This document shows, piece after piece, positions 1 to 64,000 of a stretch of DNA of 64,000 bases (the stretch's first letter is position 1; each line of letters opens with the position of its first letter). The notes beneath the pieces were generated by a model. That model saw only the letters and a program-made list of their open reading frames with translations. It was not told the DNA's origin and searched no databases. Position numbers and translations under genes: made by a program. This stretch comes from Pelagomonas calceolata (lineage: Eukaryota > Sar > Pelagophyceae > Pelagomonadales > Pelagomonadaceae): NCBI GenBank assembly GCA_918797485.1, contig CAKKNE010000001.1, forward strand, positions 124,001-188,000, written 5' to 3'.

Positions 1-82
1 AGTCGCTGCGCGCGATGTAGCCCGGGTACCAGGTGCCGTTCACCTCGTAGTCGACCGAATCTCCTACGACCCATTTGACCAT
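1..82 (-). CDS. 5' end of a Tudor-like domain protein (partial)
   Basis: Only the first 27 codons lie in the window; the gene runs off the left edge. The start ATG is at 82-80. The peptide begins MVKWVVGDSVDYEV and continues NGTWYPGYIAR. A 'GDxVxY..NGTWYPGYIAR' strand pattern is typical of the Tudor/Agenet/SGF29-like barrel, which often binds methylated histone or protein tails, but 27 residues cannot fix the family. It is head-to-head with the helicase gene at 531, and the shared promoter element at 317-338 lies between them. Confidence 0.5.
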   Translation of the reverse strand, partial: MVKWVVGDSVDYEVNGTWYPGYIARSD

Positions 83-316
83 GGCTGTGCTTTCTTCAGG
101 CGTAGCACTTGCCTCCGATGATTCGTTCGCCCCGATTTTGCAAATCGGAGCAGGCTGAGAGCAGCCTCTCTGGTGCTCGATTGGTGGGCGTCGGGCAAAT
201 GTGCAGCGCGCGCAGCTAGCTGGGATACGCGTGGGCACAAATAATAGGCTTTTAGCCGCCTGGACGACCGCTGGGCCAGCGATCAGAGCCAAAAAAAAGA
301 GGCGCCGAGGTCGGAA

Positions 317-338
317 CTAGCGAATGTAACACACTAGG
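317..338 (+). promoter_or_regulatory. CTAG/TGTAA-GACA promoter element, copy 1
   Basis: CTAGCG, then AATGTAAC, then ACACTAGG, followed by AAGCTCTCC. It is a member of the repeated element described in the findings and lies in a divergent spacer: 235 bp from the minus-strand start at 82 and 193 bp from the helicase ATG at 531. Confidence 0.7.
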
Positions 339-530
339 AAGCTCTCCGACTCTGTGTTCAGTGGGCGATACGCGTGCGTGGACGCCTCTGGCTGCCGCAG
401 AATCGCTTCAGGCTACACCCACGCCGTCACCGAGCGCTGCTCCGGTTTGTGGCAATAACGCGAGCGTGGCTGCTTAGGCTGCACTTGCTACACCCAGCCT
501 CAAACGCCGCCGCAGCGAAGGACGGACAAA

Positions 531-2471
531 ATGGCGCAGCAGTCCTTCGCCGCCCTCCGCCCGACGCTCAGTCAAGCAACGTTAGCCTGTCTACGAGATG
601 ACTTCCACTTTTCAACAATGACGCCGGTCCAGGCCGCCTCATTACCTCTCCTCTTGACGCAGAAGGACGTCGTCGCCGAAGCAGTGACCGGATCGGGCAA
701 GACGATTGCGTTCGCCGTCGCGGCGGTCGAGGCTACTGCGCGTCTGGAGAGAGGACCTATTCGTGTTGTCTGCGTTTCTCCAACAAGGGAGCTCGCGGCT
801 CAAACCTCCCGAGTCTTCGCCACGCTGTGCAAAGCGCATTCACTCAACAGCGAGTTGATCACGGGCGGTTCAACAGTGGAGGCGCCGGAACGATGCGATA
901 TACTAATAGCGACGCCCGGTAGACTTGATGACTTACTGTCAAGAGCAATCCTAGACGTTTCCGGTGTTGAATTACTCATTCTAGATGAGGCTGATGTCTT
1001 GTTAGGCTGGGGTTTGCCTTACAGATCGATCGCATCATGAAACGCTTACCTCGACAAAGAAGGACGTGTCTCTTCTCGGCAACGCAAACGCGAGCAGTCC
1101 GCGACTTGGCGAGGGCGGGATTGAGGAACCCCGCTTCTGTCTCGGTCAAGGTCAACTCTGGATCTGAGACGGGCAAGACGCCCACAGAATTAGTTTCGCA
1201 GCACGTCATTTGTCGCGCCGAGGACAAGCTACGATGTGCCCTGGACTTACTCAAAACAGCGAGGAAGTCGTTAGTGTTCTTCGACTCCTGCGCCGCCGTA
1301 GACTTTTTTGGAAGGGCTCTCAAAGCCGCGAACGTGGGAACGGGCCTCCCTATCATAAACGCGTTGCACGGAAAATGGCGCCAAAAAGAGGAGGGCCGTC
1401 TGGGCCCAGTTCCGCGAATGTACTTCCGAGAGGGTCGCGCTGCTGTGCACGGACGTCGCGGCGCTGGGCCTCGACGTGGGACGACGTCGACCTCGTGATC
1501 CAAGTCGACGCGCCGCAAAAACCCGACACTTTTGTCCATCGCGCGGGGCGGACGGCGCGGGCTGGTCGTAGTGGCAGGGCGGTTTTACTACTAGAGCCCC
1601 ACGAGGACGCGTACCCGGAGTTGTTGAGACTGCGGGGGGCCGCTACTACGTCTGTAGAAGTTGAGGTGACAGGTGCTGATGAGTTGAGAACATCTCTGGA
1701 AGAAGCGTGCATCAAAGATCGAGCCATCCTCGAGAAGGGCACGATCGCCTTCACTAGTCATGTGCGAGCGTACTTGGAGCACCGGCTGCCGTACATCTTT
1801 CGGTGGGAGAAGCTAGACGTCGGTCAGTGAGTCAGCGTCCGTTCTGAACTTTTCAGTTGCGTCGACGGCGCGCCGCGCCGCCTCGACGCCGTCTTCATGA
1901 TCACGCGAGAGCCGTGGCCGTGTCGCGACGCTGTCGTTCACGCACAGGCTCGACGGCGCGGCTCTACGCTCTGCTGAAGCTGCCGGACATGCCGGAATTG
2001 CGGAAACGAGCCAAGGCTGCTGGGAAGAGGGGCAAGGACTGGATGACGGCCTTTGCCTTTGAGCGGCGCGACGTCAAGACCGGTACCATAAAATATGCTG
2101 ATCAAAAACGGGAAGCGGCGCGCCTGAAAAGGGTGGCGGCCGAGAAAGTTGTTAGGGAGGAGAAGAAGCTCGCTGCGTCGGCGGCGCCTCCTCCGGTACG
2201 TAAGAGGAAAGACGAGCCGCGGAAAAGAAAAGGGCAGCACGACCAGATCCTCGAGGACTGGAGTGAATTTGCGGAAGATGAACGGCGGCACAAGAAAGCG
2301 CGCAAGAAGAAAATTGAGGAGGACGATCCCGATCTGTTGGCGCTGGAGGCGCTGGACAATCCGTCGAAGAAGGCGGCGGCGTCGCACCAGTCCGTCAAAA
2401 ATTTACGGGGCCAGAAGAAGACTGCCAAGAAGAAATCGGCCGTTTGCGCTTCGGGGAAGAAGAAACGGTAA
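531..2471 (+). CDS. DDX55: DEAD-box RNA helicase, DDX55/Spb4 type (two exons, frame disturbed)
   Basis: ATP-dependent RNA helicase of 60S ribosomal subunit assembly in the nucleolus. In order: Q-motif region (FSTMTPVQAASLP), motif I AVTGSGKT, Ia PTRELA, GG, TPGR, DEAD (LILDEADVLL), SAT (LFSATQT), then the second RecA domain with CTDVAALGLDV and HRAGRTARAGRSG. The Spb4/DDX55 C-terminal region follows (FRWEKLDVG, LLKLPDMPELRK, KREAARLKR) with a Lys-rich tail. Exon 1 is 531-1822, an introner 1823-1947, exon 2 1948-2471. Homology changes frame near 1005, 1366, 1383 and 1479: three single missing bases and one extra G. Three of the four are in or next to short A or G runs. Correcting for them gives about 605 aa, so sequencing indels are more likely than a pseudogene. 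Confidence 0.85.
1823..1947 (+). mobile_element. Introner, family A, in the DDX55 gene
   Basis: 125-nt intron, GT...CACGCACAG|G, phase 1 (GTC G|GC TCG). Its 3' half matches the introns at 33788-33921 and, in reverse, 41798-41940: a GCGCCGCCTCGACGCCGTC block, then GAGAGCCGTGGCCGTGTCGC, then a CGTCGTTC-like block and the acceptor. Its 5' part retains TGAACTT. Protein homology resumes exactly after the acceptor. Confidence 0.8.
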
Positions 2472-2799
2472 GCCCCTGCCGCGCGCCGTCAATCGCCCCG
2501 CCACGAAGCCCGTCGCCACGCCGCCGGCGAAGACGATCCGCACTGGAGCAAGCGCCTTGGTAAGTGTGTTGTGTTATGAGCGGGTCTCCCGGGGCGGGTC
2601 GCGGGGCCGGAGTAGTCGACACGGGTTTTCCAGCCACATTCGTAGCTTTCCCCGACGCTCCGCGTTTTTCCTCCTTAGTAAATTTGTTCTACGGGAGTCC
2701 GTGATCTAGCACGACACGGCCTGCTCCTGTGCACCGGCTTTCCACGAACTGGGAGACGAGGTTTACTGAAATCCCAAGGTGCCAGGCTCAGCCAGCGCT

Positions 2800-3273
2800 A
2801 TGCACGTCCTCGCGGCGGCTCTCGCGGCGGCCCTCGCACTGCGCGGCGGCGTCTCGGCGCAGCCGGTCCGGAACTCGACGCTCAGCCCGTCGCTCAGCCC
2901 GACTGTCGCGCAGACGTTCGCGCCGACGCTGACAATGGCTCCGTCAATCACACCGACGGGCACACCAGTTTGCGAGCCGCAGTGTGAGTACGACTATCAT
3001 CTCACGTCGGAGCGCATGAACAAGAAGATCCTGGCCCGAGTCTACAACTTCTGCTGGATCCTCGGTGGCATGGTGGTGTTCTCGCTGGGCCTGTCGTTCC
3101 TCGGGCACTACATCCGCCACGACCGGAGCCACAAGATGCGTGTGTACTACAAGAAAAACGGAGAGGACTTCGAGGAGGACGACGATCTCGACAAACTAAT
3201 CAGCGAAGGCTTAGTCGAGGAGCTGTCGACGAAACGGCTAGGGACTTTGGCCACGACGGCCGGCTCCGCATAG
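2800..3273 (+). CDS. Small type I membrane protein with S/T/P-rich ectodomain
   Basis: 157 aa. The first ATG gives a signal peptide (MHVLAAALAAALALRGGVSA). A Ser/Thr/Pro-rich stretch of about 35 residues follows (TLSPSLSP, TLTMAPSITPT), likely O-glycosylated, then a short Cys-containing segment (CEPQCEYDYH). One membrane span follows (FCWILGGMVVFSLGLSFLG), then a cytosolic tail of about 60 residues with an acidic patch (EDFEEDDDLD). I recognise no family. The 3' end overlaps the convergent gene at 3147-4070 by 127 bp. Confidence 0.65.
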   Translation: MHVLAAALAAALALRGGVSAQPVRNSTLSPSLSPTVAQTFAPTLTMAPSITPTGTPVCEPQCEYDYHLTSERMNKKILARVYNFCWILGGMVVFSLGLSFLGHYIRHDRSHKMRVYYKKNGEDFEEDDDLDKLISEGLVEELSTKRLGTLATTAGSA

Positions 3274-4070
3274 ATCGCGGCCACTTCGTCGTCAATCGCG
3301 TCCAAATGGTCCATCCTTAATTTCAGGCCCTCCTTCAACCCGTTCTCGACCAACTCAGCTAATAGGTCCGGCGTCTCCTCGTGTAGAGCTGGTTTGAGGC
3401 GCACATGTCCAGCAACGTCGAACTCGGGCTGCGGCTCGTCCCGCTCCAAAACATGAGCTCGAGCCTCGTCGGGGCCGTAGAAGCGCGGTGTGAGGTCGAA
3501 GGACTCCTTTCGCTCTCCTAATACTTCTGCTAATCTAACATTTCCGGCGTACAACGGCTCGTCCTCGTCGATGGGCCGGTGGTCTTCACCGGGCAACCTT
3601 ACCGCTTCGCACTCGCCGTCGTGGGGCTCGTGGTTGCCCTGAAATTCTAGGTGGAATTTGTTCTCGCCCGTGGACGTCGTCTCGGGGCCGTCCGGTCTCA
3701 CACCACTTCTACCTTCGTCGAAGGGCGTGAAGTAGGTCGCCGCGTCCTCGTCGTGTTCTTCGGGCCACAATCTTCTATTCTCTTCGGCCGGGCGCTGCCG
3801 TTCGGGCGCTGAAAACGCTGAACCGAACAGATAGCCGCTCAGTGATTCGGTCCTACCCAGCCGCGCCGCCCGCGCGTCGGCGTGGGACCAGGCTTCGCCG
3901 TCGATGGGCGCGTGCTTCGTCTTCGGCCGTCGCGTTGTGCGCCGCCGGCCGTGGCTCCCGGACGTGGCGCTCGGCTTGTCGTGCGCGCCGTCGACGTGCT
4001 GCTTGCGCGACCAGTTGGGGGCGTGGTGGGCCTCCATGGTGTTGACGTGCCGCGCCGCGGTCTCAGCCAT
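3147..4070 (-). CDS. Uncharacterised hydrophilic protein
   Basis: 307 aa, open from ATG 4070-4068. The N-terminus is basic and His/Arg-rich (HGRRRTTRRPKTKHAP); the rest is acidic and polar with no membrane span (EEHDEDAATYFTPFDEG, LAEVLGERKESFDLTPRFYG). No family recognised. Its last 42 codons are antisense to the coding end of the membrane protein at 2800-3273 and turn low-complexity (serine-rich, LSRSSSSSKSS). The true end may be earlier if there is an unseen intron, or the two CDSs really overlap. It is divergent from the exonuclease at 4564 across promoter element copy 2. Confidence 0.55.
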   Translation of the reverse strand: MAETAARHVNTMEAHHAPNWSRKQHVDGAHDKPSATSGSHGRRRTTRRPKTKHAPIDGEAWSHADARAARLGRTESLSGYLFGSAFSAPERQRPAEENRRLWPEEHDEDAATYFTPFDEGRSGVRPDGPETTSTGENKFHLEFQGNHEPHDGECEAVRLPGEDHRPIDEDEPLYAGNVRLAEVLGERKESFDLTPRFYGPDEARAHVLERDEPQPEFDVAGHVRLKPALHEETPDLLAELVENGLKEGLKLRMDHLDAIDDEVAAIYAEPAVVAKVPSRFVDSSSTKPSLISLSRSSSSSKSSPFFL

Positions 4071-4341
4071 CGTGGTTTTGGTGTGAATGCTCTCTGGTCG
4101 AGTTTTCTCGCCTCCTCGCGCCCGGCGGCCCGCGGTTTCGCGCGAGGACTAACGCCTACCTATCAGCGCTTGACGCGAGAGGCGTGAGACGTCCCTCACG
4201 CACGTCCCGAGGGCAGGCGAGGCTGCCAATCACGAGGCTGTGGATTATGCTTGGCAATGAGTCCAGCGCCATCAATCCAAAGGCCCCTCCAGATCAGTCG
4301 CACGACTCCGAGGCCCCTTTTATCAATCTGAGCGCGAGGTT

Positions 4342-4368
4342 TTGCTAGTGTGTTTATACGCCGCTAGC
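4342..4368 (-). promoter_or_regulatory. CTAG/TGTAA-GACA promoter element, copy 2
   Basis: On the plus strand TTGCTAGTGTG, TTTATACG, CCGCTAGC, which is the reverse orientation of the consensus. It lies in the divergent spacer between the starts at 4070 (minus) and 4564 (plus), 272 and 196 bp away. Confidence 0.75.
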
Positions 4369-4563
4369 TAACGCATACGTCGCGGTGCAAGCCAGCGTAG
4401 CGGCCGCCCGACCCAATTGAGCTGTTGCACGCCTTGTACACATCCCCTTTGATCGCACCTTTGCTGCGCGTGCCGAACTGTGGTCCCTGAAGTAGCAGGG
4501 AGGGGAGAGCCTCGCGTGACAGCCACTGGCTCTGGCTCACGTCGAGGGCCGCCCGCGCCCCTC

Positions 4564-5472
4564 ATGTTGCTCCGCGCCGCGGCCAGGCGCGCGCCCCGGA
4601 GGACGCAGCAGCGCACCTTCGTCGTCGCCGCGCGAAAGCAACCGCAGCAAGCTAGAGCGTACTCCTCGCCGAAGCCCCCGCATTTGACCAGTAAAACATT
4701 ACCGAGAGGCAGGATCGGCTTCGTCAATGGCATCCGGCAGCTCCAGAAGAGCCTCTTGAACGGTTTTGACCAGAGACCGACGCTCTCCGAACTCCTGCCG
4801 CCGGACGCCTCAATCACGGACGTCGACAAAGAGCACATAAAAAACTTGCCGCGCTTCGACGCCGCCGAGGACGCGGAGGTTCTACTTTGTGCTTCCGAGA
4901 CGGGCTTCGACCTCGGCGTCAAAAGATTACGGAAAGCGTTACAAAGTGGCGACTCGTCCCTCACGCTCCACGGCAAGGAGCTCCACTGCCTCGGCTTCGA
5001 CACGGAGCGGACGCCGACCTTCCGACTAGGCCAGCCCGAGCAGCCCGTGGCCTGCCTGCAGCTGGCCAGTCACGACCTCGTCGTGCTGTTTCTGCTGAAG
5101 AACATGAGGCATATACCGGCTTCTTTACAGGACCTGTTGGAGGACCCGGGCGTGCTGAAAGTAGGCGTGGCGTTATCCGAGGACACGAATGCGTTATCGA
5201 GGCACGCGCCCGGCTTGACTGTTCGTGGGCTTGTTGATCTGGCTCCTTTAGCAGAAGCGAGGTTTCCCTCGCTGACACGACGAGGCCTGCGGGGCTTAGT
5301 GGCCTCACTCGGTGGTCGACGACTATCAAAACACCAGTCGACGGCTTCCTGGGGCCAGCGGACGTACACGCCGGCGATGATCCGGTACGCGGCGAACGAC
5401 GCGCTTGCCGGGTTGTTTTGTTTCGGGCGGATCCTGGGCCACGACCGGGAAGACGAGCGGAAGGTCGCGTAA
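4564..5472 (+). CDS. Mitochondrial DEDDy-type 3'-5' exonuclease
   Basis: 302 aa. The first ATG in frame gives an Arg/Ala-rich mitochondrial presequence (MLLRAAARRAPRRTQQRTF). The exonuclease domain (RNase D/WRN-exo fold) has ExoI FDTERTPTF (D and E for metal binding), ExoII KVGVALSEDTNALS, and ExoIII RYAANDALAGL (Y and D), so the catalytic DEDDy set is complete. It would trim nucleic acid 3' ends in a two-metal reaction; the substrate is not deducible. Single ORF, no intron needed. Its neighbour on the right is convergent. Confidence 0.75.
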   Translation: MLLRAAARRAPRRTQQRTFVVAARKQPQQARAYSSPKPPHLTSKTLPRGRIGFVNGIRQLQKSLLNGFDQRPTLSELLPPDASITDVDKEHIKNLPRFDAAEDAEVLLCASETGFDLGVKRLRKALQSGDSSLTLHGKELHCLGFDTERTPTFRLGQPEQPVACLQLASHDLVVLFLLKNMRHIPASLQDLLEDPGVLKVGVALSEDTNALSRHAPGLTVRGLVDLAPLAEARFPSLTRRGLRGLVASLGGRRLSKHQSTASWGQRTYTPAMIRYAANDALAGLFCFGRILGHDREDERKVA

Positions 5473-5649
5473 GAGTTTGTAGTTACATTGGAGCCCCTAG
5501 TGGCGCCGCGACGGCGTCCCGCGTCGATGTCGTCCAGCGGACGCCACCCCGACGCCATCGCCGCGGCATCGTGGACGCGTCTCGGGGCCTCTCGACGTGA
5601 CGTGCATTCCCTCTCGAGATCGATGACCTACTTAGCAGCGGGGAGCGGC

Positions 5650-6216
5650 CTAGCAAACAACGCAGCACGCCTTCTTCGCCGGCGCGGGCTGCGGCTCCTC
5701 AGTTTTGACCTCCACCGCGGGCTCGGGCGCCGGCGCCTCGACCTTAATCTCGACGACCTCGTCCGCCGCCGGCTGAACGGGCGTCGGCGTCGGCGCGTCT
5801 TGCGACGTCGGCGAGCCGCCAAAGGAGAAGACGCTCAGGAACGACATCTTCGACGCCTCGGTCTCGCGCGGCTCCTTCGGCGTGTCGGGCGGCTCCGACA
5901 CGTGGCGCGCGGCGACGGGCTTGTTGTCCGGCGACGCGAGCGACATGTCGTCGTTGGCCGGCGTCGCCATGGACATGGCGCTGTCCCGCCGCTTCTCGGC
6001 GGGTGTTTCTTCTTTCACGGGACTGAAGAGGTTCCAGATCGACTGGCCGCCGACGGGCGTCGGCCGCTGGGGCTCGTTTACGCCGTCGTCGTCCACGTCC
6101 ACGTCCTCGCCGCGCTCGGCGAAGCTCGGTAAGACCACGTTCGTCGGCGTCGGGAAGGGCGTCGGGCTCGGCAGGTTCGGCGGCGGCGTCGTGGGTTCGC
6201 CTACCTTGATCTCCAT
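5650..6216 (-). CDS. TP-rich low-complexity protein with Cys-rich C-terminus
   Basis: 188 aa from the first clear ATG. The chain is rich in Thr-Pro and Pro-Glu (TTPPPNLPSPTPFPTPTN, DAPTPTPVQPAADE), with an acidic stretch (GEDVDVDDDGVNE), a hydrophobic core (GGQSIWNLFSPV, MSFLSVFSFGGSP) and a striking end KKACCVVC, which could be lipidated (inference). The frame stays open upstream to about 6393 without an ATG (GRPRRKRRGIDAYLAPDKY), so the true 5' end may lie in an unseen upstream exon. No family recognised. Confidence 0.5.
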   Translation of the reverse strand: MEIKVGEPTTPPPNLPSPTPFPTPTNVVLPSFAERGEDVDVDDDGVNEPQRPTPVGGQSIWNLFSPVKEETPAEKRRDSAMSMATPANDDMSLASPDNKPVAARHVSEPPDTPKEPRETEASKMSFLSVFSFGGSPTSQDAPTPTPVQPAADEVVEIKVEAPAPEPAVEVKTEEPQPAPAKKACCVVC

Positions 6217-6966
6217 CGTCGGCGGTGGCGTTTGGCTGTCCTTGACCGCGGCGGCGTCGGGTTTGTGATATTTATCCGGCGCGAGGTAGGCGTCGATGCC
6301 GCGTCGTTTCCGTCTCGGGCGGCCGCGTAGCGCCGTCTTGGATGAGTCTTCCGGGGCTCTTGCGGGCCTTATGTGTCTCGCGCCGCGGGTCTAGCGCGGC
6401 CTCGCGTCCGCGGAGGCTGGATCTCAACCTTGCTGGTTTTTTATTACCAGGGCGACCTCAGGCCGAGATCTCTTGCTGGCGGATTTGGCGCGTTCACAGA
6501 GCGGTTCGATCGCAGGCGTGTGGACCCGCGCGCGGCGACAGGAAGCCTAGGCAAAATCCAGTGAAAACCCGCTCGATGAGCTACACCCGAATTTACCCAC
6601 GCACGCCTCTCACGCTGGAACCGAAGCATAGAAGCCGCTGTGTGAACCAATGGCCGGACTACGGGGGCGTGCGACCGCCGCCGGCCAACGGCGGCCGCGA
6701 CGCTCCGCGAAACCCACTACGACGCCATGGCTGCTTGCTACGTCGTTAAGAATACGTACACGGGCCTTCCTCCAAGATGGCTGCGTGCATGGGTTTGTCG
6801 AAAAAAAAGCGCAGCAGGCGCTCGGAGCCTGCCGCACATGGCCAGGCTCCTGTCGGACGCGAAATAAATAAGTATAGATCACGCGACCTATCGACACCCG
6901 CCGCCATTTATATAAATGTTCGTCCTCCGGCGCGTTCAGCCCGAGCGGTTACGCCTATCCCGAGCT
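6217..6966. other. Gene-poor spacer, 750 bp
   Basis: The left part (to about 6393) may be 5' coding sequence of the minus-strand TP-rich gene. The rest has only short overlapping open frames without recognisable protein features. I see no promoter element of the CTAG type and no RNA gene. Confidence 0.4.
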
Positions 6967-7233
6967 ATGAGCCATACAAAACAAAAACCGCTCCTTATGG
7001 ACAAAATAGTGGGGTATTTCATTGGATTTTCATGTCTGCTGCTCGCGGTAGACGTCGCGCACAACAGCTACCCCGCTGCGCTGCTTTGTGTGTCATCTGC
7101 GATCGTCGCCGCGATGGCGGTGCCGGTCTCGCGACGCCGCCGACCTCGACGCCGGTCAACCGTAACGTGGCCCAGACCGACGAATGAGGCGAACAACGCC
7201 GTTGAGCAACAGAATTTCTACGCCGGCGGCTGA
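6967..7233 (+). CDS. Small membrane protein, paralogue 1
   Basis: 88 aa from ATG 6967 (an in-frame upstream ATG at 6916 is also possible). Two hydrophobic segments (KIVGYFIGFSCLLLAVDVA; YPAALLCVSSAIVAAMAV), then an Arg-rich stretch (SRRRRPRRRST), a polar tail and the C-terminus FYAGG. The same order (two spans, Arg-rich stretch, tail, FAGG) occurs in the protein encoded at 7545-7874, so the two look like a diverged tandem pair. Function unknown. Confidence 0.5.
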   Translation: MSHTKQKPLLMDKIVGYFIGFSCLLLAVDVAHNSYPAALLCVSSAIVAAMAVPVSRRRRPRRRSTVTWPRPTNEANNAVEQQNFYAGG

Positions 7234-7544
7234 AGAAGGCGCTCGTCGCGCGCGGTCGCATCACCGCACGCCTCTGAGCGACCCCGCATCATCATGCGCG
7301 TCATCAAGCCTGACGCGGCGCGAACCGATTGACGGGACACGTCCGCGGCGGCCTCTCACGTTGGGACGAGCTACAAAAAACACTGACATGCCTCTTTTTT
7401 GCAGTGCCGAATAACTGCTGTCCAGGAGCGCTGCTCTTGTGCAGAGCATACGAACAGTGCCCAACGAACGTACTTACGCCAGTTCCTCCAGCTTCGAGAC
7501 ATTCCTCGTACACACTGCACGCTGCAACACGCTGCACACCCATC
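7234..7544 (+). other. Spacer between the two small membrane protein genes
   Basis: 311 bp with no supported gene and no CTAG element. It presumably carries the 3' end of the first gene and the promoter of the second. Confidence 0.4.
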
Positions 7545-7874
7545 ATGACGATGAATCGCCTGCGCACGGTGCCCCCGCGGCGCGTTGAAAGTGTCAGCAG
7601 CAGTGCGCCGGAGCGCGGCTGGACCCCTCGGCGCGTTATGCTTGCAGTAAGGTTTGCGCTTGCCGTGCTCGTGTGGGCAGCACCTTCGCCGACGACTGGG
7701 ACACTATTCCTGCTATTCTCGCTCGGCTGTGTCATGGCCAAGGAGTTACCGGCGTCGGCGCGACGATTGAGACGGCCGCGGCGCCAGGAATCGGTGCCCC
7801 CCATCCCGACGGCGGCCGTCGACGCGTATTTCACAATAACGGAGCGCGGGGCCCCGTGCTTCGCCGGCGGCTAG
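7545..7874 (+). CDS. Small membrane protein, paralogue 2
   Basis: 109 aa. Polar N-terminus (RVESVSSSAPERGWTPRR), two hydrophobic segments (VMLAVRFALAVLVWAA; TGTLFLLFSLGCVMA), a basic stretch (RRLRRPRRQ), a polar tail and the end CFAGG. The layout and last residues match the upstream neighbour at 6967-7233. No known family recognised. Its 3' end is 103 bp from the end of the convergent CLC gene. Confidence 0.5.
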   Translation: MTMNRLRTVPPRRVESVSSSAPERGWTPRRVMLAVRFALAVLVWAAPSPTTGTLFLLFSLGCVMAKELPASARRLRRPRRQESVPPIPTAAVDAYFTITERGAPCFAGG

Positions 7875-7977
7875 CCCGAAAGCCGAGTCGCGGCGACGGC
7901 GCCAGCGCGGCGACGGCGTGCGGGCGGCGACCAGGCGCCGACGCCCGTCGCCGCGGCGATGTGTACAGTGTATTGTG

Positions 7978-10347
7978 TCAATAACTAAACTTGAAGATTA
8001 CTAAACGGCCCCCGAACCTTGCACCGAGAGCTGCGCGCGCCGCCCCCGCCAGTACGCCGCCGCCGTCGCGCGCATCGGTTGGGCACGTCTCTTGTGCTGG
8101 CATCTTCGCGGCCAGAGCCTGTCCAACCTCCGACGCGTCCACGTGACCCACGAGCCGCCCACCACCAGAGACAACAAAGACCCGGTCCTTGTGGTGCAAG
8201 TCGAACAGGAAGCACAAATGCGACAGCGTCGCCGACGGCGCGCACCGCGGCCAGGCATCATCAATAGCAGCGGTAAAGTCACCTTCCATCGCACTCGCTA
8301 GATCGGCGACGCGCATGACGCCGACGAAGACCCCGTTCCGGACCACGGGAATCACGACGTGCGTCGCGCTGTTCAGCGTGTCCTGGACGTTTGCCGGCGG
8401 GTGGTCGTCCACGAGAGCCAAACAAGGCTCCTCGTAGGCCTTTGTGCACTCGACCACATCGCTTACTGTCTTCGAGAAGTTTGCCGCGGCATGGATCGCC
8501 GGCCAGTGGGGCAGGGCTTTGAGTCGGGCGATCATGGCGTAGATGTCAATTTCTACTAACTGACCGGCGCCCAACCCGACGACGCACGCGAACAGCACGG
8601 GTATCGAGTAGGACAACTGGCCCGTGAGCTCCGAGATGACGACGCCGATGGACAGCTTGCCCGTGACAGAAACGCTGAACGCGGCGGCGCCGACGATGGC
8701 GTAGCCGCCGGCGGGGGACAACGGACATTCTCCCGTGACGGACGTCGTTAATGTCCTCAAGGCTTCGCCCACCAATCTTCCGATCCCGGCGCCGATCGCG
8801 AACGACGGCGTCACGAGGCCGTTCGACACGGGAAGGCCAATACACAGCGTCGAGAAGAAGAACGTGAAGACAATGAACAGACATAGAGAAGCCCCAACAC
8901 CACCGTCGCGCTCGTCCCACCTCGACCGCTGGTGCAGTTTCGGGTTCGCGTCCTCGCGCAGCGGAAATTCCGAGAAGAGGTCGTCCATGACCTCGCGCGT
9001 CCCCAGCAGCGCGAAGTCGCCGATCCAGCACGCGAAGAGGCCACTGGTCAGAGCCACCAGCGCCGAGAAGCCGAGGTTCGTGCCTAGAACTATTTTCGGG
9101 ATCGCGGATAAACCCTTCATCTTCAGAGCGGCACACCGCCGCCGCAGCCCCACGAAAGCTGTAAATAATGTCACGAAGAAGCCTCCCAGGATGCCACACA
9201 CCGCTGATAACAGTAGGAAGATCCAGACCTCCCAGTGCTTATAGGACACCGTATCAAAGTGCGGCGAGAACGCCCCGTAGGACTTGAACGCCAACTCCCG
9301 CGACGTGAACGCCCCGACCGTCGCGCATAGGAACGCGCCCCAGTAATGAGAAGTAGCGTAATAGTTCGCCGTCGCCTCGATAGAAAACAAAATGCCGCCG
9401 ATGGGCGCGCCAAACGCAGCAGAGACACCAACAGCGGCCGCCGCGGACAGCATCTGGTTCCTGAACAATTCGTTGGTGTGCCTCGCGAAGAAGGGCACGC
9501 GCATCAGTAATTCGGCTAAAATAGCTGCGGTATGGATGAAAGGCCCCTCCTTGCCGATGGGTAGGCCCGCGCCCAATAAAAGCACAACGCCAAGCACTTT
9601 GGCCACTAACGTCCTCGGTTCCAAGAAGCCCGGTATCGAGAACCCTGCGAGGATCGACTTGACTTCCGGAATGCCACTTCCCGCGGCAATTGGGGCGATT
9701 CTTTTCGTGAGCTCGACGGCGATTAACGTGATACATACTCGCAGGAAAATGTATAGAATAACACCGTAGTCCTTCTGGGACCCTCCTGTTCTTAACACAC
9801 CATTGACCAGTCCTTTCCTCAGGTTCGCGGCCGTTTCGTCCATGACGAAAGCTGAAATGGATGTGATTACGGCGAGTACGACGAGAAACAACCAAAAATA
9901 ATTGTGCGCCCACGCCGAGGCGATTCTACGTTTTATTGCAGGTAAGCGCGGCTTCCGTGTCGTCGACCAGGGCTCCGCGGACCGCGACTTTTTCAGTTTA
10001 AAACGCCTTCGGAAGCCGCCGTAGACGTCGCCCTCGTCCTGATCCACGGTCATCTCGGGGGCTGCTTGCGGAGAGGCCAGGCTCGGGCTAGTTCCGTTTT
10101 CTGGAGGCGGCGCGTCGATGGCCATAGATTGACGATCCGTTCTCCGAGGCGACGGCTGCCGCGGCGGCGGCGGCAACGGCTGCGTCGGCGGCGCGGCGGT
10201 CGTGGTTGGCGCCGCCTCGAGGTCGACGGTCGCCATTTCCGGCTGGCTGGTGCTACTCTCTGGCATGGCCACTGGGGAGGGTGGAGGGCTGCCCTCGGTA
10301 TCACTCGTGCTGCGCCGCGGCGGTGCTTGGGGTGAGTCGTCGCTCAT
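7978..10347 (-). CDS. CLC: CLC-family chloride channel/antiporter with C-terminal CBS region
   Basis: 789 aa in one ORF. A Pro/Ser-rich cytosolic N-terminus of about 130 residues is followed by the CLC membrane core: selectivity motif GSGIPEVKS, GKEGPFIH with the gating glutamate, and GLPVSNGLVTPSFAIGAGIGR near the third anion-binding loop. A CBS-domain tail of about 200 residues ends the protein (ATHVVIPVVRNGVFVGVMR, DRVFVVSGGGRLVGHVDAS). It moves chloride or another anion across an internal or plasma membrane; channel versus H+ exchanger is not decided. I chose MSDDSPQ (10347) over the upstream in-frame ATG at 10404, because the promoter element at 10406-10430 abuts the latter. Confidence 0.9.
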   Translation of the reverse strand: MSDDSPQAPPRRSTSDTEGSPPPSPVAMPESSTSQPEMATVDLEAAPTTTAAPPTQPLPPPPRQPSPRRTDRQSMAIDAPPPENGTSPSLASPQAAPEMTVDQDEGDVYGGFRRRFKLKKSRSAEPWSTTRKPRLPAIKRRIASAWAHNYFWLFLVVLAVITSISAFVMDETAANLRKGLVNGVLRTGGSQKDYGVILYIFLRVCITLIAVELTKRIAPIAAGSGIPEVKSILAGFSIPGFLEPRTLVAKVLGVVLLLGAGLPIGKEGPFIHTAAILAELLMRVPFFARHTNELFRNQMLSAAAAVGVSAAFGAPIGGILFSIEATANYYATSHYWGAFLCATVGAFTSRELAFKSYGAFSPHFDTVSYKHWEVWIFLLLSAVCGILGGFFVTLFTAFVGLRRRCAALKMKGLSAIPKIVLGTNLGFSALVALTSGLFACWIGDFALLGTREVMDDLFSEFPLREDANPKLHQRSRWDERDGGVGASLCLFIVFTFFFSTLCIGLPVSNGLVTPSFAIGAGIGRLVGEALRTLTTSVTGECPLSPAGGYAIVGAAAFSVSVTGKLSIGVVISELTGQLSYSIPVLFACVVGLGAGQLVEIDIYAMIARLKALPHWPAIHAAANFSKTVSDVVECTKAYEEPCLALVDDHPPANVQDTLNSATHVVIPVVRNGVFVGVMRVADLASAMEGDFTAAIDDAWPRCAPSATLSHLCFLFDLHHKDRVFVVSGGGRLVGHVDASEVGQALAAKMPAQETCPTDARDGGGVLAGAARAALGARFGGRLVIFKFSY

Positions 10348-10405
10348 CTTGATTGCTATTTCTGGCTGCACCGGCGGCTGATTCCCGCACGTGACCCTTC
10401 GCATT

Positions 10406-10430
10406 TTCTAGTGTCTTACCGGCCGCTAGC
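10406..10430 (-). promoter_or_regulatory. CTAG/TGTAA-GACA promoter element, copy 3
   Basis: Plus-strand reading TTCTAGTGTCTTACC then GGCCGCTAGC. Divergent spacer: 59 bp upstream of the CLC start at 10347 and 212 bp upstream of the SANT gene ATG at 10642. Confidence 0.8.
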
Positions 10431-10641
10431 TCATTGCGCAGCGTCCGGCTCCTAAAGAGGACCCAGCGTGGCCCTATCGTCGCTCAGCAGGAAGCTCGGA
10501 TAGCTTCCTTCTCGCGCCACAATCCTTGCGAGGGACGAGCAGCTGGGTGGTAAAAAGACCAAAAAAAGGCTGCCCCTGCCCGGCACCACTGCTCGCGAAT
10601 CGCACGAGTGGACGCAAGAAGCACTCCGACGAAGATAACTC

Positions 10642-11100
10642 ATGGCTACGGCTGCCGCTGCCGTCGCCACGCGGCTGGCATGTAATGGTATTGAGGACCA
10701 GATGACCAAGGACCTCGGCGACGACTGGCTCTGCAGCCCCCCGCCGCCACCGGGGCTCGCGACGCCTGACGAGAGCGCCCGCCCCCCCGAGGCTTCGACA
10801 GCGTGGTCCGACGAGGCCGAGGCCGTGCTGCGCACCGAGGTCGCGGCGCAGCGCCACAAGTTCGCGGACGTGCACTGGGGTCGCGCGGCGACGGCGGTCC
10901 GGCGCGCGACGGGCTACGTGCTGACCGCCCAGGAGGCGCGGGAGCGGTACGAGACCAGTGATAGGGAGGTGTCGCTGCTCGGCGCCGCGCGGTCGCGGCC
11001 GTTCTGGCGGCGGCGGCTTTCTCGGCGCGCCGTCGTCGCGACGCCGGTCGAAGAGGATGACAAGAGGCGTCTTTCCGGGGGTAGTAAGGGAAAAACGTAG
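10642..11100 (+). CDS. Small SANT/Myb-like domain protein
   Basis: 152 aa. Residues about 53-105 carry a single Myb/SANT-like helix set (AWSDEAEAVLRTEVAAQRH; VHWGRAATAVRRATGYVLTA; EARERYE) with spaced aromatic/hydrophobic residues. Such domains bind DNA or histone tails. A Pro-rich linker lies before it (SPPPPPGLATPDE) and a basic tail after it (RPFWRRRLSRR), consistent with a nuclear protein. It is the plus-strand partner of the CLC gene across a bidirectional spacer. Confidence 0.55.
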   Translation: MATAAAAVATRLACNGIEDQMTKDLGDDWLCSPPPPPGLATPDESARPPEASTAWSDEAEAVLRTEVAAQRHKFADVHWGRAATAVRRATGYVLTAQEARERYETSDREVSLLGAARSRPFWRRRLSRRAVVATPVEEDDKRRLSGGSKGKT

Positions 11101-11104
11101 CACA

Positions 11105-11130
11105 GAGCTAGCATATCGACACACTAGCGC
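11105..11130 (+). promoter_or_regulatory. CTAG/TGTAA-GACA promoter element, copy 4
   Basis: GAGCTAGCATATCG, then ACACACTAGCGC, then TCTCC. It lies between two same-strand genes, right after the SANT gene stop and 180 bp before the giant gene's ATG. This shows that the element also serves single promoters. Confidence 0.65.
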
Positions 11131-11309
11131 TCTCCTTGGAGCAAAGCTCTTCAGGCCGCTGTGCTGCCTCACACGCACACAGCCGAGTTACGAATTACGT
11201 CGATAATTCATCACTTTTTATCGTACACCACGCCATAACAACTGCGAAGTCTTGGGCCGCGTAGGAGAGCTGTGCACAACAGAGACCCGAAGGCGCACTC
11301 CACCAAAGC

Positions 11310-14300
11310 ATGGACGTCCCGGACACGCCCACGGCCGCCGAGGTGCCGCTCAAGGACACGCCCACGGAAGTCGACGACGACGCCGCCTCGGATGCCAGTA
11401 GAGAGAGCTGGCCCGATGTGACGGCTTTGGCCGCCCTCCCGGGCACCGCGTTTAGTGGAGAGGTCCACGCGCGGCGCGATAACGCGCGCCTGGGCTGGCG
11501 CCGCTGCTCTGCGATTGTGACGCGGGGCGACGGCGCCGCGGAGGCCTGTTTGCAGCTGACGGAAAAGACGACATTGGTGAGAGAGCTCCAGCTGAGCAAT
11601 CTGTCCATCTCAATCGCGGAGAAGACCGGCGCCCTGGCGACGACGCCGCTCCAGGCCGCTCCCGGCGGGCGGCCCGCGTTTCGCATCCGCGTCGAGGCGA
11701 CGCCACCGCTAGATCTGGGCTTTTGCGGTCCCGCGGCGGCGGCGGCGTCTACCCGTGATAAGTGGCTCGCGGAGCTCGTGCTGGCGGGCTGTATAGCGCC
11801 TCCTCCTGTAGCGTGCGGCGCCCTCGCTATTAAACTGCGCGAGGGCGACACCGATCGAGCCGAGGCGCTGGCGGCCGTCGGCCGGGCGCTGATGACAGCG
11901 CGGCGCGTGCCCTTCCACGAGGACATGGTGACCCTCGCGCGCGGGCGGCGGCCCGCGCTCGTCTGGCTCCGGGAGGGCGCTCAAGCCGCGGCTCGAGCCT
12001 GCGCGGCCGACGATTCAAGGGTGGCGCGCGCGGCCTTTGGAGCCGCGGCGCACGTCGTCGACTTGATAGAGGAGGAGGTCGCGGCGGACTGCGCCGTCGC
12101 GCTCTGCGGCGGCGCGCGGCGCGCGAGCCGCCGCGACGACGGCGCCGCCGCGCGCGATGCGTGCGTCGCGCTCGAGGCAATTATATCGTCTCCAACATCG
12201 GTCGGCCGCGCCGCGCGCTGCGCCTGCGCGCGCGCCGCGCTTTGTTTGCCCTCGCTGGTTTATTAAACGAGGAACGTCCCCTACACCGGTCTGCAACATC
12301 TGGCAGCAACGCTCCACCGGAGGCGAAGTCTCGCACAACGAGGCGACGCAGCCTTCGCGCGCCTTTGTTGGACGCGCGTCACCCGGTTGCTGGAGGCGGG
12401 CGCCGAGGGCGCCGCGGCTTTGTGTGTTGCGTTAACACGGGCGTCGCGCAAGAAGGCGCGGACGGCGCTCGTCGACGACGCGTCGTTGGCGCCGGCGCTT
12501 GCGAAGGCGCTCCAAGGACAGGGGGATCACGTCCTGGCGGTCGTAGCACTTATCGGAGACGATGCGGCGCTGAGCGAGCCGCCGCTTTCATTAGAGACGG
12601 AAGGCGGTGGCGACGACGCGTCGTCCGACGACGACGCAGAACGAGCGGCGTGGTCGTCCGACGAGGGCGACACGCCTCCTCAAGTAGAGGGAGAGGCGTA
12701 CGCTGTTGTGTTTGAAGGAGGAGGAGCGAGGGGACTGGGTCTAGAATTGGCGGCGGGGCCCTGGTCTGACGGTGGTGTGGCGCCGTCCGTGCACCGCGCC
12801 AATAGTTTTACGCGGCGCCAAGGTGTTGAGAGAGGCGATTTGCTGGTCGAGGTGAACGGTAGAAGGGTCGAGTACTCAATAGAGAAGGACGCATCTTCTC
12901 AAATAGTGAGGGAGGCCATGGTCGCGGCGTGTGCGGCCGTCAGAGATGCGCCGTGGCCGAAGCGGTTGGTGTTTCTGAGGAGACGGGCGGTCGAAGCACC
13001 TTATAAGCGAGTATCAGCATCAGCTTCCGAGGCGAGACGTACATTGACGGAGGCCGGGGTCGGTGAAGCATGTGTGCGAAGATTGGAAGAAGAACAATCT
13101 AGGTTGAGTTGCGACGCGTGCGCGGCTTTAGCGAGGGAGCTGTCTCCTGATTTACGGGAGAGAGCTGTGTCAGTGGCGGCGCAGATGGACCATTTAGCAG
13201 CTGCTAGGCTGGTCGCGGCCTGCCTTCCGCATGATGCTGACCATGATGACGACGCCGGCGTGGCTGGCGCGTTCCCGACGGACGACGAGCACTTTTTTTG
13301 GGGCGATGTTATACAGAGAAGGAACGCATCTTCCCTCAATGTTATGTTAGAAGAAGGACCGTTGGGATGCGTCGTGGAGGTGCACCGGTGCGATCAGGGG
13401 GTGAGGTGCTGCCGCGTCGCCTCGGTCAAAGAGGGGTCCCGCGCGGCACATGCGGGCGTGCTGGTGAATGATGTTGTGGAGGCCGCGAACGGCTACGCCC
13501 CGCCTTTTGAGAGTGACGAGGAGGATGCCCTATCGACCTTCTTCGCGGGCCTGGGCTTTCCGCTCCGGCTGTCGTTGCGGCGCCGTTCCGAGAATTGCGA
13601 CGAAGCTCCTCCAAAAAGGGAAGAAGAAGGCGACGCTCTGGAACTACCAGAACCCTTCCTCAAGAAATGTATAGCGGAGCTCCTCTATACCAGTGAAGGC
13701 GCCGCCGTCGCGTGTAAAATTATTGAAAGGGCAGAACCGCGAGAAATCATCTACCAGAGGTGCATGGACGTGCGCACGGCGACGGCCCACGCCGTCGCCG
13801 TCGAGCCGGGCCGCGTCCAGTCATTAGCTTCGTGGACGCCCGACGACGAGGACCCCACGGTCTCGCGGGACGAGGCGGCGTCGCGCGTCCCGCTCGCCGA
13901 CGCCGAGGAATCAGAAGACATACCTCTCGTGCGGGACGCGCCGCGCGTCCTCTCCGCGTCGACCCAGCCGTCGTACGTCGACGGCGGTACTATGATAGAT
14001 GAGGAGGAATCTGTGGTTGTCCCGGGGTCGGCCTTGTCTCGATTGCTCGAGCTGGCGACGGGCGACGACCTGGCGTTCGGTGCCGGCGAGGCCGCGGCGC
14101 GGCGAGACACCGAGGACCAGTTCGTGCGTATTGCTGCGCTGCGGGCGCTTGCGGCCTTGTGCCGCGGGAACGCCCGCATTGCAGAGGCCACGGTCGTCGA
14201 GGGGTCCCTGCCGCGCGTCGTCGCGTTGGTGGGCGGCGCGCGGGGCGGCGCCGTCGCGGCGGCGGCGTGCGGGTGCCTGGCCGCGGTCGCGGGAGCGTAT

Positions 14301-17300
14301 CACGAGTGGAGCCCGTCGGGAGCCTGCGCGTCCTTAAAATGGCTCCTGCGGCCCGTCGCGCCGCGGACGCGGAAGCGGAGGGTTATTGAAGATGCGGCGC
14401 CGGGCGCCGTGGGCCCGCCGCCCATGTCTTCGTCTCAGTCACTCGTCGGCGCGTGGTCCGTCGACGCGCGGCGCTGCAAGGAGGCGGCCCTCGCATTACT
14501 ACACGTCGTCGCGCGCCGGTCGGAAACCGACGCGCACGACGCGCACCTCTCGGGCGCGCTGGACGCGGCCTGCGGAACATTTCTGGGCACGGAACATACT
14601 GAGAACGTGTTGTTGATGTGCGCAAGCGTCTCTACGAACTTGATCGGCCCGGAGTGCCTCGCTAGCATCGCCTCCGTTCTCGACCCGAATCTCCCGGGAG
14701 GCAGCGCCTGGGGGGACCGCGAGGTCGCGCGCCTGGGGGGCGACGTGCTCAAGCTCGTCGCGTCGGGCGGGGGGGCGGCGCGCCTCGCGGCGGCGCCCGG
14801 CGCCGTCGCGGCACTCGTGCGCCACGCATCCGTGCACCCGGCCTGGGATTCGATCCGCGCCGTCGCGGAGTTGGCGGAGGCGGAGCCGCTCGCCGTGGCG
14901 GCGACGGGCAGCCTGCTGGGGGCCGCGATCGCCGCGGCCTTTGAGCTGAACGCGGCCGACGACGCGCTGCTGGCCTTCGAGCGGTGCCGCGCCGCTTCTG
15001 GCCCTCGGGCGGCCGACGAGGTCGTGGAGGCGGCCGCGGCCGCGGCGGAAGGCGCGCCGGCGGCGCTCGCCCGGCGCTGCGCTTCTGGCGACGACGCCGC
15101 GTACATCCTGGCCGAGGCCGCGGCCGAAGCCGACGGCTGCGACGCGTTCTGGACCGCCTGCGCAGAGGACCCGCGCGCGCTGGCCCCGCTCGTCATGGGT
15201 GACCGGACGTCGGCGTGCGTCGCGCGCGCGTCGCGGGCCATCGTCGCCGGCCTAGAAAAGGACGCGTTCGCCGAGGCGTGCCGCGCCTTTCCGTTCGAGG
15301 CCGTCGCCGCCGCGGCGCGGGCGCTCGCGGAGGCGGCCGGCCCCGACGCCGTCGCGGCGCTCGCGGCGCTGGACGCGCGCGGTTTGCTCACGGATCTGGG
15401 CCCCGTACTCGCGCGGTCGCGGTGCCGCGCGCTCACGTCATCAGACGAATCGACGCGGGCGGCGGGCGTCCGCGCGTGCGGCGACGACGTGATCGCGCGG
15501 GCCGCGGCCACGGCGGCGGGGGCCTGCCACGCCGAAGCGCTGGACCGGGCCGCGGCGCACGCGCAGCGACCGAGCGTCTCCAAGGAGGCGGCGGCCCTCT
15601 GCGCGCTCGAAGCCATCTTGACCTTCGGTACAAGTGCGCGCCGGACCGTTACGACGGACGTGGACGCCGCTCTAGAAGCGCGCCTCGGCGACGAGAGTGA
15701 CGCGGCGCTCGGGTGCTTTGCGCTGCTGGCGGCGGCGCGGCGCGCGCGGGCGCGTTTATTCAAGGGCGGCGGTCGTGGACGAAGTTGTGAGGCGGTTGGA
15801 GGACGACCGGTCGCTGGCGCGGCGGCGCGGTGCGCGGCGGCGCTGGCGTTCTGCGCGGCGCCGGGCGACGCGCTCGGCCCCGCCGTCGCGGCGGCGCTCG
15901 TCGCCGTCACGCTGCCCGCGAGCCCGCCGCTGGTCCAGGACGACGTCTCCGTCTCCTTAGACGAGCTGCCGCCGCACCTGGCGCAGGTCATCGGCAAGAA
16001 GGTGGTCATTCCCATGCAGCAGGGTGGCGGCTACGGCGTCGTCGCGTGCATCCAGGACGGCATCTGCGAGGTGGCGGTCCAAGGGAGCGACCCGGAGGAG
16101 TTCGTCACGTCGTACATCGACGAGCTCGTCATGGCCGACGGCACGAAGTTGTACGTGCCGCCGGCCGCGGAATCCGGCGCGTCCAGCGAGTCCGAGGCCG
16201 AGGCCGAGGCCGCCGATCCGCCCGCCGCCGAAGCGCGCGAGTCGAGCGACGACGAGGCGCCGCCGCCTCCAGCCGAGGAGGCGGGCGAGCTGGACGAAGA
16301 TAGCATCGAGCGTCTCACGCACCTCTGCGAGGCGGCCTACCGCATGGCCGCGCGCGGCGCGCTCGTCGCGTCGCCGGAGTTGGTCCGTCGGCTCGCGCGC
16401 CTCGTGCGCCTCTACAAGGACGAGGCGCATTGCGTCGGTGAGGGGGCCGCGGCGCGCGCGCTCGCCCAGGTCGTCGACGCCCAGACGATCAGCGACGAGG
16501 GCTTGCTGGGCACGATCCTGGACGAGGCCGTCCTGCCGCACCTGGCGCGGCCCTGCGCGGCCGTCGTGCTCGCCGCGCTCGCGCGCGCGGCCGTCGCAAG
16601 CGACAACAGGGCGGCGCTGCGCCCGGCGCTCGCGGGGCGCCTCATTCCACTGGAGGATGCCGCGCCGACGTGCGACCCCATCCGCGTCCTGCTGGAGACC
16701 GCCTCCACCATCGGCTTTCGCCCGGGCTACTTCGACGCGCCCCCGGAGGCGCCGGCGGCGCCCCAGCGAGCGGCGCTGTTGACGTGGCTGCACGAGCACG
16801 TGTCGGACGAGGCGCGGCGGGTGTTCGTGCTGCGGGCGTGCGACGGCCTCGACGACCTGGCGGCGACACCCGACGCGGAGGACGTCCTGTCGCTGGACAC
16901 GTGGCCGGCGCTGGCGCGCGCGCGCTTCCTACGGGCGCTCGCGGCGCTGCGGGGCGAGGCGCCGGCGGACGAGGAGGACGAGGCGGAGCCGCCGGAAGTG
17001 GAGCTCGAAGTGGACTCGGACGCGGAGGAGGAGGCCGGCGACGCGGAGGAGGAGGAGGACGACGAGGAGGACGACGAGGAAGAGGACGAGGCCCTCGCGG
17101 CGGCGCTGGCCGCGTCGCGGCGGTCGCTCGCGGAGGAGGACCAGCGGCGCTTGCGGGCGGTCGCCGCGGCGTCGCTGGGCGCCGTCGAGGCGACGCCCGT
17201 GCCCGACGGCGTGCCCGACGGCTACGACGCGGCGGCGGCCGTCGAGGCGCTCTCCGTGGGACCGCTGCCCGAGCTGCCGCGGTCGTCGTCGCTCCAGCGC

Positions 17301-18944
17301 GTCGCCGCGTCGGACGCGCTCGACGAGGCGTCGGTCCCGCCCGCGCCCGCGGTCCCGGAGGACGAGCCTACGTCCGCCGATGCCGCGCGACGCCAATTGG
17401 AGGCTGATGCTGCCGATGCACTGGCGGGTCTGGAGGCTGAGGCGAATCCCACAGAAACGCCCGCGCCCGAAGCAACGGCGCCCGAGCCACCGACGCCCGA
17501 GCCCGCGCCCGAGCCAGAGCCGGCGGCCGAGCCCGCGCCGGCGCCGGCGCCTCCCGTGGAGCTGACCGAGGCGGCCCTCGAGGCCGCGCTGCAGCGCCGC
17601 CGCGCGGCCCGCGCGGCCGCGGCCGCGGCCGCCGCGGCCGCCGCGCCGGCGCCCGCGGCCCCGGCGCCGGCGCCGCAGGCGCCGTCGCCCGCGCCGTCGA
17701 GCCGCCGGAGCACGCTCGACTCCGAGTTCGGCGAGGACCTGCAGGCGGAGCTGCGCCAGCTCGAGCTCGAGATGGCCGGCGGCGGGGCCACCGAGGCGCC
17801 GCCCGCGGCCGCGCCCGCGCCGCCCGCGCCGCCAGAGCCAGTACCTACGCCGCCGCCGGAGCCAGCACCTACGCCACCGCCGCAAGCGCCACCGCCGCCG
17901 GCCTCCGCGCCGCCGCCCGCGGAATCGACGCCGCCACTACCGGCCGCGCCGGAGCCCGAGGAGTCAGAGCCGGAGTACGCGTCCGACGCGTCGAGCGAGT
18001 TCTCCCAGGAGCCGCTGCCGGCGGCCACGGCCCCGCCCGCCTACGACGAGGCCGCGCTGCCGCCGCCGCCGGCGTACTTTACGCTGGCGCCGCCGCCGCA
18101 GTCGCCCGCGGCCGAGGCGGACGAAGCCGCGCCCAACCCCTTCGAAGGCGACTCCGACTCGAGCTCCGAGTGGTCGCAGGAGCCGCTCCCAGTCGATGAG
18201 GCGGCGACCGTGGAGGAGCCCGCGTTACCGCCGCCGCCGGCCTACTTCGCGCTGGCGGCGCCGCAGCCGGCGCCCGCGCCACCCAGCTACTCTGCGCTCG
18301 CCCCGCCGCTGGAGCCCGTCGCCGAGGCGCCCGAGGAGCCGCGGGAAGAAGAGGACGACGCCGCGTACGAGTCCGAGGCCTCGTCGGTCTGGAGCCAGGA
18401 GCCCGGCGGCCCGGACCACGCCGTCGAGGAGCCCGCGTTACCGCCGCCGCCGGCCTGGGACTCGCTCATGCGGCCCCCCGAGCATGTGCCGTCGCGACCG
18501 AACCCCGAGTCGGAGCGCGAGCGGGCGCCGCCGGCGCCACCAAACTACTCGTCGCTGCCGGTCTCGCCCGCGCCGCCCGCAACGCCAGTGCCACCCGCCG
18601 CGCCGCCCGTGCCGCCCGTGCCGCCGCTGCCACAACTGGCGCCGAACCCGTTCGACGACGCGCCGGAGGAGGAGGACGCCGACCTGGCGCGGGCGCTGGC
18701 CGCGTCGCGCGCCGACATGAGCGCCGACATGTCGCGCGACGAGGCGCTCGCGCGCGCCCTGGCGCAGGACGACGCTCCGCCTCCGGCTGCGCCGGAGGAC
18801 GCGGCCCTGGCCCAGCAGCTGGCCGACGAGGCCCTCGCGCGCCAGCTCGCGGATCAATTCGCGGCCGAGGAGGCGGCGTCGAGCCCAGCGCCGGCGTCGC
18901 CGGCGCCGCGCGCGCGGAAGAAGAATGCGATTCGGTTGTTTTAA
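11310..18944 (+). CDS. Giant PH-PDZ-PDZ-ARM-UIM scaffold protein
   Basis: About 2,500 aa. In order: PH-like domain (residues ~45-150), ARM/HEAT-like Ala/Leu helices, PDZ-like domain 1 (~425-525, RGLGLELA, GDLLVEVNGRRV), PDZ-like domain 2 (~640-720, GSRAAHAGVLVNDVVEAANG), long Ala-rich ARM/HEAT repeats, a small barrel-like segment (~1520-1580, QQGGGYGVVACIQDG), an acidic UIM (DEALAAALAASRRSLAEED), a Pro-rich tail with PPxY motifs, and a second UIM-like helix (EEDADLARALAASRADMS). This suggests a membrane-linked scaffold that recognises ubiquitinated partners and WW-domain proteins, such as ubiquitin ligases (inference). Upstream and downstream frames agree but are separated by TAA at 12264. 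A 108-nt intron 12244-12351 (GTTTGCC...GACGCAG) would join them in frame; this is a proposal only. Confidence 0.75.
17985..18560 (+). repeat. Internal SQEP / PPPPAYF protein repeats in the giant gene
   Basis: Three successive modules: SSEFSQEPLP with ALPPPPAYFTLAPP; SSEWSQEPLP with EPALPPPPAYFALA; SSVWSQEPGG with EPALPPPPAWDSL. PPSYSALAPP and PPNYSSLP also occur. The S-S-x-[FW]-S-Q-E-P core precedes a PPxY-like WW ligand in each unit. Confidence 0.75.
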
Positions 18945-19600
18945 GAAGATCTTTGTGTGCCTCTTCTTTGACTATCGTCAAGCTGTTACGGCGCGTAACC
19001 TCGCGCGAGGACGTAGCCAATATTTTTTGCAGCGCATCGCGTGGAGTTCTCCCATGTTCATCCCAGGGCAGTCTCCGGTTCACGACCACACCTTTCCAAC
19101 TCGCTTCCTTGCTCGCAAGCGTGCACAAACCTGACAATATCGTCAACTCCTAGCGCGCACGGCCGAGTCCCCTCGCCTTTCCCTCGCCTCCGCGCCGCGA
19201 CCGACCACTGTCCGCGCGAATCTGCGGCCGCGCGCCGCGCCCCGAGGCCCAAAATAGGTGTTGCACTATTGATCAAAGGAATGCCCGCGGCGCGGCGGCG
19301 CCTTGGGCGCCAAAGGCGGCCCCCGGAGCCCCGCGCGGCCCTGGAAGCGAAACCGGGCCTGGAATCCTTGAGATCGTCGCGCGCGCGGCCGCCGCGCGCG
19401 CGGGCGCCGGGCGGCGCGGCCTGGCGGCCCGCGCGCCGGCAAGACCCCGGCCGCCAGCCGGCCCGCGCGACGGCCGCGCCCGCGCCCGCGACCCGCGCTC
19501 GGGCCCGTTCCGGCCGCGCGCCCGCGCGCACGCGCGAGACGCCGCCTCGGCCGCCGCGCGCGCCCCGGAAGTCGTCCACCCCGGATCCGCCTCGCAGGCC
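18945..19600. other. Extremely GC-rich spacer upstream of a small membrane protein gene
   Basis: 656 bp with no supported gene. The first 150 bp are of mixed composition; about 19270-19600 is almost pure G+C with many CGCGCG runs and is probably the 5' UTR/promoter of the gene at 19601. No CTAG element. Confidence 0.4.
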
Positions 19601-19936
19601 ATGGCCGACGAAGAAGCCCCCATCCTCAACAAGCCCGCGCCGGCCAAGTCCTCGTCCGCCTGGCGCCTCGCGGTCGTCGTCGCCGCCGTTCTCGGCCTCG
19701 TCGCGGGCTACGTCGTGCGGGGCGCGGTCATGAACGAGACGACTCCCCTCGAGTTACGCTCGGGTGGCCACCCGGCTAGCGGCTCCGGCTCCGGCTCCGG
19801 CGAAGAGGTTATGTATTTCTTCGCTTCTGGTGCTGATCCCAAGTATTCGGCTCACGGCCACGGCCATAAGGTTGACACTGAGCCGGAGGACGGAACTGAA
19901 TATACTTTCGGTCATCATTTCGCTGCGGATCAGTGA
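19601..19936 (+). CDS. Small single-span membrane protein
   Basis: 111 aa. Short polar N-terminus (MADEEAPILNKPAPAK), one strong membrane segment (AWRLAVVVAAVLGLVAGYV), then a polar lumenal or outer tail with a Gly-Ser run (GSGSGSG), a His-rich patch (HGHGHK) and an acidic end. It probably inserts as a signal anchor. The stop overlaps a donor-like CAGTGAGG, and the next 200 bp contain a codon-like stretch (DARQLPGRRDAIPFHPL), so a further spliced exon is possible. No family recognised. Confidence 0.5.
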   Translation: MADEEAPILNKPAPAKSSSAWRLAVVVAAVLGLVAGYVVRGAVMNETTPLELRSGGHPASGSGSGSGEEVMYFFASGADPKYSAHGHGHKVDTEPEDGTEYTFGHHFAADQ

Positions 19937-20222
19937 GGTCGAGGCGGACTACGCGCTCATCAACCGACGACGCCGCGGACGAACGGCGTCGATCCCGGGC
20001 ATCGACGACGAGCTCGGCCCCCTCCTATATATCTGGCGGACGCGCGGCAGTTGCCTGGTCGCCGCGACGCCATCCCCTTCCATCCCTTGCAGCGGCTGGG
20101 CGTGAACAATGACGTGCTGCAATCCCCCGTGAGTAACAGACCTGAACATAACACCGCCCTCTGCTTTTGCGGCTTCAGCTTGTGATCGGGCGAAGTTAGA
20201 GGAGGTCAGATGCACATTATTC

Positions 20223-21356
20223 TTACACATCCGAGGCCGTCGGAGCGTCGTCTTCCGCCGGTCGGCTCCTCCTCGCGCGCGCCGGGATCCACCGGCTCGC
20301 TCTGATCCACCGTTTCGCCTCGTAGTCGTAGAAGGCGGGCCGTAGGTCCTGGCGCCAGCGCTCGTCCCACGCGCGCGCCGCCGCCATCGTCGCGTCGAGC
20401 GTCCGGAGGCCGAAGCGCGGGCCGGGCATGCAGACGACAATTAGGTGCGCGAGGTGCGTCGTGATCCGGAACGGCAGGCACCGCTCCTCCGCGTCCGCCC
20501 ATGCGCTATCGGCGACGAGCGCCGCGGCGAAGGCGTCGACGTCGAAGCGGCCCTTCGTCGGCAGCCGCAGCGCCACGGCAGACGCGCGCCGGCGGAGCCT
20601 CAAGACCACGTCGACGAGGGGAACGTCGCCGAGCGCGTCGCAGGCCGACCCTTCCGCCTCCACGTAGTCCGGACCTCCCCACGGCACGTCAAGAAAAACG
20701 ATGTCCTGGCGCAGCGTGTCATAGAGCGCGTTGTAGTCACCGTGGTGGACCGTCACGTCCGCGCCGCACAGCACAACGTTCTTGCGGAGCGCCGCGCAGC
20801 GGCCCGCGTCGAGCTCCACGGCGTCGACGGCTCTGAAATGCCTCGCCAGGACCACGGCGCACGCGCCGGTGCAGGCGCACGCGTCCGTTATGGCGAGCGT
20901 TGCCAGGTCCTCCCCTGCGTAGACGACCGCCAGGAAGGACGCCAGCAGCGCCGTGGTGTGCTCATCCATGGCGGAGTACGCGGCTGTCGAGTCGAGTTCG
21001 AAGCTTTCCCGCAGGCCGCGGTCAAGGAACGGGAAGATATTGTCGCGCCGCCCGAGCCCGCGCGACGCGCGCAGCGACACCCCCTTCACGACCGCGCCGT
21101 CCAGCGCGGCGACCGCCGCGGCCGCGCGCGCCTCGTCGCCCGCCGTGATTTTCGCCCAGCCCCGCCACCGCCCCTTGGCCGTCACCGCGAGCACGAGTTT
21201 GACCGGAGCGCCCGCGGGCAGCGCCGCCCGAATCAGAGCCTTCACCTCGCGCGTCGGGAGGTCCGAGAAGAGGAAGCGGTCCGGGGTGGGCGAGGCCGCG
21301 ACGTGCACGCCGTGTTTTCCTTTTGGCCTCTTGCCCTCGGCGGCGGCGGTCGGCAT
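20223..21356 (-). CDS. RNA-cap-type guanine-N2 (TGS1-like) methyltransferase
   Basis: 377 aa from ATG 21356; the frame is open further upstream, but only with a TTG. An N-terminal segment (DRFLFSDLPTREVKALIRA; WRGWAKITAGDEARAAAAV) looks like a small RRM-type fold. The Rossmann methyltransferase domain follows: motif I region ITDACACTGACAVVLARHF, acidic residue VDAVELDAGRC, and the catalytic DVPWGGPDYVEAEG, which matches the [DNS]PPWGGPxY signature of trimethylguanosine synthases. It would transfer methyl from SAM to a guanine N2, most likely in an RNA cap. The first Pro of the signature is Val here. It shares a bidirectional spacer with the RRM-like gene at 21703. Confidence 0.65.
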   Translation of the reverse strand: MPTAAAEGKRPKGKHGVHVAASPTPDRFLFSDLPTREVKALIRAALPAGAPVKLVLAVTAKGRWRGWAKITAGDEARAAAAVAALDGAVVKGVSLRASRGLGRRDNIFPFLDRGLRESFELDSTAAYSAMDEHTTALLASFLAVVYAGEDLATLAITDACACTGACAVVLARHFRAVDAVELDAGRCAALRKNVVLCGADVTVHHGDYNALYDTLRQDIVFLDVPWGGPDYVEAEGSACDALGDVPLVDVVLRLRRRASAVALRLPTKGRFDVDAFAAALVADSAWADAEERCLPFRITTHLAHLIVVCMPGPRFGLRTLDATMAAARAWDERWRQDLRPAFYDYEAKRWIRASRWIPARARRSRPAEDDAPTASDV

Positions 21357-21548
21357 TGTTCCGTCCGCGCTGCTTTTGTCACCAGGTGGCTGCAAGAGAG
21401 TGGAGTGCACGCTAGCCAACCGCTGCAAGAACGTGCACAGCTGGCGTGCAGTCGACCGTATTGAATTATTATGACAGTTGCAACGTTACGAGGTCTTCAA
21501 CTGGTCAAACAAGGCCTTCAACTGCTCTCAAAAGAGGAGAGAGCGTGG

Positions 21549-21573
21549 GCTAGCGGTGTAAGACACTAGCAAG
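21549..21573 (+). promoter_or_regulatory. CTAG/TGTAA-GACA promoter element, copy 5
   Basis: GCTAGCGG then TGTAAGACACTAGCAAG, one of the best copies. Divergent spacer: 193 bp from the minus start at 21356 and 130 bp from the plus ATG at 21703. Confidence 0.85.
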
Positions 21574-21702
21574 TTTTTTTTTGGGAGTCTGAGGCCAAGT
21601 AGCGGGCGTGCCTGATTGCTACCAGTGCGGTCCGTCTTCCACGGCCGCGCGGCCTCGCGAGAGACAAGGTTTGAAAATTTTAGAGTGACCCAGCAATCGA
21701 TT

Positions 21703-22218
21703 ATGGTGAAGACAGAGGCCACCAGCAAACGCAAAGCGGAGGACGAGGAGGCCAAGCCGACCCTCGTGAAGGTCGCCGGTTGCCCTTCGACGTCGGTGCT
21801 GGGCCTGACGGCGGCGACGGGGTGGGGAGGCGTCTGCTACGTTCCGTTTTCAACGCCCGCGCACGCGGCCGCGGCGGTCGAGCGCATCAATCGCGAGGTC
21901 GCCGGAGCGGTCGCCTCGGTCGTGGACGAGGCGCCGCCGGGCGTCGACATGGCCGCGCCGAGCAAAAAGCCCCGCGGCGGGCCGGCCTCACTTCTCCTCA
22001 AAGGCATCCCGTCGTCCTGGGATTGGAAGTACGTGAAGGACCTCTGCCACAACAAGGACCCCACCGTCTATCTCCCCGGACGGACGCCGGCGCCGCGGCG
22101 CGGGCGCGTCACTGTAGAATTCGCCACGATCGAGCAAGCGGAAGCCGCGGCGGCCCGGATCAATGGCGATCTTCCCTCCGTCGTCCCGACCGCCGGCATC
22201 ACTGCAGAGATTGTGTAA
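21703..22218 (+). CDS. Small RRM-like putative RNA-binding protein
   Basis: 171 aa. Basic/acidic N-terminus (MVKTEATSKRKAEDEEAK). The C-terminal half has an RRM-like pattern: SLLLKGIPSSWDWKYVKDL (beta1-alpha1) and GRVTVEFATIEQAEAAAAR (beta3-alpha2, with 'VEFATIEQA' resembling RNP1-to-alpha2). The N-terminal half repeats a similar beta-alpha rhythm (TLVKVAGCP; GVCYVPFSTPAHAAAAVER), suggesting two tandem degenerate RRMs. Being divergently paired with a TGS1-like gene fits a role in RNA processing (inference). Confidence 0.55.
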   Translation: MVKTEATSKRKAEDEEAKPTLVKVAGCPSTSVLGLTAATGWGGVCYVPFSTPAHAAAAVERINREVAGAVASVVDEAPPGVDMAAPSKKPRGGPASLLLKGIPSSWDWKYVKDLCHNKDPTVYLPGRTPAPRRGRVTVEFATIEQAEAAAARINGDLPSVVPTAGITAEIV

Positions 22219-22562
22219 GAAGAGTAGTGACTGGTTTGCGCGCCGCGCCTTGCGGGTTTTCTTCCCGCCCTCACCAGCGCGCCCAGCCGTGGGCCGCCGC
22301 GAGACATGGATCTTCGGAACCCTCGAAAGGATCCTTTGCCTTTGCTCGAGAGTTAATTCTCATCATGGCCGCCAGCGCCGGCGCTGAGCCTACGGCGCTG
22401 AGCCTATTCACGAGCGACGCGCGGGCAGATTCAGGACGCCCGACGCCCGTCCTGACGCCCGTCGACGCGTGCAACAATTTAAAGCGAGCGCTCGGGGGCT
22501 GCCCCTCACAAACCCATCGGTAGCTGCCCCAGTTGCTGCCCCTCACACACGGCAACAACCCG

Positions 22563-23495
22563 ATGGAGTGGCTCCTCTGCAACTGCGGGCTCCCCGCGGG
22601 CCTGGAGCCCGGCGCCACGGATTCGGCGCCGGAGGAGTTCGACGAGGGCCTTGAAGAGGAACGGCAAGACCGGCGCGATCGGCGCAGTAGGCGCGGCGAC
22701 GGCACTGACCGCGCCGAGCGCCGCGAGCGGCGCAGGCGGCGCGAGGGCGACCGGCGCGACGGCGTGAAGCGCGACGGGAGCAGGCGCGGCGGCGACCTGC
22801 GCGACGGCGACAAGCGCGACAAGCCGCGCCGGCGCCCCTCGAAGGAGCTCGAGAAGAGCGTGTCCTTCGAGGACGAGTCGCCCGTCGGCGTCGAGGCGCT
22901 GAACCTGCAGGACCGACACGCCGCAAAAATGACGGCCTCGAGTCCTCGCGCGAGGGAACGATGGATCACCGGGAGCTGGACGGCCACAGAAACAATCAAG
23001 GGGCCCTCTCCTTTATTGGTGGAGACGCCGCAGGCGCAACCTTCGATGAAGCCGTCCGTGAGCGACGCGATGCGCAAAAAGAAGTCGGCCCTGATGCGAG
23101 GCAATCAAAACTTCGGGCCCATAGCGCCGCCGCCGCGCTACGGCGAGCCGCCGATGTGGCAGGCGACGGCCGTCGCGGCGCCGCTGACGATCGACGGCGC
23201 GCGCAACTTCCGGGAACTTTTGCGTACGATGCGCGTCGACGATTTGCTGCGCATGGACTCGTACCGGAACTCGGCGCTGGCTTATTTCGCCTCGCGGGAC
23301 TGCGTGAAAGGATGCAATCTGGTTTTGAGGTTCGCGGACGAAAAAACTCGCGTGCTGCTCGCGGCGCGGCCGAATCTATACGGGCTCACGGCGCTCGACT
23401 ACGCGCGGCACCATCACCGTCGAGGTTCGTCGATCATGGCCGTCTTCCGCCACTACGGCGTCGAGCGCTGCGTCTACAAGCGCGAGGAGAACTAA
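22563..23495 (+). CDS. Charged-repeat protein with C-terminal ankyrin-like region
   Basis: 310 aa from ATG 22563 (MEWLLCNCGLPAGL). Residues ~35-100 are a strongly charged Arg/Asp/Glu stretch (RRDRRSRRGDGTDRAERRER). The C-terminal third has an ankyrin-like helical pair (DDLLRMDSYRNSALAYFAS; RPNLYGLTALDYARHHH). A separate ATG at 22364 opens a 53-codon frame (MAASAGAEPTALSLFTS) that ends at 22523; it is either a first exon joined by an intron I cannot place or an upstream ORF. The stop codon overlaps that of the convergent gene on the right by two bases. Confidence 0.6.
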   Translation: MEWLLCNCGLPAGLEPGATDSAPEEFDEGLEEERQDRRDRRSRRGDGTDRAERRERRRRREGDRRDGVKRDGSRRGGDLRDGDKRDKPRRRPSKELEKSVSFEDESPVGVEALNLQDRHAAKMTASSPRARERWITGSWTATETIKGPSPLLVETPQAQPSMKPSVSDAMRKKKSALMRGNQNFGPIAPPPRYGEPPMWQATAVAAPLTIDGARNFRELLRTMRVDDLLRMDSYRNSALAYFASRDCVKGCNLVLRFADEKTRVLLAARPNLYGLTALDYARHHHRRGSSIMAVFRHYGVERCVYKREEN

Positions 23496-23833
23496 CTTTG
23501 ACTGTTATCATAAAAGTCGTCGGGCACGCCGCCCGTCACGCGGCTCACGAGCGCCGCCCAGCCCCCCAGCAGGCACAGCGCCGACACGGCCAGGCCCGGC
23601 GCCTGGGTGGCGAGGAACTCCTGGACCCAGGCCACGGTCCCGAAGCCGAGCAAACCGACGGCCACGGCGCCGCGCAGCAAATCCTGCGTGTTGTCCCGGG
23701 GCGCGACGCTCTCCTCCGCGGCTTGGTTCACGTCGACCATCTTGCGCTGCGTTTTCCTCCGTCGTGCGACCGGTCGCGGCGCCGGCCGCGGCGCCGGCGT
23801 CGGGCCGCCGTAGGGGTTCGGGTCGGGCCGCAT
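23492..23833 (-). CDS. Small two-span membrane protein
   Basis: 113 aa. Pro/Arg-rich N-terminus (PTPAPRPAPRPVARRRK), a polar linker (NQAAEESVAPRDNTQDLL), then two hydrophobic segments (GAVAVGLLGFGTVAWVQEF; GLAVSALCLLGGWAALV) and a short acidic tail PDDFYDNSQS. The small size and basic N-terminus would suit an organelle inner or thylakoid membrane protein (inference). The upstream frame is open for about 95 bp without an ATG. The minus stop (23494-23492) and the plus stop of the neighbour (23493-23495) share two bases. Confidence 0.5.
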   Translation of the reverse strand: MRPDPNPYGGPTPAPRPAPRPVARRRKTQRKMVDVNQAAEESVAPRDNTQDLLRGAVAVGLLGFGTVAWVQEFLATQAPGLAVSALCLLGGWAALVSRVTGGVPDDFYDNSQS

Positions 23834-24339
23834 GACGCTGCTGGTGCCGACGACGTCGGGCGGGTGGAAGGCCGATGCGGTGGTGGCGCAGAGCGCGGCG
23901 CGCCGCGGCTTTCGTTGGGGATCTCACCATCTTTGAGGGTAGCCGAGTTTTTTGCGAGTTTTGTAGCTTGCGTGTCCTGTACTGCGGCGAGATTGCTCGC
24001 GCAGTTGGTATTTTGCGCTGTCTTGCCTTGTCTAGGCCGCGTGGCACTTTGTGTGTCGCTCAGGCCAAGATATTGCCACTACACGCTGTTTCAACGAGCG
24101 CGCGTCAATTCAGACTATGGCACCGGTCGCTGTGAGGCTGTGGACGCTGTGCCTAAGGTCAGCGGGCCCTGGAAGCTGAGTACGGAGCGAGATAAGCCCG
24201 AGCAACGTGAAAGCTCAAGTTTGCGGATTTCTAGCGGGATTATCTAGCGTATCCGAGAGTAGATCGGGAGGCCTGGGCTGACGCCGTCACCCCCGACGCC
24301 ATCGCCGCATGTCACATCAAAAGAAAATACACAACCTCA
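23834..24339. other. Spacer, 506 bp, with possible introner relic
   Basis: No supported gene. Near 24226-24250 two CTAGCG half-sites occur close together, perhaps a decayed promoter element. At 24295-24308 the string GACGCCATCGCCGC, a core word of the introners, appears outside any CDS. Confidence 0.35.
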
Positions 24340-25029
24340 CTACGTTACCTTCGGCGCGCAGCTCCCGCGCCCGACGCCCGCCCAGTCCGCCGCCCGATAC
24401 ATGTTGAAGCCCGGCGGGAGCGCCTCGCTTGCAGAAGGCGCGCCCGCGAGCCACTCGTCCACAATCTCGGCATAAACGTCGTCGCGGCCGTCGTTCACGG
24501 TACCCTCGACGAAGTAGCAGCCCACCAGATCCACTTTTGCTGGAGAGAACTTGCGGTAGTACTTTAGTTTTTTGTAGATGGGTTTAGGTAACCGTCCCAG
24601 TTTCTCCCTAAATAAAGTCTCGACGTTGTAGCCTCGTAAAGTAGGTGTATCATCATGAGGTATCTTCCACACGTCCTCCAGCGCATAACGGACCCACACC
24701 AAGCCCCACCAGATCGCTCTTGGTATTTTTTGCTCCGTTTCGCCGGGCCACCGCGTCCCGCGCGAACCGTAGTCATAGATGCGGCACTCGGCGCCCGTCG
24801 CCAAATGAAACAATAAGTTGTGGTCCAGGTCCTGCAGGACGCCATAAAAATCGTTCGCTTCACATCTGGATGATTGGATTCTACAGATGTTCGTGGCGTG
24901 GTCCAGCACGGGCAGCGCCTCGATGCCATTGGTGAGGTTGATGAAATTGAGGCGTCGTTTCGCCGGCGGCGCGAGGGGCGCTACGCTCGTGGCGAGCAGT
25001 GCGACTGCGATGATGCGGCGGCGGCGCAT
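24340..25029 (-). CDS. Predicted plastid- or secretory-targeted protein of unknown function
   Basis: 229 aa from ATG 25029, chosen over 25176 because the latter lies only 16 bp from the promoter element. The N-terminus is a basic start plus hydrophobic core (MRRRRIIAVALLATSVAPLAP), a signal peptide followed by a VAPLAP site as in stramenopile plastid pre-proteins. The mature part is soluble and aromatic-rich (NFINLTNGIEALPVLDH; CEANDFYGVLQDLDHNLLF; YDYGSRGTRWPGE; AIWWGLVWVRYALEDVW). I do not recognise the family. Divergent from the YnfA-family gene. Confidence 0.6.
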   Translation of the reverse strand: MRRRRIIAVALLATSVAPLAPPAKRRLNFINLTNGIEALPVLDHATNICRIQSSRCEANDFYGVLQDLDHNLLFHLATGAECRIYDYGSRGTRWPGETEQKIPRAIWWGLVWVRYALEDVWKIPHDDTPTLRGYNVETLFREKLGRLPKPIYKKLKYYRKFSPAKVDLVGCYFVEGTVNDGRDDVYAEIVDEWLAGAPSASEALPPGFNMYRAADWAGVGRGSCAPKVT

Positions 25030-25191
25030 GGCTGTGATTGAGCTGCGGAGTGCAGCACTGCTCAGTGTGCGAGGGCTGTCACTGCAGCAACCTAGCGCAG
25101 CGTGTCGCAGCAAGACAGTGGCTCTCCTGGACTGTAAAAGAGATGGCAAACGGCCGAATTTGGCGCGTTCTCGCATCGGGGCCGTAGCACC

Positions 25192-25220
25192 GAGCTAGCG
25201 GGTTGTAAGACACTAGCAGC
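25192..25220 (+). promoter_or_regulatory. CTAG/TGTAA-GACA promoter element, copy 6
   Basis: GAGCTAGCGGGT then TGTAAGACACTAGCAGC. Divergent spacer: 163 bp from the minus start at 25029 and 238 bp from the plus ATG at 25458. Confidence 0.85.
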
Positions 25221-25457
25221 AGCGTTTTTGCAAGTCTGAGGCTGGCTGGCTGATTGCCACCGTCACTGCAGCTTATCAAGGACTTGGATTTGATCATTGG
25301 ACGTCGCGTTCTGGCCTAGACGCAAGCCTTTCGCGCGAGACAACACCATCTACCCCACGCGCTCTGCACGCTCTCCCAGCCGCACGCCTGCATGAGCCTC
25401 CTGCGCTTTCACACCTCATCCCTAAGCGACACCACTGTCGCCGCGCCCGCGAAAAAG

Positions 25458-25872
25458 ATGGATCCGGCAACAAAATACGTTTTGATCGTCGCCCTCTTCC
25501 TCGCGGCCGGCGTCCTCGAAATCGGCGCCCGCCCGCGCGGAAATCAAAATCCACGACGCCATCGACGCGACTGATGGATTTGCAGGTGGCGGTTGGATGT
25601 GGTGGCAGGCCCTGCGGGAGGGCAAGCCGTGGTGGTACGCGGTCATCGGGAGCGCGATGCTCTGCCTCTACGGCGTCGTGCCGACGTTCCAGCCGCAGAC
25701 GGCCGGCACGGAGGACTTCGGACGCGTCTACGCGGCCTACGGCTGCTGGTTCATTTTGCTGTCGCTGGCCTGGGGCTGGGCCGTCGACGGCAACCGGCCC
25801 GACGCCGGCGACGGCATCGGGGCAGGGTTAGCAGCTGTCGGCGCGGTCGTCATCACGTTCTATCCACGCTAG
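25458..25872 (+). CDS. YnfA/UPF0060 family small membrane protein (two exons)
   Basis: 117 aa, four predicted spans. Exon 1 25458-25524 (MDPATKYVLIVALFLAAGVL), exon 2 25586-25872. It matches the bacterial UPF0060 (YnfA) family closely: LEIGGG at the exon junction, LREGKPWW, GRVYAAYGCWFILLSLAWG, AVDGNRPDAGDGIGA and the terminal FYPR. YnfA is an SMR-like inner membrane protein; its physiological substrate is unsettled. The family is mainly bacterial, so a transfer origin is plausible. An in-frame ATG at 25392 would add 22 residues. The intron has no GT donor at the position homology requires (see the next entry). Confidence 0.8.
25525..25585 (+). mobile_element. Intron with GC donor and introner-like core, in the YnfA-family gene
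   Basis: 61 nt, between ATC G and GT GGC GGT. It starts GCGCCC, so it would be a GC-AG intron, and ends GATGGATTTGCAG. Inside are GGAAATCAA (the inverted-repeat word of family B introners) and GACGCCATCGACGCGAC, a core word shared with family A. Exon length sums to a whole codon number and the junction restores the family motif EIGGG. Confidence 0.6.
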
Positions 25873-25905
25873 TAACTACAAGAAACCATATTATGAGCTA
25901 GCCAA

Positions 25906-25957
25906 AGCAGCAGTCGGGCCCCACACCCTTAAGTGAGAGACCGTCACGGGAGCCGCT
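25906..25957 (-). other. Candidate SECIS element of the selenoprotein mRNA
   Basis: Read on the minus strand: helix I AGCGGC / GCTGCT (one G-U), internal loop TCCCG, quartet side TGAC, helix II GGTCTCTCAC pairing with GTGTGGGGCC (10 positions, one mismatch, two G-U), apical loop TTAAGG with the conserved AA, and quartet side CGAC. The UGA/GA pair and the distance of 13 nt from UGA to AA fit the eukaryotic SECIS pattern. It begins at the selenoprotein's own stop codon and lies about 665 nt beyond the in-frame UGA. Confidence 0.75.
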
Positions 25958-26951
25958 AGGGCCATTTTGATGAGTCCATGCCCGACGGCTCGACGACGCG
26001 GAAGTTCGTGCCCGTCGCGAGGAGCTCCGCTAAAACGGCGCCGACGACGGCGTAGGGCTGCGCGCCCTCCAGGGGAAATTTTTCGTCGAGCACGACGACG
26101 GGCGACGCAACTACCCCTCTTGTAAGACATTCGCCCAATCGTAACGCGACGTCCGACCCTCCGCGAGGGGACACGAGGAAGCGCGCCATGTCGTCGTCCC
26201 TTTCACTTTTAGCTAAACCAGCCGCGAAGGCGCAGTCGTTGAGCACGGCAAGATCAGATAACGGCTGGCCCTTGGCGTGGCAGGCCTCGAGGAGCGCTTC
26301 CAGCACGTCCAACGACTTACCTGACTTCTCGGCGAACCAGAGTAGCCGTTGGGCGTCGAAGGGGTTGCCCACTTTCCCGTCCCGCGTCAACGTCAAGCCT
26401 TCCTCGGCGTAGACCTCCTGCAGCCGAGCCCAGACATCATCCCCTTTCGTGCCGTGCGCTCTGGAAATTTCGTCGTAGGCCGCCCTCCGGTCGTGAGCGT
26501 CCTCTCCTCGTTTGAAGTGCATATACGCCTGCATCGGGAAGATTGATACGTCGAATCGGTCCGCGGCGCCCATGGCGGCGATGGCCTTCCGGAGGCGCTT
26601 CAAACAGGGCCAGGTCCAGAGTCAGTTCGGGTCGCACAATAATTCAATGGAGTACTTGGCCTTGAGGGGCGCGAGCTCGGGCGCGACGGCGGGCGTCGGG
26701 GCGTCGCGCACCGTCGGCAGCTCCCTCGGCGGTGCTGCCGGCTCGGTCGGGGCCCGGCGCCCTTTGCTGGCGCTTCTTGGCCTGGGGACCACCTTGCTGG
26801 CGCTGCTCGGCGCCTCGGGGAGCTTGCGGACCACCTTCGGCAACGAGGGGTGCCGCCGTTCGTTGCCGATGGTGAGCTTCGCCAGGGGGTCGTCGTCGTC
26901 GTCGTCGAAGGCGGCCCACTTGGCGTAGTCCGTGCCGCCGCGGCGGGCCAT
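25956..26951 (-). CDS. DsbA/FrnE-like selenoprotein
   Basis: 331 aa if the in-frame TGA at 26624-26622 is read as selenocysteine (residue 110). The frame is open on both sides of that codon and homology is continuous: IELLCDPN-U-LWTWPCLKRLRKAIAA, then the alpha-helical insert (WFAEKSGKSLDVLEALLEAC) and the C-terminal strand (SPVVVLDEKFPLEGAQPYAVVGAVLAEL) of FrnE/DsbA thiol-disulfide oxidoreductases. Sec sits where the family has the first Cys of its redox motif (U-x-x-T here). The N-terminal ~95 residues are a charged, Pro/Ala-rich extension (FDDDDDDPLAKLTI). A SECIS-like hairpin follows directly. Likely role: thiol/selenol redox reactions on an unknown substrate. Confidence 0.8.
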
Positions 26952-27109
26952 TCTGTGTTACTGTCCTATTGTGCTCTTTTTTGAGCTGCCCTGGGGCGAC
27001 GCGTCGATGGCGTGCCCCTGACTGTGCGTGGGCTGCCCTACGCCAGTCCTCGCGGGAATAGGGCAACCATTTGGCCCCCAACCAGGCCAACGCCGGAACA
27101 AGACGATTC

Positions 27110-27132
27110 GCTAGTATCTTAATGCCGCTAGC
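27110..27132 (-). promoter_or_regulatory. CTAG/TGTAA-GACA promoter element, copy 7
   Basis: Plus-strand reading GCTAGTATCTTAA then TGCCGCTAGC. Divergent spacer: 159 bp from the selenoprotein start at 26951 and 200 bp from the TLDc gene ATG at 27332. Confidence 0.8.
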
Positions 27133-27331
27133 TAACACTGCGAAAAAAGCGTAGCGGTCCGACCGCGGCAACCACGGGCCGCTGAGACGCATTGGTCGCT
27201 GCAGAGGAGCCCACTGCTCTGCTTGAGCGCACGGTGTGTCAAACCGGCAGTCCCGAGGCGCCACCGAGCTACAGAGAGCAGAGGCCCTGACAACTCATCG
27301 AAGCCGCGGGACGCCGCGCCACAAGGAAAAC

Positions 27332-28191
27332 ATGGACGCGACGACGCAGCAGCCGACGGACTCGTCGCCGCCGCCGCCCCCACCTCCGAAAAAGTCCTCG
27401 CACCCTTCATTGTCCGACCTAGCTTCATCAATAGCGTCGAAGCTGTCGCTTTCCTCCTCGAAGCCGCCGCCGCCGCCGCCGCCGCGGCCCCCACGAAGCC
27501 CGCCCATGAAGCGGCCGCCCGAATCGCCTGTAGCTAGACTCCTGGCAAAGTCCCACATCCTCGACGACGCACTCGCGGCGGCCCTATCGAACAAGCTCCC
27601 GGACACGCTGAAAGGCTACAACCTCAAACTACTGTACAGTCTCCAGCAGCACGGCGCGGACCCCGGGACCTTCTACGCCCGATGTCAATTCGACCACCGG
27701 ACACTCATAGCGATACAAACGACGCGAGGCGAAGTGTTTGGCGGCTACATGACCATGCCCTGGCGGCCGTCGGAAGAGTATTACGGGACTGGGCAGTCAT
27801 TCTTGTGGCGAAAAACGAACAAATGCGACATCAAGAGGCCTGGATCTCTCTTGAGAGGCTTCTCGTCGTCCCCGCGCCAGAAACGTATCACGAATGTGGA
27901 AGTGTACGGCTGGACGGGCAATATTCCTACTTCGCGCTCTGCTCCGATAGAAGTGTCGCGATGGGCGGCGGCGGGTCGTTCGGGTTTCTGGTGGAGGAGG
28001 ATTTTTCAAGAGGCACGTCGGGCACGTCGGAAACATACAACAACCCGCAACTCTCGTCAGCACCGGATTTCGAGGTCGTGAACTTCGAGTGCTGGGGGTT
28101 TACGACGTGTGCGACCGTCGAGGAGTTGTCGCGGGAGTCGCCTCTGCGCGCTCGGCCCGTCGTCAAGGCCCAGGCGCAGCTGCGGCGGTGA
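27332..28191 (+). CDS. TLDc-domain protein (one apparent frameshift)
   Basis: About 286 aa. Pro-rich N-terminus (SSPPPPPPPKKSSHPS and a second poly-Pro run), then a TLDc domain: LKLLYSLQQHGADPGTFY, GEVFGGYMTMPWRPS, then ALCSDRSVAMGGGGSFGFL, DFSRGTSGTSETYNNPQL, and FEVVNFECWGF. TLDc proteins regulate V-ATPase and oxidative-stress responses. The homology moves to the next frame at the GGG of 27916-27918 (one G too few), which restores GWTG-QYSYFALC; the corrected length is a whole number of codons. The poly-Pro start may be an actin- or SH3-type ligand (inference). The 3' end overlaps the convergent gene by 29 bp. Confidence 0.8.
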
Positions 28192-28912
28192 CGGCGTCGA
28201 CCTCCGCGCCGTCGACGCGACGTCTGTTGTCGCCGCGCACGACCACGGACGCGCCGCCGGTGCCGCGACACGTGCCGCCGCGTCGATGGCGGGGGCGCAA
28301 AAAGCACCGGTCTAGTGGCGTTGTTACGAAAAACGGCGAGCGGCGATCGTGGTCATGGTCTTCGGAGTTTCGGCGCGAGGCGGTTCGACGACGTGGCTTG
28401 CAGCACCAGCAATGCCCACATAACCCTTTGGCTATCAAAACGTCGGGACCATCAACAAACAGCCCCCCAGCGTACAACGTCAGGGGCAGCGCGTGCCAGA
28501 AAATATGGAAAAGCACCCAGTCGTCCGCTCTACATTTGTGGTTGCGATACAAGGCGAGCGCGAAGCACGACACGGAAAACCCCGCGCTCCGCCGGAAGGC
28601 CGGCAGCGCGCCGTAGAGCTTCATCGCCCACAACGACACGAGGGGCGCCAATACTAAATCCGGCCAGTAGTTGTGCCCTCGTCCCAACAGATGGACGTCG
28701 CCCATGTACGACGCGTAGGACTGCAACGGTCCAATACACGCATGTATTAACGCCTCCGTGCTCATCTCGTCGCGTCTGTACAACAGCGAGAGTACCGTGA
28801 AGACCGCAAAGGTGCCGCAACTCAGCCGGTAGGCGTCGCTGCGGAGCGCGGCGGCGTAGGGGCCGTCGACGGCGTGTTTTACTGTCACAAGCTTCGGCGG
28901 GGCGCGGCACAT
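28163..28912 (-). CDS. Multi-pass membrane protein, family not recognised
   Basis: 249 aa. Hydrophobic segments include YRLSCGTFAVFTVLSLLY, LVLAPLVSLWAMKLYGAL, GFSVSCFALALYR, and WVLFHIFWHALPLTLYAGG, with His and Asp residues near membrane edges (GDVHLLGRGHNYWPD; FHIFWH) that could be catalytic or ion-binding. The last ~75 residues are basic and low-complexity and run antisense into the end of the TLDc gene, so the real C-terminus may differ. A variant promoter element lies 174 bp upstream (29086-29107). Confidence 0.55.
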   Translation of the reverse strand: MCRAPPKLVTVKHAVDGPYAAALRSDAYRLSCGTFAVFTVLSLLYRRDEMSTEALIHACIGPLQSYASYMGDVHLLGRGHNYWPDLVLAPLVSLWAMKLYGALPAFRRSAGFSVSCFALALYRNHKCRADDWVLFHIFWHALPLTLYAGGLFVDGPDVLIAKGLCGHCWCCKPRRRTASRRNSEDHDHDRRSPFFVTTPLDRCFLRPRHRRGGTCRGTGGASVVVRGDNRRRVDGAEVDAVTAAAAPGP

Positions 28913-29085
28913 CCTTGCCCTGCTTGCCCTCCTGGCTTGTGAGGCTACGGATGCAACTGCGTTTCGCCCGTCCTAGCACAGACCAAGCACGTTGTAGAGA
29001 TGATAAATCCAAAGCGCTGCTCGCGAACTTACGCTCGGGTGCTAGAAACCAGGGCGCAACGTGGTGCCGCAGCGCCCCGTAATTA

Positions 29086-29107
29086 TCTAGCGACTGACAT
29101 ACTAGGA
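29086..29107 (+). promoter_or_regulatory. CTAG/TGTAA-GACA promoter element, copy 8 (divergent in sequence)
   Basis: TCTAGCGACTGACATACTAGGA: both CTAG half-sites are kept, the centre is altered. It sits upstream of the minus-strand membrane protein and just beyond the 3' end of OGG1, at the usual distance (about 174 bp) from a start codon. Confidence 0.5.
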
Positions 29108-29172
29108 TTCGCGGGACGCCGTGGCGACGCCACCGCCCGCCGCGTGGCCCTATATAGAGATAAACTTGTGAC

Positions 29173-30546
29173 TTATGCACTCTTCTTCCGCCGAGCTTTC
29201 GCGTTCGCGGCGGCGCGCGGCTTCGCGGCGGCCGCCGGCTTCGCGGACCTCTTCGCAGCAGTCGCCTTCTTCGCCGGCTTGGCGGCCTGCTTGGCCACCG
29301 ATGGCTTCCGGGCCGCCGGCTTGGCCGGCTTCGACGACGGCTTGGCTGCTGGCTTCCGCGCCGACGGCTTTTTCGCGGGCGACTTCTTCGGCCGGCAGAT
29401 CAGGTCGGCGTCGTCTTCCGGATCCGCCGGCGCCGGCGGCGGCGTCGCGGCCTGCTTCGCGACCGTCGCCTTCCGGACGGGCTTCTTCGAGGCGGGTTTT
29501 GGAGGCGTCCCGCCCTTCTTCGCCGCGACGCGGGCCTTGCGCGCCTCGCGCGCCTCCTTCGCCGCCCGCTTCTCGTCGTCCCGAAACGCGTCCATTTCCT
29601 CGACAACGGCCGCGGGCAGCGCGCTTCGAAACGCCGGCAGCTCCGCCGCGAACAGCACGGCGTGCGCCCAGCCCGCCGTCGGACCGAAGCGGTCCCGGAA
29701 CAAGTCGCCGACGCGCTCATATACTGTTGGAGTGATCGACGCGACGTCCTCCAAGGTCGCATCGTAGTCTCGCCGCGCGATCCGCCAGACGTGCGTGTCG
29801 ACGGGGATGCACGCTGCTTGGTCCAAGGAGAATAGAGCTACGCAGTCCGCGACCTTCGGGCCCACGCCACTGCATTCCAGTAAAGCTTCCTTACATTCCT
29901 GCCGCGTCTTCGTCCTTAATCCTTCCAGAAAACCAGGACCCTTTTCAGCAATAGTCTTGCACGTGTTGATGACGTAGGGCGCCCGATACCCGAACCCGAG
30001 GTCCCGCAGGACCTTATCGTCTATGTCACATAGCTTGTCAGGAGAAGGAAACGTATGTAATATGATAGATTCACCATCATCGAGCGACGGCAGCTCCACC
30101 TTCGTACCGAACGCTTCCCGTAATCGTGTTAACATCAGCGTGATGCGCGCGATGTTATTATTCGAGCTGCAAATGAAGGAAATCAGACACTCGAAAGGAT
30201 CTTGCCTCAGGATGCGCACGCCGCGGACGGCGGGCGCTACGGCGGCAAACCGCTCGTCCGACGCCGACCAGCCCGCATACAACTCCTCGAAGGACGTGGA
30301 CACGCGGAAGTAGTCGTCTAACCTACGTTTCGCCTCGGCCTCGCGATCGGCGGCCGCGCGCCACTCGCAGCATTTCGTGGACGGATGCTCGCGGACCGCG
30401 ACGGCCGCATCACCTAACACGCCATGGTACTCGTCTCCATTTCTCCGCCAGCCGAACGCCTGCCCCGTCGGCAGCGTGTGCGCCAGCTTTAGTTCTCCGG
30501 CGGACAGGCCGAGGGACCGCCAGGGCGTCGAGGGGGGACGGACCAT
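29173..30546 (-). CDS. OGG1: 8-oxoguanine DNA glycosylase with histone H1-like tail
   Basis: 457 aa. OGG1 fold: the N-terminal OGG_N region includes TLPTGQAFGWRRNGDEYHGVL; then FECLISFICSSNNNIARIT, LGFGYRAPYVINTCKTI, and the HhH-GPD motif ECSGVGPKVADCVALFSLDQ with catalytic Lys ~231 and Asp ~250 (IPVDTHVWRIA). It removes 8-oxoG opposite C and nicks the strand in base excision repair. After residue ~335 the chain becomes a Lys/Ala/Pro-rich tail (KKSPAKKPSARKPAAKPSSK) very like a histone H1 C-terminus; no usual OGG1 has this. ATG 30546 is the first in frame. Confidence 0.9.
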   Translation of the reverse strand: MVRPPSTPWRSLGLSAGELKLAHTLPTGQAFGWRRNGDEYHGVLGDAAVAVREHPSTKCCEWRAAADREAEAKRRLDDYFRVSTSFEELYAGWSASDERFAAVAPAVRGVRILRQDPFECLISFICSSNNNIARITLMLTRLREAFGTKVELPSLDDGESIILHTFPSPDKLCDIDDKVLRDLGFGYRAPYVINTCKTIAEKGPGFLEGLRTKTRQECKEALLECSGVGPKVADCVALFSLDQAACIPVDTHVWRIARRDYDATLEDVASITPTVYERVGDLFRDRFGPTAGWAHAVLFAAELPAFRSALPAAVVEEMDAFRDDEKRAAKEAREARKARVAAKKGGTPPKPASKKPVRKATVAKQAATPPPAPADPEDDADLICRPKKSPAKKPSARKPAAKPSSKPAKPAARKPSVAKQAAKPAKKATAAKRSAKPAAAAKPRAAANAKARRKKSA

Positions 30547-30963
30547 TGTTGCTCTTGGCGTCGCTGTGCCGCGCGCGAGTCCTGGGGCCGCGGAGGCGGC
30601 TTTCTTCACACGTTGCGCGGTGCGGCGGGCACAGTGCCACAGATCAGGTCCTGGCGTGTTTTGCTGATTGCTTCGCGCCGGGCGCGGTGGCGACCAAAGG
30701 GAGCCACAGGAGTTGAGTTCCCGGTGCTCGTCAGCCGCCTGCGGAGTGCGTACGTGTAGACTTTTGATGCAGGCGAGCTATCAGGCAGCCAAAAACTGCG
30801 AGAGGCTGGAGGTGAGAGCAGCAGCAAAATCAGACCTTGTGCGCGCCAACTAAGCAGTGGTGGGAAGAATCGCTCGTCGCACGGCTTCACTCGGATCCGA
30901 ACTCGACCGCTAAGCCGTTCACGCGCTGCGCCAGCCCGCGCAAGGCGCGCCAGAGGCCATCAA
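30547..30963. other. Divergent spacer between OGG1 and a plastid-type gene
   Basis: 417 bp holding both promoters. No clear CTAG element; I found no RNA gene. Confidence 0.4.
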
Positions 30964-32052
30964 ATGAGGATGCAAGCTACACTGCTGCTCGCCGCCGCGT
31001 TGCAGACGACGGCCCTCGTCGCGCCGCCGCCGCGACGACCACGCGCATGCATCCTACAATCGTCGCCCTCGGACCGCTTCGGGAGCTTACCAAAAGCCCA
31101 GCAGTACGAAGCTTTACTACTCGCCGCGCTGAGCGGCCAGCAGCGCGATATTGATATCGCGCTGCAACTCATCGAGGAGATGGCCGCGACGAACGTGGGC
31201 AAGGTGCCCGCGAAGGTCGTAGGCGCGTTGGTCGACGCCGCGGTAGCCACCAAAGACGCGCGAAGGGTCGATGCTGTCCTAACGGTAGCGAAGCGTTCGG
31301 GCGGCGCGCGGAGTTATGGGTCTGCCGCGGGTTCGCCAAAACTGCCTCCCTCTTCTCCACAAGCGTTCCAGAGCTCTCTCCAACAATGTCCGGAGCTGCC
31401 GACGGACGATCGAGCCACGGAGACGGCGGCTGCTCTAGCGGCTCTCGCTTGCGTGGGTTTCCCCGCGTTGGCCGAAGTCGCGGCGTCCATCACGGGCGGC
31501 GACGCGCCCGGGCCGGCCACCTTCACATTGGTTGCGGACGCGGCGGCCTTCGGCGCCGACGCCTATTTGTTGGGCGGCGAGATCGCGAAGAAGGCGGGTG
31601 CCGGCGTCGATCGGTTACTGGCCAGGGACGCGAGGAGGGAGGCGGAATGTGAGGCGGCCTCTTTTGACCTGGGGTATAGGTTAGGGTTGCCCTGCTTCGC
31701 GTTTTCGCCTACTGCTGTCGAAGCGGCCAACGCCGCTGTTGTGGATGGGAGCGTGGACGAGAATCGCGTTCGCGCGCTACTCGTGTGGCTCTGCGCGCCC
31801 GTCGCGTGTGAACGGAGGAAGCACCGCAAGCTCCTAGCGTCGGACCCGCGCCAGGCCGTGGCGTTTTTAACCCTCTTACGGGGCCGCGGGCAGTTCACGG
31901 ACGTGAACAGCAACGAGGACAACGCGCGCTGGGCTTTGGGCGACGCGGCGCGCTTGCTCGAGTCGCGGACGCGGTCCGTCGAGGAGCTCGCGGACTTCTT
32001 CGAGTCCGGCGTGGCGACGGCGGGCGACGTCGTGGCGCGGCTCGAGCGCTGA
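30964..32052 (+). CDS. Predicted plastid-targeted helical-repeat protein
   Basis: 362 aa, single ORF. The N-terminus is a signal peptide followed by an ALVAP site and a basic, Pro-rich transit segment (MRMQATLLLAAALQTTALVA, then PPPRRPRACI), the classic bipartite plastid signal of heterokont algae. The mature part is helical and Ala/Leu-rich, with PPR/TPR-like helix pairs (QQYEALLLAALSGQQRDI; LQLIEEMAATNVGKVPAKVV; GALVDAAVATKDARRVDAVL). The C-terminal half is also helical (LLVWLCAPVACERRKHRKLL). I do not recognise a named family; RNA binding is a guess from the repeat shape. It ends 27 bp from the convergent neighbour. Confidence 0.6.
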   Translation: MRMQATLLLAAALQTTALVAPPPRRPRACILQSSPSDRFGSLPKAQQYEALLLAALSGQQRDIDIALQLIEEMAATNVGKVPAKVVGALVDAAVATKDARRVDAVLTVAKRSGGARSYGSAAGSPKLPPSSPQAFQSSLQQCPELPTDDRATETAAALAALACVGFPALAEVAASITGGDAPGPATFTLVADAAAFGADAYLLGGEIAKKAGAGVDRLLARDARREAECEAASFDLGYRLGLPCFAFSPTAVEAANAAVVDGSVDENRVRALLVWLCAPVACERRKHRKLLASDPRQAVAFLTLLRGRGQFTDVNSNEDNARWALGDAARLLESRTRSVEELADFFESGVATAGDVVARLER

Positions 32053-32079
32053 TGTAGGTTCCTAAGAATCGAAATATCG

Positions 32080-32567
32080 TCATCTTAGTGCATTCGCCGC
32101 GTCCCGCAGCGCGGATGCCGCTCGGGCTAACGTGGCGCCGGCACCTTCATGAGTGTCGGCGTGGTCCTCGCGGCTCAGGAGCTCCGCGTATTGGTCGAAC
32201 GCCGCCGACGCGGCGTCGAACGACTCCGCCGCCGCGTGAGGGTCGTTTGCGAGGAACGCGTCCGCGGCGTCGTGCAAGTCTGCGTCCAATTCTATTGGTT
32301 CCAATGCACATGCCGCGAACGTGATGTCCGCTACGCAGTCGTCTCCCGCGACGAGCCGGTCGCCGGCTTGTTCGAGGCCGAGGCCCGCACTGCCGAAGAC
32401 AGTGGGGTTTTCTTCGGTCAGGCCCTGTTTGGACGAGTACCAATTCGGTAGCCTCTCGGCGCGTCGCTCGTGGCCGCGCCGGCGGCGCGGATCGCTTCGC
32501 CTGCCTCTACGAAGCGCGGCGCCATCGCCGTGCAGAGCGGGAGTGTGACTGCCAAGGCTGTCTTCAT
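32080..32567 (-). CDS. Small helical protein with signal-like N-terminus (one apparent frameshift)
   Basis: About 162 aa. ATG 32567 opens MKTALAVTLPLCTAMAPRFV, a signal-like start, and continues to ATSDAP; a single missing base near 32458 moves the frame to ERLPNWYSSKQGLTEEN and the rest. With that base the length is a whole codon number. The C-terminal part is a four-helix-like bundle of Ala/Asp/Glu-rich heptads (LHDAADAFLANDPHAAAES; ASAAFDQYAELLSRE; ATLARAASALRDAANALR). The shape recalls PsbQ-like lumen proteins, but no signature residue supports it. Confidence 0.5.
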
Positions 32568-33186
32568 TATTTCTATCGTTTCGGGCAGCTGTAGGCAGCA
32601 ATGCCCAGCAGGCTGGCAGTGTACGGCTTCCAGGGCGAGCTAGAGCAAACGCACGCTTGCGCAGCTTGACCACGACGTTGAGGAGAAAGCCTGGTCTTCA
32701 CGCTAGCAGCGCTAGCGGAGCAGGCGTGGTGTACGCCGCCGCAGAGCAGAGATTGGCAGAGCCATTTTGCCACACGCGAGTTTTCGCCATTCTCTGCCTT
32801 TGCACCCATCCACCTTTCCAAGCACGCCGTGGGGACGAATATTTCGCCTCTCTCGCTTGTTTTTCGGGCGGCGCCAGCGCCAGCTTAACCTGGAGGAGAG
32901 CCGCTGGCTGCTAAGTTTTTCGGCGCGTACGCCGCACCCCGACGTTGTCGCTGCCTTGGGGTACTTTGTACGGTCTCTGGAGGAGAGTGACCGGCCGTGG
33001 CCTGAGTTTCGCTGCGAACCGCTGGGCTGCCGCTTTGTCAAGGGCAGCCCTGGGTGCGCCGGTCTAGACAGCCACTACGTCGCTGCCCTAGTGGACCGCC
33101 GGGCGCGCCCAGCCGGAGCGTCGTAGAGGACAGCCGCCGGGCGCAAGCCGCGACGTAGAGGGCGGCTGCAAGCGACGTAGAACACC
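32568..33186. other. Divergent spacer, 619 bp
   Basis: Upstream of both the small helical protein (minus) and the C2/EF-hand gene (plus). No supported gene. GCTAGCAGCGCTAGC at 32704-32718 is a compact palindrome that may be a collapsed promoter element; it lacks the TGTAAGACA core. Confidence 0.35.
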
Positions 33187-35302
33187 ATGGGCGGACCGCC
33201 GCGCGGCCCGCCACCCCGCGGGCCGCCCCCGAGGGGTCCGCCGCCTCGCGGACCTCCTCCGAGGGGCGCGCCACCGCAAAGACCAGTGTAGAAAAAAAAA
33301 ATCCCGTATCTTCGTGCTGAATCGTCGCGTCGACCTCCGGACTTCGTGATTACTGGTTGATTTCCACAGGCGAGGACCGCCTCCCCGAGGTCCAGGTGGC
33401 AAGGGCCGCGGCCCGCCGCCGCGAGGCCCTCCGCCGAGAGGTCCGCCGCCCGGCGCGCCGAGAGGCGCACCGCCCCGCGGGCCGCCGCCTAGAGGTGTAC
33501 CAAGAGGTCCGCCACCGCACAGCGCTGTGTAGAAATCAGATTTTGCGGCTTCTCCACGCCATGGACGCGACACCCGACTCACTGGTTGATTTCCCCACAG
33601 GCGCGGCGCGCCACCGCGAGGTCCGCCGCCCGGAGCGCCGCGCGGAGCGCCTCCGAGGGGTGCCCCGCCTCGCGGACCTCCTCCGAGGGGTCCGCCGCCG
33701 CGAGGACCGCCTCCGCCGCCGCAATCGGGCGGCGGGGCTCCGCAGGTCCCGGGCGCGCCCGATTTGCCCAAATTTGGCCAGCTCCAGGTGCTGACTCGGC
33801 GTGAAAAATGAACTTGAACTTGACGTGGTCGCATCGACGTCGTCGACGCAGCCGCACGAGAGTCTACGCGTCTCGTGAGGGAGCCGCGGCAGTTTCGTGA
33901 CAGTGTCGTTCCCGCGCACAGGTCCACGTCGTGCGAGGCTCCTCATTAAAGGCCGGCCAGTCCATGTACGGCCGCGCGGACCCCTACGCCAAGCTCACGC
34001 TGGGCAATCAAGTGTTTGCGACGAACCCGCACGCGAACGGCGGGAAGGACCCCGTTTGGAATGCCGACCACACGTTCGAGATCTCGACGGAAAAAGAACT
34101 CCTCTTAGAAGTCTTCGACAAGGAGCAGGTGGGCAACGACAAGTTCATGGGCCACGCCCGCGTTTCCATAGTAGATTGGATCGCGGCCGGTACCTTTACC
34201 GGAGATGTGGACGTCACGGATATGTCCGACCGACCCGTCGGTAAGGTCAACCTCAAAGCGACGTTCTTCCGACCGGGCGAGGGCGGAGAATTGGTGGCGC
34301 AAGGCGCGACGAAAGAGTCTACAGATTTAGTTCAAATGAGCAACGAAGCCGGAGCCGCGAAAGATGTCGGAGCGGCCCAGGCCGGACCGGCGCGCGACCC
34401 GAACGGCAAGTTCACGGACGAGGAGATCTGGGAGGCGTTTACCGCGTTCGACCTCGACAAAAACAACTTCGTCGGGGCCGCGGAAATTAGGCACGTGCTC
34501 ATTAATATAGGAGAACAAGTGACAGATGAAGAAGTGGACGAGATGATTCGGATGATCGACTCGGATGGCGACGGGCAGGTCAGTTTTACGGAGTTCTTCG
34601 AGATGGTCACTGGCGGCCGCCAGCCGCCCGCCGGACTTGGTGGCGGTGGCCGCATGGGCGCGCCCGGCGCTTCCGCATCGGCGGCACCACCAACAGGACA
34701 AAGTGTGGTGGCTGCGCGCAACGCCAAGAAGGCGGCATTGGACGAATTCGCGCGCGACAACAACCTGAAGCCCGAGAGTATCAAAAAGGCCTACAAGCGC
34801 TTCCAGGCCACGGATAAAGATAAGAGCGGCATGATCGACTACACGGAGTTCTGCGAGGTGCTGCAGTGCGACCCGTCGCCGCAGGGCGAGCGGCTGTTCC
34901 AATTGTTCGACTACGAGAAATCGGGGCAGATCGACGTCCGCGAGTTCATGATCGCGCTGTCGAACTTCACGGGCGCGGGCAAGGACGACAAGCTCAAGTT
35001 CGCCTTCATGATCTTCGTTTGACTCCAGCGTCCTTGATTCTTCGCGTCGACGTCGTCCGCCGTCACGCAATCGCCCCGCGCAGGACGAAGACGGAAACGG
35101 CGTCATCACGAAGGGCGAACTGACGCGCATCCTGCGGGCGAACCACATGGCGTCGTGCGACGCCGAGGTCGCGCGCAAGGCGGACACGATCATGCAGCAG
35201 GCCGATAAAGACGGCGACGGCGTCGTGACCTTCGACGAGTTCGTCATCGTGAGCAAGAAGTTCCCGAACATCCTGTTCCCGGCCTACAGCTCGTCTAAGT
35301 AG
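33187..35302 (+). CDS. Pro/Gly-rich C2 domain plus EF-hand protein (five exons)
   Basis: 586 aa; exons 33187-33287, 33370-33528, 33601-33787, 33922-35016, 35084-35302, all in phase. The first three exons encode ~140 residues of PPRGPPPRG repeats. Then a C2 domain (KFGQLQ joined to [42 protein letters not shown]) that binds Ca2+ and phospholipid, and EF-hands: [76 protein letters not shown], most with the D-x-D-x-[DN]G loop. Role: calcium sensor at a membrane (inference). Four introns, at least three introner-like, two of them inside the Pro/Gly repeat. Confidence 0.85.
33288..33369 (+). mobile_element. Introner, family B, copy 1 (C2/EF gene)
   Basis: 82 nt, phase 2. Starts GTAGAAA with a long A run, ends TACTGGTTGATTTCCACAG. 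The same start and end words recur in the next intron; GAAATCA-type start and TGATTTC end form a short terminal inverted repeat. Confidence 0.75.
33529..33600 (+). mobile_element. Introner, family B, copy 2 (C2/EF gene)
   Basis: 72 nt, phase 2. GTAGAAATCAG at the start, CACTGGTTGATTTCCCCACAG split as CTGGTTGATTTCC and CCACAG at the end, and ACGCCATGGACGCGAC in the middle. It splits the same kind of PPRGPP coding repeat at the same codon phase as copy 1. Confidence 0.75.
33788..33921 (+). mobile_element. Introner, family A, in the C2/EF gene
   Basis: 134 nt, phase 0, between CTCCAG and GTCCAC. It matches the reverse complement of 41798-41940 over its length: GTGCTGACTCGGCGTGAAAA, then TGAACTTGAACTTGACGTGG, TCGCATCGACG, and at the end GAGGGAGCCGCGGCAGTTTC and CGTTCCCGCGCACAG. 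Both copies are flanked by CAG|GT at each end. Confidence 0.9.
35017..35083 (+). other. Short intron in the C2/EF gene
   Basis: 67 nt, phase 0, GTTTGACTCC...CCCCGCGCAG, between FMIF and DEDGNGV of an EF-hand. It contains CGCGTCGACGTCGTCCGCCG and may be an eroded introner; its ends are not clearly family A or B. Confidence 0.75.
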
Positions 35303-35326
35303 CGGGGTTTGCTTATAGTTAGTACA

Positions 35327-36337
35327 TTAGTCCGACGCGGAGCCCGAGTCCGAGTCCGAGTCCGAGACCACCTCCTCGCCGTCCGAGTCCAACTCCAGGC
35401 CGGCAGCCTCGAGCTTCTCCCGGAAGAACGCCATGAAGCGCCCGTGGACCTCTGGCGTCTGGTCGGCCTGGTGCAAGGCTCGTCGCTTTACGACATGGAG
35501 CAGCGGCTCGGGATAGGGCCAGGGGCAATCGTCGTCTTGGGGATAGGACCGGCCCATTCTCAGGTACCCGCGATGCGACAGGAGCACGTCGCACCCCTGC
35601 TCAATGAGGGACGTCGCGAGCTCGTAATGGGCGTCGGTGGGACCACCAAGCTGACAGGGGTGCGCCGTCAGGCACCAGCAGAGGGGCGTCGGGCCACGGC
35701 TTTCGTAGTAGGGCTGGCAACGGGCATCCATGTCGTTGCCCGCCCCGATAAGTAGTCGGGCAAGGTCGCTGGCCAGCGCGATAGGAGGGGCGTACGCCGC
35801 CAGGTAGTGGAGCGGCGTGTATCCGCCCGCGTTCTGCGCGTCGAGATCCGCGCCGTATGCGATCATCATCTTGCACCACCCCGTCGCGAAGAAGACGCCC
35901 ACTTCTTCGAAATAAAAGACCGAATCCGTGTTGCCCGGCTCGCGCTCCGAGAATTCCCATCTCAAGTCTTCTTCGCGTTCCGGGAAATCGGGGTGGTCCT
36001 GGTCCTTGTCTCGGTCCGCCCAGCGCAATAAGTTCTCCCGGCAGAGCGCCCGCCCGGCGGCCGCGCGGGACGCGAGCCAACGATCGTCCGTGTACTCCCG
36101 GTACCTCGTCCGCAGGATTTGCTCCGCCTCTTTGATGGTGACGCCGATGCCGCCGAAGCGCGATCGCTCGGCCGCGTCAGTGCCCTTGCGTAGGGCGGTC
36201 CGCGCCTCGACGTTTTGCCCGGCGGCGACGACGAGTCCCGGCGAGACGCTGGTCGAGGCGATTTTACGCAGAATCTCGGCCGGGAGCCGCAGCAGCGGAG
36301 CCGTAGCAACGCGTCGCGCGCGGCGCGTTTGCACCAT
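35327..36337 (-). CDS. Ankyrin-repeat protein, tandem paralogue 1
   Basis: 336 aa. The N-terminus has an F-box-like or coiled start (LLRLPAEILRKIASTSVSPG) and a signature shared with the next gene: GLVVAAGQNVEARTALRKG followed by TDAAERSRFGGIGVTIKEAE. Ankyrin units follow (AYGADLDAQNAGGYTPLHYLA; LLIGAGNDMDARC; LIEQGCDVLLSHRG) and a C-terminal acidic DSDSDSGSASD tail. Likely a protein-interaction adaptor. The paralogue at 36569-37406 lies directly upstream in the same direction, and both genes share a 3' flank GCTTATAGTTAGTACATTAG. Confidence 0.75.
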   Translation of the reverse strand: MVQTRRARRVATAPLLRLPAEILRKIASTSVSPGLVVAAGQNVEARTALRKGTDAAERSRFGGIGVTIKEAEQILRTRYREYTDDRWLASRAAAGRALCRENLLRWADRDKDQDHPDFPEREEDLRWEFSEREPGNTDSVFYFEEVGVFFATGWCKMMIAYGADLDAQNAGGYTPLHYLAAYAPPIALASDLARLLIGAGNDMDARCQPYYESRGPTPLCWCLTAHPCQLGGPTDAHYELATSLIEQGCDVLLSHRGYLRMGRSYPQDDDCPWPYPEPLLHVVKRRALHQADQTPEVHGRFMAFFREKLEAAGLELDSDGEEVVSDSDSDSGSASD

Positions 36338-36516
36338 GATTTAAGAGCACTGTGATTTACTGGTTTAGACTGGCTATGAATTTGGGCTATTAGTGATGCC
36401 CAACGCTCCCGTTTTCGACGCAGCGCTGGTCGCGTTGCGTGAAGTGAGATACGTCGCTGCTGTGCCTGGATTTATAGTGACGCAGCGCCGCGTTACAAAA
36501 GGGGCAAAGACCAGGC

Positions 36517-36540
36517 GAGCTAGCGTACAACGGCACTAGG
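36517..36540 (+). promoter_or_regulatory. CTAG/TGTAA-GACA promoter element, copy 9
   Basis: GAGCTAGCGTACAACGG then CACTAGG. It lies between the two tandem ankyrin genes, 180 bp upstream of the start at 36337, so it serves a single minus-strand gene. Confidence 0.6.
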
Positions 36541-36568
36541 GCGTAGCGGGTTGCTTATAGTTAGTACA

Positions 36569-37406
36569 TTAGTAGTCCGAGTACGCGTCAGAATCAAAGC
36601 CTGAGTGCATGCCCACAGCATCGGGGCCAAATTGAGTGGGGAGGCTCCGCGCCGCATCAGCCGCCGCTTGGCGACGCGCTGGCTCTGCGGTTTCGAGCGA
36701 AAGGCTGATAGATTCCATGAGGCGTGTCTTCGCAGGCGTTGTGGGGTGGTCATCCAAGGCCGCGAGTAGAGATTCGTGTTCGCTCTGATGGGCGAAGTCG
36801 GCGTCGGCCTGGACGATGTCGCAGCCTTGCTCGATCAAAAAGCTCGCCAACGCGTAACTTCGTTCGGTCCCGCTCCCGCAATCTATAGACCAGGTCAACG
36901 GCGACAAGCCCGCGCTATTTGGAGCTCTGCAGCGGGCGCCGAGGTCGGCCGGCCCCGGCGGCGATCAAGAATGAAGCGAGCCGCGGCGGATTCCTCGCCT
37001 CGTGGGCCGTGTGCAGGAGCGTATATCCGATCCCCGGGTGCGTTGCGTTGACGTCCGCGCCGTACGCGATTAAGGCTATGGCGAGCTCGTCGTCCGGATA
37101 GGGAATTGCCTTCAGGAGCGCCGAGCCGGCCGCCCGTCGCGTCTCGAGGTGCTTGGCCTCTACGGGCCCGTCAAGCATGTAGGGACCGCGAAGGCGGTGC
37201 TCCGCCTCTTTGATGGTGAGCCCGATGCCGCCGAACCGGGACCGCTCGGCCGCGTCGGTGCCCTTGCGCAGCGCCGTCCGCGCCTCCAGGTTCTTGCCGG
37301 CCGCGACGACAAGACCAGGCGCGACAACGTGGGAGGCAATTTTAAGGAGCATATCGCTCGGCAGGCGTAAAAGCATGGCCGCGTGAGCCCGCTGCGTGCG
37401 CACCAT
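36569..37406 (-). CDS. Ankyrin-repeat protein, tandem paralogue 2 (one apparent frameshift)
   Basis: About 278 aa. Same start as its neighbour (MVRTQRAHAAMLLRLPSDML; GLVVAAGKNLEARTALRKG; RSRFGGIGLTIKEAEHRL), then ankyrin units (IAYGADVNATHPGIGYTLLH; SPLTWSIDCGSG; LIEQGCDIVQADADF) and an acidic tail ending DAYSDY. The frame changes inside FLIAAGA-DLGARC at a duplicated GGCC around 36947-36954 (one base too many). It is shorter than its neighbour between the N-terminal signature and the first ankyrin unit. Either a recent duplicate with a sequencing error or an early pseudogene. Confidence 0.65.
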
Positions 37407-37541
37407 CCTGCGGCTCACTACGCACTCAGCGGTGCCCCTGGCGCCCAATGGCAGCGCTGCGGTGTTTTTTAGAGCACCGGTCTTGGCTTTCTACGCCCAG
37501 CGGTGCGCCTGCGCTGAGCACCTGGCTGAGAGCAGGATTTA

Positions 37542-37564
37542 GCTAGTATCGTTATACGCTAGTT
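37542..37564 (-). promoter_or_regulatory. CTAG/TGTAA-GACA promoter element, copy 10
   Basis: Plus-strand reading GCTAGTATCGTTATACGCTAG. Divergent spacer between the ankyrin gene start at 37406 and the RFC4 ATG at 37760, 136 and 196 bp away. Confidence 0.7.
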
Positions 37565-37759
37565 CAAATCCTCAGACTAAAGCCTTTTTATCTGCCGGCA
37601 ATCGACACCACATCTGGCGCCAGCTCGCGCAGTCCAAACAGCCCATATATTACCAGCGCGCGCTTTAGCTTTCGCCGCGCCCGTGCCCGCAGCGCCAAAA
37701 AGCGCGCCAGTGACCAAAAGCCGCCAATCGAGCACGCCGTCGACGCGACAGCAGCAACC

Positions 37760-38731
37760 ATGAGCGGCCGCACGCAGCTCTGGGTCGAGAAGTACCGCCC
37801 CACGCGCATCGACGACCTCGCGTCGCAAGAAGAAGTGACCAAAACCCTGAGGGGCGCCATCGCCCAGGGCCAGCTGCCTCATTTGCTGATGTACGGCCCG
37901 CCGGGCACGGGCAAGACCTCCACCATCTTAGCCGTAGCGAGAACCTTGTACCACCCCTCCGTACTGAAGGATCGCGTGCTGGAGATGAACGCCTCGGACG
38001 AGCGCGGCATAAAAATCGTGCGAGACAAAATTAAGAACTTCGCCTCCCACAGTGTGAGTTCGCAAAAGTTTGATGGGTATCCCTCACCTCCTTTCAAGAT
38101 CATCATTCTCGACGAGTGCGACAGCATGACGAAGGACGCGCAAGGCGCCCTACGGCGTACCATGGAGGTCTACTCGTCGACGACGCGCTTCTGCCTGATC
38201 TGTAATTATGTGAGTCGCATCATCGAGCCCCTGGTGTCGCGTTGTGCTAAATTAAGGTTCTCACCTTTAGGAAGAGACGCGATGCAGAAGCGTCTGCTCG
38301 ATATCGCTTCGGCGCAAGACGTGAATTATGATGCGACAATCTATGATCAGATCCTAGATCGTTCAGGAGGCGACATGAGAAGAGCTGTGACGTTACTACA
38401 GTCGTGCCACACGTTCTACGGCGACAAGACGCCGAACGTCGAGGAATTAAGTGGTGGTGTCCCGGCCTCCTTAATAGAGCCGCTCTGGACCGCCGTCAAG
38501 GCGAACAACCTGACGGAGATGTCGCGGTTGATCGATTCCTTGACCCTGGAAGGCTATTCGGCCGCGACGTGCTTCTCCGAACTGCACGACATCGTCCTCA
38601 AAGACGCGGCGGTCACGGACGCGCAGAAGGCGACCTTCTTCGAGGCCGTCGCGGCCGCGGACAAGTGCCTCGCCGACGGCGCGAACGACCACCTCCAGCT
38701 GCAGACGGTCTGCGCGGTGCTCTGCCACTGA
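37760..38731 (+). CDS. RFC4: Replication factor C small subunit, RFC4 type
   Basis: 323 aa, the usual length for a small subunit. RFC box II (LWVEKYRPTRIDDL), Walker A (LLMYGPPGTGKTSTILA), LEMNASDERGIKIVRDKIK, PPFKIIILDECDSMT (Walker B; C in place of A), FCLICNYVSRIIEPLVSRC (sensor 1 and the SRC motif whose Arg acts in trans), GGDMRRAVTLLQ (sensor 2), C-terminal collar helices ending AADKCLADGANDHLQLQ. The PPFKI insertion marks it as human RFC4/yeast Rfc2. It loads PCNA on primed DNA. No intron. It ends 26 bp from the convergent ankyrin gene. Confidence 0.93.
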   Translation: MSGRTQLWVEKYRPTRIDDLASQEEVTKTLRGAIAQGQLPHLLMYGPPGTGKTSTILAVARTLYHPSVLKDRVLEMNASDERGIKIVRDKIKNFASHSVSSQKFDGYPSPPFKIIILDECDSMTKDAQGALRRTMEVYSSTTRFCLICNYVSRIIEPLVSRCAKLRFSPLGRDAMQKRLLDIASAQDVNYDATIYDQILDRSGGDMRRAVTLLQSCHTFYGDKTPNVEELSGGVPASLIEPLWTAVKANNLTEMSRLIDSLTLEGYSAATCFSELHDIVLKDAAVTDAQKATFFEAVAAADKCLADGANDHLQLQTVCAVLCH

Positions 38732-38757
38732 GTCGCGTAGGTAGGGTACATACATTC

Positions 38758-40038
38758 TTACGCCAGCGGATTCCAGTACTGCAGGACCCTCCAGACGAGC
38801 TCTCTGGGCGTCTGAGGCGCCATCAGCCATTCGATATGGCGCATCGCGGCGACGGACAGGGGCCGCTGCTTGTAGCTTTGGCGCGGGGGCGGGATGATGC
38901 GGCCGGTCGGTGCCGGCTCCGGCTTTGTCTGCGCGAGGGCGTCTAGGACGCCCGCGCGCGTCGTGCAGTCGAACTTGCGTCCGGTCCACGGGGAGCATCG
39001 GGTCGGGGCCCCTGTCGCCGCGGCCGTAGGACCGCCAGCCCGAGCCGGCGTTCTGTCGCTGCTCGCGGCGGTCGACGGCAGCCGCTTTAGCCTCGACGTG
39101 GCTCTGTTACCTCCGACGAGCGATCTGAGCCGCAGGAGTTCGAGCCGCGGGGCCAGGAGGTACTGGCGCCAGGGCGTCAGGCGTGACGACGCCGACGGAT
39201 ACATGCTCGCTCGCACCGCCCGCGCCACCTCCAAGCATTCATTCAAGCTGTCGAGCGTCTTCGGATGAGCTTGAAACGGCATGCCCGGCCGTATGCCCGT
39301 CGGGACTTCCACAGCATAAACCTCGCCGTCGCTGTCCTCGATGAGGAACCGCTGGCCCGGTTCTACCCCAGGCGGGCAGATGTGGCTGAGGCGCGGTGCG
39401 TCCTCCGCATCCTCGCCCGCGTATTCCGATCGCATGAGCTCCATGATCGCGTCCTCGAGGCCTCGCGCGGTGGGGTCGCCAGCGCCCTCGGCAAGATGGA
39501 AGAAGTCAATGGCCGCGCCGGCGCGCAGCAGTTCCAACATGCACGCGTACATGTCTTCCTGCACTTCGCCGGTCGTGCGATCGTCGCTATCACCATGCGC
39601 GAGTTCCAGAAGAAAATCGTTGAACAGCATCGAGAGCGGAGGGATGAGAAAATCGTGGACAGAGGGGGTGGAGAGCGGGGAGAGGAGGAACGGCGCGTTC
39701 ACGTCCGCGCCCGCCCGCACTAAGTCGCGGACCGCCCCGGTCAACGCCCGGCTGCACGCCATGTGGAGCGGCGTGGGCCCCGTGCCGCGCGGGCGATGCC
39801 GGACGTCCGCGCCCCGGGCCACCAGGTAGCTCACCATCGCCTCCGCGCTTTCGCCGTCGTGCCCGGGCATGGGGTACTGGAGCGCCGAAAACAACAAGCC
39901 GCAGCCTCGGACCCGCGGGTCATCAGCCGCCGCAGCCACGTCGTTGACGTCGTGCGCCGCGTCGGCGTCGAGCCATTTTGATACGATGTCGACGTAGCCG
40001 GCCCTCGCGGCGACCCGTATCTTGTCGGGGAGCACCAT
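38758..40038 (-). CDS. Ankyrin-repeat protein with a CPPG/VPxGxRPG domain
   Basis: 426 aa from ATG 40038. Ankyrin units (KIRVAARAGYVDIVSKWLD; YLVARGADVRHRPRGTGPTPL; LVRAGADVNAPF; LLRAGAAIDFFH), then a small beta domain ICPPGVEPGQRFLIEDSDG followed by EVPTGIRPGMPFQAH, which also occurs in the two repeat-module genes at 44942 and 46202. The C-terminal part is basic (RLELLRLRSLVGGNRATSRL) and ends with a helix (ELVWRVLQYWNPLA). It probably acts as an adaptor; the CPPG domain's ligand is unknown to me. Confidence 0.7.
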   Translation of the reverse strand: MVLPDKIRVAARAGYVDIVSKWLDADAAHDVNDVAAAADDPRVRGCGLLFSALQYPMPGHDGESAEAMVSYLVARGADVRHRPRGTGPTPLHMACSRALTGAVRDLVRAGADVNAPFLLSPLSTPSVHDFLIPPLSMLFNDFLLELAHGDSDDRTTGEVQEDMYACMLELLRAGAAIDFFHLAEGAGDPTARGLEDAIMELMRSEYAGEDAEDAPRLSHICPPGVEPGQRFLIEDSDGEVYAVEVPTGIRPGMPFQAHPKTLDSLNECLEVARAVRASMYPSASSRLTPWRQYLLAPRLELLRLRSLVGGNRATSRLKRLPSTAASSDRTPARAGGPTAAATGAPTRCSPWTGRKFDCTTRAGVLDALAQTKPEPAPTGRIIPPPRQSYKQRPLSVAAMRHIEWLMAPQTPRELVWRVLQYWNPLA

Positions 40039-40450
40039 TGTGCCAGTGGCAGAAGCTGGAAGCTCCAGTGGTAGCCTCAAAGCAGCGCCAGGTTTCGATG
40101 TGTCAATGGGCAGAAGGGGCAGCGGCGTCGAATGGGCAGCGGCGTCGACGTCGAAGAAGTCGAAGCGGCGTCGCGGGGCGTCGAGGCGATCACGGATTCG
40201 GCTCTCCGCCGCGGGCTAGTAGCTTTTACTGTGCTCGGAGATGAGTTCATCGAAGATGCCATTATTGCTTGCTTGCTCGCCCGTCGCACGGACCCGTGAA
40301 GGGCGTGCTAACCAGAACCCCCCTAGGGGAGGGCGGGTGGGTGCTCGAAAATCGGGCACGGCGGCGGTGTACTGGGTATCGATCGACAGGGCTCCGACGA
40401 ACGAAAAAAATATGAACACTCAAATTTTAGGTCGTGCGCTATCCCGCGCA
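40039..40450. other. Spacer, 412 bp
   Basis: 5' flank of the ankyrin gene (minus) and 3' flank of the M1PDH gene (minus). A GGCTAGTAGCTTTTACTG string at 40212-40229 may be a decayed promoter element (about 175 bp upstream of 40038). A 55-codon plus-strand frame at 40132-40299 is discussed under rejected items. Confidence 0.35.
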
Positions 40451-42612
40451 TCAGACCATCGTGGACGACTCGTAGAGCACGCGCATCTCCCGCTCGCGCT
40501 CTTCCCGCTTCAGTCGTCTTTCTTGAAGAATCGCCACGGCCCGAGCCTTGTCCTCGGCGATGGCGTCGACGACGAGCGGCGCGAACTTCTTGCCGCCGAA
40601 CTGGCGCTGCTCGCGGATGAGCTGTTTATGAGTAATTTCGAGCTCCTTGTTGCAGAAGCGCTTGCCTCGCTTCAGGAGTTCTGAGCAGGTATCTCGCACG
40701 AAGGCTTCGGCCTCGGCTGCTGACTGGATCGGTGCTTCGAGGGACGTCGTTTCCGTCTTCGCCGCTTGTGCGCGATCCCACCGCGCGGCATGGAGAAAAA
40801 ACGCTGATAATGCGTCCGGTTGTCTGTTTGTGAGCCACTTGACGGTCGGTTTTAATCGGGTTTCGTACCTATTTGCCACTCCGCCACCTAGCACTCGAGA
40901 GACTAAGTCGTCAACGGCAGAAAACCTTTCGGTCAACACCTCGTCCCCAAACGCCAGCAACGAGTTCCACACTTCCACCACGTTGTCCGCCCCCTCCCAG
41001 CGCATGATGCTCTCAATCCCGAACTGCTCGATCAGTCTCGCGATGCGCGCCGTCCGCCACGCCTCGACCTTGCGCTGCTCGGCCCTTCGCATCTTCGAGT
41101 ACTTGATCAAGACATACTCCCGCCCGCCCGGATCGACCGGGTTGTACATGTAGTCCAGCGTCAGAAAGGCCACGACCGTGTGCATGCCGTTGACGAGTGA
41201 AAATTTTCTCTCTGAGAGATAATCGGCATGTCTCAAACTTTCTGGTAGGGTAGCTACTGACGGCGCGAAGGGGACGTAGCGCGGGTCGAATCCTGGTTCT
41301 AACACCACTATGGATCCTGGCCACGGTTCTGCATCAATTTCAACACCTTGCGGGCCGATCCTCCTACCGGTACACACCCTATCCACCATGCAGTCCACGA
41401 CGCGGACTCTTGTCCTCAACTCCCTCTTCAGACGAGCCACAGACTCGTGGTCGTTCTCGGCGCAGTAGAGTACGGGCCTCGGGTCCTTTTCTGGGGAGAG
41501 GTCTCCAGAGTAGACGCGATCCGTGGCACTCTCGTAGGACGGGTCGAACTGTCGTCGTTTCCGTAGTTTCCTAGATCGCAGCTGTTCCTTTCTTGTCTCG
41601 ATGGCCACATCTGTCTCCGACACTACTTCCGGTAATGCACTTAACGTAGAAGTCATCACCCTTCGCATGGCCGCACCCAGCGAGCAGGAGAAGGACGTCG
41701 CTCGCGACAGGAGGGATGCTAGATCTTCCGAAGAAGCTCCAAAGACCAATGACGTGGCCGGGACCGTCTCCGGGGGTCGTTCGTGCGCTGCCAGTACCTG
41801 CGCGGGAACGACGCCGTCGCGAAACTGCCGCGGCTCCCTCATGCGGCCGCGTCGACGGCGTCGAGGCGGCGCAGCATCGCGTCGACGCCATCGATGCGAC
41901 CACGTCAAGTTCAAGGTCATTTTTCACGCCGAGTCAGCACCTGAGCGCCCTTCATCTTCACCTCGCCGTTCACGCTCACGTCGATCTCTTCGGAGTTGGC
42001 AAACAACTGCTCCCATCTAGGTTTTGGTCTCTGTACTACCGCGAAGGGGACGCCCGACGCCGCGATCGCGGGCACGACGAGTCCCAGACCCAAGCGCCCC
42101 GCGCCAAAATGAACATGAAATCTAGCCGCTTTCGCCGAGGGGATCGAGGCAGTCTCCTCCTCGCCGCGCGCGGCCTTGATCTTCTCGAGGACGTCCGGCC
42201 CGTAGGCCTTGTCCACAATTTCGTCACTGACTTCACAAACGTCGTCGGCGAGGCACGTCTCGTAGTCCGCCAAACTGAAGAGAGTCTCGCCGTCCGCGCC
42301 CGAGTTCGGCACGGCGAACAGCAGATCAGAATTGTCCTTGCCGCGTCGCGGGGGCACGAGGCCCTTTTCTATTAATTCAGCTTCGCTTTCGCAGACGCAC
42401 TCCTCGATGTGCTCGCCGGCCTCGTCCAAGTAACACACTTCGAAGACTCTATCCTCAGATATAGGATTCCAGGGGTCGACGTCGCTGCCCGTCCATTCGT
42501 TTGTCGCGCGCCGCGCCGACGGCGTGCGCAGCGCTAGTCGTCGGTGGCGGGCCAGCGGCGCGGTGTAGGCCGCGGCGCCGACGGCGCCGAGGGCGCAGCA
42601 GAGCTTGAGCAT
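40451..42612 (-). CDS. M1PDH: Mannitol-1-phosphate dehydrogenase-like protein with targeting peptide (two exons)
   Basis: 672 aa; exon 1 42612-41941, introner, exon 2 41797-40451, phase 0. Signal peptide (MLKLCCALGAVGAAAYTAP) suggesting plastid or secretory routing, then an extra acidic N-terminal region of ~150 residues (CYLDEAGEHIEECVCESEAE). The Rossmann motif HVHFGAGRLGLGLVVPA binds NAD(P). Further on: VLYCAENDHESVARLKREL, DCMVDRVCTGRR, and the brown-algal-type NGMHTVVAFLTLDYMY with the catalytic Asn/His region. It would interconvert fructose-6-phosphate and mannitol-1-phosphate. Mannitol is a storage compound and osmolyte in stramenopile algae. Confidence 0.75.
41798..41940 (-). mobile_element. 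Introner, family A, in the M1PDH gene
   Basis: 143 nt on the minus strand, phase 0 (GCT CAG|GTA CTG). Start GTGCTGACTCGGCGTGAAAA, TGACCTTGAACTTGACGTGG, centre GCGCCGCCTCGACGCCGTC, end GAGGGAGCCGCGGCAGTTTC then GTTCCCGCGCAG. Near-identical to 33788-33921 although the host genes are unrelated, which is the hallmark of recent introner copies. Confidence 0.9.
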
Positions 42613-43297
42613 TGCTGCAGCAGAGGGTGCAATGGCTTATGAGGTCATTTTGTTGACTTCTAGCAAACCGAGCGATGCAAGCTCTTGAAGGCGAGGAACA
42701 CTGCTCCTGAAGAACGTCTCAACGATGCCTTGGGTTCCAAAGCCGCGTGCAGCCGGAGATATAGCGCCAGGATTCGAGATGATGGCAGGTTGGCCTGTCG
42801 GAGAGCACCCAGCCAAAGGTCGCGAGGATACAACAAGGCGTACTGGAGGACTCCTCCGAGAGCGGCTCGAGGTTGTGTTCGATGAATAGGGCTCTAGCCC
42901 AGGCTGCTGCAAAGCGAAGCCATTGCCACTGTGCATTTGCCCAAAGCGCTGCATTTTGACGCGCTGGTTTACGCTGGGTAGCTCTATTTGTACATAGCAT
43001 CAAAGTGCAGGCGTTGCATGTTCACCCGCCGCCCTGCGCTTCGTTAAAGACTCAGCCAGCAGCACTGCAGCGCTGCAGCTGAAGCCCAACGCGTCCACGC
43101 CATCGCCGCGCGCCGCGGCGTCCAAAATTGATCACTCCGAGCCGGCTGATGAAACAACCAAAACGATGCATGTATTGACCGACGCGCGCGTTTGACGAGA
43201 CACGTTTCAATCTCCTGACGGCTCACGGCTCTTCGCCGCGACGGCGACACCTGCACGCAAACGTCCGCGTAACCGCGCACGCCCCGCGCAGCGACAC
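42613..43297. other. Divergent spacer, 685 bp, without a supported gene
   Basis: Between M1PDH (minus) and the DUF501 gene (plus). ACGCCATCGCCGCG at 43097-43110, an introner core word, occurs here outside any CDS. TTCTAGCAAACCGAG near 42658-42672 resembles one half of the promoter element. Confidence 0.35.
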
Positions 43298-44113
43298 ATG
43301 CTCACCATCGCCATGCTCCTCGCCGCGCTGCGCCGGGGCGCGTCGCTAAACCCCGAGCGCCTCAAGCACGTGCCAAAAGGCTGGCAGGTCGCCGCGCCGT
43401 CCGCCGCCGACGCCGACGTCGTGGAACAAAGGCAGCTGGGCCACCCGGCCAACATGGTCGGCGTGCCCGCGGTGTCGCTGTGTCGGCACGGCTACCCCCA
43501 GGCCGTCCTCCAGGACCCCGGCGCCCACAAGTTCGGCGCCGGCATGCTGCGCCTGACGTGCCCTCACCTCTGCGAGGCCGTCGACGCGTGGGAGGCCGAG
43601 GGCGCAGTGCGCGCGCTGTCAGCAGAGCTGCTCGCGGAGGACGCGAACCGCGACGCTCTGCGAAAAGTGAACGAGCGCCACGCGGTGACTCGAAAGTCGA
43701 TGGTGCAGGGCGAGGCGCTCGCGCGGGCCGAGGCTCGTTTAGGTGCGGACACCGTGCGCCGCGTCCTCGACTCAGGCATCACGGGCCTCACTCCGTCAAA
43801 ACTGGACGACGTCAAATGTTTGCATGCCCAGCTCGCCGACGAACTGCTGTCGCGGGACAACGCCGTCGGGAAGAAGGTGCTCGAAGGATTGGAGGCGCGC
43901 GGCGTTGACCCGACTGGATCTGAAAAATGTGGAGAGCAGTGCTCCGGCTGCGTTGATGGCTGGCGGTACACGCCACGCAAGAACAAGCAGAAGCTGCGGG
44001 CGACGCGCGCGCGGCACAAGAAGCTGCGCGAGTTATCGTTGGCCGGGTACGCGACGTCGTTCGGGCCGGGCCGGCCGCTCGAGCCCGGGGTGGCGGCGTC
44101 CTTGGAGAAGTGA
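43298..44113 (+). CDS. DUF501 family protein
   Basis: 271 aa. Family landmarks in order: SLCRHGYPQAVLQDP (bacterial DUF501 has RCPFGYPQV), MLRLTCPHLCEAVDAWEAEG (xWLTCPxL..I..LE..G), a helix pair with RHAVTRKSMVQGEA, and DDVKCLHAQLADELLSRDNAVG (PxIKCLHAxxA..L....NPVG). The conserved Cys/His residues suggest metal binding, but the function of DUF501 is unknown. The family is mostly actinobacterial and algal. The C-terminus is basic (RKNKQKLRATRARHKKLREL), and the N-terminus has a short hydrophobic start. Confidence 0.75.
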   Translation: MLTIAMLLAALRRGASLNPERLKHVPKGWQVAAPSAADADVVEQRQLGHPANMVGVPAVSLCRHGYPQAVLQDPGAHKFGAGMLRLTCPHLCEAVDAWEAEGAVRALSAELLAEDANRDALRKVNERHAVTRKSMVQGEALARAEARLGADTVRRVLDSGITGLTPSKLDDVKCLHAQLADELLSRDNAVGKKVLEGLEARGVDPTGSEKCGEQCSGCVDGWRYTPRKNKQKLRATRARHKKLRELSLAGYATSFGPGRPLEPGVAASLEK

Positions 44114-44444
44114 GCGTAATGTTTGTCGTCTGTATTTTCGAACCTGGAAACCTCCGAAGCCTTCCCGGGGCGGAGGTTGCAAAACCTGTTTTGAGCTCTC
44201 ACTTCAGGCCAATTACGCCATTGCATCTCCGCCGCTTGCCGCTCGTCGGCCAGTCTGCGCTTGGAATCGACGTTAGTAGCCCTATCTACATTGCCTCTGC
44301 AAATCGGAGGACCACTAGACTCGTCGTCCCTCAGAGCAGAATTTGCTGTGAAACTCGCCACCTCAAACTTTCTCAGACGCAGACCTCACGGCCTTCGGCG
44401 GCTTCAAGACCGCATCGCCGTGGCGTCCTCGGTACATCACCTTC
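44114..44444. other. Spacer between the DUF501 gene and the first tRNA copy
   Basis: 331 bp, no supported gene. The last ~20 bp before each tRNA copy are alike (GTCCTCGGTACATCACCTTC here; GTCCTCGTACGCC and CCGCCTTC before the second), part of the duplicated block. Confidence 0.4.
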
Positions 44445-44513
44445 GACCGATTGGCGCAACGGTAGCGCGTCAGATTCCAGTCCTGAAGGGCGGTTCGAAT
44501 CGCGTATCGGTCA
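44445..44513 (+). tRNA. tRNA-Trp (CCA), degenerate copy
   Basis: 69 nt. Acceptor GACCGAT / ATCGGTC with discriminator A, D-arm GGCGCAACGGTAGCGC, anticodon loop TTCCAGT (anticodon CCA). Compared with the second copy, three bases are missing around the variable loop/T-stem (GAAGGGCGG against GAAGGTTACGCG), which breaks the T-stem pairing. Probably a non-functional duplicate. Confidence 0.7.
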
Positions 44514-44748
44514 CTTGATGTTCCGTCGACCGTCGATGGTACGCCCACAGGCACGGACGCCCCCGCCTCGTCGACAAGCACCTCGCCGGCCAGCTGCCGA
44601 TCGACCACCCATCTCGCACACGTTGCAGGGCGTCGAGAAAACGAACGAGGCTATCCACATCCTCGAGAGCGGCGAGTGCCTCCGGTGCGTCGTCATCTAC
44701 TAGGGCGCGGTACCGCGGCGGCGTCCTCGTACGCCTTCGCCCGCCTTC

Positions 44749-44820
44749 GACCGATTGGCGCAACGGCAGCGCGTCAGATTCCAGTCCTGAAGGTTACGCG
44801 TTCGAATCGCGTATCGGTCA
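44749..44820 (+). tRNA. tRNA-Trp (CCA)
   Basis: 72 nt, complete cloverleaf: acceptor GACCGAT / ATCGGTC, D-arm GGCGCAACGGCAGCGC (box A), anticodon stem TCAGA / CCTGA (last pair mismatched) with loop TTCCAGT, T-arm ACGCG TTCGAAT CGCGT (box B). No intron, no encoded CCA, as usual for a nuclear tRNA. It lies 304 bp after the degenerate copy in the same direction. Confidence 0.88.
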
Positions 44821-44941
44821 CTGGTGATGTTGTAGTAGGAGCGCGTCGCCGACGGTACACCCACAGGCACGGCTTCCACAAGCTCATGACGGAGTAGTCG
44901 CCGATCCGCGTAATGACGCTTGATAAAATTTATAGAACCCC

Positions 44942-45726
44942 CTACTCCTCGCGGGTCGTGGGCAACCGGCTCGGCGCTCTAGAAGGATCGCGCGACGCCA
45001 ACGACTCGGCGACGTTTTTCGGCCCCCCCGTCCGGTAATAGGGCGACCACGACGGCACGCCGTAGCCTTGATCCTAATCTGGTCCTCGGACAACTTCCCG
45101 CCCCGGAAGCCGTACTGCTCGAACCAGTAGGCGTCGGGAGCCAATCCAGAAAGGGGCTGCTTGACGTAGTCTTTCGGATTGCGGAAGTAGGGCGACCACA
45201 TGGGCACGCCGTTGCCATAATCTCTAGCTTTCTCTTCACTGACCGCTCCACTAAAGCCGAACTGCTCGAACCACTCCTGGTCGCCTAAGGGTGTATCGGG
45301 CGGGAAGGATCTCTGAGTTGAGGGTGCTCGATACGTCGTTCGGTGCGTGTCGATGTCCCACTTGGCTCGGTTCGGATCCTTGCTTCCGACGCCCCGAGCC
45401 GTGGGCTGGCGCGAGCCGTACGCCGAGGGCTGGCGCGAGCCGTACCCAGAGGGCTGGCGCGAGGACCGCTCCGTCGGTGCCGCGCTCGGCATCGGCGTCG
45501 GCTGTCTCGCCCTTAGTTTCGACTGCGACGCTACTTTCGAGAAGCGGACGCCGTCCTTGCCGACGTAGCCCGTGCCCAATGCTTTGCGATGCGCGAGGAA
45601 CTTCATGCCCGGCCGCACGCCCTTCGGCACTTCCGTCGTGAAGCGCTGGCCGTCGTCGTCCTTGAACAGGAGCTGCTGGCCGGGCTTGGCGCCGGGCGGG
45701 CAGATGAGCGTGAGGGGCGCGACCAT
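44942..45726 (-). CDS. CPPG-domain protein with two WSPY repeat modules
   Basis: About 261 aa. The N-terminal beta domain LTLICPPGAKPGQQLLFKDD continues EVPKGVRPGMKFLAH. A basic Ser/Gln linker follows, with tandem SRQPSGYG / SRQPSAYG units, then two copies of a novel module: [G]DQEWFEQFGFSGAVSEEKAR + DYGNGVPMWSPYFR, and DAYWFEQYGFRGGKLSEDQI + GYGVPSWSPYYR. One base is missing near 45072, between the two halves of the second module; with it the length is a whole codon number and the end reads RLPTTREE. The head-to-head neighbour at 46202 encodes the same domain and three modules. Confidence 0.65.
45403..45462 (+). repeat. 24-bp coding tandem repeat (2.5 units)
   Basis: Units begin GGGCTGGCGCGAGCCGTAC at 45403 and 45427, with a partial unit at 45451. 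On the minus strand they encode the SRQPSxYG repeats of the WSPY-module protein. Confidence 0.85.
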
Positions 45727-46201
45727 GGCTGCGGCGCGGCGGCGGCGTCTGGAGGCTGCCCTGTCGCTGTGTTTGGTTTCAGGCGGTCCGCTGGTACCGG
45801 TCCTCACGGGAGCCGCTGGGGCGCCAGTCGTTGGTCCCGCGCGCGCGGTGCGTCGTCGGCGGCGTTGTTTCGGCAGCCCTTTCAACAAGCTCGTCCGGGA
45901 GAGGCCGCGGCGTTGAGACCATTTTTGTCTCGGGTTCGAGACTTCGGCGGAGGCGTAGACCCGTCGCCGGCCGGCCCGCAGAGCTCTGGGCCCACCACTG
46001 AGGCGTCCATGAGCATCAGCGCGGCGCGGCGAGCCGAGTTCGTTGGCATCAGCGGCCGCGCTGTGCTCGGCGCCATCACACGCCGTCGTAGCGCAACCCA
46101 GACGGTCGCCAGCGCCTCCGCGGCCTCCGGCGAGCCCCCCACGGACGCCAGCGGCTGCCCCACACGCGCAGAAGGTTGCGGGGCAGCCCCACACGTTAAG
46201 T
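45727..46201. other. Head-to-head spacer of the two WSPY-module genes
   Basis: 475 bp holding both promoters. No CTAG-type element. Long open frames here are by-products of GC-rich sequence. Confidence 0.4.
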
Positions 46202-47319
46202 ATGGCCCTCTCCAAGGAGCAGATGCAGGTCATCGCGCGCAACGCGACGCTGCGAGGCAAGACCCCAGATACGAGTAGAAGGAGCACGCCCAAGAACTCC
46301 AGACCGAACAGCGCCGCGTCTACGGGTAGGAGAGTCATGGAGACGACGCGACGGCCGACGACGCAAGAATATGCTGGTTTGACAGCACGACCCAAGGACG
46401 ACGAAGTAGTACTAGTCTGCCCCGAGAACACGGTGCCCGGCGAAGCGCTCTTCTTCCGCGACGGTGGATTGAAATGCAAGACCAAGGTCCCGCCAAACGT
46501 GCGACCCGGGCAAAGGTTCAAGGTCCGAAAGTCCGAATGCTCCGTCAACGGCCAGCCCGCCAAGAGACCGCCGCGACCGTCGCGGGCCCAGTCGGCGCCG
46601 TCGCGACGAGACCCGAAGCCCAAAGCCTTCCAAGCGCCCCTCAATTTCCCGGAAAAGAAGCCTCCGGCCGACCCCTACAGTGACATGGACAAGAAGGACC
46701 CGTACCGAGATCCCTTCGTGCGCGACCTGCCGAACGTGACCTGGAAGGACAAGCAGCTCATCGAAGAGTACAAGAAGCGGCGCGATGCGGGTCTGGTTAC
46801 TGATGAGGCGTATTGGCAGGAGCAGGGCTTTAAAGCGGTGGGCGACCCCTCGAAGATCTCGGAAAAGAAGAAGAAGGACTACGGCTTCGGCGCGCCGAAG
46901 TGGAGTCCCTACTACCGTAGTAATCAAACGAAGGAGCAGATCGAAGCCATTGCTGCTGCGCCTGTGGAGTCGGCTCTCGGCGACCAGGAGTGGTGGGAGC
47001 AGTTTGGGTTTAAGGGGCCGTTTCGGAGGAGAAGAAGCGGGACTACGGGAATGGGGTGCCGGGCTGGTCTCCTTATAGTCGCGTTCGATCAGGTGGCCCG
47101 TTGGTTCGAACCGGTCTCCCGGCGGACGCGTACTGGTTCAGCCAGTTCGGCTTCAAGATGGGCCAGGTCTCGGAGGAGAAGCGCGACTACGGCTTCGGCA
47201 TCCCCTTCTGGTCGCCGTACAACCGCCCTAAAGGTGGACAACGCGCGGCGTCGGCGCCCCACGCGCTCGTAGTCGTCACAAGGACGACGGCGCGTAAGTC
47301 ACAAGGACAAGAACATTAG
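46202..47319 (+). CDS. CPxN-PG domain protein with three WSPY repeat modules
   Basis: About 372 aa. Basic N-terminus, then VVLVCPENTVPGEALFFRDG followed by KVPPNVRPGQRFKV, homologous to the CPPG domain of its neighbour. A basic/Pro linker (RAQSAPSRRDPKP) follows, then three modules: AYWQEQGFKAVGD + KDYGFGAPKWSPYYR; DQEWWEQFGFKGPF + RDYGNGVPGWSPYSR; AYWFSQFGFKMGQVSEEK + RDYGFGIPFWSPYNR. The frame moves by one missing T at 47031-47033, inside the second module; with it the length is a whole codon number. The conserved W, DYG and WSPY residues suggest a structured unit of ~40 residues. No known family comes to mind. Confidence 0.65.
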
Positions 47320-47416
47320 CTAAACAAAGGGGTCGCGTCTACGGCGTGGAGCGGGTCGCCGCGGCGCAAAATCGCGTCGACGGCGCGGACCAACGTCGCC
47401 TCGTGCAGCCTCCACT

Positions 47417-48417
47417 TCACAACGCCAAAACTTCCCCACGAGCAAACCCCTCGCGCCGCAGGTAGTCCGTCACTTGACTACAACCGCTCACATCCAATGA
47501 AGTCAACTTCAGACAACCTGTCGACAGGGCATCAATCCCGGCGTCGGTCACGTTGCGGTTGCCGTGGAGCGAGAGCCACGTCAGATTGGGACAGCACTCA
47601 CCGAGCGCGAGCGGCGCTTCATCGTCGACCGCGACGCACCAGCTCAAATTCAAAATTTCCAGCTTTGCGGCTGCCGCGCGCGCTATTTTCGCAATTGCAG
47701 AACCATCGACGCCGCGGCTCCCGGTGCAGTCGAGGCGCCTTAAGTCAAACGCTCGAAGGCGACCGTACATTGATAGTCCAGCGTTGGCGTAGCACACGAG
47801 GCCCGTCAGTTTCAGGGAAGCAAGAGTCATGAGAGACGCGTCGGTGAGCTCCGGGCACCTTGTAACGTCGAGGAAATGTAATTGAGGAGCGTGCTCGACC
47901 AGAGCCTTGATGCCCGCGTCGCTAATTAACGAGCAGCCGGAGACGGAGAGCTCTTGTAAGCTACTGGGCAGAGCCGCCAACGCGTCGTCACCCAACCGGA
48001 CCTGCCGGAACAGCCCCCGACGCCGAGCCGGCGGCAGTTTCCTAGTAATCTTGAGACTGTTGCCGGGTCCGCGTCCGGCACGCCATTTAAGTTTATGTGC
48101 TTTAATGTAGCGTGCTGAGTGTCGGCGACGGCGTCGAGGATCGATGCGGCGCGGCAGAACTCGAGATTTAATGAAACGAGGCGGTGTTTCTCCAGGAGTT
48201 GTGGGAAGAGTGCTGTCGCTTTTGTCGCTCCTAGCTTGGAGTAGAGCGGTCGCGCGTCGAGCTCGTCGACGACGACGCTCTCCCGGACGATTTTGCTCGT
48301 CGCTTGGGCTCTGCCCTTGCATTGTAAAGACGTGAACGGGAGGATCAGCGGCAATGCGGCGTCGAGCGGCGTCGTAACCTCTGCGGCATCAGTGTTGTCT
48401 GCAGGGGTCGCTTCCAT
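47417..48417 (-). CDS. Leucine-rich repeat protein, AMN1/F-box-LRR type (one apparent frameshift)
   Basis: About 333 aa. The N-terminus has an F-box-like helix region (DAALPLILPFTSLQCKGRAQ), then cysteine-containing LRRs: LVSLNLEFCRAAS, LKHINLNGVPDADP, LQELSVSGCSLISDAGIKAL, LHFLDVTRCPELTDASLM, LEILNLSWCVAVDDEAPL, LTWLSLHGNRNVTDAGIDAL, LTSLDVSGCSQVTDYL. The frame changes at the CCCCC of 48014-48018 (one base short). LRRs of this class recognise substrates for SCF ubiquitin ligases; the target is unknown. Divergent from the DUF268 gene across promoter element copy 11. Confidence 0.75.
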
Positions 48418-48517
48418 CGTCGACAGCCGTGCTCAATTCGGTTCCAACGGATGTCTGGGATGTAGTACTGCTGCAAGAGCGACTGATAAAAACAAATTGC
48501 TAAGGTAAGGCAGCCGT

Positions 48518-48544
48518 AGCTAGCGGCATGTAAGGCACTAGCCA
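48518..48544 (+). promoter_or_regulatory. CTAG/TGTAA-GACA promoter element, copy 11
   Basis: AGCTAGCGGCA then TGTAAGGCACTAGCCA. Divergent spacer: 101 bp from the LRR gene start at 48417 and 270 bp from the DUF268 gene ATG at 48814. A further TGCTAGCTCC follows at 48550. Confidence 0.8.
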
Positions 48545-48813
48545 GGTTTTGCTAGCTCCCGCCGCTGAAGCTGGAGCTGGGCTAACGCCCCAGCGTGCCG
48601 CGGCATAGGCATATTCTTAAAAAACGCAGCTCCGAGCGGCCACCAGCGTGAGAAGCGTCAGTTCGCCCCTGTTTTCGAGTTGGAAACTTTGAAGCAGCCT
48701 TGCGCTGAAGCTGAGTCATATATCGGTCTACAGACGCCACGGCATTTGTGACGGCTCACGGATAAGCTGGTCCGGTGCCGCCGCAACAGCTCCGTCGAAA
48801 GAAACGAAGAATC

Positions 48814-50141
48814 ATGGGCGGTCTCCGCAGCCTCTGGTGGCGAAGAGCGGCCGAGCACCACAACGCCCAGCAGACGCGCATGTGGGCCGAGTACCAGTCG
48901 CGGGGCTATGGGGAACAACAGACGACGGTCCGGCCGCGCCGGCGCCCGCGCACGGAGCCCCAGGACCCGGTGTTGTTCGGCGTGCTCATGGCCCTTGCGA
49001 TCGGCGTCGCGTGTGTCCTGACGCTCGAGCCCACGACCTGCCCCTACGGCGCGAAACAGCTCCTCGCGGCGCGCGAGCCCTGGCAGACGGCGAATAGTAC
49101 GACGCCGCCGCGCTGGGCCGACCTCAACGCGACGATCCAGAACGGCTTCACGCGCTGCGGGAAGTACGCGAACGACACGGATTTATTTGTGGACGATTCC
49201 AATGAAGGCGCGGGCACGACTTATGGCTACGCCCGTGAAGACGTGGAGGCGTTGGTAGAGAGGGCCCAAGCCGTCGTGGAAAAGCGACAATACGGCTCGC
49301 GCCCGAACGACGCGCACTTCCTCGAGGCGCTCGTGGGCCACGTGGCCAACGGGTCGTCGGTGCTGGTCGTCGGCAGCGCTGAGCCCTGGCACGAGGCCGT
49401 GTGCCTCGCTCTGGGCGCTTCAAGAGTGACGACCGTCGACTACGGTTCAAGAAAATACGAGCACCCGCAACTGGACCAGGTCAATGCGAGCTTCTGGAAT
49501 CAACTAGACGACGCGAATCTAGGATACGACGTCGTTGTCTCCGCTTCATCGCTGGATCATGATGGACTGGGCCGCTACGGCGACCCCATCGCGCCGGACG
49601 GCGACCTCCTGACGATGCGGTTATTACTAAGAGCGCTCGCGCCAGGAGCTAAAGTTATCCTGAGCGTGCCGGTGGGGCCCGACAGGATTATTTGGAACCT
49701 GATGCGCATATATGGAAAAGACCGCCTCGCGCGATTGACAGACGGCTACGACGTCGTCGAAAAAGAATAGGCTACGACTCCACGAAACTAGACGAAGCGC
49801 CCGAGAACGTGCTACGGACGTACGAGCCGGTGTTTGTATTAAGCGTGCCTGACCAGATTTGCCTGGAGGATGCGTTCTGGTGCAACTTTCAAAAAAGGAC
49901 GGTCTTCGGCCAATCCGTCGTCACGGTGGTGACGGTGGTGGTGGTGGCGCTCATGGTCCTGTCCGTCGCGCGGGATTTGCGGGCGGGCAAGTACCTCGCG
50001 GCGGGGGCGACGCTCGTCATGAGCGCCATTGCTGCGGTCTATGGGCCGGTCGCGCTCTTCTGTCTGCCCGTGCATATCTACATCCACCGACCGGAGCGGC
50101 CGAAGGTCGTCGACTTCGGCCGCGCGCCGCGACTCGGGTGA
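48814..50141 (+). CDS. DUF268 methyltransferase-like membrane protein (one apparent frameshift)
   Basis: 442 aa after one missing A at 49761-49765 is allowed for. N-terminal anchor (DPVLFGVLMALAIGVACVL), then the DUF268 Rossmann-like domain: SSVLVVGSAEPWHEAVCLAL, VTTVDYGSRKYEHP, YDVVVSASSLDHDGLGRYGD, LLLRALAPGAKVILSVPVGPD, and a C-terminal strand VFVLSVPDQICLEDAFW. Two or three hydrophobic segments follow (VVTVVTVVVVALMVLSV; AAGATLVMSAIAAVYGPVAL; FCLPVHIYIH). DUF268 proteins resemble SAM-dependent methyltransferases found next to glycan genes; the acceptor is unknown. The lumenal domain has N-glycosylation sites (NST, NAT, NDT). Confidence 0.75.
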
Positions 50142-50199
50142 CGCGCGCCGCGCCGCAGCGACCATCGCAAGAAGCGACGAAGGAGACGCTATGACGCCC

Positions 50200-50226
50200 G
50201 GCGACGCCTACTGGGTAGGCGTCGCC
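50200..50226. terminator. Perfect 12-bp hairpin between convergent genes
   Basis: GGCGACGCCTAC, loop TGG, GTAGGCGTCGCC. It lies in the 132-bp gap between the stops of the DUF268 gene (50141) and the F-box/LRR gene (50274). The position suggests a 3'-end processing or termination role for both mRNAs; a chance palindrome is not excluded. Confidence 0.45.
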
Positions 50227-50273
50227 CGGCCGAGGAAACCCGCACTCCGCCTCCGTTGTCGTAAACACTTGTA

Positions 50274-51708
50274 CTATCTTACCGTGGTGTCCCCCGACGC
50301 GTCGTCCGCGTCTTCGTCCTCGTAGTCCTCCTCACTAGAATAGTCCTCGGGGTGGAGGAGCCGCCCGACGCCGGACTCCGACGACTCGAGGCCGCCGCCG
50401 CGAGTCTCGAGGAGCGCGATGAGGGCTCTCAGGTTGCCTTCGTCGTCGGCCGTCACGCGGCCCCAGCCACCGCCCTCGCCGGCCAGTTCCCACGCGACCG
50501 TCCTGAGAGCCGGGCAGCCCTTCACGAGCTTGAGCACTTCCGCGGCGCCGAGCGCCGGGACGCACGACAGATTCGCGGCTCGCAAACTCGCCGCGCACCT
50601 CCCCTTCAGCACGACGTCGACGACGGCGGGCGTGAGCGCGTCCATCGACGCGACGTTGAGCTCCGCGAGGCCGAAGCTCGCCAGGACCCGGAAGCACTCG
50701 TCGCCGTCGTTGCCGCAGTGGGGGAGGGAGATACGCTCGAGCGTCGGCCGCGTCGCGTGTAGCGCCTCGTAGAAGGGGCGACCGAGGCACATCAGCGACG
50801 GCAGGGCGAGCTCGACCAGCGCCGGACAGGCGCGTACAAGTTCGAGGATCAAGTCCGGACTGATCGCCGTCCTACCCATCCTTAGCGCCACGAGCCGCCC
50901 GGGCAGCGGCGACGCGAGGAGCCACTCGACGAGCGCCAGACTCACCACGCAAAAGTCCAAGTCGATCTGGTCCGCATTCGTACAGGTATGCAGCGCGCGC
51001 TCGATGCGGTCGAAGCGCGACGGGATGACGTGCGACCCGTGGCCGTGGCTGAAGAACTCGAGGCAGCGCAGGTTCGGGAACGCGGCCGCGTAACTCTGCG
51101 CGAAATCAACCAGTGTGGCGGGGGCGTTTGTAATTCCTCACAATCTCACAATCATTCTCGAGCACAAGCGACGTCGACGCGATGTTTTGCGCACTGGCCC
51201 GGACCTCGACCGCGCTGCCGTTGCACGGTAGCTTCACGACCTCGAGCAGCGGGCACGCTTGCGATATCTTGGTGGACAGGTCCTCGACGTCTGCCGTCTC
51301 GATGTTCGGCACGTCGATGACGCAGACGAGCGTTTGCAGCAACGGGCACGCGCGGCACATCTCGAGGAGGCGCGCGTCCGTGACGGCGCAGCGGTAGAGG
51401 CACAATTTCTGGAGACCTCCCGCCGTTTCCGTGATGGTAGATTGCAGCGCGGGGAGGGCCGCGTCGGCCGCGCAGAAGCTGACGAGCTCTCTCGCCCCGC
51501 TGCCGAAGATTCTTCCTTCCGCCTCGATGTTGCGCGGCTCGGCCAGCGCGTCGAAGATCATCTTCGCGAAGCGGTCGTCGGTTTGTATGGAGCGATGCAC
51601 TGCAGCGCTCGAGGACTTGTTGCACTGTCTTAACGCAAGCAGATCGTTGCGCGGCAAGTACTTTGCAATTAGGGGCACCAGCTCTTCAGGCAGGTCTGTG
51701 AGGGACAT
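50274..51708 (-). CDS. F-box and leucine-rich repeat protein (two exons)
   Basis: 462 aa; exon 1 51708-51142, 46-nt intron, exon 2 51095-50274. The N-terminal F-box (MSLTDLPEELVPLIAKYLPR + NDLLALRQCNKSS) would bind SKP1. LRRs follow (LQKLCLYRCAVTDARLLEM; LEVVKLPCNGSAVEVRASA; LVALRMGRTAISPDLIL; LVELALPSLMC; LERISLPHCGNDGDECFRVL; LAELNVASMDALTPAVV; LRAANLSCVPALGAAEVL) and an acidic tail (YSSEEDYEDEDADDASGD). Probable substrate-recognition subunit of an SCF E3 ligase. Both exon lengths are whole codons and the intron junction joins CEI to SYAAAFPNLRCLEFF, a regular LRR. Confidence 0.8.
51096..51141 (-). mobile_element. Short intron with family B introner end
   Basis: 46 nt, phase 0, GTGAGGAATT ... 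CACTGGTTGATTTCGCGCAG. The 3' word CTGGTTGATTTC is shared with the introns at 33288 and 33529. It may be an internally deleted introner. Confidence 0.65.
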
Positions 51709-51939
51709 GATTGCTGTTTTCGTGCGTTTTTTGGCGCGGAAGCGGTGCGGTGGACTCGATGCGTCTTCCAACGTGCTTGGAGTCAAGAACGCTTGCCTCT
51801 GGTGAGGTGCTAGGACTGAATTAGGACCCTTGCAACCGGAGACGTTTTCGGACTCGTCTTTTATGCGATTTCATGGCTAGTCTCGGGAACGTATTACTCC
51901 CGAGTTTAATTTTTCGCAAGTTAAATGCGATCCTCTGTC

Positions 51940-51966
51940 TTGCTAGTGTCTTACACGACGCTAGAT
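51940..51966 (-). promoter_or_regulatory. CTAG/TGTAA-GACA promoter element, copy 12
   Basis: Plus-strand reading TTGCTAGTGTCTTACACG then ACGCTAGAT. Divergent spacer: 232 bp from the F-box gene start at 51708 and 184 bp from the SDA1 ATG at 52150. Confidence 0.85.
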
Positions 51967-52149
51967 AAATATTGCTCTGCCTTTGCAAAGCGCTTGACTT
52001 AGGCGTCCGCACGGCTTTAGCTCAGGCTCCAAGCTGCGCAGACACATCAGAAGGCTGCGGACGACCGCTCGTGCAAGCACGAAGTGCCAGGTCGACCGGT
52101 GCGCCGCGTGAGGCAAAACAGGCGATATCGACAAAAAACGCACGTACAG

Positions 52150-54294
52150 ATGAAGGTCCGCCAGCACTCCCTCCCGGTGCTCCAAAATTTATTGAAGAGG
52201 GACCCGTCCGCCTACCGCGAAGAGTTCGAGGCCATCTGGAGGCAGTACCTCGCGGCATTGGAGGCGTTTCGATTGGGAGGCGCGTCGCAGAAGAAGACGA
52301 GAGGGGACGACGAAAGAAAATTAGGGGATCTGGCGACCTTCGTCGCCCACTGCGGCGTCCACTACAAGGAGGCGTCGAAGCGGTTCGCCACGGACCTCGT
52401 AGCACTCCTCAAGGACCGCTGCGCGACGTTACAGCCGGATTTACGATTACGTCTAGCGCAAGCTGCTGCTTTAGCTCGAAGCAAGGGTTTACTGGATCCC
52501 CTGGTCCTAGCTGATCTTTGTTTTGAATTAATAAGAAGAGTACGAGATAAAGCCTTAAGGCAGTTCCTCGCGGACCACGTGGTCCGCGACTGCAAGAAAG
52601 CTTCGAGCGGCACGTTAGGTAGGAACCTGAGACGCTGCGTCTTCAAGGCGGCCGAGGATCAGTCGGAAGCTAATTCTGCCGCATCTGCAAGAGTAGCGGT
52701 AGACGTCCTAGTAAGGTTGTACGCTTGTGGATCGTGGACCGACGCGGCCACAGTTAATTGTTTAGGAAGGTGCGCCGCGGACGAACGAGCACGAGTCGCT
52801 CTCGGGGCGGTCTACTTCTTCCTAGGTGTTGATAGAGCACCAGTGTTAGATTCCGAATCGTCTGAAAACGAGAACGAGGGCGAAAAAGGTAGAGACCTGA
52901 AAAATGCTCTCAAAGCGGTGGACGAGCACAAGCACTCGAAGAAGACGCGGGCGCGCGCGCGGCAGACGAAGCGCGCGAAGAAGGCCGCCAAAAAGAAGGC
53001 CCTCGGGAAGTCGGAACGGGCCGAACCAAAGTTTCCCGCGATGCAGCTGCTCGACGATCCCCATCGCTTGTGCGACGCGTTGTTAGCTCGTGCAAGAAGG
53101 CAAGTGGATGCTTTTGAACAGAGAGTCGCTCGGTTAGATTTATGTAGTCGCGTGGCCTGTACGCATCGCCTGCAGCTCGTGGCGTTTTATTCCTATATGA
53201 GGAGATACCTGAAGCCGTCGCAAGAGCAAGCGCCGCGACTCCTAGTTTTGTTCGCGCAAGCGTGCCACGAGCTGGTGCCGCCGGACGAGCTCGTACCCAT
53301 TATTCGACACGTCGCCGACGCGTTCGTTTCTGATCGGAACGCTTCCGAGGCCATGGCGCTGGGTATCAATGCCTTGAGGGAGGTATGTGGACGGTGCCCC
53401 GCCGTGTTGGACGAGCCGGAGATGCTTGGACTAGTTAGAGATTTAGCCGCTTACTCAAAACATAGGGACAAGTCGGTTGTGGTCGCTGCGAGGGGCTGGA
53501 TCAATATTGTAAGAGAGCACCACCCCCAGCTCCTGCAGAAGAAGGACCGCGGTAGAGATAAAGCTCGCTCGAAGGCGACACCGTTGTCGTTCGGCGCTGA
53601 CGTTGCTACGTCATCAGTGCCGGGCGAGGACCTGTTGAGGTTGTACGAGCGGGGGCAGTTGCCCGAGGAGTTCGAGGACGTCGTGGAAGCGTGCAACGAC
53701 CTGGAGGGCGGCGGCGATGGCTGGGTTGATGTGAGTGATGGGGAGGAAGACGGTGCGGCGGCGGCCGACAATGATAAAGACGGCTGGGAGGACGCCGACT
53801 CCGGCTCCGATGATGAAGAGGACGAGGACGGCTGGGTCGACGTGGACCAGGGTTCCGATAGTGACGCCGAGAGTAATGCTGGAAGCGACGACGACGGCGA
53901 CGCCGACGAGGAAGAGGAGGTAGCGCCCGCCGCGCGCGTGCTGTCGGCGGAGGACTTCGCGCGCATCAAGCTGCTCAAGGCGCGGGCCGACGAGCTCAAA
54001 GGCACGGCGACAAATCGGGGCCTGCTGTCCGGCGCCGACATCGTCCCAGAAGCCGTGAAGAGAAGGACGACCGTCGAAGAGCGGAAAGCACGCCAAGTCT
54101 TGGACCGAGAAAAGTTCCAGCTGAAGACGCACGCCGGCGGCAAGACCAATAGTGAAAAGAGACGCACGAAGAACTACTTGATGGTGCAGAAGAAGAAGTC
54201 GCGGCTGAACGGTCTGAAAAAGAGGAAGTTGGGGAGCGGCAAGGGCGGCAAGCAGCAGCTCGGGCGGGACAAGCGGAAGCGGCGGCGGCTGTAA
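52150..54294 (+). CDS. SDA1: SDA1 ribosome biogenesis protein
   Basis: 714 aa, single exon, close to the usual size. N-terminal NUC130/SDA1 region (HSLPVLQNLLKRDPSAYREE; LATFVAHCGVHYKEASKRF; LRLRLAQAAALARSKGLLDP; RNLRRCVFKAAEDQSEANSA), then the charged centre with KKTRARARQTKRAKKAAKKK, the SDA1 core (FPAMQLLDDPHRLCDALLA; KLDLCSRVACTHRLQLVAF-like; DELVPIIRHVADAFVSDRNA; LAAYSKHRDKSVVVAARGWI), a long acidic stretch (GWVDVSDGEEDGAAAAD), and a C-terminus ending GGKQQLGRDKRKRRRL. It acts in nucleolar 60S maturation and export. It forms a second 60S-assembly gene in the window beside DDX55. Confidence 0.92.
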   Translation: MKVRQHSLPVLQNLLKRDPSAYREEFEAIWRQYLAALEAFRLGGASQKKTRGDDERKLGDLATFVAHCGVHYKEASKRFATDLVALLKDRCATLQPDLRLRLAQAAALARSKGLLDPLVLADLCFELIRRVRDKALRQFLADHVVRDCKKASSGTLGRNLRRCVFKAAEDQSEANSAASARVAVDVLVRLYACGSWTDAATVNCLGRCAADERARVALGAVYFFLGVDRAPVLDSESSENENEGEKGRDLKNALKAVDEHKHSKKTRARARQTKRAKKAAKKKALGKSERAEPKFPAMQLLDDPHRLCDALLARARRQVDAFEQRVARLDLCSRVACTHRLQLVAFYSYMRRYLKPSQEQAPRLLVLFAQACHELVPPDELVPIIRHVADAFVSDRNASEAMALGINALREVCGRCPAVLDEPEMLGLVRDLAAYSKHRDKSVVVAARGWINIVREHHPQLLQKKDRGRDKARSKATPLSFGADVATSSVPGEDLLRLYERGQLPEEFEDVVEACNDLEGGGDGWVDVSDGEEDGAAAADNDKDGWEDADSGSDDEEDEDGWVDVDQGSDSDAESNAGSDDDGDADEEEEVAPAARVLSAEDFARIKLLKARADELKGTATNRGLLSGADIVPEAVKRRTTVEERKARQVLDREKFQLKTHAGGKTNSEKRRTKNYLMVQKKKSRLNGLKKRKLGSGKGGKQQLGRDKRKRRRL

Positions 54295-54372
54295 GTATCT
54301 TGTCTCATGTGCGGGCGTCGCGGCGACGGCGTGGGGGAGTTGTACGCCACCGATGCTAGAAAGTAGACTTAG

Positions 54373-55290
54373 TCACGCGTAGCCCGCTAACAATGAGGCG
54401 AAGGAGTCGGTGGCCTTGGGCTTCGGCTTGAACGTTCTACCTGTCCCGGACTCCATGCGGTGGTAGGTCCAGCAGTGGTTCTGGTCTACATGTATAAACT
54501 TGTTGAACTCCAACGCGCACTCCGTGACGGCGTTGCGCACCGACTCGTAGTGGCCGTAGTCGTCTCCTACTAATATGGCGTCAGGGAATGCTCGTAGGCA
54601 CGCCTGGATGTCCGCCTTGCACGGCGCGTAGTGGTGGTCCGCGTCGATGTAGATGATTTGGGGTTTGATGCCCTTGTCCTTTAGTACTTTGACGCCCGCC
54701 GTCGTCTCCATCTTTAGAGGTACCACTTGATCGCGAAACGACCACAGATTCGCCAAAAATGTATCCCATAGAGGATGGTTATTCAACAGATTCTCGAGCT
54801 TCCGGTCGCCCATCGTGCTGTAGTGGTCCCGTTGCTTGTCTAGGATGAAAGAATCGTCCCATAGATCGACCGCGTACACCGCGGCGTCCGGACACCTTTC
54901 ACAGAGCCACTCCGTGGAGCTACCGTACCAGCTCCCCAGTTCCAGTATTACTTTCACTTCACCGACATCTGCCAGTACCCTTTCGAAAACTCTTTCATGG
55001 GTGGGTAGGAACCAGCCGTGCCGGTATCGCGGCTCCCGCGGTCGGCCGCTCGGCCAGCCGATCCCATTATCGAGATCCCGCTCCAGCTCGATCTTGACCC
55101 GCTTCTTCTTCTTCCGTCTTGAATCGTCTTCTTCGCGTTCGCGTTTCTTTTTTGGGTCTATTATATTTTCAGTGGGCGGTGGCCCGGGCGGCATTGGTGG
55201 CAGCACATTCTCGGGGGGCGGCGGGCCCGGTGGTGGCGCTGGCATCTTTGCGGGCGACCCCGGTTTCGTGGGCGAGGTCGGTGTCGACAT
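54373..55290 (-). CDS. Class I SAM-dependent methyltransferase (Methyltransf_24-like)
   Basis: 305 aa from ATG 55290 (upstream frame open only with GTG). N-terminus Pro-rich (PAPPPGPPPPENVLPPMPPG), then a nuclear-localisation-like basic run (KKKREREEDDSRRKKKKRVK). Catalytic part: VKVILELGSWYGSSTEWL (SAM motif I), VYAVDLWDDSF (motif II acid), IIYIDADHHYAPCKADIQA (D-A-D-H as in motif IV), AILVGDDYGHYESVRNAV. The layout is that of O-methyltransferase-like Methyltransf_24 proteins; the acceptor is unknown, and the basic N-terminus favours the nucleus (inference). Promoter element copy 13 is 174 bp upstream. Confidence 0.75.
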   Translation of the reverse strand: MSTPTSPTKPGSPAKMPAPPPGPPPPENVLPPMPPGPPPTENIIDPKKKREREEDDSRRKKKKRVKIELERDLDNGIGWPSGRPREPRYRHGWFLPTHERVFERVLADVGEVKVILELGSWYGSSTEWLCERCPDAAVYAVDLWDDSFILDKQRDHYSTMGDRKLENLLNNHPLWDTFLANLWSFRDQVVPLKMETTAGVKVLKDKGIKPQIIYIDADHHYAPCKADIQACLRAFPDAILVGDDYGHYESVRNAVTECALEFNKFIHVDQNHCWTYHRMESGTGRTFKPKPKATDSFASLLAGYA

Positions 55291-55463
55291 CGCTGCGATG
55301 GCGTGCGGCTGCGGCGTCACAGTGCAATCGATTTGTGAGAGCTCACACGTCGCCTAGCGAGCGAAGCTGGTTGAACCAATGATGCCGTGCGTAGAGGTAC
55401 TTTCGGCGACGCGCAGCGAGCTGTAGACCAGCGCTTGCGGCTCGACTGTCGGCAAGAGCAAGC

Positions 55464-55493
55464 GAGCTAGCGGCCTGTAAAGACACTAGCAAG
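55464..55493 (+). promoter_or_regulatory. CTAG/TGTAA-GACA promoter element, copy 13
   Basis: GAGCTAGCGGCC then TGTAAAGACACTAGCAAG and CTCTCC, an almost perfect consensus. It serves one gene only (the methyltransferase, start 55290, 174 bp away); the other side is the 3' end of the FG-GAP gene. Confidence 0.85.
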
Positions 55494-55613
55494 CTCTCCT
55501 ATTCCCGCGGGTCGAGACTAACTAATTTACCGCATACGATTCCAATTCACAGAATCGCAAGTTTATTTGGGGCATCTAAGGAGGGTGTCCTGGGGCCGGC
55601 GGCGCCGCGCGCC

Positions 55614-57161
55614 TCAAGGCGGGCCCGGCGAGCCGCACTCGGTGCAGCCCAGGGTCTCGTCCGGGAGGCACTCGACCGGCTCGCCCTCGGCGCGGAACGA
55701 GTAGACGTAGATCGCCTTCCCTTCGAAGACGGGGATGAATATCTCGGTCACGCCGTCGGCGCCCGTGCGGTCGTAGCGCGTCTCGACGGCGCCGAGCGTC
55801 GAGATCGTCACGCCGGGCCGCACGTCCGTCTGCGTCTTGCACGTGTCTCCGAACTTGACGTTTATGTCGAAGATGACGTGGTCCTCGTACTCCAGGTCGC
55901 CGGTCACCGGACCCTCGACCGGTGTGAGGATCCAGACCTTCCGGCTTCGTCGCCGCCGACGACGATGCAGGGGCGCGTGGAGGGGTCCGCCTCCTGCGCG
56001 CGGCTCGGGTAGAACGCCTTCGCCTTGCCGGGCGCGAGGCGGCTCGAGCGCCGCCTGCCACGACGGCTGCGGAAAGATCCCGTCGAAGAGAATCGTCGTC
56101 GTCAGGCGTCCGCGAACAGGTCGCCGGCCGGCTGCGCGATCGCGTAGACCGCGCCCGCGATGGATTCGGGGAAGGCTGGGCAGTTGTCTTGCTGGTGATT
56201 GGTCGCCAGCCAGCACATCTAACTTCCCGTCGAGGTCCAGGTCGACGATCTCGATGCCGAAAGGCCTCCCTCGACCGTCCGAGATCGTGGCGCTCCGGAT
56301 GTTGTGGGCGTCCGTCGCGGCCCAGCCGCCGCCGGCGGCGCCGTAGAGCGTGATCTCGCTGCCGAAGAAGACGCGTCGCCACGATCTCCTCGGTGCCGTC
56401 GCCATTTAAGTCCGCCGCCTGCAGGAAGATGTCGGGGGCGGCGGGCCAGGGGCCAATCGCAGGGGCCGAGACGAGCACGGTCTCTTCCCAGGGGAACGCA
56501 TCCGTGCCCGGGTTCCGGAACCAGACGAGCTCGCCCCGGGTGTTCGCGTCCGGCGGCCCGGCGGGCCAATTCGACCGCACCGTCACGACGTCGTCGTCGC
56601 CGTCGCCGTCCATGTCCAAATACACGACGCGGTGGTAGAACCAGTCGCCGCCGCCGGAGATGTTCTGCTCCTCATGCGTGGCCATGTTGATGACGCTGAT
56701 GCGGCCGGGCCGCGCGCCCGGGTTCAGGAAGCCCTGGCAGACGACGAGCGCCTCGAAGGGGAAGACTCCGGCCGGCGCCAGCTCGGCCTCGTTGGGCCAC
56801 TTGGGCACCGTCGGTCCGGTCGGCTCGGTGAGCACCTCGACGGGCACGGGATCAACAGTATATGGGAACGACGCGTCGGCGTCGAGCATCGCACGCGCCA
56901 CGAGGTCCGGGCTGAAGAAGTCGAACGTCGGCGGCGGCGGCGGAACGGCGGCGGCGGTGTGAACACGACTTCCTGCAGATTGAAGAACGACGTGATCGTG
57001 AGCGCCTGGCCGTCCGCGTACTCGTCGACGTGCAGGAACGCCGGATTAAACTCGAGCTCGAGCACGCCGCGCGAGTAGAGCTCCGGACAGCCCTCCTTCC
57101 GCTCGTAGGAGCTGAAGCCGCTGGTGAGTCCTAGCGCTAAGGCCGTGAGAATGAGACGCAT
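55614..57161 (-). CDS. Secreted FG-GAP/VCBS-repeat protein, frame broken at several points
   Basis: About 515 aa if frame steps are ignored. Signal peptide (MRLILTALALGLTSGFSSYE), a Pro run (FTPPPP), then FG-GAP/VCBS blades: VVYLDMDGDGDDDVVTVRSN, LQAADLNGDGTEEIVATR, VDLDLDGKLDVLA, each with the D-x-D-G-x-x-D Ca2+ loop of beta-propeller repeats, and a C-terminal beta region (HVIFDINVKFGDTCKTQTD; RTGADGVTEIFIPVFEG) with Cys residues (CLPDETLGCTECG). Homology changes frame at least five times (around 56944, 56383, 56195, 56105 and 55935-56040). This is more than in any neighbour, so it may be a real pseudogene or a poorly read stretch. Likely extracellular binding or adhesion protein. Confidence 0.6.
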
Positions 57162-57455
57162 CTTTTCCTTCCGCAAGATTGCTCAACGCAAGGCGGATGC
57201 CGCGATCTTTCAGCTTACTTTGTTGGGTTTTCGACACGAATCCCGTCGTATTGAACGCTCGTCGGTATCAAGCGCACTGCGAGATACTAATTCTGGACGT
57301 TTGGGACCCTCGCGTCGCTGGCACACTGCAAAAGGACGCAGCAATCTTGCAAAGGTGTCCCGAAACCCGTCAGTTAATGTTAGCGGCGGACTAATACCAA
57401 GCACGCACGCCAGCGTAAAAAACGATTACGATACAACCAACAAAGGATTACAACA

Positions 57456-59180
57456 CTAACGCACCACCAACAAGACGCGCCGCGCCGCCGCCGCGAAACC
57501 CCGGCGCGACTGAAGCCACGCCGGCCGCCGCGCCGCGAAGCGCCCGGAAATAGCCGAGGCGACGCAACGAGACATAGAAGCCAGCCGCGGCCGGCGGCCG
57601 ACCAGACCGGGCGCGTAGTGCGCGTACTTCGCGGAGTCCGTCAGCGCCAACTTTCCGGAAGAAGGCGGCACGACGGGTTCGGTGAGCATGCACCAGCACG
57701 TGTCCTCGACGAGCTCGACGCCGAACGCGTCGAGGGCTTTCAACGCGTCGCTCGAAGCTTTTCGTCGCGTGGCGCCGCCGAGCGTCGCGACGACTCGCAC
57801 GGCGTCGTGCTTCTTCTCGCCTGCGACATATGACGCCAAGGCCTCCAACTCATCCAATGATAAATGAGGGCTCCCGAGCGCTATCAAATCGACGTCGCCT
57901 TCGCCTTTACATAAATCGGCCCAGGCCGTCGCGAGGTCGCCTTCGCTCAATGTCATGGACGGCCGGGGCCGCTCGATCAAACCGATACGAGGCGTCCACG
58001 GCGCGTGGAAGAGCGGCGCTCCACTGGTCGTGCCGAAGGCCGCGGCAAACGCCTTGAGGTCGTCTCGGGAGGGCGACGCCTCCAACCTTACATAAGGAAT
58101 TTTGGAACCGGCCTGCAGGCCCACCACATAACCCAGGAGCGGCCAGAAGTCGTTCTCGCCCGCACTCAGGTCACACACAATATCTACCGATGCGTCCCGC
58201 TCGATGTGAGCTCCCGCTAGCGGCGCCCTTCCGGTAAGAGCGCGACACGCGTCCAAATAATCGGCGTATTTTTGTGTTTTCGCACCAAGCACGGAGTTGG
58301 CGTAGACGACGGCGTTGCTCTCGCCCCACGCTACATGTGTGGACTGGGAGGGCGCCGACTCTAGCAAGTAGGGCGCGCACGTGAAGCTGTCAGTGCAGCC
58401 CAAGGCGACATACGCGTCGGCGACGCGCGACGCGGGCTCTCCCAGTTCCTCAGAAACGCCCAGGCGGCGCCAGTTGCGGCGGTCCACCGAACAACTGTTG
58501 GTGGTCGTCGGCACTTTGACACTACCACCGAGCTCGACGAGCTTCTCGGCGAAGGCGAGGCCGCCCGGCCCGACGTAGGTACAAGCGTCGATGTGCGCCG
58601 CGGCGACGTCGACCAGTGATGCCGCCCCTTGGATCCTCGCCGTTTCGACGACGATCCTCATGGCCCGCTGCACCGCGGGGCCATTTGCACCGTCCAAAGC
58701 GGCTTGGTCCGCTTCTGTTAATTGAGGGAGTGGTAGTGCTGCTGTGTCTGCCGTCACTGAAACGAATTCGCCGTCCAAGCTTTCCAACGCGTCGAAATCC
58801 GTACACGCCAAGATGAGTGGCGGGATCGCACCGAAGAACTCGCGCGCCACCAGGGCGCCGACGGCCACGACGGCGTCGCGGTCTCTCAACACGATCGCCC
58901 TCGGGGCCGTGTTGTTCAGGACGAGCTCGAGCACGATCTGCGACGCCGTGCAGCTCCCTCTTCCGGAAGGAATGGCCAGGATGCTATCGGTGATTCGTCT
59001 CCCGCACAACGGGTGCCTCTCGTCGATAACTTTGCCACTGACGGGATCGACGCCGCCCCAGAAGCTCAGGCCCGTGCCGCTGAACGCGAGGCGGCCGGTG
59101 AGTTGTCGTGTGGCGCCGGCGACGAGGGCGGTGCCTTCTACGATGGCGGTGCTTTTGCTTGCCAGTGTTTGGGCTGCCAT
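57456..59180 (-). CDS. Aconitase X family dehydratase (fused small and large parts)
   Basis: 574 aa, single exon. The N-terminal ~150 residues are the swivelling small part (DUF126): LAFSGTGLSFWGGVDPVSGK, HPLCGRRITDSILAIPSGRG. The rest is the large part (DUF521): LTEADQAALDGANGPAVQRA, VDVAAAHIDACTYVGPGGLA, VPTTTNSCSVDRRNW, AWGESNAVVYANSVLGAKTQ, FWPLLGYVVGLQAG, and the C-terminal LTDSAKYAHYAPGLVGRRP. The Cys residues of these motifs ligate the iron-sulfur cluster. Fused aconitase X proteins act as cis-3-hydroxy-L-proline dehydratase in fungi and bacteria; archaeal relatives dehydrate mevalonate 5-phosphate. The first role is more likely here (inference). The C-terminal ~25 residues are basic. 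Confidence 0.85.
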   Translation of the reverse strand: MAAQTLASKSTAIVEGTALVAGATRQLTGRLAFSGTGLSFWGGVDPVSGKVIDERHPLCGRRITDSILAIPSGRGSCTASQIVLELVLNNTAPRAIVLRDRDAVVAVGALVAREFFGAIPPLILACTDFDALESLDGEFVSVTADTAALPLPQLTEADQAALDGANGPAVQRAMRIVVETARIQGAASLVDVAAAHIDACTYVGPGGLAFAEKLVELGGSVKVPTTTNSCSVDRRNWRRLGVSEELGEPASRVADAYVALGCTDSFTCAPYLLESAPSQSTHVAWGESNAVVYANSVLGAKTQKYADYLDACRALTGRAPLAGAHIERDASVDIVCDLSAGENDFWPLLGYVVGLQAGSKIPYVRLEASPSRDDLKAFAAAFGTTSGAPLFHAPWTPRIGLIERPRPSMTLSEGDLATAWADLCKGEGDVDLIALGSPHLSLDELEALASYVAGEKKHDAVRVVATLGGATRRKASSDALKALDAFGVELVEDTCWCMLTEPVVPPSSGKLALTDSAKYAHYAPGLVGRRPRLASMSRCVASAISGRFAARRPAWLQSRRGFAAAARRVLLVVR

Positions 59181-59353
59181 TTGGTGCGAGCGGCAGACGT
59201 CGTCGCTTTCCAGCTCAGCGCTGCGCTGTGATCAATGGTATCCGTGCGTCCTTGTCGCAGCGTCTGGAGAGCGGTGCGGCGACTCGCGCTGAGTTAGCAC
59301 ACCATCGGCTTTTGCTCTGCCTGCACAGCAAAAGTGCTCTGGGCTGTAGGCCA

Positions 59354-59377
59354 TCTAGCGCCTTAGACAGCAAACGA
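59354..59377 (+). promoter_or_regulatory. CTAG/TGTAA-GACA promoter element, copy 14 (weak)
   Basis: TCTAGCGCCTTAGACAGCAA then ACGAG: the first half-site, the TTAGACA core and GCAA are kept, the second CTAG is lost. It sits in the 490-bp divergent spacer (59181-59670) between aconitase X and the TECR-like gene, 174 bp from the start at 59180; the rest of that spacer shows nothing else. Confidence 0.4.
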
Positions 59378-59670
59378 GGTTGTTGACGCACCGTTCCGTA
59401 CGTGCTCTTGTAATTGCGCAGCGCTGCGTTCGGCTCGTGCCGCAGCTGCGGAGCAAATCATCTCAGAGCACTGGCACTCTCGCTTGCAGAGCCGTGAAGC
59501 GACGCGCGTAGAGCCCCGCAAGCATACATCAAACACATCGCGTCGACTCGGCACGTCGCCACCGCACGGATGGCGCTCCGCATCCTGGTCGCGGCCCTCG
59601 CCGCGGGCGCACGCGCGTTCGTCTCGCCGCGCCGACGCTGTCGACGCCGCGACGCCCGCCGCCGCGACCA

Positions 59671-60330
59671 ATGACCACGACGATGGCCGCGCGCATCCCG
59701 TGGCGCACGGTCTTCGTCTGCGAGTACACGGCGCCTCTCATAGTATTTCCCGTCGTGGCACGAAGCGGGCCCTTCTCGACATTAGCGTCGACGCTCTGGA
59801 CCGTGCACTTCGCGAAGCGGCTCCTGGAAACGTTATTCGTGCACAAATTCAGCAAGGGCACGATGCCTCTCACGAATTTATTTAAAAATTGCGGGTACTA
59901 TGGAGGCGCGGCGGCGTTGGTCGGATGGGACGTGAGCCGGCGCGGCCCCTACAGCGCGCAGCTCGCGAAACTCTTCGCGCAGCTTTCAACAGAGACGAAA
60001 ATATTTGTCGGCGCGTGGGCCCTCTGCGAGGTGCTGAACCTATATACGCACCTCCACCTGGCTTCTCTCAGAAGCGATGGGTCAAGAGAAGCAAAAATCC
60101 CTACCGCGTGGCCCTTCCGGCGCCTCTGCTCGCCGAACTACTCGTTCGAGATCGGGTCGTGGATTTGTTATTCCCTGGCGACACAGTCTCTGGGAGCTTG
60201 GGCGTTCACGGCTCTGGGCGCGTTGCAGATGGGGATCTGGTCAAAACAAAAACTGAAGCGGTACAAGCGCAAGTTCAAGGACGAGGAGGCGTTCACGGCG
60301 ACGCACGCGCTCGTGCCGGGGGTGTTTTGA
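59671..60330 (+). CDS. TECR: Very-long-chain enoyl-CoA reductase (TECR/TSC13-like)
   Basis: 219 aa from ATG 59671. Steroid-reductase-type C-terminal domain: VFVCEYTAPLIVFPVVA, VHFAKRLLETLFVHKFSKGT with MPLTNLFKNCGYYGG (the HxxxKRLLETxFVHxFS...MPxxNxxKNCxYY signature), LNLYTHLHLASLRSDG, IPTAWPFRRLCSPNYSFEIG, and terminal YKRKFKDEEAFTATHALVPG. It reduces trans-2-enoyl-CoA with NADPH in the last step of fatty-acid elongation, normally in the ER membrane. The usual N-terminal ubiquitin-like region is absent. In another frame, 59571 opens MALRILVAALAAGARAFVSP, which looks like a plastid pre-sequence; a frame step could link it to this ORF. Confidence 0.8.
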   Translation: MTTTMAARIPWRTVFVCEYTAPLIVFPVVARSGPFSTLASTLWTVHFAKRLLETLFVHKFSKGTMPLTNLFKNCGYYGGAAALVGWDVSRRGPYSAQLAKLFAQLSTETKIFVGAWALCEVLNLYTHLHLASLRSDGSREAKIPTAWPFRRLCSPNYSFEIGSWICYSLATQSLGAWAFTALGALQMGIWSKQKLKRYKRKFKDEEAFTATHALVPGVF

Positions 60331-60860
60331 TGGCGGCGGGCGTTGGGTAATTGTAGATCTAGTTCTTGGGAGGCGCTATGCGTTGATTCTATGCTTGCCA
60401 CGCAGACCTGGCTCCGCGTAAAGCTGCGCAGACAACAAGTCCGAGCTCTCCTCCTGTGCGGCCTGGGCGTCCTCATCGATCGTCAAAACACTCAAACGTC
60501 TCGCCAAAGTCAAGACGACACGCGAGAGACCGTTGGCCGGCGCGATCAAGCCCCCCGTGCGCTCAAAAGCAAAATCCCTGTTCCTAGCTCTGTTCCTAAC
60601 TGGTCGCCGCGGAGCGGGTCGGCACGCCTCAAAACCACCGCCGCGGGACCGCCGAGGAGTGCCCTGCGCCGCGCCGCGCGCCGCTGGCCGCCCGGACGCG
60701 CGAGGGAAAACAGGCGGCGGCCGCGGCCGGTCGACGTCGGATCGAGTGACTCACCCACCCACACCGCCGACGCGCGCGAGAGCCACTCCCGCGAACCGGT
60801 CGGACTGACCCCCCGCGCGCGCAGGTTCCAACAACTCAAGAGAAAAGCACAAAAAAAACC
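60331..60860. other. Spacer, 530 bp
   Basis: Between two same-strand genes. No supported CDS, RNA gene or CTAG element. The last ~120 bp (GC-rich, then an A-rich AAAAGCACAAAAAAAACC before the ATG) is probably promoter and 5' UTR. Confidence 0.4.
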
Positions 60861-61625
60861 ATGGCGAACCTCATCGAGACCGCGATGCACGTCCTGAGCT
60901 ACTTCTGCGCGCCGGCGGCGTCCGCGGTCGACGGCGCGCGCTCACGCGGGCCCGCGCAGGCATCTTCGTCATCTACGGGTTGTATGTAATGCAGGACCGC
61001 CTGCGGCCGGGCCAGAACCCGAACAAGAACGGCAACAACGTGGGCTTCGGCATGCCGGGCTCGATCGTGGACATCATCACGATCTCGCTCGTCGTGGGCT
61101 TCTTCAACGGCCTGTCCAACTTCGTCGTGTTTATTGGAGGCGGCGAGGAGGCCCTGACGGGCAAGACGAAGCTCCAGGCGGCGATCCTTTCCGCCACGCT
61201 CAGTGAGGAAATCAACAAGTGCGTCAGGCCGGCCTGGATGTATTATTTACTATTCTGGCCGTCTCGACGCAGCGCGAGAGTGCTTGGCGTCCTCACACGA
61301 GGCGTCTTAGGCTTACTCACCCGAACGTTTGATTTCCACACAGGCCACGCTCTTCTTCTTCTCCACGGTCTACGCCTTCAACGCGATCCGCGCGCAGAAC
61401 CGCTTCGGCTCGGAGTACAAGGCGACGAAGAAGCACTGGAAGGACTCGAACCCGCGCGCGAACACGGTCGCCGCCTTCTTGCTCATTGAGTTGGTGATCA
61501 CGACGATCTTGGCGGTGCTCGCGGCCGGCGTCCACGTGCCCATCGTCGGCTCGTCGGACTCGGCGGCCAAGAAGGAGGACCGCAAGGAGGACGGCGCGCC
61601 GCCGGTCGCCGAGGAGCAGGCCTAG
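60861..61625 (+). CDS. Multi-span membrane protein, family not recognised (two exons)
   Basis: About 233 aa. Exon 1 60861-61279, intron, exon 2 61344-61625. Start MANLIETAMHVLSYFCAPAA; one base is missing in the GCGCGC near 60935, after which the frame reads ARAGIFVIYGLYVMQDRL, then PGSIVDIITISLVVGFFNGL, FVVFIGGGEEALTGKTKLQA, WMYYLLFWP, exon 2 ATLFFFSTVYAFNAIRAQNR and VAAFLLIELVITTILAVLAA. Four membrane spans and a charged tail (KKEDRKEDG). With the missing base the total length is a whole number of codons. Function unknown. Confidence 0.6.
61280..61343 (+). mobile_element. Intron with family B introner end
   Basis: 64 nt, phase 0, GTGCTTGGCG ... GTTTGATTTCCACACAG. The acceptor word TTGATTTCCACA matches family B. 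The donor is the only GT in phase; an alternative donor a few codons earlier would need a non-GT start. Confidence 0.55.
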
Positions 61626-61769
61626 AGCCGCGCTCTTTCGCGGGGCCTCGCCGTCGGCTCCGGCCTCGTCCTGAACCCATCCACCACTCCCATCCCCCGG
61701 CCCGTGGCGGCCCTCGTGTTAGGCGCCGTCGCCGTTACGCGCGTTGCTCGCCATCAGTTCAGGCATGGC

Positions 61770-61845
61770 TTGGGGCGACGGCGTGCTGGTCGACGACGAC
61801 GCCATCGCCGCGACTCGTGTGCACAGTTGATTTCCCACAAACTTA
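61770..61845 (+). mobile_element. Introner-like relic outside coding sequence
   Basis: GGCGACGGCGTGCTGG, CGACGACGACGCCATCGCCG, CGACTCGTGTGCACAG, TTGATTTCCCACA: core and 3' words of the introners, ending with ACAAA rather than an acceptor. It lies in the 3' gap between two convergent genes, so it is not an intron of either CDS. Confidence 0.5.
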
Positions 61846-61847
61846 CG

Positions 61848-63019
61848 TCACGATAGCCCCGGATCGAGGGACGCCGCCGGCCGCGGCTCGGGCGGCGGCG
61901 CGGGCGGCGTCAGTAAGGCAGCGAGGCCTTTTGGCGCCGGCTTCGCAGAGGCCGCGGCCATCTCTATCCTAGCTTCTGCCCTTGCCGCTTTGCGCTCCAG
62001 ACGCGCAGGCAGGCGCGCGACCGCCGGTAGAAACGACCGCGCCGCGGTGTACATCCCAGAATTCCGATCGGCCACGTCCGCCACGATCGTCTCGGACAGC
62101 GCCAAGGCAAGGCGGTCGCGGTCACGCCGACGAGCACGGCGCCGCCGGCTGCTCCTCTATCTAGAGCACAAACGACCGCAACAGTTGCCGCACAGAACGC
62201 TCCCAGAGTCCGCAGCACGACCCAGTGGCCCGAGGGGAAGCGCGGCCCCGCGCCCGCCGCCCGTCGTTGCGCTCGGTATTCATGCAGTCTTTCCAAGTCC
62301 GCGCGAGCGCCCAGAGGCGTCGGCGGACACCGAGCGTCAGCCAGAGCCGCGGCGCAGTCCGCCAGCGGGTCGACGAAGCGCTGCTTCTCATTTGACTTCG
62401 GACGACGCCCGCGCCGCTGCGTGTCGTCTATGGACGCCTCTAGTCGTCGACAGTGCGCGGCCGCCGCCGCCAATGCTCTTTGAAAGTAGACTTCCGTCTC
62501 CGGCGCATCTAAATCGTTGAGGCCGCCTTCCAATAGTTCGGCGGCGGCGAGTTCCGCCCCGACCGCATGTAATTGGGTTTCTTGCCGCGTCATCGCGGCT
62601 CCTAAAGTCGACCCCAGTAGAACGGAGTATAAAACACCCAACACAGCCAAGGCGGCCTGCAGCGGCTCGGAACTTACATTTAGTTCCTCCGTGAGCTTGT
62701 GGGCGTACTTCGAGATGGCGTCGGCCGTGACTAGGTATAGAGAGCCGCAAACAACGCCCAAAATGACGCACCACGCTAAAACGTTCACGACCGCACCGGC
62801 CGCCGGTTGACCGCCATCTAACTCCTCCAATTCGTTTTCAGTGCGTAATAAGGCTTCGCTCCGATCGAAAAAGTCTCCATGTCGCGCGCTGTCGCTGTTC
62901 GACGCTCCGCCGAGCTTCCGTATGACGTTCGAGGCGCCGCGCATGGCCGTCACGCCGCCTCTTGGTAAGTCCAGGGCTGCTGCGACGCCCATCATCCAGA
63001 GGTACATGCTGCGTCGCAT
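61848..63019 (-). CDS. Four-span membrane protein, DUF4239/bestrophin-like shape (one apparent frameshift)
   Basis: 390 aa after one missing base near 62107. Signal-like start (MRRSMYLWMMGVAAALDLP), then spans GAVVNVLAWCVILGVVCGSL and ALAVLGVLYSVLLGSTLGAA, a long soluble loop with helices (VGAELAAAELLEGGL; YFQRALAAAAAHCRRLEASI), then HWVVLRTLGAFCAATVAVVC and AVLVGVTATALALALSETIV, and a tail ending LLTPPAPPPEPRPAASLDPG. Two spans, a loop with 'LYSVLLGxxxGxAxxRQExQL', and two more spans resemble DUF4239 (bestrophin-like) proteins; this is a shape match only. Divergent from REV1. Confidence 0.55.
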
Positions 63020-63314
63020 CGTCGACGACGACTGCGCGCGATGATGATGATGCAGGCCTGTGTGCTTGCTTTGCACAGCACACGTCGGCTGGCGTTTTGT
63101 ACACTTTCCGCCCCGTTCAAGCACGGTCCTCAGATGCCTTTCGACTGATTAATCGTTCGAATATCTATGGTTACGTCCACTGGAGGCAGCTTTGCATGAC
63201 CATGTGCATCACACAACCTCCACCACTCGTGCGCCCGGCGTGCCGCTCAGCTCTCTTCTTGCGAGACGGATACTTGCATCCGCAGCAAGAATCTCACGCC
63301 CGTGCAAGGCCTCG

Positions 63315-63339
63315 CTTGCTAGTGTCTTAGGCCGCTAGC
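63315..63339 (-). promoter_or_regulatory. CTAG/TGTAA-GACA promoter element, copy 15
   Basis: Plus-strand reading CTTGCTAGTGTCTTAGGC then CGCTAGC. It lies in the 522-bp divergent spacer (63020-63541) between the membrane protein start at 63019 and the REV1 ATG at 63542, 296 and 203 bp away. Nothing else is seen in this spacer. Confidence 0.85.
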
Positions 63340-63541
63340 CTCAAAAACGCGCGCGCGCGAAGCGGCGGCTCGACGGTGCGTGCGGTGCTTCACGCGTGAT
63401 AAAAACACTGTCTGCACAGCGCTCATACAAGTTTTGAAGCGCTGCTTGCGTTTCGCAGCTCAGACAAGAAGTGCTGTAATCAGCAGCACTGGCATCGATC
63501 CCTGCGCGGCCCGCGAACGCGCCGTCGCCGCGACATAACAA

Positions 63542-64000
63542 ATGGACCACTGGCAGAACACGGAGCAGCGCGAGGACAAGTACGGCGACCACGGCGGCGA
63601 CCACCAACAATACCTGCAGCAAAAGCGCCGAAAGCTCGACGACCAGCGAAGGCGAACGGAAGGGAACTGGTTCGCCGGCTGCGTCGTCTGGATCGACGGG
63701 CTGACGGACCCGCCGGCGGACGACCTCGAGCAGCTAGTCGTGGCGGGCGGCGGCCTCGTCTGCGATTCTCGGGACCGGCGCGCGACGCACATCGTGGCGG
63801 TCAATATGACGGCGGCGCAGACGAAGAAGCTGAAGGCGCGGAAGCGGGGCTTCGCCAAGCCCGCCGTCTGTCCGCAGTGGGTCGTCGACAGCGCGGCGCG
63901 GCGCTGCCGGCAGGACCCCGGGCCGTATTTATTGTGGCGGGCCTCTGGTCCTACAAATGAAGCGCTGGCCGTCGTGCGCGCGCGGAACAACCTGCGGAAG
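63542..64000 (+). CDS. REV1: REV1 DNA repair polymerase, N-terminal BRCT region (partial)
   Basis: 153 codons from ATG 63542, open to the window edge. It starts MDHWQNTEQREDKYGDHGGD with the Q-K-R-R-K-L-D-D-Q segment that precedes the BRCT domain in REV1 (KxxKLxxQ). The BRCT domain follows: FAGCVVWIDGLTDPPADDLE (REV1: GVxIYVNGYTxPSxxEL), LVVAGGGLVCDSRDRRATHI (HGGxxxxYxSRxxxTHIIA), AVNMTAAQTKKLKARK (ATNLPxxKxKxLK), PAVCPQWVVDSAARRC (VVxPxWIxDSIxAGR) and YLLW. REV1 inserts dCMP opposite abasic and damaged sites and scaffolds translesion polymerases; the catalytic part lies beyond the window. Confidence 0.85.
   Translation, partial: MDHWQNTEQREDKYGDHGGDHQQYLQQKRRKLDDQRRRTEGNWFAGCVVWIDGLTDPPADDLEQLVVAGGGLVCDSRDRRATHIVAVNMTAAQTKKLKARKRGFAKPAVCPQWVVDSAARRCRQDPGPYLLWRASGPTNEALAVVRARNNLRK

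Follow-up and report, generated by a model that had tools for sequence, protein, structure and literature searches.

A two-part sequence element of roughly 24 bases is repeated 14 times in the 64-kb window, which is the whole stretch of Pelagomonas calceolata DNA analysed here (64,000 nucleotides), and the repeat is real. The GC content of the window is 64.2%, compared with a published 63.6% for P. calceolata. Our preferred reading, to which we assign a probability of about 0.6, is that the element serves as the asymmetric bipartite binding site of a general promoter factor, a single abundant protein with sequence specificity. The consensus of the element is AGCTAGCG-K-variable-TRAGAYACTAGCAA, with a flexible spacer between a left half, AGCTAGCGk, and a right half, TrAGAyACTAGCAA.

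A repeated two-part element

Fifteen places had been listed in the initial annotation. The element is present at 14 of them, while the one at 59354 is a single left half that falls below our 9-bit reporting limit. A model trained on these same 14 copies scores them at 26.2-40.8 bits. With up to three mismatches allowed, TGTAAGACACTAGC has 10 matches in the window against a mean of 1.95 and a largest count of 7 in 100 dinucleotide shuffles, and a two-half pattern with one mismatch allowed returns 14 matches against 0-3 in ten first-order shuffles. The strict pattern matches 13 times; order-3 random windows gave no match in 57 out of 60 cases and one match in the other three. Considering CTAG alone, 125 sites are found in the window and 15 pairs of them stand 15-19 bases apart, compared with about 1.2 expected by arithmetic; 14 of these pairs are the element copies (Table 1) and the remaining one is at 49504.

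Table 1. Copies of the element in the window (GC content 64.2%), with scores from the model trained on MAG copies
Feature	Position	Strand	CTAG distance	Gap	Neighbouring genes and remarks	Bits
Copy	317..337	+	17	divergent, 85-519		31.3
Copy	4345..4367	-	19	divergent, 4057-4549	3'-5' exonuclease-domain gene to right	33.5
Copy	10408..10429	-	18	divergent, 10245-10682	CLC channel gene to left	37.8
Copy	11108..11127	+	16	tandem, 11058-11310	left half CTAGCA	25.7
Copy	21550..21569	+	16	divergent, 21358-21735	RNA cap methyltransferase-like and RRM genes	36.9
Copy	25195..25216	+	18	divergent, 24999-25523		33.8
Copy	27111..27131	-	17	divergent, 26938-27320		35.1
Copy	29087..29105	+	15	tandem, 28899-29180	upstream of minus-strand segment 28471-28898; adjoins 3' end of OGG-like gene	22.7
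Copy	36520..36539	+	16	tandem, 36210-36955	upstream of ankyrin-repeat gene	22.0
Copy	37543..37562	-	16	divergent, 37308-37710	replication factor C-like gene to right	26.1
Copy	48520..48541	+	18	divergent, 48014-48844	DUF268 gene to right	35.2
Copy	51943..51964	-	18	divergent, 51580-52189	F-box and SDA1 genes	38.4
Copy	55467..55489	+	19	tandem, 55321-55637	upstream of methyltransferase gene	34.5
Copy	63319..63338	-	16	divergent, 63009-63544	bestrophin-like and BRCT genes	37.0
Not a copy	59355..59374	+		divergent	lone left half-site	below 9- and 10-bit limits

The form of the element was derived from 27 copies selected by a pattern that itself imposes both CTAGs and the YA. Their left half is CTAGC, followed by G in 25 of the 27, and their right half is YACTAG; all 14 window pairs found by CTAG alone keep this YACTAG/CTAGC form. 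Left outside the 27 are one coding pattern match in L090, which was dropped and lacks the G after CTAG, together with L088 7636, L111 2127 and the sites of L093-L096. Clear conservation beyond the element was not found in the 27 copies. Continuation into CTCTCC, previously described as frequent, is present in three of the 14 window copies (317, 11108 and 55467) and is not conserved over the 27, and the full form first proposed, CTAGCGG plus 2-4 bases plus TGTAAGACACTAG, has one exact match only.

Distances between the two CTAGs range from 15 to 19 in the window, 16 and 18 being the commonest, and from 14 to 19 over the 27 copies: 14 (1), 15 (1), 16 (9), 17 (5), 18 (9) and 19 (2). The near-constant spacing claimed in the initial annotation is thus not observed. 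Its suggestion of a dimeric factor finds partial support in that GCTAGYG is common to both halves, in inverted arrangement, but the halves keep their own sequences and the spacing takes six lengths, which is not the homodimer palindrome of equivalent half-sites at fixed spacing. Judged by sequence, unlike halves with variable spacing are a better match for an asymmetric site in two parts than for a homodimer of rigid geometry.

The inverted arrangement bears on two other readings. A hairpin in RNA, whether of a 5′ leader or of another transcript, could use the pairing of GCTAGYG with CRCTAGC, in which the sixth pair is a G-U on one strand in 27 of 27 copies; however, compensatory changes were not seen, none of eight pairs, flanking or inner, showing covariation (p at least 0.26 by shuffling), element orientation is free relative to the genes, and an Rfam search of the whole window at the gathering threshold returned two tRNAs only. 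We regard a hairpin as highly improbable. A small mobile element of MITE or introner-like type, inserting in open promoter DNA and now present as remnants, would account for the near-inverted ends, and introner-like intron lengths have been reported in Pelagomonas (PMC9481584), a further point in favour. Direct matches of 4-6 bases also lie near the borders of 12 out of 27 copies, compared with about 16% of shifted borders at the same loci. Yet these matches vary in offset and length, unlike a target-site duplication of constant length, and the unit, about 24-29 bases long, has a variable inner spacer, no conserved interior and nothing kept beyond its two halves; we take a mobile origin to be very improbable.

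Placement relative to genes

Genes were placed with a coding model built for this analysis and trained on the window itself. Ten copies occupy 10 of the 15 divergent gaps and four are found among 23 tandem gaps, with none of the 14 in a coding segment and none in the 14 convergent gaps. Both the ten clear copies previously noted between head-to-head genes and their reported absence from coding sequence and convergent gaps are thereby confirmed. When the comparison is restricted to non-coding window DNA, copies are in modest excess in divergent gaps (p 0.02), and their absence from the 14 convergent gaps does not reach significance (p 0.07). Five of the 15 divergent gaps carry no copy, so the element is not required at every promoter. 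A loose pattern applied to the window and 10 further contigs returned 32 matches. The 28 divergent gaps account for 15 of them, the 49 tandem gaps for 11 and the 14 gaps at contig ends for 5; one, in L090, falls within 105 kb of coding DNA, and the 26 convergent gaps have none.

A boundary or insulator that separates head-to-head genes without opening their promoters would suit the location of 10 of the 14 copies in the window, between divergent genes, but the other four stand in tandem gaps, each upstream of one gene only, and convergent gaps, another place in which a boundary might be useful, are devoid of copies. We consider such a role improbable.

In 14 divergent gaps the copies are near the centre, at fractions of 0.39-0.67 of gap length (KS test against a uniform distribution, p about 5e-7), and in tandem gaps their orientation is free, seven running with the gene and four against. 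Over 36 gene sides, two more being excluded for want of an ATG option, the distance from copy to chosen ATG has a median of 196.5 bp and a range of 91-446 bp, with 31 of the 36 at 130-304 bp.

These distances, in which the ATG stands as a proxy for the transcription start, have to be weighed in judging whether the element is a strict core promoter element, one that fixes the start on one side at a constant distance as TATA or an initiator does. For genes on the left-half side the distances are tight (18 genes, median 196.5, MAD 13), for those on the opposite side looser (18 genes, median 207.5, MAD 62), and the difference in tightness gives a label permutation p of 0.0008, or 0.0013 with another ATG rule. 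Two further left-side genes, checked afterwards, nevertheless lie outside the tight range, at 115 bp (the degenerate L111 copy) and 304 bp (L096), so the asymmetry is not upheld on these few held-out genes. Divergent pairs, moreover, have one copy each, mostly 130-304 bp from either ATG, and orientation in tandem gaps is unconstrained. With a single copy standing roughly halfway between two start codons, and other signals at fixed positions not clear, the core promoter label of the initial annotation finds little support in its strict sense, and we find this reading unlikely.

Three candidate companion signals were considered and set aside. In a search for a second promoter word, the top words (around CGATGGCGT) resemble the context of the start codon. 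The word TCTGAGG, seen near a few copies, lacks specificity, and a possible signal for the start site, at a distance of 140-160 bp from copies (GCACT, CAGCC), is too weak, its best p being about 8e-5 among hundreds of tests.

A copy adjoins 24 of the 53 coding-segment starts in the window, and the Pfam-matched genes beside copies have unrelated functions, with no single class among them, as had been noted at the outset. Both observations run against a regulon site serving a special gene set, a reading for which the length and information content of the site speak; we think it has hardly any likelihood.

Recurrence in other contigs

The same element occurs at like positions in eukaryote-like contigs of a contaminated marine "Spirochaeta" MAG (MED672). 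A model made from 13 copies of this MAG only, hence from other contigs, scores all 14 window copies at 22.0-38.4 bits; the next window site reaches 14.2 bits and 59354 stays below 10. In the reverse direction, the window-trained model finds 12 sites of 21.2-40.0 bits in six of eight eukaryote-like MAG contigs, along with weaker sites of 19.8, 18.8 and 17.8 bits, and in 136 other MAG contigs (2,066,803 bases) it exceeds 15.6 bits once, at 20.9. Six of the eight contigs were found through the motif, which biases the density of the element in this set; the other two, picked by composition, have a single degenerate copy between them (L111, 17.8 bits). Raw counts from the pattern search of this MAG (G001) prove nothing, since a backwards-read control pattern gave 27+39 matches versus 9+3 for the pattern, and all 12 pattern matches are confined to six contigs.

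Position, centring in divergent gaps and this recurrence together support the earlier description of a general promoter-region element shared by unrelated genes. From 59 contig loci, five were examined closely (L014, L025 and L032 in G001, L015 in G002, L033 in G003) and the remaining ones were judged by composition and score only. In pattern scans of huge collections, single sites also occur in bacterial contigs that look unrelated, scoring as much as 32.8 bits, and in viral ones, scoring as much as 31.7 bits. A first pattern matched once in each of 11 viral loci, 10 of which have GC at most 0.46 or a composition unlike that of the window and were read as chance. A pattern that recognises six of the 14 copies in the window matched once in each of two viral loci with GC 0.51, likewise read as chance. 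In a tblastx comparison of MAG contigs with the window, the resemblance among the matches listed was like composition noise.

A candidate general promoter factor and known systems

Under the general-factor reading, the putative binder would be a heterodimer or one protein with two flexibly joined DNA-reading modules. Once bound, it would keep the promoter nucleosome-free, and polymerase start would fall within about 200 bp on either side of the element, so that one copy could serve both head-to-head genes. The best reading, by analogy, is that the factor would serve one or both flanking genes and work comparably to yeast Reb1/Abf1. Two properties expected of general regulatory factor sites are present: enrichment in promoter gaps with rarity in coding and convergent DNA (p 0.02 and 0.07 within non-coding window DNA), and no restriction to one functional class among Pfam-matched genes.

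In yeast, sites for Reb1, Abf1 and Rap1 are likewise promoter-wide, blind to gene function and located in promoter gaps, and are tied to nucleosome-depleted regions. Yeast Abf1 sites are also two-part. We know of no sequence likeness between these yeast sites and the element, which is longer than sites of yeast general regulatory factors. Animal ZNF143, NRF1, M1BP and DREF sites are common at housekeeping and bidirectional promoters, a working similar to that proposed for the element, with consensus sequences that differ from it.

A more far-reaching possibility, which we hold only tentatively and think rather doubtful, is a lineage-specific pelagophyte master promoter factor that would read the element at about half of gene starts, define most bidirectional promoters and replace TATA/initiator definition. 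The window's density of 14 copies per 64 kb would extrapolate to about 7,000 in the 32.4 Mb genome of one of the commonest ocean algae. A long, easily recognised and common element would aid annotation of genes and their starts, could be used as bait for finding its putative factor, and offers a test of how bidirectional promoters are defined in a compact eukaryotic genome. Pelagophytes include some of the most abundant eukaryotes of the sea (PMC13284251).

No description of the element was found in the open-access literature searched, in which pelagophyte promoter signals appear undescribed. Among oomycetes, a stramenopile group, Inr/FPR core promoter motifs lie at the start site and other motifs serve life stages. 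The element is central between genes, and is by this description set apart from motifs at the start site or bound to a stage. Stage-specific oomycete promoter motifs are reported in two papers (PMC3597505, PMC11267843). In a pelagophyte system, the Aureococcus giant virus AaV has an early promoter motif, the octamer AAAAATGA, which is viral and A+T-rich and unlike the element (PMC5917014).

A two-part element in the window

Of the 15 places at which the initial annotation had listed a near-palindromic promoter element, 14 carry it and the one at 59354 is a lone left half, scoring <9 bits under the two-half site model that gives the lowest true copy 26.2. By simple arithmetic, the 125 CTAG sites of the window should form about 1.2 pairs 15-19 bases apart; 15 such pairs are found, 14 of which are copies of the element. 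The strict pattern CTAGCG-N5..10-RYACTAG matches 13 times, as compared to no match in 57 of 60 order-3 random windows and a single one in each of the other 3. Half of the pattern, allowing ≤3 mismatches, returned 10 window matches, whereas 100 shuffles averaged 1.95.

Element anatomy was derived from 27 copies, 14 from the window and 13 from six contigs of a MAG described below, leaving out one coding pattern match. The selection pattern fixes both CTAGs, YA before the right CTAG, and C/T followed by G/A behind the left CTAG; when nothing but CTAG is required, the same two-half form is still seen in all 14 window pairs. With counts in brackets, the left half reads A(19) G(21) CTAG C(27) G(25), then G(13) or T(10), and the right half T(16) A(22)/G(5) A(25) G(19)/C(8) A(23)/G(4) C(21)/T(6) A CTAG C(18) A(16) A(18), with little conservation outside AG...CAA. 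Half-site spacing, first described as nearly constant, varies: CTAG-to-CTAG distances are 16 (nine copies), 18 (nine), 17 (five), 19 (two), 14 and 15 (one each). The two halves are inverted relatives (GCTAGYG), yet each retains its own form. All 12 occurrences of the right-half core AYACTAG in the 64-kb window fall within element copies and none elsewhere, possibly a sign that stray half-sites are avoided.

Direct matches of 4-6 bases near both borders occur more often than expected (12 of 27 copies versus ~16%), as would suit copies originating from a mobile element, but their varying offsets argue against that origin. An RNA hairpin is likewise disfavored: covariation was not found, and tRNA was the sole family returned by an Rfam search of the window.

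Placement relative to genes

Coding segments were called with a periodic Markov model trained on open segments of the window itself; the 53 obtained leave 15 divergent gaps, 23 tandem ones and 14 convergent ones between them. Under this gene model, the proposed absence of copies from coding and purely convergent regions holds in the window: none is coding, none lies in the 14 convergent gaps, ten are in divergent gaps (10/15 have one) and four in tandem gaps. The chance of zero coding copies is 2e-7; within the window's non-coding DNA alone, p is 0.02 for the excess in divergent gaps and 0.07 for the absence from convergent ones. Window and ten fetched contigs together present 15 copies in 28 divergent gaps, 11 in 49 tandem, five in 14 contig-end and none in 26 convergent gaps, along with one in coding sequence.

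Copies lie at 0.39-0.67 of the gap in 14 divergent gaps, and the distance to the chosen ATG has a median of 196.5 bases over 36 gene sides (range 91-446; 31 of 36 at 130-304). The left-side distance appears tight (MAD 13 versus 62 on the other side, p = 0.0008), a tightness that two further genes, at 115 and 304, do not bear out. Orientation in tandem gaps is free (seven with the gene, four against), no clear second fixed-position signal is found near the copies, and the flanking genes are unrelated in function, as initially proposed. A site defining a regulon is disfavored by abundance, since 24 of the 53 segment starts adjoin a copy. Taken together, central position in head-to-head gaps, free tandem orientation, unrelated neighbors and the lack of a clear second signal suggest that the element is a general promoter factor site serving either side. 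Variable spacing between two distinct halves would suit a heterodimer as its reader, or a single protein in which two modules read the DNA. We infer that such a protein may bind the element and open chromatin.

A 212-base repeat (75%) is found at the 5′ ends of two adjacent minus-strand segments of the window, each with an element copy upstream, in opposite orientations.

Recurrence in other contigs

Scanning a genome contig collection returned 59 loci, including contigs of the MAG 'Spirochaeta sp. MED672' (NZGT01; G001). A looser pattern matched 12 times in G001, always on the same six contigs, a raw count that is no evidence because the reversed-pattern control matched 66 times. Eight of the 144 contigs examined (183 in total; L087-L092, L098, L111) have window-like make-up, with CpG observed/expected of 1.25-1.34 and tetranucleotide correlations with the window of 0.82-0.89. 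Six have the motif and two have no strict match, one of these harboring a degenerate copy. Ten open frames in the eight match Pfam families, e.g., DHHC palmitoyltransferase, importin-like and photolyase. From composition and Pfam matches, we read the eight as probably misbinned eukaryote DNA.

A model trained only on the 13 MAG copies scored all 14 window copies at 22.0-38.4 bits, the next window site reaching 14.2. Conversely, the window-only model found 12 sites scoring 21.2-40.0 bits, spread over six of the eight eukaryote-like contigs, and three more at 17.8-19.8; on the other 136 G001 contigs (2,066,803 bases) it gave one site of 20.9 and the rest ≤15.6. A common stretch, CCGCCCACTA...GCACYGTAACA, occurs near element copies in L088 and L089 and is absent from the window by exact pattern search.

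Remaining pattern-picked collection loci present single sites of up to 32.8 (genome contigs) and 31.7 bits (viral contigs) with the window-only model, as expected because the collections are so large. L094 (40.1) and L095 (34.7), both from collection entry G003, and L096 (35.1), from entry G002, are closer in tetranucleotides to the MAG's bacterial contigs than to the window; L096 passed the CpG filter and its score is barely over what the collection scans reach by chance. The L094 copy is 150 bases upstream of the ATG of a SIR2-domain frame, whose protein start looks like a zinc finger. An isocitrate dehydrogenase-type frame of bacterial look abuts it on the opposite strand, in a contig of bacterial make-up. 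Pfam detects an MgsA-type ATPase in L095 and an MgtE transporter in L096, and no match for the copy-adjacent frames of either; the L095 copy is close to the contig end. Our guess is that L094 and L095 are chimeric assemblies with eukaryotic ends. A further fetched contig, L093 (Cu monooxygenase, DUF3526, peptidase M1), has a 26.7-bit site at its end. L093-L096 were left out of the 27-copy set.

Source genome, literature and other features

Window GC content is 64.2%, compatible with Pelagomonas calceolata, which is reported to have 63.6% GC, 32.4 Mb, 16,667 genes and 0.45 introns per gene (PMC9481584). The words 'motif' and 'promoter' are absent from the main text of that paper and from PMC13284251. 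No description of the element was found among titles and abstract openings in the open-access collection searched; there, the 13-base core string came up, in reverse-complement form, in a single paper about diphthamide. The tRNA-Pyl call is not among Rfam matches at the gathering threshold and is probably false.

Coordinates of features in the window and in related contigs
Sequence	Feature	Coordinates	Remark
Window	tRNA-Trp pair	44445-44514; 44749-44821	spaced 304 bases apart; 98% match across 50 bases
Window	tRNA-Pyl call (ARAGORN)	62117-62200	within coding segment, same strand
Window	inverted repeat arms, first pair	33785-33849; 41879-41943	95% complementary, ~8 kb apart
Window	inverted repeat arms, second pair	33876-33918; 41799-41841	93% complementary, ~8 kb apart
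Window	212-base repeat	36111-36322; 37189-37400	
L088	common stretch	~299-435; 2050-2172	
L089	common stretch	~5295-5313	
L094	SIR2-domain frame	271-1359 (+)	
L094	isocitrate dehydrogenase-type frame	1167-1916 (-)	
L095	element copy	region near 3268-3889
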